Of a stretch of DNA of 20,153 nt, positions 1 through 20,153 are shown in pieces. This stretch comes from a virus. A program made the translations under genes and the position numbers. The stretch lies in IMG/VR virus record IMGVR_UViG_3300025781_000102, positions 1 through 20,153 of that record. The stretch is one strand, 5' to 3'. Every line of letters begins with the position of its first letter. Position 1 is the stretch's first letter. The notes beneath the pieces were generated by a model. The model was not told the DNA's origin and did no database searches. It saw only the letters and a list, made by a program, of their open reading frames with translations.

Positions 1-1217
1 GCTGTATTTTCGTCTTGTGATTTTACAAACTTACCTTGATCTTTACCAATAATAAATTCACCTGTAAATTTAACAGGATTGCCAACAGGCTTCTTATTAA
101 AATAAAGATTACGGACCACAATACCTTCACGTTCTTTGACGTTACCAAATTCTGATTTTACAGCGCCTTTGACTACTTGACCGAGTACGATTGTTGATCT
201 TACAACAATAGCTCCGCAAATTGCAGATCTTACAGTCTTTTCATTATTATCTTTAATTATTGTATCTAATGGTTGACCGCTTGTAACTGCTTGATAGACT
301 TTCTTACTGTATGGAGAAGCTTTTGTACCATCAGCGAAAGTAACGATTTCACCTACTGGATTATGACACTCACCGAGCCATGCATTTAATGTTTTTGTAA
401 CAGCATGATCAGCTGTGTATACAACAGTAAATTTTTCCTGTAAAGCAGGACCAAAATCTACAGCTTCGACATCTTCATCTCTAATTGCTGGTATTGTACT
501 GTATAGATCAAATCCTGCTTCTTTTGCCCATGGTCTTACTTTTTCAATAATTCGCTCTAAAGCACCAACATCATAATTTGTCTCCGAAGGCTTTCTTGTT
601 TCAGGATCAAATTGATTTACACCGTGAATGGCGATAAAATTTCTATCATACGCAACAACGTTAGTATGGCCATAAACGTACTCAGCGTTAAAAAATCTCT
701 GAGGCGTTTTTTCAAACATACCGAGTTGTTCGAGTTCTTCTTTTATTGACGGTAAGGAATTATTAAAAATTCTAAGAATTAAAGAAGCCGCCTCAATTAA
801 ACCATGTGGTTTAGTAGGATCTTTACTAACTAATCTTTTACCGAGATTAGCAATAGTGACACCCTTAATGTCTTCAACATTATGTTTTGCACCACGATCT
901 AAACCAAACTGCATCTTACCTTCATCATCTAAAAGTATCTTACCTTCATCGTCACGAGCAATTTTAATTGAAACATTAGATCCATCAATTTTTTCTGCAG
1001 GTACCTCTGATTCAATAGCTTCGACAGCATTATGAAAAACCTGTATAAGATCTTTACCGGTTTTAACACCTGGTATATCAAACGGGTGTATCATATGACC
1101 ACCTGCGCCACCCTCTAAAAGAATCTGCTTAGGTAATAAAATTGTTTGTCTAGGCAAAGCAGGAACAGCTCTACCGAGACATTTTTCTGCGTAAAGATCT
1201 TTTAAGCTCTTATACAT
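1..1217 (-). CDS. Nucleotidyltransferase (DNA/RNA ligase)-like phage protein, partial at the window edge
   Basis: The reading frame opens with ATG at 1217-1215 and runs off the window after 405 codons, so the C-terminus is missing. A good Shine-Dalgarno (AAGGAG) lies 8 bases upstream, one of the few in the window, and the start overlaps the previous gene by 8 bp. Visible motifs fit the covalent nucleotidyltransferase fold: EKIDGSN at residues 75-81 (motif I KxDG, candidate nucleotide-accepting Lys76), AEYVYGHTN near 178-186 (possible motif III), EGIVVR at 364-369 (motif IV) and PVKFTGEF at 381-388 (possible motif V). A GGHMIHPFD segment (40-48) precedes the core; I recall the combination HPFD plus KxDG from large uncharacterised proteins of marine T4-like phages. 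It could be a ligase or an inactive relative. Substrate (RNA or DNA) cannot be told. Its place in a probable virion-gene cluster suggests late expression. Confidence 0.62.
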   Translation of the reverse strand, partial: MYKSLKDLYAEKCLGRAVPALPRQTILLPKQILLEGGAGGHMIHPFDIPGVKTGKDLIQVFHNAVEAIESEVPAEKIDGSNVSIKIARDDEGKILLDDEGKMQFGLDRGAKHNVEDIKGVTIANLGKRLVSKDPTKPHGLIEAASLILRIFNNSLPSIKEELEQLGMFEKTPQRFFNAEYVYGHTNVVAYDRNFIAIHGVNQFDPETRKPSETNYDVGALERIIEKVRPWAKEAGFDLYSTIPAIRDEDVEAVDFGPALQEKFTVVYTADHAVTKTLNAWLGECHNPVGEIVTFADGTKASPYSKKVYQAVTSGQPLDTIIKDNNEKTVRSAICGAIVVRSTIVLGQVVKGAVKSEFGNVKEREGIVVRNLYFNKKPVGNPVKFTGEFIIGKDQGKFVKSQDENT

Positions 1218-1668
1218 TGAATAACTCCTTAACTGATGGATCTTGTTTCTCCATTACTTTTATCAAATGCTTAAGCTTTGATTGAAAGTTTTTCGGAGTT
1301 ATTGAATTTACAAATTTTAAATAATTTGGATTTTTTAGACGCTCTATGTTGTCTTCTTTAACTTCACTTTCTTTTAAAAAATTTTCAATTGACTCCTGCA
1401 TTTCAATAGCATTATCTGGAGTAATATCTGATGTAGTAAATTCAGCATCAATATCTCCAATAGGAATATTCATAGCAAGAGATTTAGCTAAAAGTTTAAC
1501 TAAATTTGTATACCCCTGATCCATCATGGGTTTTTGTTCTGTGGCTTGTGCTGGCTGTAACTCAGCAGCTGCATTAGGAGCAGGCGCTGCAGCATCCGTA
1601 GCAGGCTGCTGTTCATCTTGTTCATTTACAAGCTTTAAATATTCATTGTACCTCTTAAGAAAACTCAT
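1210..1668 (-). CDS. Hypothetical protein with Ala/Pro/Gln-rich linker, probable virion-associated
   Basis: This is a 152-aa protein of no family I recognise. Residues 1-17 form a short amphipathic helix-like segment (starting MSFLKRYNEYLK). A low-complexity Ala/Pro/Gln/Glu stretch follows at about 18-46, and then a predicted helical, charged domain to the end. There are no membrane segments or obvious catalytic motifs. The leader plus flexible linker resembles the layout of proteins packaged in or attached to phage heads, which is inference. The start is ATG at 1668. A CATAAATA octamer lies only 6 bases upstream and there is no Shine-Dalgarno. The 3' end overlaps the start of the ligase-like gene by 8 bp, so the two are probably translated from one message. 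Confidence 0.7.
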   Translation of the reverse strand: MSFLKRYNEYLKLVNEQDEQQPATDAAAPAPNAAAELQPAQATEQKPMMDQGYTNLVKLLAKSLAMNIPIGDIDAEFTTSDITPDNAIEMQESIENFLKESEVKEDNIERLKNPNYLKFVNSITPKNFQSKLKHLIKVMEKQDPSVKELFNV

Positions 1669-1674
1669 ATGAAG

Positions 1675-1682
1675 TATTTATG
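1675..1682 (-). promoter_or_regulatory. Candidate T4-type late promoter
   Basis: On the minus strand this reads CATAAATA, one mismatch from the T4 late promoter TATAAATA recognised by gp55, which is encoded in this window. It ends 6 bases before the ATG at 1668, so the transcript would begin at or next to the start codon. The octamer is short and the region AT-rich, so chance cannot be excluded. Confidence 0.4.
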
Positions 1683-1685
1683 AAT

Positions 1686-2237
1686 TTATACAATGAGAAG
1701 CTGTCTTGTTTTAAGTGTATTAAAGAAATCTTGATTTAAAAATGTCAAACCTTGTTTTTTTGTAAAAAGTTTAACCTTATTAAAAGTATAAGAAGCATAA
1801 TCTAATGTATCTATATACTGTCGTAATTTCAAAATAAATTCCCTATATTCACCGTTATTGCTTTTTCTAAGACTCCTTATGTCCGAAAATGGTCTATTAT
1901 AAACAAAGACGCGTATAGGCAAAATGTTTTTAAGCTTTACGATAAATTTCTCTATAAAGATATCTATTGTATCAAAATACTCACCTAACCTACCCGGCGC
2001 TATATTGCTGTAATATAGTACGACCTTATCTCGTTGAGTATAAGACATAAGCCTATTGCATACTGCAATTGTAATTTTATTCATTATAATGCGCTTTATA
2101 TCAGGCGTAAGCTTTTTTGAATCAAGCAAATTAAACTGATATAATTCGTCAATAATATTACCTTCTACATCTTCTATTATATGATTAAGATCAAGAAGAC
2201 GAAAATTATATTCCTGAAATATTATATCGTTTGCCAC
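1686..2237 (-). CDS. Hypothetical protein, 183 aa
   Basis: I do not recognise a family. The 183-aa product is rich in Ile, Leu, Phe, Lys and Asp and looks like a mixed alpha/beta globular protein without signal peptide, membrane helix or low-complexity region. The start is taken as GTG at 2237 (Met-Ala-Asn-Asp); no Shine-Dalgarno precedes it, and the first in-frame ATG is about 50 codons in and would remove conserved-looking sequence. It sits 13 bp after the stop of the GIY-YIG gene and 17 bp before the next gene, in a tight same-strand run. Context suggests a late gene, possibly a minor structural or assembly protein, but nothing in the sequence shows this directly. Confidence 0.65.
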   Translation of the reverse strand: MANDIIFQEYNFRLLDLNHIIEDVEGNIIDELYQFNLLDSKKLTPDIKRIIMNKITIAVCNRLMSYTQRDKVVLYYSNIAPGRLGEYFDTIDIFIEKFIVKLKNILPIRVFVYNRPFSDIRSLRKSNNGEYREFILKLRQYIDTLDYASYTFNKVKLFTKKQGLTFLNQDFFNTLKTRQLLIV

Positions 2238-2250
2238 ACAAACAGTATAA

Positions 2251-2688
2251 CTACAGATTATTAGATTTCAAGAATTGTTCGGTAATATGTTTTGGTGGTG
2301 TACCGATTCTTACATTTATTATACCGTTGTAATAATCATCTCTTAAAAGAACATTCTTATTAATCTGTTCCCTTATTTCAAAATAACCTAATTCCCATTT
2401 TGATCCGCATGCTCGTAAAATTCTGAATAGGAATTTATCTTTACCGTATTTGACAATATCAGCGTTAAGTTCATTGGAGGAGCTTGTATAAGATTTCCAA
2501 TCCGATTCTTTATAATCTATTCTATTCTTTTTTTTACCTTTAAGCGGCTTACGTCTAATCTTCGATATGCATTGTTTTTTGCCAATGTATTTTCTATTAG
2601 TAACGGTGTTTGTAATTTCATAGATAAAACCAAATGTTTGATCATCTATGACAACACCATCGGAAAGTAACCAGTGACCGTAATCCAC
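2251..2688 (-). CDS. GIY-YIG family endonuclease
   Basis: A 145-aa single-domain nuclease. The two family elements are visible: GFIYEIT at residues 20-26 (the GIY strand) and RKYIGKK at 32-38 (the YIG strand), followed by a basic segment at 43-56, an ESDWKSYTSSSNELNADI block (61-78) and a candidate catalytic glutamate, Glu104, in LGYFEIREQ. An Asn-rich turn near 119-125 (YYNGIINV) could supply the late conserved Asn. GIY-YIG enzymes cut DNA with one metal ion; in phages they are homing endonucleases (Seg, I-TevI types) or resident nucleases. No extra DNA-recognition domain of the I-TevI type is present. The start is GTG at 2688, without a Shine-Dalgarno, 12 bp after the upstream stop. It lies inside a probable late operon and is not next to an intron. 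Confidence 0.82.
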   Translation of the reverse strand: MDYGHWLLSDGVVIDDQTFGFIYEITNTVTNRKYIGKKQCISKIRRKPLKGKKKNRIDYKESDWKSYTSSSNELNADIVKYGKDKFLFRILRACGSKWELGYFEIREQINKNVLLRDDYYNGIINVRIGTPPKHITEQFLKSNNL

Positions 2689-2700
2689 AAATATTAATTA

Positions 2701-2973
2701 TTATGAAGGTAAATAAGGTCTACGTGACATCACCGGAAATGTTTTCTTTTTATCCTTTTGCTTGATATTTCGCTTACCATTTTTTGATTTTACTTTTGCA
2801 CCTAAAGCTGCTGTAGCTGGGTCGAATGGTCTTGCATCAAGGCCACCGTATATTTGAGGGCCTTGCATATCAGGGTTACTAGCTGCTGCAGCTGCAGCAG
2901 GACCAAACACCCCTGCAGCAGAGTTAGCATCTTCGTCTAATAATCTATAAAATATTGATTTAAACTTATCCAT
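2701..2973 (-). CDS. Small basic-tailed protein with acidic amphipathic N-terminus, probable virion-associated
   Basis: A 90-aa protein, not recognised. Residues 1-15 form an amphipathic segment with FYRLLDE (8-14), then an Ala-rich low-complexity region (19-33), a Gly/Pro-containing middle, and a strongly basic C-terminal third (about 60-80, Lys/Arg-rich) ending in SRRPYLPS. This composition suits a small packaged or DNA-contacting head protein; the Leu-Asp-Glu at 12-14 matches the L/I-x-E cleavage rule of T4-type prohead proteases. Both points are inference. It is the first gene of the minus-strand cluster, divergent from uvsY with only 35 bp between start codons, and a TATAAAAA octamer lies 4 bases before its ATG. 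Confidence 0.68.
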   Translation of the reverse strand: MDKFKSIFYRLLDEDANSAAGVFGPAAAAAASNPDMQGPQIYGGLDARPFDPATAALGAKVKSKNGKRNIKQKDKKKTFPVMSRRPYLPS

Positions 2974-3000
2974 TGAATTTTTATATTCTTATACTATTAT
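2973..3000 (+). promoter_or_regulatory. Sigma70-like promoter of the uvsY-uvsW-55-47-46 operon
   Basis: TTGAAT (2973-2978), a 16-bp spacer and TATTAT (2995-3000). The -10 box ends 8 bases before the ATG at 3009, so the expected transcription start is about 2 nt from the start codon. The -35 box overlaps the start codon of the divergent minus-strand gene, so use of one promoter could hinder the other. The same arrangement recurs before gp41, uvsX and gp43. Confidence 0.5.
2978..2985 (-). promoter_or_regulatory. Candidate late promoter of the first minus-strand cluster
   Basis: On the minus strand this reads TATAAAAA, one mismatch from the T4 late octamer TATAAATA, ending 4 bases before the ATG at 2973. 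It lies at the divergent head of the cluster, where a promoter is needed. No Shine-Dalgarno lies between it and the start. Confidence 0.4.
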
Positions 3001-3008
3001 TTAAGTTA

Positions 3009-3398
3009 ATGCTTGAAGAATACATAAAGGAACTTGAAGAGGATCTTAAAATTAATGAACTTAATTTAAAGGATTATCAGCTCCGTCTGCCTGCTCTAAA
3101 GCATAAATGGGCCGGTAGACTAATTCGTCATAAGATGGAGATAGCTCGTGAAACAAAATCTTTGGAACAATTAAAGCGTAAATTATTCGATGAGATTCAA
3201 AGACAGGCAGCTGTCAAGCTTACGGCTCCTACTATACAAGGCGCTGTTGATACGAGACAAGAAGTCTTAGCGAAAAAGCAGGAGATTGACGAAAAGAAAT
3301 TAATTGTTGAACTCTTAGAAAAGACAGAAAAAACTTTAAGTAGTACTACTTTTGATATTAAAAACCTTGTCGAGATAATTAAACTCGAAACTATGTAA
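3009..3398 (+). CDS. uvsY: UvsY-like recombination mediator
   Basis: A 129-aa all-helical, charged protein. T4 UvsY (137 aa) helps load UvsX recombinase onto SSB-coated single-stranded DNA. The N-terminal region (LEEYIKELEEDLKIN, then KHKWAGRLIRHKMEI at 31-45 and KSLEQLKRKLF at 50-60) matches, as I remember it, the T4 pattern of a Leu-Glu-rich helix, a Lys-x-Trp element and a Lys/Arg-rich helix. Position supports the call: it is directly upstream of uvsW, as uvsY and uvsW are neighbours in T4. I chose ATG 3009; a TTG at 2973 would add 12 hydrophobic residues, but that stretch carries the promoter. The stop is followed after 1 bp by uvsW. The call rests on weak similarity plus synteny. Confidence 0.66.
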   Translation: MLEEYIKELEEDLKINELNLKDYQLRLPALKHKWAGRLIRHKMEIARETKSLEQLKRKLFDEIQRQAAVKLTAPTIQGAVDTRQEVLAKKQEIDEKKLIVELLEKTEKTLSSTTFDIKNLVEIIKLETM

Positions 3399-3399
3399 T

Positions 3400-4875
3400 A
3401 TGATAGAGTTTGATTACGATACTTCTAAACGCATGGGCATCATCAAGGGCGATGAGCTGCAGGAGATTCGTGAACATTTTTCGGTAAAAAACGAAGGCGC
3501 AAAATTTATGCGCAAGTATGGTAGATTCCTACCGCCGCGTACATATGCAATCACACCAACAGGTAGATTTGAGCCATGTATGGTTGATGAGATACAGAAT
3601 TATATTCGAGCTAATCAGATAACCGGGGGACAAATCTTTAACAGGGAATTATTTGAAGAGGTATCACCCGCGAGACATAGCTGGCATCAACAACTTGATT
3701 TTAAAAATACAATTCAACAACTTAAAATTCCTCTTAGAGACTACCAGGAGGATATTGTAAAGAAGTGTCTCTTTAGAGGTCGCGGTACGGTCATTCTTGC
3801 TACAGCTGGTGGAAAAACCTTAACCTCAGCCTCACTTCTAACACAAATTTATAATATCTACATGTCACCATATAACAAACAAACGTTTAAATGTTTGTTT
3901 ATTGTACCAGACCGCGGTCTTGTTGAGCAGACATCGAGTGATTTTAATGAATATTGTGTACCATTTACAGTGTCAAAATGGACAGGTGATGATGAATTAA
4001 ATCTTAACTCTAACGTTATTGTTGCCAATCTAGGCATATTACAGAGTAAGAATTCAAATTTAGATTGGATACAGGATATAGATGTATTGTTCGTTGACGA
4101 AGTACATAAAATTCGTCGAGGAAATGAAATTAACAAACTATTCAAAAAAGTTAAAACACCTTTCCGTTTTGGCTTAACGGGTACAATGCCAGAAGATCCG
4201 CTTGATCAATGGAATATTTTCGGTAAAATTGGTCCTGTATTATACGAAAAGAATAGTTATGAACTCAGAGAAGGTAAGTTCATTACAGGAGCGCAGATTC
4301 AAATTATTAACTTACAGCATAAAAAAGCTAATACGTTTCTTTCTACAGGCACTGGTGCCACTGATGCCTACAGAGAAGAACTTGACATTTTAATTAAAAG
4401 CGAATTTCGTAATAATACAATTAGTACAATTGCTGGTGGTGTAAAGAACAATTCTCTAGTAATGGTCGATTTTATCGAACACGGTGAAATACTATTTGAC
4501 CTAATAAAGAAACAGCATCCTGATAAACAAGTATTCTTTATTAGAGGAGAGGTGGAGATAGCAGAGCGTGAAGCAGTTAAACAATTAATGGAACATCATG
4601 ATAATGTAATTGTCATTGCAATATCAAAAATATTCTCCACAGGTATTAACATTAAAAATTTACATTACATAATTTTTGCATGCGGTGGTAAAGCAAAGGT
4701 TAAAATAGTGCAGTCCATAGGCCGTGGGCTACGATTGCATAAAGATAAGAACCAGCTTATAATATTTGACATTGCTGATAACTATAAATATAGTGCTGCG
4801 CATCTAGAAAAACGAATTTCACTTTATGAAAAAGAAAAAATCAAATACTTTACTAAAATCGTCAACGAAAAGTAA
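3400..4875 (+). CDS. uvsW: UvsW-type DNA/RNA helicase
   Basis: A 491-aa superfamily 2 helicase, close to the roughly 500 aa of T4 UvsW, which unwinds R-loops and branch-migrates recombination intermediates, shifting replication from origin-dependent to recombination-dependent. Motifs in order: Q-like LRDYQEDIV (112-120), Walker A TAGGKT (135-140), DEVH box (233-236), LTGT motif III (259-262), a second RecA-like domain with STGINIKN (413-420), and motif VI QSIGRGLR (438-445) with both arginines. Residues 1-100 correspond to the small N-terminal DNA-binding domain of UvsW. It starts 1 bp after the uvsY stop, with no Shine-Dalgarno, which suggests coupled translation. Its last 50 bp overlap the start of gene 55. 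All key residues are present, so it should be active. Confidence 0.93.
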   Translation: MIEFDYDTSKRMGIIKGDELQEIREHFSVKNEGAKFMRKYGRFLPPRTYAITPTGRFEPCMVDEIQNYIRANQITGGQIFNRELFEEVSPARHSWHQQLDFKNTIQQLKIPLRDYQEDIVKKCLFRGRGTVILATAGGKTLTSASLLTQIYNIYMSPYNKQTFKCLFIVPDRGLVEQTSSDFNEYCVPFTVSKWTGDDELNLNSNVIVANLGILQSKNSNLDWIQDIDVLFVDEVHKIRRGNEINKLFKKVKTPFRFGLTGTMPEDPLDQWNIFGKIGPVLYEKNSYELREGKFITGAQIQIINLQHKKANTFLSTGTGATDAYREELDILIKSEFRNNTISTIAGGVKNNSLVMVDFIEHGEILFDLIKKQHPDKQVFFIRGEVEIAEREAVKQLMEHHDNVIVIAISKIFSTGINIKNLHYIIFACGGKAKVKIVQSIGRGLRLHKDKNQLIIFDIADNYKYSAAHLEKRISLYEKEKIKYFTKIVNEK

Positions 4876-5446
4876 AAAAGAAAAACTTAAGAAGGATAAG
4901 ACGCAGCCTATTCTCGATATTCCTATTGAAGAGGAAATTGACTTAACTGCAGTTGAAGCTTTAATTGAACAACCGGTAGAAGTTGATGTTACAGCAGCGG
5001 TTGCTGTACCGAAGAAAATTAAACCTCGTGATAGAGAGCATTACGTAAATAGTAGAGAATTTGAAGAAGAAATTCGTGCGTATTATAACACAGGTGCTGT
5101 TAGCTATAAACTCGGTGAAAGTATTAATAAGATTGCTCACGGTCTCTCTTTTGCAGGTAACTTTATTAACTACTCATATAAAGAAGAAATGGTAGGCGAC
5201 GCAATCGTCAAAATGTTTTCAGCATTAAAGAATAAAAAATTTAAACTCGATTCAGGATTTAGCCCTTTTTCATATTTTACAACCATTGCATTTCATGCTT
5301 TTATCAATAGAATTAAGAAAGAAAAGAGACACCACGAAACACTCAACGAGTATAGGGAAAAAGTATACAAGGAAATGATGCTTGATCCTGATGAGAACGG
5401 TGGTGCTCATATCTATATTGATGCAACAGGTGATGACGAATATTAA
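4826..5446 (+). CDS. 55: gp55-like late sigma factor
   Basis: A 206-aa protein whose core (about 75-165) matches T4 gp55, the divergent sigma subunit that directs host RNA polymerase to TATAAATA late promoters. Recognisable parts are YSYKEEMVGDAI (117-128) and SYFTTIAFHAFINRIKKEK (139-157), the sigma region 2-like helices. An extension of about 70 residues, first Lys/Ser-rich and then acidic, precedes the core and is absent from the 185-aa T4 protein. The extension is encoded partly inside uvsW (50-bp overlap); no other ATG or obvious start lies before the core, so ATG 4826 is kept. The C-terminus ends in GDDEY, and I do not see the hydrophobic clamp-binding tail (FLY-type) of T4 gp55. It overlaps gene 47 by 14 bp. 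Confidence 0.85.
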   Translation: MKKKKSNTLLKSSTKSKKEKLKKDKTQPILDIPIEEEIDLTAVEALIEQPVEVDVTAAVAVPKKIKPRDREHYVNSREFEEEIRAYYNTGAVSYKLGESINKIAHGLSFAGNFINYSYKEEMVGDAIVKMFSALKNKKFKLDSGFSPFSYFTTIAFHAFINRIKKEKRHHETLNEYREKVYKEMMLDPDENGGAHIYIDATGDDEY

Positions 5447-6491
5447 TCAAGAACTACATACCAAAGGTCAGAAAGTATGTCTTATTGCAGATCTACATGT
5501 AGGTGTACATCAAAATAGTATCTTTTGGCATGAGACATCCTTGAAGTGGGCTGAATGGCTGAGAGATCAGTTATTAGAAAAAGAGATAACTGACATTTTT
5601 ATTCTCGGCGACGTTTATCATTATCGTGATGAAGTTGCGGTTAATACTATTCACGTTGTCAATCAAATTTTATCTTTATGGAAAGACTTTAATATTGTAA
5701 TATTGGTTGGCAATCATGATGCTTACTATAAAGACAGAGCTGATATTAATTCACTTTCTATTTTGAACGGTAAGAACAATATTACCGTAATCGATCAAAC
5801 ATCGACATTCACTGTATTCGGTAAAACACTTACATTCCTACCATGGGGTGCTAAATTAGCAGATCTTCCTAAATCAGATATTGCTTTCGGTCATTTAGAA
5901 ATTGAGAGCTTTAAGATGAATAGCTTTAAGCTCTGTGAACACGGGACAAAGACATCTGATATATTAAGACAAGCAAAGCTCGTCTTTACCGGTCACTTTC
6001 ATCTTCGTGACGAACGCGAATACGATAACGGCACAATCGTATACGTAGGTAATCCATTTGAAATGGATTTTGGCGATACCGGTACAACGAAAGGTTATTA
6101 TATTTTAGATATACCGACGAGTGAATATTGTTTTTATGAAAATACGATATCACCAAAGCATAAAAAGCTGACACTCACAGACATATCAGAAACAAAGAAC
6201 ATTAAGGACGCTATTGGTAATAATATCGTTAAGATCGTTGTAGATAAAAAAGTAGATACAGATAAGATTGAGAGTCTTATAAAGAAAATGTCGTCTTTGA
6301 ATCCTTTCTCTCTTTCTGTAGATTATTCATTGTATGATGATAATATTAGTGTCGATGATCAGAATTATGAAGCTGGTGGTGTCGACCTTCAAAAGACGAT
6401 TGAAGAATTTATAAACGTTCTCGATATCGACAATAAGGCAGAAGTAATTCAGTACTGCATGGATCTATACAAGAGATCACACACATTATGA
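5433..6491 (+). CDS. 47: gp47-like recombination nuclease subunit (SbcD/Mre11 family)
   Basis: A calcineurin-like metallophosphoesterase of 352 aa (T4 gp47 is 339 aa), the nuclease subunit that pairs with gp46 to resect double-strand ends for recombination-dependent replication. The metal-binding set is complete: DLH (20-22), GDVYH (59-63), GNHD (93-96), FGH (152-154) and GHFH (187-190). I place the start at ATG 5433, where the protein begins MTNINQELHT and soon enters the first strand (KVCLIADLH); an upstream ATG at 5382 would add 17 hydrophobic residues fully inside gene 55 and looks spurious. AGGTG lies immediately before 5433 but is too close to be a normal Shine-Dalgarno. It overlaps gene 55 by 14 bp and gene 46 by 4 bp (ATGA), so the subunits should be made together. 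Confidence 0.92.
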   Translation: MTNINQELHTKGQKVCLIADLHVGVHQNSIFWHETSLKWAEWLRDQLLEKEITDIFILGDVYHYRDEVAVNTIHVVNQILSLWKDFNIVILVGNHDAYYKDRADINSLSILNGKNNITVIDQTSTFTVFGKTLTFLPWGAKLADLPKSDIAFGHLEIESFKMNSFKLCEHGTKTSDILRQAKLVFTGHFHLRDEREYDNGTIVYVGNPFEMDFGDTGTTKGYYILDIPTSEYCFYENTISPKHKKLTLTDISETKNIKDAIGNNIVKIVVDKKVDTDKIESLIKKMSSLNPFSLSVDYSLYDDNISVDDQNYEAGGVDLQKTIEEFINVLDIDNKAEVIQYCMDLYKRSHTL

Positions 6492-8299
6492 AGCATATAA
6501 ATTTTAAGCGTGTAAAAATAAAGAATTTTCTCTCTGTCGGTACAGAGCCTGTTGAAGTAACCTTCAATAAGGGTCTTCATATTATTACAGGTATAAACAA
6601 GGATAAAGAGGACCGTAGAAACGGTGTTGGTAAATCAACAATAGCTGACGCAGTATACTTTGCTGTATTTGGCGAAACATTACGTGATCTAAAAAAAGAG
6701 CATATCGTCAATAATGTTAACCGTAAAGGCTGTGAAGTAGAATTAGATGTTGAAATACAGCATTTTGATAAAAAAGAACAGATAAAGATAGTTAGAACAC
6801 TCGACCCGTCGAAGTGCTTCTTGCATATAAACGGTGAGGATAAAACACGTGATAGTATGACAAATACTACAAGCTTTATTCTTAATAAGTTTTCCTGCAC
6901 TCCAGAGATTTTTCAAAACTGTGTTATTATGACCATAAACAATACTGTACCGTTTATGGGTAAGAAGAAACAGGAGAAGAGAAAGTTTATTGAAGATATT
7001 TTTAACCTTAGTGTCTTTAGTAACATGCTCACGATCCTCAAGGAGGATCTTAATATTAAGAAAAAGGACTTCGAGATTCAAACAACAAGGTTTGATGATC
7101 ATGAGAAGCATTTATTAACATTACAGAAGCAAAAAGAGCTTGCTGAGGTTGCCCGTACACAAAAGCTTATAAAATATCAAAATCGTAAGACGAGCAATAT
7201 TGCAGAATTACAACAGATAAACGACAGATTAGATACATTTGAAGATATAGACGTAAGTATTATAACTAATAAAATAAACGATCTAAATGACGGGTTGACA
7301 AAAATTGATAATAAGCTTCAATCCATACGTGAAGAGAAAACAGAAAAAGCACTCTTAGTACAGCAACATACAAAGCAATTAACAACCATTGGTACAGAGA
7401 ATGATAATTGCCCGGTTTGTCTTCGAACAATTGAAGAGCGAGATAAGGACCACATTGAACAAGAGCGTAAAAAAATTAACAGTTCAATAGATGATTTCAA
7501 AGTTACTATTTCTAATTTAATTAAAGAAGAAAAGTCTTTTCTAGAAAAGAAGACCAAAATAGATAATTGCATTATCGGCCTTCGTGATGAAAAGCACCAA
7601 TATGAACTAAAGAAGCAAGAGCGTGTATCTCTTATTGCCCGTAAACAACAGCTAGAAGAATGGCTTCAGACACTTGAAGTCGATATTGCTGAAGTAGAGC
7701 AGTCGACTTTTACAGCGGATACTGCAGTAGAAGAGCAAAATACAAAAATTGAAGAGCTAAAGTCTGAAATTGATAAAATTCGTAAAGAGCTCAATACAAT
7801 GGATGTTGTTAAATTTGTAGTATCTGAAGAGGGTGTAAAATCTTATATGGTAAAGAAGATATTACAGGTCTTTAATGGCAAACTATCTTATTACCTAAAG
7901 AAGATGGACGCCAACTGTACAGTTACCTTTAATGAATATTTTGAAGAGGAGATTATAGACAATAAAGGTAAGCTATGTTCATATTTTAATTTTAGCGGAG
8001 CTGAGAGAAAGAATATTGATCTTGCATGCTTGTTTGCATTTATGGATATGAGACGTCTTCAAGGTGATGTATGTTTCAACTTTAGCATCTATGACGAACT
8101 GTTTGATTCGTCGCTCGATGAGCGTGGCGTTGAATTAGTTATTAATATTCTCAAAGAACGCGTTGAAAAGTATAATGAATGTATTATGGTTATAAGTCAT
8201 CGCAAGGAGAGTATTAAGGCTGCTACTGGTGATATTATATTCCTTGAGAAGGTTAACGGTATTACAAAGCGTGTTGATTTTAAAGAGTACACAGCATAA
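6488..8299 (+). CDS. 46: gp46-like recombination ATPase subunit (SbcC/Rad50 family)
   Basis: A 603-aa SMC-like ATPase (T4 gp46 is 560 aa), partner of gp47. The N-terminal ATP-binding half shows Walker A NGVGKST (45-51) after a short insertion in the P-loop approach (TGINKDKEDRR). Two long coiled coils (about 180-300 and 315-440) flank a zinc hook CPVC (308-311), which joins two molecules through zinc. The C-terminal half has the ABC signature NFSGAERK (501-508), Walker B SIYDELFD (533-540) and D-loop SSLD (541-544), followed by VISHR near 579-583 (H-loop histidine). It starts inside the stop of gene 47 (ATGA), without a Shine-Dalgarno. All catalytic elements are present, so an active gp46/47 complex is expected. 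Confidence 0.93.
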   Translation: MKHINFKRVKIKNFLSVGTEPVEVTFNKGLHIITGINKDKEDRRNGVGKSTIADAVYFAVFGETLRDLKKEHIVNNVNRKGCEVELDVEIQHFDKKEQIKIVRTLDPSKCFLHINGEDKTRDSMTNTTSFILNKFSCTPEIFQNCVIMTINNTVPFMGKKKQEKRKFIEDIFNLSVFSNMLTILKEDLNIKKKDFEIQTTRFDDHEKHLLTLQKQKELAEVARTQKLIKYQNRKTSNIAELQQINDRLDTFEDIDVSIITNKINDLNDGLTKIDNKLQSIREEKTEKALLVQQHTKQLTTIGTENDNCPVCLRTIEERDKDHIEQERKKINSSIDDFKVTISNLIKEEKSFLEKKTKIDNCIIGLRDEKHQYELKKQERVSLIARKQQLEEWLQTLEVDIAEVEQSTFTADTAVEEQNTKIEELKSEIDKIRKELNTMDVVKFVVSEEGVKSYMVKKILQVFNGKLSYYLKKMDANCTVTFNEYFEEEIIDNKGKLCSYFNFSGAERKNIDLACLFAFMDMRRLQGDVCFNFSIYDELFDSSLDERGVELVINILKERVEKYNECIMVISHRKESIKAATGDIIFLEKVNGITKRVDFKEYTA

Positions 8300-8313
8300 A
8301 ATAACCAAGTAAC

Positions 8314-9540
8314 ATGATTGTCTCACCCTTTGTCTCTCCGTTTCCGCAGCCCTTCGGTACTCTAGGTCAACCCTCGATATTATCACCTGTACAGACTAAT
8401 ATAGTACCGACACCGCCGGAGATGAATCTCGAACGTGTTGTTAATTATTACGCAGATTATAGTGGTTGTGGTTTCTGGCGAATGATTTGGCCAGAGCACG
8501 TACTTAATGCGCATCAAAAACTCATTGTGCATGGTAGCACAGTCATGAGTTTTGATCCAAATTATTTTAGAGGTGTTAAAGCTGTACGTATTCAAAGACA
8601 AGCAACAGAACATCAATTAAAGTTCGTACAATTCTTAAAAGAGCTTAGTAAGCAATTAGGATTTAGACTTATTTACGAAATTGATGACTTGGTATTTGAG
8701 GAAGATATTCCTGAATATAATAAGTTTAAACCTGCCTTTACTGATCCAACAATTCGTCGATCAGCTCAGGAAATTATGTCTATGTGCGACGAAATTACAG
8801 TTACCTGTAACTTCATGAAGGATTATTATATCAGTAAGACTGGTAACAAGAACGTTACTGTTATTCCAAACTATCCACCGAAATTCTGGATGGGACAGTT
8901 CTTTAACGAGAAGCGTATATCAGAAAATTATGACAAGTATAAGCGCAAGCCGCGTATTCTTTATGCAGGTTCTGGTGCTCACTTCGATGTCGATAATAGA
9001 GTAGGTCAGAACGATGACTTCGCGCATGTCAACCGTGTTATTGAAGCTACAAAGGACAAATACCAATGGGTGTTCCTTGGTGCCTTCCCTCTCCCGCTAC
9101 ATAACCTTGTCCGCGAAGGTAAAGTCGAGTTTCATCCTTGGGAAAGACTCTATACATACCCTGAAAAGATTTATAATCTCAATATTAATGCAATGGTTGC
9201 ACCTCTTCAGGATAATACCTTTAATAAAGCTAAGAGTGATCTAAAGCTCGTTGAAGCAAGTTGCTATGGTATACCCATTGTGTGCCAGGATTTGGTTACC
9301 TACGAGAATGCACCACTTAAGTTCAAGACCGGTGACGAGATGATTGATCAGCTTGACGATGTACTCGACCGTAAGGGCAAATACATGAATCACGTCGGCA
9401 GATTTAGAAAGATCGCAAACGAGCGTTGGCTTGAGACGGATACAAATATTGACAAGTATTTAGAGCTCTATACAACACCATACGGATCGCCTGAACGTAA
9501 GCTGTTGAATCCATTGAATGGAATTACACTTGATAAATAA
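8314..9540 (+). CDS. GT-B glycosyltransferase (GT4-like)
   Basis: A 408-aa protein with the two-domain layout of GT-B glycosyltransferases. A Pro/Ser-rich N-terminal tail (1-38) leads into GCGFWRMIWPE (51-61), the start-of-domain pattern of many phage GT4-like enzymes; YEIDD lies at 121-125. The second domain begins at KPRILYAGSG (202-211) and carries SDLKLVEASCYGIPIV (298-313), the nucleotide-sugar binding element with Glu304. The acceptor could be modified DNA bases, a virion protein or a host glycan. T4 places its alpha-glucosyltransferase next to genes 47 and 46, so the position is suggestive of a DNA role, but the sequence does not prove it. It starts 14 bp after gene 46 with no Shine-Dalgarno, and its stop lies inside the gp43 leader hairpin. 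Confidence 0.82.
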   Translation: MIVSPFVSPFPQPFGTLGQPSILSPVQTNIVPTPPEMNLERVVNYYADYSGCGFWRMIWPEHVLNAHQKLIVHGSTVMSFDPNYFRGVKAVRIQRQATEHQLKFVQFLKELSKQLGFRLIYEIDDLVFEEDIPEYNKFKPAFTDPTIRRSAQEIMSMCDEITVTCNFMKDYYISKTGNKNVTVIPNYPPKFWMGQFFNEKRISENYDKYKRKPRILYAGSGAHFDVDNRVGQNDDFAHVNRVIEATKDKYQWVFLGAFPLPLHNLVREGKVEFHPWERLYTYPEKIYNLNINAMVAPLQDNTFNKAKSDLKLVEASCYGIPIVCQDLVTYENAPLKFKTGDEMIDQLDDVLDRKGKYMNHVGRFRKIANERWLETDTNIDKYLELYTTPYGSPERKLLNPLNGITLDK

Positions 9541-9558
9541 TAGCCGGTAAGCTATTAT
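9530..9558 (+). promoter_or_regulatory. Sigma70-like promoter of gene 43
   Basis: TTGATA (9530-9535), a 17-bp spacer and TATTAT (9553-9558), ending 6 bases before the ATG at 9565. The expected start point falls on the A of the ATG, which would give a leaderless polymerase message. The -35 box overlaps the end of the glycosyltransferase gene and the -10 box lies in the 3' arm of the hairpin 9536-9559. Confidence 0.5.
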
Positions 9559-9559
9559 T
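9536..9559 (+). promoter_or_regulatory. Perfect hairpin immediately upstream of gene 43, possible translational operator
   Basis: AATAATAGC (9536-9544), loop CGGTAA, then GCTATTATT (9551-9559): nine uninterrupted base pairs. The stem ends 5 bases before the ATG of DNA polymerase and contains the stop codon of the preceding gene. T4 gp43 represses its own translation by binding a hairpin at this place; stem and loop sequence differ here. There is no U-run, so it is not a typical terminator. Confidence 0.6.
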
Positions 9560-9564
9560 ACAGC

Positions 9565-12180
9565 ATGTATAGAAATGCTGCATATTTACCCAGAGAGCAA
9601 GCAATGCGTCTTTATTGCTGGGATGAAAACGGCAAGCGTATTCATGTTGATGTTTCATATGAGCCATACATATATCTTGAAACAACACATAATGAAGATT
9701 GTTTAAGTATCTTTAATACCAAATTAAAGAAGAGACGTTTTAAGAATCAAGCTGAGCGTTCGCAATTTCTCAAGGATAACAACATTACCAGGGTATTTGA
9801 AAACCTCGGGGTACAGCAACAATTTTTAATTGATTATTACAGCAATCAAAATGAAACTCCGGATTTTGCTAAGAATCCGTTAAGAACGCTCTTTATCGAT
9901 ATTGAGACATATAGTCCTGATAGCTTTCCAGATATTGAGACGGCTAATCATGCTATTAATGTTATTACGGTTTATGATACGCTAGCTGAGAAATTCATAA
10001 CCTGGGGCTCAAAGCCTGTAAAAAATCTCGAACAAGATGTTACATATGTATACTGTAAGACGGAACACGATCTATTAGAGAAGTTCCTAGACTATTTTTC
10101 ACGTGATTACCCGGATATTCTTTCTGGATGGAATAGTGAGTTTTTCGATATCCCGTATATCGTAAACAGAATTACAAGAATATTAGGCGAAGATGAAGCA
10201 AAGAGGCTTTCCCCTATTAATAGAATACGGTCGAGAAAGTTTATGGGTAAGTTTGGTAGAGAGCAAACTAGGTGGCATTTAGAAGGACTCTCTTGTGTTG
10301 ACTATTATCAAATCTACCGTAGATTTTGTCCAGTGTTGCGTGAGATGTATAAGTTAGGCTATATTGGTGAAATAGAGCTAGGTGAAACGAAGGTTGACTA
10401 TGGTGATACTGATCTTGCATCGCTATCGGATGACAATTGGGATCTCTTTGTAAAATATAATATTCAGGACGTTAATCTGCTTGTAAGACTTGAACAGAAG
10501 CTACAATACATACAGCTATTGCGTATGATTGCTTACGCAGGTCTTACAACATTTGAGGGTGCACTAGGCTCCTTGAGTGTTATCACCGGTCTATGTGCTA
10601 TTCGAGCTCGTCACAGAAATCAGCGCATTCCAACATTCAATAAGCATATTGAAGATAGTGACATAAGAAAACAAAATGAAGGCGCTTACGTCGGTGAACC
10701 ACAGCAAGGTTTTCAGGATCACATTGTATCGTTTGATGCTAATAGTCTATATCCAAACGTGATGATTACGTTAAATCTCTCTCCGGAGACAAAAATTGGT
10801 ACGATCGTTCACGATGACAAATATAAAATCGTTTATACTGATGATGGTAAGCTTACAATCAGACACGTTAATGGGTCGGAATATACTCTGACAAAGGAAA
10901 AGTTTGCTGCGTTTGTAAAGCAAGAGCAAATTGCGATATCGAAAGCCTGTGTTCTTTTCTCACAAAAAACAAAAGGCATTGTCCCTGAAACAGTAGATCA
11001 TTATTATAAGAAGCGTGTTGAGATCAAGAAGCAATTAGACAAGGCAAAGAGAGCGATTTTAAATATTGAGAAAGGTACTAAGGAGTACACTACATTAAAA
11101 GATGAAATAGATCATTTAAACATCACGCAACATACTATTAAGATTCTGATTAATACTGTTTATGGCTATTTCGGTAATAAGCATAGCCCACTCGGTGATG
11201 ATGATCTTGCTAATTCAATTACCCTTACCGGTCAAGCTACTATCAAACAATCAAACCAATTGCTCGTCGATTACATTAAGCAAAAGACGGGCATGTCAGA
11301 AGAAGAGCTCACAACTGATAGTCCAATCATTTATAATGATACAGACAGCTCTTATATATCGATTAGACATTTAGTAAAGAAAAATAACATTCCTGTACCT
11401 GTAAAAGGTAAGATACCAAAAGAATACTACGATGTGGTAAAAGACATTGAGCAATACCTTAATACGAACATTAAGGAGTGGGGGAAGAAGTCACTCGGAT
11501 CAGAAGATTGCAGACTTCTCTTTAAGAGAGAAAAGATTGCTGATGCCGGTCTCTTTATTAGAAAGAAGAGATACGTTCTTCATATTCTCGATGATGAGGG
11601 TATTCCCTGTAACAAATTTAAGTATACAGGTGTTGAAGTGGTACGCACAACAATGGCGGCCGCAATTAAAACAAGCGTTAAAAAGATTATTGAGACGATG
11701 CTCTTAACAAAATCAAAAGCGGATACAGATAAAGTGTTTAACGAAACTTACGAGTTGTTCACTAAGCTAACAGCAGAAGAGATCTCATCACCATCGAGCA
11801 TTAAAAACTACGAGAAATACGCTGCAGGTTGCAAAGAATTTAAAACTGTTAAATCGATGCCAAAGCACGTTAAGGCCGCCTATTTCTATAATTTATTAAT
11901 TGATAAACTTAACCTTAGCCGCAAATACGAGAAAATATCTTCTGGTGATAATATGAAATATTTTCCTGTGAGAAAGCCGAATAAGTATGGTCTCTCTACA
12001 ATCGGCTTTAAGTATGACTACCCGAAAGAGTTTGATGATATTTTTACTCCTGACCATGAAGCTGTTTTCGAGAAGGATGTATACTCTGTCATTCAGCGAT
12101 TTTATGAATGCGTAAGATGGCAGTTAAAAAAGCCGAGCGAACAAGTTCAGACAGATTTATTTGATTTACTAGGTATATAA
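9565..12180 (+). CDS. 43: T4-type family B DNA polymerase gp43
   Basis: An 871-aa replicative polymerase (T4 gp43 is 898 aa) with complete proofreading and polymerase sites. Exonuclease: Exo I FIDIET (110-115, Asp112 and Glu114), Exo II GWNSEFFD (188-195, Asp195) and Exo III YNIQD (298-302, Asp302). Polymerase: motif A DANSLYPN (391-398), motif B KILINTVYG (526-534) and motif C YNDTDS (590-595, Asp592 and Asp594). The frame is continuous with no intein, intron or split, unlike some related phages. The N-terminus is short, with nothing in front of MYRNAAY. The C-terminus VQTDLFDLLGI carries a QTDLFDLL element, which fits a sliding-clamp binding (PIP-like) peptide; the clamp itself is not in this window. 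No Shine-Dalgarno precedes the start; a promoter and hairpin lie there instead. Confidence 0.96.
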   Translation: MYRNAAYLPREQAMRLYCWDENGKRIHVDVSYEPYIYLETTHNEDCLSIFNTKLKKRRFKNQAERSQFLKDNNITRVFENLGVQQQFLIDYYSNQNETPDFAKNPLRTLFIDIETYSPDSFPDIETANHAINVITVYDTLAEKFITWGSKPVKNLEQDVTYVYCKTEHDLLEKFLDYFSRDYPDILSGWNSEFFDIPYIVNRITRILGEDEAKRLSPINRIRSRKFMGKFGREQTRWHLEGLSCVDYYQIYRRFCPVLREMYKLGYIGEIELGETKVDYGDTDLASLSDDNWDLFVKYNIQDVNLLVRLEQKLQYIQLLRMIAYAGLTTFEGALGSLSVITGLCAIRARHRNQRIPTFNKHIEDSDIRKQNEGAYVGEPQQGFQDHIVSFDANSLYPNVMITLNLSPETKIGTIVHDDKYKIVYTDDGKLTIRHVNGSEYTLTKEKFAAFVKQEQIAISKACVLFSQKTKGIVPETVDHYYKKRVEIKKQLDKAKRAILNIEKGTKEYTTLKDEIDHLNITQHTIKILINTVYGYFGNKHSPLGDDDLANSITLTGQATIKQSNQLLVDYIKQKTGMSEEELTTDSPIIYNDTDSSYISIRHLVKKNNIPVPVKGKIPKEYYDVVKDIEQYLNTNIKEWGKKSLGSEDCRLLFKREKIADAGLFIRKKRYVLHILDDEGIPCNKFKYTGVEVVRTTMAAAIKTSVKKIIETMLLTKSKADTDKVFNETYELFTKLTAEEISSPSSIKNYEKYAAGCKEFKTVKSMPKHVKAAYFYNLLIDKLNLSRKYEKISSGDNMKYFPVRKPNKYGLSTIGFKYDYPKEFDDIFTPDHEAVFEKDVYSVIQRFYECVRWQLKKPSEQVQTDLFDLLGI

Positions 12181-12181
12181 G

Positions 12182-12209
12182 TTGATTTATTAACAAAAGT
12201 CTATAATAT
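12182..12209 (+). promoter_or_regulatory. Probable promoter of the small Sm-like gene
   Basis: TTGATT (12182-12187) is followed by TATAAT (12202-12207) after 14 bp, or by TAATAT (12204-12209) after the more usual 16 bp. The start codon at 12220 is 10 to 12 bases beyond, again a very short leader without Shine-Dalgarno. The spacing ambiguity lowers confidence. Confidence 0.42.
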
Positions 12210-12219
12210 ATTAAACAAT

Positions 12220-12594
12220 ATGAGCGATACAAAAAACATCATTACATTCGTAGATCACATTGGTCGTACACTTCTTGCAGAGTTTGTTGAGAAGGTTGAC
12301 AATGATACTGCATTTACTGTTCGTAACCCAGCAATTATCCACGTTCAGCCAACTCAGCAGGGTCAGCTCAACGTTCAGACCATTCCTCTCTATTTTAGAG
12401 ATTTCGTCAGTGAGAAGAACAAGCAGGAAGGTACTCTCTGGAAGTTCTTTTATTCTTCCGTTGTTCTCGGTCTTAATATCGAGAATGATCAGCGTCTTGT
12501 TGATCAGTATAACAAGCTTTTCAGCGACGCACCGCTTATCCAACCTGCAAGCGGACCTGATAGCGGTAAGACAATCAAGTTGTTTGACGAGTAG
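12220..12594 (+). CDS. Small conserved protein, possibly Sm-like (LSm) fold
   Basis: A 124-aa protein between the polymerase and uvsX. Its first 45 residues (NIITFVDHIGRTLLAEF, then VDNDTAFTVRNPAIIHVQP) have the rhythm of an Sm1 motif: a beta strand, a Gly-Arg turn, another strand and a D-x-x-F/L-x-V strand. I recall a short protein of this kind next to uvsX or gp43 in other marine T4-like phages, but its function is unknown to me. An RNA-binding role would be consistent with an Sm-like fold but is inference. The C-terminal part (FYSSVVLGLNIENDQRLVDQ) looks helical. It has its own promoter-like sequence and is closed by a strong terminator, so it appears to be a one-gene transcription unit. 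Codon use is rich in GTT, CTT and CAG, perhaps a sign of high expression. Confidence 0.7.
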   Translation: MSDTKNIITFVDHIGRTLLAEFVEKVDNDTAFTVRNPAIIHVQPTQQGQLNVQTIPLYFRDFVSEKNKQEGTLWKFFYSSVVLGLNIENDQRLVDQYNKLFSDAPLIQPASGPDSGKTIKLFDE

Positions 12595-12623
12595 AATTAA
12601 TAAAAAAACATCTGCGTTTTTTG

Positions 12624-12651
12624 AAAGCGGCTTCGGCCGCTTTTTTTTTTT
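12624..12651 (+). terminator. Intrinsic terminator with UUCG tetraloop
   Basis: AAAGCGGC (12624-12631), loop TTCG, then GCCGCTTT (12636-12643), followed by an unbroken T-run to 12651. The 8-bp GC-rich stem, the extra-stable UUCG loop and the T-run make this the clearest terminator in the window. It ends the Sm-like transcript just before the uvsX promoter. Confidence 0.92.
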
Positions 12652-12652
12652 G

Positions 12653-12680
12653 TTGATAATATGTATGTAGGTATTATAAT
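12653..12680 (+). promoter_or_regulatory. Sigma70-like promoter of uvsX-queC
   Basis: TTGATA (12653-12658), a 16-bp spacer and TATAAT (12675-12680). The -10 box ends 6 bases before the ATG at 12687, so transcription should start on the first base of the start codon and the mRNA would be leaderless. It follows a strong terminator directly, so a promoter is needed here. Confidence 0.65.
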
Positions 12681-12686
12681 TGTGGT

Positions 12687-13829
12687 ATGAGTAAAGAGAT
12701 TGATTCTATTTTTAAGAAACTTGACGCTATGAATAGCGAAGCAACAATGCTTGATGAAAATGCATTGTCAAATGTTGATACCTGGTATGATACCGGCTGT
12801 TACGCTCTTAACGCAATTTTAGGGGGTAGCTGTCGTAAGGGTGGTATACCTAAGGGTAGAATCGTAGGATTCTCAGGTGAGTCGATGACAGGTAAGACTT
12901 TTATTATAAATAAGATTTTAGCTAACGCGCAGAAGCAAGGTATCTATCCAGTCATTTTTGATACTGAGTTTGCAATCGACGAGAGCTCTACCAAAGGTGT
13001 AGGTCTTGATGCGAGTAAGACAAAGTATGTACCGGTTTATACGGTCGATCAATGTCGTAATCAACTATCGGCTTTTCTCGATAGCGTCATTGAGAGTAAG
13101 CAACAAGGTAAGTTTATCGTAAGTATTGACAGTCTCGGGAACCTATCATCACAGAAGGAGATTGATGATATCGCTAAGGATAAAGCCGCTATGGATATGG
13201 GTCTCCGTGCCAAGTCACTTAAGTCAATGCTTCGTACCTTGACATACAAGGCTGGTAAGGCAGGCGTTACTATTCTGTTTACCAATCATACATATTCCGA
13301 TCCCGGCGCTATGTTCCCATCTCTCGTAAAAACACAGTCTGGTGGATCAGGCCCTGTGTATATGGCCAGTATTCTCGTGCAGCTTGCTAAGCGTAATGAG
13401 AAGGAAGGTGAGGGCGATTCAGGTGCATTGAAGACGGATAAGCTTGCAGAAGCTAACAAATACTCAGGAGTCACACTGCGTGCACTAACCGTGAAGAATC
13501 GCTTTGTTCCACCATTCTTAGAGGCAGAAATGTACCTTTCCTTTAAGTCCGGTCTTAACAAGTATAGCGGGCTGTTGCAGATGGCTACTGCAAGAGGTAT
13601 TATTGAGCAGACGGGATCGACATATGTTGTTGGTGTTGACTGTGGTAAGTATAAAAAGGGTGATAAACTCGGTTATGCGAAGAATTTCGTTAAGGATGTA
13701 TCGTTCTTCGAAGACTTTATTATCCCGGAACTTGATAAGAAGCTTGCTGAAGATTACAAGTACAACAGTAACGAGGTGCAGAATAGCACAGATGATGAGC
13801 AAGCCGAAGAATTAGCAGAAAATGAGTGA
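12687..13829 (+). CDS. uvsX: UvsX recombinase (RecA/Rad51 family)
   Basis: A 380-aa recombinase (T4 UvsX is about 391 aa) that forms filaments on single-stranded DNA and carries out strand exchange for recombination-dependent replication and repair. Walker A is GESMTGKT (64-71), the catalytic Glu region is FDTEFA (91-96), Walker B is FIVSIDSLGNL (143-153, Asp148), and a loop 2-like DNA-binding region, SLVKTQSGGSGPVY, follows near 211-225. The C-terminus is strongly acidic (STDDEQAEELAENE), as in T4 UvsX, where the tail modulates DNA binding. The start is ATG 12687 with no Shine-Dalgarno and a promoter ending 6 bases upstream. The gene overlaps queC by 8 bp. Its partner mediator is probably the uvsY-like gene at 3009. 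Confidence 0.95.
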   Translation: MSKEIDSIFKKLDAMNSEATMLDENALSNVDTWYDTGCYALNAILGGSCRKGGIPKGRIVGFSGESMTGKTFIINKILANAQKQGIYPVIFDTEFAIDESSTKGVGLDASKTKYVPVYTVDQCRNQLSAFLDSVIESKQQGKFIVSIDSLGNLSSQKEIDDIAKDKAAMDMGLRAKSLKSMLRTLTYKAGKAGVTILFTNHTYSDPGAMFPSLVKTQSGGSGPVYMASILVQLAKRNEKEGEGDSGALKTDKLAEANKYSGVTLRALTVKNRFVPPFLEAEMYLSFKSGLNKYSGLLQMATARGIIEQTGSTYVVGVDCGKYKKGDKLGYAKNFVKDVSFFEDFIIPELDKKLAEDYKYNSNEVQNSTDDEQAEELAENE

Positions 13830-14544
13830 GAATCGTGTAATTGTACCATTTTCCGGTGGGATGGACTCAACAGTCCTTCTCCATTATGCAGCCGCTAAGT
13901 ACGATCGTGTCTATGCGATTACGTTTGACTACGGTCAGAGACACATAAAAGAGCTTGAATACGCAGATTGGCAAATTAACTCAATTCGTGAGAGTGAAGA
14001 TGATAAAAACGTGTATTTCAGTAACATCGTCAAGCTACCGTTCTTTAAGGACATTACGACATCATCCCTACTTAACAAGCAGATTAATGTAGCTAAGGCG
14101 CGCGACGTCATGGGCGATCCACAAACGGTAAATTACGTTCCTTTCCGTAATTTGATGCTTTTATCTATAGCTTGCTCGTATGCTGAGGGATTTGATGCAA
14201 CAACAGTCCTACATGGAGCTGCACAAGCAGATAGTGTTGCAGGCTTCTGGGATGGTAGTATAGAGTTCTTATCTAAGATTAACGAAATAACTGCATTAAA
14301 CCGTAGAAACCGCATAACTGTTGAAGCTCCTCTTATAGATAAGTCAAAGGGAGAGATTATTAAAATGGGACTTGAACTCGGTGTAGACTTTAGTCGTACC
14401 TGGACTTGCTACGAGGGTAAGGATCTTGCCTGCGGCGAATGCACAGCATGCGCTCTACGGTTAAAAGGGTTTATTGACGTTGGTATCCGTGACCCACTGT
14501 CTTACTCCAGAGACATTCCTTGGGAGCAATATATTAAAGAGTAA
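13822..14544 (+). CDS. queC: QueC-like 7-cyano-7-deazaguanine (preQ0) synthase
   Basis: A 240-aa PP-loop ATPase of the QueC family, which converts 7-carboxy-7-deazaguanine to preQ0 with ATP and ammonia. Visible features: SGGMDST (11-17, PP-loop), TFDYGQRH (34-41), NYVPFRN (104-110), and the zinc site Cys196, Cys204, Cys207, Cys210 (CGEC and TAC). In E. coli QueC the region after the central strand reads SGYPDCRDEF; here the aligned segment is AGFWDGSIEF (140-149), so the Cys and Arg are replaced by Gly and Ser. That could alter substrate or activity. In phages this pathway feeds 7-deazaguanine bases into DNA as protection from restriction, or boosts host tRNA queuosine; the other pathway genes are not in the window. 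It is translationally coupled to uvsX (8-bp overlap) and its 3' end lies in a convergent hairpin. Confidence 0.88.
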   Translation: MSENRVIVPFSGGMDSTVLLHYAAAKYDRVYAITFDYGQRHIKELEYADWQINSIRESEDDKNVYFSNIVKLPFFKDITTSSLLNKQINVAKARDVMGDPQTVNYVPFRNLMLLSIACSYAEGFDATTVLHGAAQADSVAGFWDGSIEFLSKINEITALNRRNRITVEAPLIDKSKGEIIKMGLELGVDFSRTWTCYEGKDLACGECTACALRLKGFIDVGIRDPLSYSRDIPWEQYIKE

Positions 14545-14556
14545 AGTACTCTTTAA
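14534..14556. terminator. Symmetric hairpin over two convergent stop codons, probable bidirectional terminator
   Basis: TTAAAGAGTA (14534-14543), loop AAG, TACTCTTTAA (14547-14556): a perfect 10-bp inverted repeat. It contains the queC stop (14542-14544) and the stop of the minus-strand gene (14534-14536), whose coding ends overlap by 11 bp. A long U-run is absent, so termination strength is uncertain. Confidence 0.55.
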
Positions 14557-15436
14557 ACAATCTACCGTTTAAAGAATGTTGCTCTGGTAGATTAGGCTTT
14601 TGCTGCTGGCTGTACATTTCCCTACGTTTCTTAATAGTATCTTTTAACTCTTGAGTCTTCTTATCACGCTCAGCTTTTTGCTTTTCAGCTTCTTGCTGCT
14701 GTAAGCCAGCCTTTTGCTTTTGTAAATTTGATAACATCTGGGCGATAGAGTTTCTATCGTTTTTATTAGCGGTTTGAAGAGCTCTTGTAGTAGCGTTTAT
14801 CGCTTTATCTATACTACGTGGATCGTTGGATGAAGCTAAATTTTGAGCTGCAGTAAGGTTAACGTTTGTATTATTACTTTGAGCTGCAGGCTGTGTGGTT
14901 GTTGTAGCAGCTGGTGCAGTCTGTGTTGTCGCAGGCGATGCTGGTGCAGCAGCTGTTTGTGTTTGTGCAGGTTGCTGCGTTTGTTGAGCAGGTTGCTGCG
15001 TTGATTGAGCGGGTTGACTTGCTGGTGCTTGTTGAGGAGCTGCAGGAGTAGCAGATGGTGTTTGTTTTGGTTGTTGCTGCTGAGCTGCAGGGGTAGCAGA
15101 TGGTGTTTGTTTTGGTTGTTGCTGCTGAATCTGATTAACCATGCTACCTAAAGCAGATTGAACTTGTTTGGTTGCTGTAGAGCTAGCTGGTGTTTTTGGA
15201 AGTAAATTTAATTTTTGTAAATCATTAATTAAGTTTTTTGATGCTGCATTGTAGGCATATTGAACTTTAGCATTTTGTGCAGCTTGAGCGGGTGATGTAC
15301 TCTTATTGCCAGAAATAAAATTACCTACAGCTTGCCCTGCCTTAGCACGCATACCAGCTACATTAGCACCAAATCTTGTACCTATGCCTTCTGAATAAAG
15401 TTCTGAAAGCTCGCGATATTCTTGCTGATTATCCAT
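14534..15436 (-). CDS. Pro/Ala/Gln/Thr-rich low-complexity protein, probable virion-associated
   Basis: A 300-aa protein with three parts. The N-terminus (1-100) has an amphipathic start (EYRELSELYSEG, 6-17) and helical Ala-rich sequence. The middle (about 101-195) is a Gln/Pro/Ala/Thr linker, including a 15-residue unit (PKQTPSATPAA plus Gln run) present twice. The C-terminal part (195-300) is a charged, helical, coiled-coil-like region with many Lys, Gln and Glu, ending in GRLFKEYFTL. I recognise no family. Long flexible linkers with an amphipathic leader occur in phage head decoration, internal and tail proteins; the role here is inferred from that and from its late-type strand. It is the second gene of a two-gene minus-strand cluster, 5 bp after its neighbour, with no Shine-Dalgarno. 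Confidence 0.68.
   Translation of the reverse strand: MDNQQEYRELSELYSEGIGTRFGANVAGMRAKAGQAVGNFISGNKSTSPAQAAQNAKVQYAYNAASKNLINDLQKLNLLPKTPASSTATKQVQSALGSMVNQIQQQQPKQTPSATPAAQQQQPKQTPSATPAAPQQAPASQPAQSTQQPAQQTQQPAQTQTAAAPASPATTQTAPAATTTTQPAAQSNNTNVNLTAAQNLASSNDPRSIDKAINATTRALQTANKNDRNSIAQMLSNLQKQKAGLQQQEAEKQKAERDKKTQELKDTIKKRREMYSQQQKPNLPEQHSLNGRLFKEYFTL
15037..15126. repeat. Two tandem copies of a 45-bp unit inside the low-complexity gene
   Basis: Copies 15037-15081 and 15082-15126 differ at one base (A or G at the tenth position). The unit length is a multiple of three, so it repeats 15 codons in frame and adds a second Gln-run/PKQTPSATPAA segment. The near identity suggests a recent duplication by slippage or recombination. 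Confidence 0.9.
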
Positions 15437-15441
15437 AAAAA

Positions 15442-16341
15442 TTACCCAAACATGCTATCACCATGACCGCTCCAAATATCACGCGCAGTTTTTGGCGCGG
15501 CACCTAAACCGGTATGATGTTGAATTAAATCTTCGTCAGAAAGAACAGTTGAGTCGTTACCACCTGCTTCGAATTTATCGAAATTCTTACCTAGTTTTAC
15601 ATATTCGCCCTTTTTCTCAAAAACCTGCTTGTTAATAAGGTCCTTTAGAATGACCTCGACTTTTCTCTTATCTTCACCTTCATTTAACCCTAATCCACCG
15701 CTATCACGAATCTCCTGTACAACATCATTAACTACATATTTTGCTAATACACCACTATCGTCGATAGCATTAGCCAACATCTGCTCTATTCTTACTGTGA
15801 GCTTATCACCGCTTACCGGTGTAGTAGCTGGCTGTGTGTCACCGGATGGTGCTGCTTGTGCTACTTCTTCTGATTTATCTGTAGCATCAGATACTGCATC
15901 AGCAATATCGTCTGCGGCAGCTTGAATTGTTTCGCCGTCTTCAACGTTACTTTCTACTTCATCAACTACAGCTGCAATAAAACTCTTAAGAATTCTTGCT
16001 GTATACTGAGATTTCGCCTTTGGGTTACTAGCAGCAAGCTTTTCCATAATATCGCGCTCAAGCTTTACTAAATCCTTTTCAACACCTCTGCCCTCATAAG
16101 TGCCATTAGGAAATAAATCATTAATAATAGGAACAACAAGCTCGTTTATACGTTTATCTAAAGCTTCACCTGTAAGTCCTTTAAAAAGGTATGTATCGTT
16201 ATTTTTACCTCTTTCCTCAAGACCGTGTTTAATAGCAGTAACTAAGGATTGTACAGGATCACCTTCACCCTTAACACGGAGTGCCATTTCATCTAAACGG
16301 GTTTTATAGGCTTCAAAAATTAAACGAGAATCACGATTCAT
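15442..16341 (-). CDS. Acidic hypothetical protein, 299 aa, probable virion or assembly protein
   Basis: I do not recognise a family. The start region RLIFEAYKTRLDEM (6-19) is amphipathic and contains L-D-E (16-18), matching the L/I-x-E rule of T4-type prohead proteases. Residues 25-130 look globular and helical. Residues 131-178 are acidic, Ala/Asp/Glu-rich and then Ser/Thr/Pro-rich, a probable linker. Residues 179-260 look like a small winged-helix or helical domain (KVEVILKDLINKQVFEKKGEYVKLGKN with a helix-strand-strand rhythm). The tail ends GHGDSMFG. No membrane segments or catalytic motifs are visible. It heads a two-gene minus-strand unit divergent from the amidotransferase gene; an AATAAATA octamer lies 10 bases upstream. 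Confidence 0.68.
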   Translation of the reverse strand: MNRDSRLIFEAYKTRLDEMALRVKGEGDPVQSLVTAIKHGLEERGKNNDTYLFKGLTGEALDKRINELVVPIINDLFPNGTYEGRGVEKDLVKLERDIMEKLAASNPKAKSQYTARILKSFIAAVVDEVESNVEDGETIQAAADDIADAVSDATDKSEEVAQAAPSGDTQPATTPVSGDKLTVRIEQMLANAIDDSGVLAKYVVNDVVQEIRDSGGLGLNEGEDKRKVEVILKDLINKQVFEKKGEYVKLGKNFDKFEAGGNDSTVLSDEDLIQHHTGLGAAPKTARDIWSGHGDSMFG

Positions 16342-16345
16342 ATGC

Positions 16346-16385
16346 TTGAAATATTTATTCTTTGATGTTAATATATATGCAAGGA
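16346..16385 (+). promoter_or_regulatory. Possible promoter and Shine-Dalgarno of the amidotransferase gene
   Basis: TTGAAA (16346-16351), a 17-bp spacer and TAATAT (16369-16374) could form a promoter with a start near 16381. AAGGA (16381-16385) then lies 10 bases before the ATG at 16396 and is one of the few believable ribosome-binding sites in the window. The promoter overlaps the divergent late octamer. Confidence 0.38.
16352..16359 (-). promoter_or_regulatory. Candidate T4-type late promoter of the second minus-strand cluster
   Basis: On the minus strand this reads AATAAATA, one mismatch from TATAAATA, ending 10 bases before the ATG at 16341. It lies in the 54-bp divergent gap at the head of the cluster. 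There is no Shine-Dalgarno between it and the start. Confidence 0.42.
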
Positions 16386-16395
16386 ATAAACTATA

Positions 16396-17091
16396 ATGTG
16401 TGCAATTTTTGGATCCACTGACTTCAATACTTACAGAAAACTATATAATGAATGTAAAAAGCGCGGTGATTTCGCGTATGGTAGTCTTTATGTAGGAAAA
16501 CCGAATAAATGTAAGAATCTTGTAATATCTAGAGCATCTGGTTCTGTAACTCTTAGCAAGAATGACAAATATCAGGACGAAGATCAAGAATATGGAATTG
16601 AAGATTTCAAGATGTTTCTCGGCCATACACAAGCCCCGACAAGTAGCGTAAGAGAGTTCAGTGCCTCAACATCGCATCCATTTGCTTGTGGCGACTGGAT
16701 TGTTGCTCATAACGGTGTGCTTTCAAATTTCGAACTACTTAAAAAATATGTTGCCGATCCAACAACATATAATGATGTTGACACCTCCATTATACCTGCA
16801 ATGATACATCAGAAGTCACTTGTTATGGACAATGAAGTTGATATACTCGGTGAAGTACTATCAAAATTAAAGGGTACATTCGGTCTTTGGATATTCTGTA
16901 AGGCTACAGGGAATACATATCTCGCACGGTCAGGAAGCACGCTTTATGGAAATTATCTAACAAACGACTTTTCGTCACTTCCACAGACAGATTACAAACC
17001 GCTTGATGAAGGTACAATTTACCTACTAACATCCGAGGGCATTACTTCTGTTGGTTTCTTCTCACCTAACTCACCGTTTTTAGCTCTATGA
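16396..17091 (+). CDS. Stand-alone class II glutamine amidotransferase
   Basis: A 231-aa Ntn-hydrolase domain without an attached synthetase. The catalytic Cys2 follows the initiator Met (MCAIFG). Family motifs are RGDFAYGS (23-30), GHTQAPTSS (76-84), HPFACGDW (94-101) and AHNGVLSN (104-111), as in the glutaminase domains of GlmS, PurF and AsnB. Such domains release ammonia from glutamine for a partner enzyme; a free-standing one needs a separate acceptor protein. Candidates nearby are the GT-A glycosyltransferase, which it overlaps by 4 bp (ATGA), and the ammonia-using QueC about 1.9 kb upstream. Archaeal and phage Gat-QueC proteins fuse exactly these two domains. Which partner applies is not shown by the sequence. 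Confidence 0.85.
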   Translation: MCAIFGSTDFNTYRKLYNECKKRGDFAYGSLYVGKPNKCKNLVISRASGSVTLSKNDKYQDEDQEYGIEDFKMFLGHTQAPTSSVREFSASTSHPFACGDWIVAHNGVLSNFELLKKYVADPTTYNDVDTSIIPAMIHQKSLVMDNEVDILGEVLSKLKGTFGLWIFCKATGNTYLARSGSTLYGNYLTNDFSSLPQTDYKPLDEGTIYLLTSEGITSVGFFSPNSPFLAL

Positions 17092-17771
17092 GCAAAATAG
17101 CATTTTTCTCCTGCAGCAAGGGATCGACTGCAACCATTCTCAAAAATAGCATTGATACAATAAATGAGTTCGTAAAGACACCTATTGATATTATTTGTTA
17201 TAATAACAACAAAGAAGGTCTATCAAAACGATATAATGAGTTTCTCTATTCAGATCAGGCCGATAGTTATGATTATATTTGCTTTGTACATGACGATGTC
17301 ATGTTTGATGATGCTTTAATTGAAGCAAAGCTTAACAAATATCATGAGCAATATGATATCATCGGTGTTGCAGGTGGTAATAATGCAAAGATTCAGCAAC
17401 CCGCTCTCTGGCACTTGATGTGCGGGGGGTTTGGAAGCGGTAATTTGCACGGAGCAGTAGCGCATTTAACACAAGATGGTAAATCGTCTACAACACCGTT
17501 CGGGCCATCACCAACGCGTGTTGCCATTGTAGATGGTGTTTTTATATCCGTAAATGTCAAAAAAGTTAAACAAGTTGGCTGGAAGTTTAACGAGAATTAT
17601 AATTTCCATCTCTATGATATCTCAAGCTGCCTTGATGCTAATAAATTAAAATTAAAAATTGGTGTTGCTCCCATACATTTAATTCATAGCTCACCGGGAC
17701 TCAGAAGTCTTGAGGACAAGACGTTTAAGGAGAATCAAACAAAATTCTTATTAGAGTATGGTAGTTATTGA
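17088..17771 (+). CDS. GT-A fold glycosyltransferase (GT2-like)
   Basis: A 227-aa single-domain protein with a GT-A pattern: an N-terminal Rossmann strand (KIAFFSCSKGS, 3-13), YICFVHDDVMF (63-73) supplying the Asp-x-Asp-type metal and nucleotide-sugar site, VDGVFISVNV (148-157) as the acceptor-side strand, and FHLYDISSCL (173-182) with Asp177 as a possible catalytic base. The VHDDV signature is typical of small GT2-type transferases in phage and bacterial glycan loci. It has no membrane segment, so it should act in the cytoplasm. The start is fused to the amidotransferase stop (ATGA) without Shine-Dalgarno, which implies coupled synthesis and perhaps a shared pathway such as amino-sugar transfer. 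The acceptor (DNA base, virion protein or host polysaccharide) is unknown. Confidence 0.75.
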   Translation: MSKIAFFSCSKGSTATILKNSIDTINEFVKTPIDIICYNNNKEGLSKRYNEFLYSDQADSYDYICFVHDDVMFDDALIEAKLNKYHEQYDIIGVAGGNNAKIQQPALWHLMCGGFGSGNLHGAVAHLTQDGKSSTTPFGPSPTRVAIVDGVFISVNVKKVKQVGWKFNENYNFHLYDISSCLDANKLKLKIGVAPIHLIHSSPGLRSLEDKTFKENQTKFLLEYGSY

Positions 17772-17795
17772 TTATTGCGGTATTGATAGTATTAT
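17768..17795 (+). promoter_or_regulatory. Sigma70-like promoter of gene 41
   Basis: TTGATT (17768-17773), a 16-bp spacer and TATTAT (17790-17795), ending 8 bases before the ATG at 17804, so only about 2 nt of leader are expected. TATTGAT occurs twice here (17766-17772 and 17781-17787, 15 bp apart), possibly a regulator site. The -35 box overlaps the stop codon of the glycosyltransferase gene. Confidence 0.52.
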
Positions 17796-17803
17796 CGTAA
17801 CAT

Positions 17804-19129
17804 ATGTCTAAGCTTGATCTAGATTTCTTTGAAAAGATAATCGTCTACAAATCATTAACAGATGAAGCTTATTTAGCCTCGGTTATTGATTACGTACAGC
17901 CTGTGTTCTTCAAGAACAAAGACATTAAGTCTGTCTTTACAATAATAAAAGAATTCTTTATCTCACGAGGAACTGTACCTACAGCTACAGAGGTTAAGGC
18001 ATATCTTACTACAGATGAATTAAAGTCATCCTTTACTAATGTGGCTCTATCCTTTAAGGATATTGATACTAAATTTAATAAAGACGAACTCTTCTCCAAC
18101 ACTGAGACTTTCTTAAAAGAGAAAGCTGTTTACCACACGATGATGAATGTTGTCGATGAGATAAACAAGAACGACGTTAATACATCCAAGATCTTAGATC
18201 AATTTGAAAAGGCATGTAATATTTCTCTAACTACAGAAACAGGATTAGATTTGTTCAATGATATTGATAAATTAGTGGCAAGTATTAATGAAGATACAAA
18301 TAGAATATCAACCGGATGGGAGTGGTTTAATGAGAAACTCGGAGGTGGGTTTCTCGAGCAAGGTCGAGCATTATATGTATTTGCCGGTGAAACAAATATC
18401 GGTAAGAGTATATTCTTAGGTAATATTGCCACAAATATAGCAAATTTAGGTAAGAGTGTTCTCTTAATTTCTCTTGAAATGCCTGAGACGATTTACGCGC
18501 AACGTCTTTGCTCAAGTGTTACGAGAATTCCTCTCGGTAAATTAAAACTTGAAGTACACACTGTACAACAGCAGTTAGAAGAGTATGCTTCTACTAATCC
18601 CGGTGCGCGTATCTTAATTAAAGAATTTCCTCCATCCACTATTACACCTTTATTCCTAAAGTCATTTATTAAGAAGCTTAAAAATGCAGGAATAAGTTTT
18701 GACGCTATTGTTGTCGATTATGTTAATCTTTTAAATTCACCTATCGGTACAAATAGCTATGAGCGAATTAAACATGCAACAGAACAACTCCGTGCTCTTT
18801 CGTATGAATTTAATTGTCCTATAATTACAGCTACACAGCTTAATAGATCGGGATATTCAGTTGCAGATCCTGGTATGGAGACTGTTTCAGAGTCATCTGG
18901 TCTTGGTATGACTGCAGACGTTATGATGAGCATCTGGCAAGAGGATCAAGATAGAGAATTAGGTGTAATACGCATGGGTGTAATGAAGAACCGGTTTGGA
19001 CCTGCATTCGGTAACTGCTTGATGAGAATTGACTACTCGACTCTGACAATTTTTGAAGATGAGCATATAAACGATACAGAAGCTAGCTCTTCGTCAGCAA
19101 ATGTATTAGCTGCTCTTTCTAACGGTTGA
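17804..19129 (+). CDS. 41: gp41-like replicative DNA helicase (DnaB family)
   Basis: A 441-aa hexameric helicase (T4 gp41 is 475 aa) that moves 5' to 3' on the lagging strand with its primase partner. The N-terminal helical domain (1-140) leads to the RecA-like motor: TGWEWFNEKLGGGF (170-183, the DnaB-type entry), Walker A GETNIGKS (195-202), LISLEMPE (221-228), Walker B IVVDYVNLL (302-310, Asp305), TATQLNRSGY near 338-347 (DNA-binding loop region) and KNRFGPAFG near 396-404 (arginine finger region). The C-terminal Ser/Ala-rich tail is short. A promoter lies 8 bases upstream and no Shine-Dalgarno is seen. The 44-bp gap to the next gene holds a hairpin. Its loader and primase are not clearly identified in the window; the 222-aa protein at 19464 is a loader candidate. 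Confidence 0.95.
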   Translation: MSKLDLDFFEKIIVYKSLTDEAYLASVIDYVQPVFFKNKDIKSVFTIIKEFFISRGTVPTATEVKAYLTTDELKSSFTNVALSFKDIDTKFNKDELFSNTETFLKEKAVYHTMMNVVDEINKNDVNTSKILDQFEKACNISLTTETGLDLFNDIDKLVASINEDTNRISTGWEWFNEKLGGGFLEQGRALYVFAGETNIGKSIFLGNIATNIANLGKSVLLISLEMPETIYAQRLCSSVTRIPLGKLKLEVHTVQQQLEEYASTNPGARILIKEFPPSTITPLFLKSFIKKLKNAGISFDAIVVDYVNLLNSPIGTNSYERIKHATEQLRALSYEFNCPIITATQLNRSGYSVADPGMETVSESSGLGMTADVMMSIWQEDQDRELGVIRMGVMKNRFGPAFGNCLMRIDYSTLTIFEDEHINDTEASSSSANVLAALSNG

Positions 19130-19132
19130 CCA

Positions 19133-19160
19133 TTGACTTTTATAAAATGTTTATTAATTA
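19133..19160 (+). promoter_or_regulatory. Weak promoter candidate before the 95-aa gene
   Basis: TTGACT (19133-19138), a 16-bp spacer and TAATTA (19155-19160). The -10 is poor. A start near 19167 would leave a 7-nt leader lacking the 5' arm of the hairpin 19157-19175. TTGACC also lies at 19126-19131. Confidence 0.28.
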
Positions 19161-19175
19161 GTCATATTGACTAAT
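19157..19175 (+). promoter_or_regulatory. Perfect inverted repeat that includes the start codon of the 95-aa gene
   Basis: ATTAGTCA (19157-19164), loop TAT, TGACTAAT (19168-19175): eight uninterrupted base pairs. The first two bases of the ATG (19174-19176) are paired in the RNA form. TGACT also occurs at 19134-19138. It could be a protein operator in DNA or a translational lock in RNA. Confidence 0.6.
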
Positions 19176-19461
19176 GAGCAATAAACGCGAACATACACCG
19201 CTTCTAGACTATGAATCAAATCATTTGTTCTTATCGTTCTGTACATATGCAACTTTGACACATACAAAGAAGCTTAATGTTGCAAATATTTTTTTAATAT
19301 TGCTACAGAACAAAGAGTTAAGAGAGTTTTTTAAATTATATTGTGATGCACCGAGTGATTTCGCCGTTGTACAGATGTTTTTAAAACACGATCCTGGTCT
19401 ATATAAAAGCAAATATGTAATGAAGTTCTTGAATAGTTCAAAACATAAGATTATACTATAA
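19174..19461 (+). CDS. Hypothetical protein, 95 aa
   Basis: I do not recognise this small protein. It is rich in Leu, Phe, Lys and Asn; residues 18-60 look like two or three helices with hydrophobic faces (NHLFLSFCTYATLTH, then NVANIFLILLQNKELREFFKLY), and the C-terminus is basic. There is no clear transmembrane helix. The position between the gp41 helicase and the 222-aa protein, with 2 bp to the latter, makes a replication-related accessory role plausible but unproven. Its start codon lies in a hairpin and lacks a Shine-Dalgarno. It is longer than expected by chance in that frame and fills the gap between two real genes neatly. Confidence 0.62.
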   Translation: MSNKREHTPLLDYESNHLFLSFCTYATLTHTKKLNVANIFLILLQNKELREFFKLYCDAPSDFAVVQMFLKHDPGLYKSKYVMKFLNSSKHKIIL

Positions 19462-19463
19462 GG

Positions 19464-20132
19464 ATGTCAGATGTTTTAGACTTAACGAAATTTGAAGAGC
19501 ACATCTATAATACATTTTTAAGAGTAACAAGAACTCAGGCAAACAAGCCTTTTAAACTGCGTAAGCAATTTGACACATTACAGGAAAAGACAAAAATACA
19601 TCTTAAAAGGCTTTCGTCGTTTTTTAGCAGATTTGAGCATATTTCTGTAGAAGATTTTTTTACCGCTCCGTACAAAGTATATCAGGACGAAACATATTTT
19701 GATTTAGAGTTTTATACATCTCTAAGAGCGACAAAAACATATGCTCTCTACCAACAAAAACGTATTTTTCTAGATGCGGACGATACTGATCAACTGTCGA
19801 GTATTGTTGATAGTTTAAAGTTTATATTCACCTTTTGCAAAACAAAACAAATACAACTTGATCAATATATAGCATATAAAGAAGGTAACATACCCGATTT
19901 TGTTGTACATCTTAAAGAGCATAAGACGAACATTTATACTCTTCTTTGCTTTCCTGATTTCACTAAGATGTTTAATCAGCTGGACCAAGAAACGGTTAAA
20001 TTTATATTAGGAGAGCAGTTCTACAACAACATTCCTGTTTTCAGAACAAAACTTTACAATTCAAAAAAAGCTCACCTGTTAATAACTAAGGGATTACAAA
20101 AAATCTCACTTAGCTTAAAAGAAAACAGTTGA
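19464..20132 (+). CDS. Conserved-looking phage protein, 222 aa, candidate helicase loader (gp59-like place)
   Basis: A 222-aa helical protein, rich in Phe, Tyr and Lys. Notable segments are NKPFKLRKQFD (27-37), HISVEDFFTAPYKVYQDE (59-76), FDLEFYTSLRATKTYALYQ (78-96) and a C-terminal LYNSKKAHLLITKG. The size (T4 gp59 is 217 aa), the all-helical look, aromatic/basic content and position downstream of gene 41 fit a gp59-type loader, which places gp41 on forked DNA. I cannot align it convincingly with T4 gp59, so the function stays open; another DNA-binding phage protein is equally possible. It begins 2 bp after the 95-aa gene, with AAGG directly before ATG (too close for a usual ribosome site), so coupled translation is likely. 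TTGATA overlaps its stop codon. Confidence 0.68.
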   Translation: MSDVLDLTKFEEHIYNTFLRVTRTQANKPFKLRKQFDTLQEKTKIHLKRLSSFFSRFEHISVEDFFTAPYKVYQDETYFDLEFYTSLRATKTYALYQQKRIFLDADDTDQLSSIVDSLKFIFTFCKTKQIQLDQYIAYKEGNIPDFVVHLKEHKTNIYTLLCFPDFTKMFNQLDQETVKFILGEQFYNNIPVFRTKLYNSKKAHLLITKGLQKISLSLKENS

Positions 20133-20153
20133 TAACCATCTAGCAATCTATAT
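20129..20153 (+). promoter_or_regulatory. Possible promoter of a gene beyond the window
   Basis: TTGATA (20129-20134) overlaps the stop of the last gene, as the -35 boxes of genes 41 and 43 overlap upstream gene ends. TATAT begins at 20149, after 14 bp, and the window stops there. If the pattern holds, a start codon should follow within about 10-15 bases. Confidence 0.3.

Follow-up and report, generated by a model that had tools for sequence, protein, structure and literature searches.

How do phages of the T4 superfamily start translation of their replication genes when the promoters appear to lie directly against the start codons? The question is raised by an environmental viral fragment, IMG/VR record IMGVR_UViG_3300025781_000102, the entire 20,153 bases of which constitute the window analyzed here (GC content, 36%). 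T4 provides the textbook example of translation being controlled at mRNA leaders and ribosome-binding sites, through RegA, RegB, and the gp43 and gp32 operators. A preliminary description of the window had claimed that uvsY, gp43, uvsX, and gp41 each begin with the same promoter element and lack a Shine-Dalgarno sequence, with looser versions at the gene starting at 12220 and at the window end, and had inferred a leaderless strategy for key replication proteins, contrasting with T4.

Source of the fragment

The window derives from a T4-superfamily phage. Its plus strand carries, in order, uvsY, uvsW, a gp55-like late sigma factor, gp47, gp46, gp43, uvsX, queC, and gp41, and T4-superfamily homologues were identified for gp43, UvsX, UvsY, gp41, and gp55, together with UvsW-like and gp46/47-like domains. 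The gp43 polymerase is only ∼30% identical to those of the named phages that come closest, among them Pelagibacter phage HTVC008M, and the phage therefore belongs to an uncultured branch; the clade as a whole is large, consists of uncultured T4-like phages, and occurs in lakes and seas. The gp55 family was found in all 18 records searched, including 14/14 clade records, and the window copy is as follows.

4826..5446, plus strand, gp55-like late sigma factor (phrog_234, E=1.2e-24)

Promoter elements adjoining start codons in the window

The early-type promoter elements and an associated terminator are listed below; spacer lengths stand between the −35 and −10 boxes.

2244..2271, minus strand (2271-2244), further early promoter: TTGAAA-16-TATACT, 6 nt to the GTG at 2237
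2973..3000, plus strand, uvsY early promoter: TTGAAT-16-TATTAT, 8 nt to the ATG at 3009; exact match (site including ATG, 2973-3011)
9530..9558, plus strand, gp43 early promoter: TTGATA-17-TATTAT, 6 nt to the ATG at 9565; exact match (9530-9567)
12182..12212, plus strand, early promoter of the 12220 gene, looser: TTGATT at 12182-12187, with TAATAT or TATATT as the −10 box, 10 or 7 nt to the ATG
12623..12651, plus strand, intrinsic terminator directly before the uvsX promoter
12653..12680, plus strand, uvsX early promoter: TTGATA-16-TATAAT, 6 nt to the ATG at 12687; exact match (12653-12689)
17768..17795, plus strand, gp41 early promoter: TTGATT-16-TATTAT, 8 nt to the ATG at 17804; exact match (17768-17806)
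19429..19457, plus strand, further early promoter, within the end of the preceding gene: TTGAAT-17-TATACT, 6 nt to the ATG at 19464

The pattern TTGANN-(16/17)-TATWAT-(6-8)-ATG occurs four times on the two strands of the window, compared with 0.06 ± 0.24 expected from 300 dinucleotide shuffles, none of which reached four sites. The window holds five strict promoter pairs, of which all but the one at 2117-2145 adjoin a start codon, and no Shine-Dalgarno sequence is present upstream of the window copies of uvsY, gp43, uvsX, or gp41. At the uvsY locus, the −35 box adjoins the start codon of a divergent gene at 2973, such that the divergent start codons at 2973 and 3009 are only 35 bp apart.

The four elements are thus exactly as previously described, and both the looser element at the 12220 gene and the lack of Shine-Dalgarno sequences at the four units are upheld; the looser version reported at the window end could not be judged, as the element is cut off. 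Two sites of the same layout, the TATACT promoters at 2271-2244 and 19429-19457, had been missed.

We also note a perfect 9-bp inverted repeat, AATAATAGC-CGGTAA-GCTATTATT, at 9537-9560 between the −35 box and the gp43 start and overlapping the −10 box. We considered it as a translational operator hairpin comparable to the T4 gp43 operator and rejected this, as the remaining gp43 upstream regions compared do not show the repeat.

Conservation in homologues

Upstream regions of homologues were taken from other IMG/VR contigs and aligned on the start codon, with non-redundant counts, and a promoter was scored when it ended 4 to 10 nt before the start. Adjacent promoters are present in 48/51 gp43 homologues (1.7 expected), 56/61 uvsX homologues (2.7 expected), 35/40 homologues of the 12220 gene (1.6 expected), 23/42 gp41 homologues (1.1 expected), and 13/20 uvsY homologues (expectations across these five genes range from 0.8 to 2.7). 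The two additional sites behave similarly, with 8/10 homologues of the gene at 19464 (0.1 expected) and 5/8 of the minus-strand gene at 2237 (0.2 expected) carrying the element. The TTGA, the −10 box, and the short gap are preserved while the spacers and flanks diverge, and Shine-Dalgarno 4-mers are found in only 3 of the 214 upstream regions of gp43, uvsX, the 12220 gene, gp41, and uvsY.

An intrinsic terminator lies upstream of uvsX in 28/73 homologues (0.4 expected), with the stem ending 34 to 57 nt from the start codon, which leaves space for a promoter but not much for a leader. In the fetched loci, leading genes keep the early layout and remain without Shine-Dalgarno sequences down to 35 to 45% gp43 identity, and contigs whose UvsX is ∼31% identical use Shine-Dalgarno sequences (19/46 leading genes, 4.0 expected). 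These distant Shine-Dalgarno-using relatives (L070-L080) nevertheless have some TAAATA boxes beside their starts (15 versus about 0.8 expected), and it is conceivable that they represent an intermediate state.

Genome-wide distribution in related contigs

Ten related contigs of 119 to 222 kb were taken nearly whole, with genes called by coding potential only. Among 993 unit-leading genes, 226 have a −35/−10 pair with the −10 box ending 4 to 10 nt before the start, compared with 10.2 expected, and no other upstream distance bin exceeds about 2.5 times the expected number. The gap between the −10 box and the start peaks at 6 nt (101 of the 226 cases), and the usual +1 therefore falls on the A of the ATG; gaps of 8 to 10 nt account for 62/226. 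For TANNNT, the most frequent start is at −12, above shuffled sequence, which fulfills the criterion for TA-led genes (PMC3160421). The control phages T4, HTVC008M, P-HM2, and Melnitz, run with the same script, have 2 pairs versus 1.2 expected at 4 to 10 nt and an excess at 11 to 40 nt. The carriers of early-type elements are replication and metabolism genes, including helicases, primase, QueE, and GTP cyclohydrolase in the closest relative. In one run of early genes (G006:C1:2147-6689), most have an individual TTGAC/TTGAA-TATAAT promoter that ends 6 nt upstream of the ATG.

Shine-Dalgarno sequences are at about the shuffled level in most clade sets, for leading and follower genes alike, with a mild excess in the leading genes of G003 and the followers of G006 and G007; among the controls, T4, HTVC008M, and Melnitz show strong enrichment and P-HM2 weak enrichment. 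Strong sites are nonetheless kept by 45/2011 called genes, some near perfect (e.g., AAAGGAGGTGA), and the host ribosome can therefore probably use them. The near-perfect AAAGGAGGTGAAAT occurs at G001:C1:32721, G002:C1:137866, and G003:C1:73968, in genomes otherwise without such sites, possibly in a single gene family. Of 801 followers without a box, the overlap with the neighbor is 4 nt in 191 and 1 nt in 83, and a further 79 begin 1 nt beyond the neighbor; operon-internal genes are thus probably translated by coupling, although coupling is inferred from these overlaps and contacts.

The genome-wide scan against shuffled sequence that the preliminary description had proposed is therefore favorable, with pairs ∼20-fold above shuffles at 4 to 10 nt before starts and no more than ∼2.5-fold elsewhere upstream. 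The contrast with T4 also holds, as the same script was run on T4 and the other controls. The observation is larger than originally stated: the near-absence of Shine-Dalgarno sequences extends almost genome-wide beyond the four units, and the suggested leaderless strategy is not confined to key replication proteins, in that early metabolism genes and, with a different box, late structural genes are also involved. The leaderless interpretation is supported and likely, with the transcript 5′ ends remaining inferred.

A late box at the same position

Leading genes without an early promoter have a hexamer peak at −11/−12, TAAATA, which forms the core of T4 late promoters. It is present at −14 to −9 in 17 to 33 leading genes per contig, versus 1.1 to 3.4 expected (ten contigs; weakest in G007), and tail sheath and tail fiber genes are among those that carry it in the closest relative; in the T4 late region the same box is at −33/−34. 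Two instances are in the window.

1675..1680, minus strand, late box TAAATA, −12 before the ATG at 1668; present in 9/9 homologues, 0.1 expected
16352..16357, minus strand, late box TAAATA, −16 before the ATG at 16341; box itself strongly conserved

With TAAATA upstream of structural genes and a gp55 sigma factor, the criteria for T4-type late promoters are met, although sigma binding is inferred. One adjacent box, early or late, is present in 484 of 994 leading genes, and neither occurs in strict form in 510. Both promoter classes probably give leaderless transcripts, the 5′ ends again being inferred.

A start codon switch in the amidotransferase gene

One gene in the window has homologues that alternate between the two modes.

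16396..17091, plus strand, glutamine amidotransferase gene; homologues alternate, pairing ATG with an adjacent promoter and ATT with a leader that contains GGAGG

The start is fixed at the codon preceding the catalytic cysteine (M-C-[AGS]-[IV]-[FYV]), the cysteine at position 2 having a catalytic role in this family. Among 54 homologues (e.g., L152, L037, L007, and L155), 37 start with ATG and 17 with ATT. In all 17 ATT copies a GGAG lies at Shine-Dalgarno distance and an adjacent promoter is lacking; in the 37 ATG copies, GGAG occurs once and an adjacent promoter 26 times. Recognizable −10 boxes are mostly 18 to 33 nt upstream in ATT genes and mostly 4 to 9 nt upstream in ATG genes. The amidotransferase tree requires at least seven ATG/ATT switches, and in seven independent pairs GGAG tracks ATT in six and opposes it in none (sign test, p = 0.031). 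Leaderless initiation is expected to need a 5′-end AUG or GUG, and the linked switch of start codon and leader is therefore as the leaderless model predicts, providing a natural experiment on the needs of leaderless versus leadered initiation.

The window copy starts with ATG, is preceded by a weak AAGGA, and lacks an adjacent promoter, an in-between state. AUU starts are known from infC as IF3 sensitive; here an AUU start is conserved among phages, and no excess of ATT starts with GGAGG was seen in other genes.

A leaderless model and its alternatives

The position of the elements, their conservation and statistics, the terminator placement, and the near-absence of Shine-Dalgarno sequences are shown. 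Leaderless expression as the default mode across the clade is likely, with 5′ ends, sigma use, leaderless initiation, and coupling all inferred. In this model, the host main sigma factor would read the early elements, TTGA-(16-18)-TATAAT promoters adjoining the start codon, as real promoters, with transcription beginning at the start codon or no more than a few nucleotides from it, and the phage gp55-like sigma would read the T4-type TAAATA box adjoining the start codons of late genes. The mRNAs would be leaderless or have leaders of about 0 to 4 nt, and ribosomes would start at the 5′-terminal AUG or GUG rather than by Shine-Dalgarno pairing. Operon-internal genes, lacking Shine-Dalgarno sequences and mostly overlapping or touching the preceding gene, would be translated by coupling. 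We note, however, that transcript 5′ ends are unmapped, that gene starts are from coding potential with the host unknown, and that about half of the leading genes have neither box in strict form; as strong Shine-Dalgarno sequences are kept by 45/2011 genes, leadered initiation is not excluded for the rest.

An alternative is that the boxes are promoters but the mRNAs have short leaders of 5 to 15 nt, with initiation dependent on S1 or on A/U content rather than on Shine-Dalgarno pairing. The gaps of 8 to 10 nt (62/226), including those of 8 nt at the window uvsY and gp41, and the T/A-rich bases before many starts are consistent with this, but it does not predict the sharp 6-nt peak (101 cases) at the canonical −10 to +1 distance, nor that two different promoter classes each place +1 at the start codon, and we regard it as unlikely. 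It is less plausible still that the start codons are miscalled and that real leaders precede downstream starts. The clade starts are without experimental support, but the gp43 N terminus is conserved from residue 1 (M1, R3, Y7, and Q12 are invariant in ten sequences), the amidotransferase start is fixed by its required Cys at position 2, and coding potential agrees with the listed starts, with no Shine-Dalgarno pattern at downstream ones.

Finally, the elements could be chance matches in AT-rich DNA and not promoters at all, given that sigma70-like matches are common in a window of this composition (94 versus 71.7 expected). This is all but excluded, as shuffles give 0.06 for the window pattern and 10 versus 226 in the ten contigs, equally AT-rich controls show nothing, and the elements are conserved across diverged spacers.

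Relation to known systems

Leaderless expression is already known, but its use throughout a T4-superfamily clade, for early and late genes together, seems to be new; we found no report of leaderless mRNAs in T4-like phages in the literature searched, which omits most subscription journals. In the large Thermus myovirus phiYS40, most middle and late mRNAs are without leaders (review PMC3594737). The two share a large phage with leaderless mRNAs, inferred for the clade, but phiYS40 is of another phage lineage, its host phylum is itself rich in leaderless genes, and middle and late genes are involved rather than, as inferred here, early and late ones. A shift in host IF2/IF3 levels on infection is reported for phiYS40, and there are no infection data for the clade.

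A box of the form TANNNT lying about 12 nt upstream of the start codon is accepted as marking a gene as leaderless (PMC3160421, Zheng et al. 2011). The clade shares this box, and the lack of Shine-Dalgarno sequences, with TA-led genes of Actinobacteria and Deinococcus-Thermus (PMC3160421, PMC12340547), but those are a fraction of host genes, whereas here a viral genome has Shine-Dalgarno sequences at about chance, the −35 box is good, and late promoters form a second class at the same place. As inferred for the clade mRNAs, the lambda cI mRNA is expected to begin at AUG and to be bound by 70S ribosomes (PMC9031893); that is a single gene, in contrast to the systematic design in the clade. T4, HTVC008M, P-HM2, and Melnitz share with the clade the replication/recombination gene set, a gp55-type late sigma, and a TAAATA-type late box, but they encode RegA and use Shine-Dalgarno leaders, and the T4 late boxes are near −33. 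The clade thus meets the gene-set criterion for the T4 superfamily but not that of T4-style Shine-Dalgarno sequences and RegA. A widespread uncultured T4-superfamily branch almost without leaders or ribosome-binding sites would indicate that the initiation mode is replaceable across a whole phage genome, and the layout gives a sequence-only rule predicting transcription starts to the base.

Phage-encoded translation functions and host

RegA is absent from all 14 clade records and found in 4/4 controls; its loss was rejected as a marker co-varying with leaderlessness, as seven distant contigs that use Shine-Dalgarno sequences, most of them short, likewise yielded no RegA. Ribosomal protein S21, located near the anti-Shine-Dalgarno of 16S rRNA, is encoded by 9/20 relatives' records (including G001:C1:15868-16029, G002:C1:167052-167213, and G006:C1:84906-85037), and other phages also encode it (PMC9723584). 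No phage-encoded IF3 was found in the 20 records. A bolder and more speculative reading is that the clade has dropped default Shine-Dalgarno initiation for early and late genes and may tune host ribosomes toward 5′-AUG, perhaps through S21, while a few genes keep Shine-Dalgarno leaders and one of these genes would repeatedly take an AUU start codon that reports on leader-dependent, IF3-sensitive initiation.

The actinobacterial mark WhiB, tried as a pointer to the host, was found in 0/20 records, and a search for the host through contigs in bacterial assemblies gave only distant relatives (24 to 30% identity). Compared with solved S21 chains, the phage S21 has weak similarity to many bacterial S21s, with Flavobacterium lower down, and is not host diagnostic. 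QueC is encoded in the window (13822-14544), and QueE and GTP cyclohydrolase in the closest relative (L190:2150-2914 and L191:8153-9082); together these belong to the preQ0 pathway, which could serve to place 7-deazaguanine in the phage DNA.
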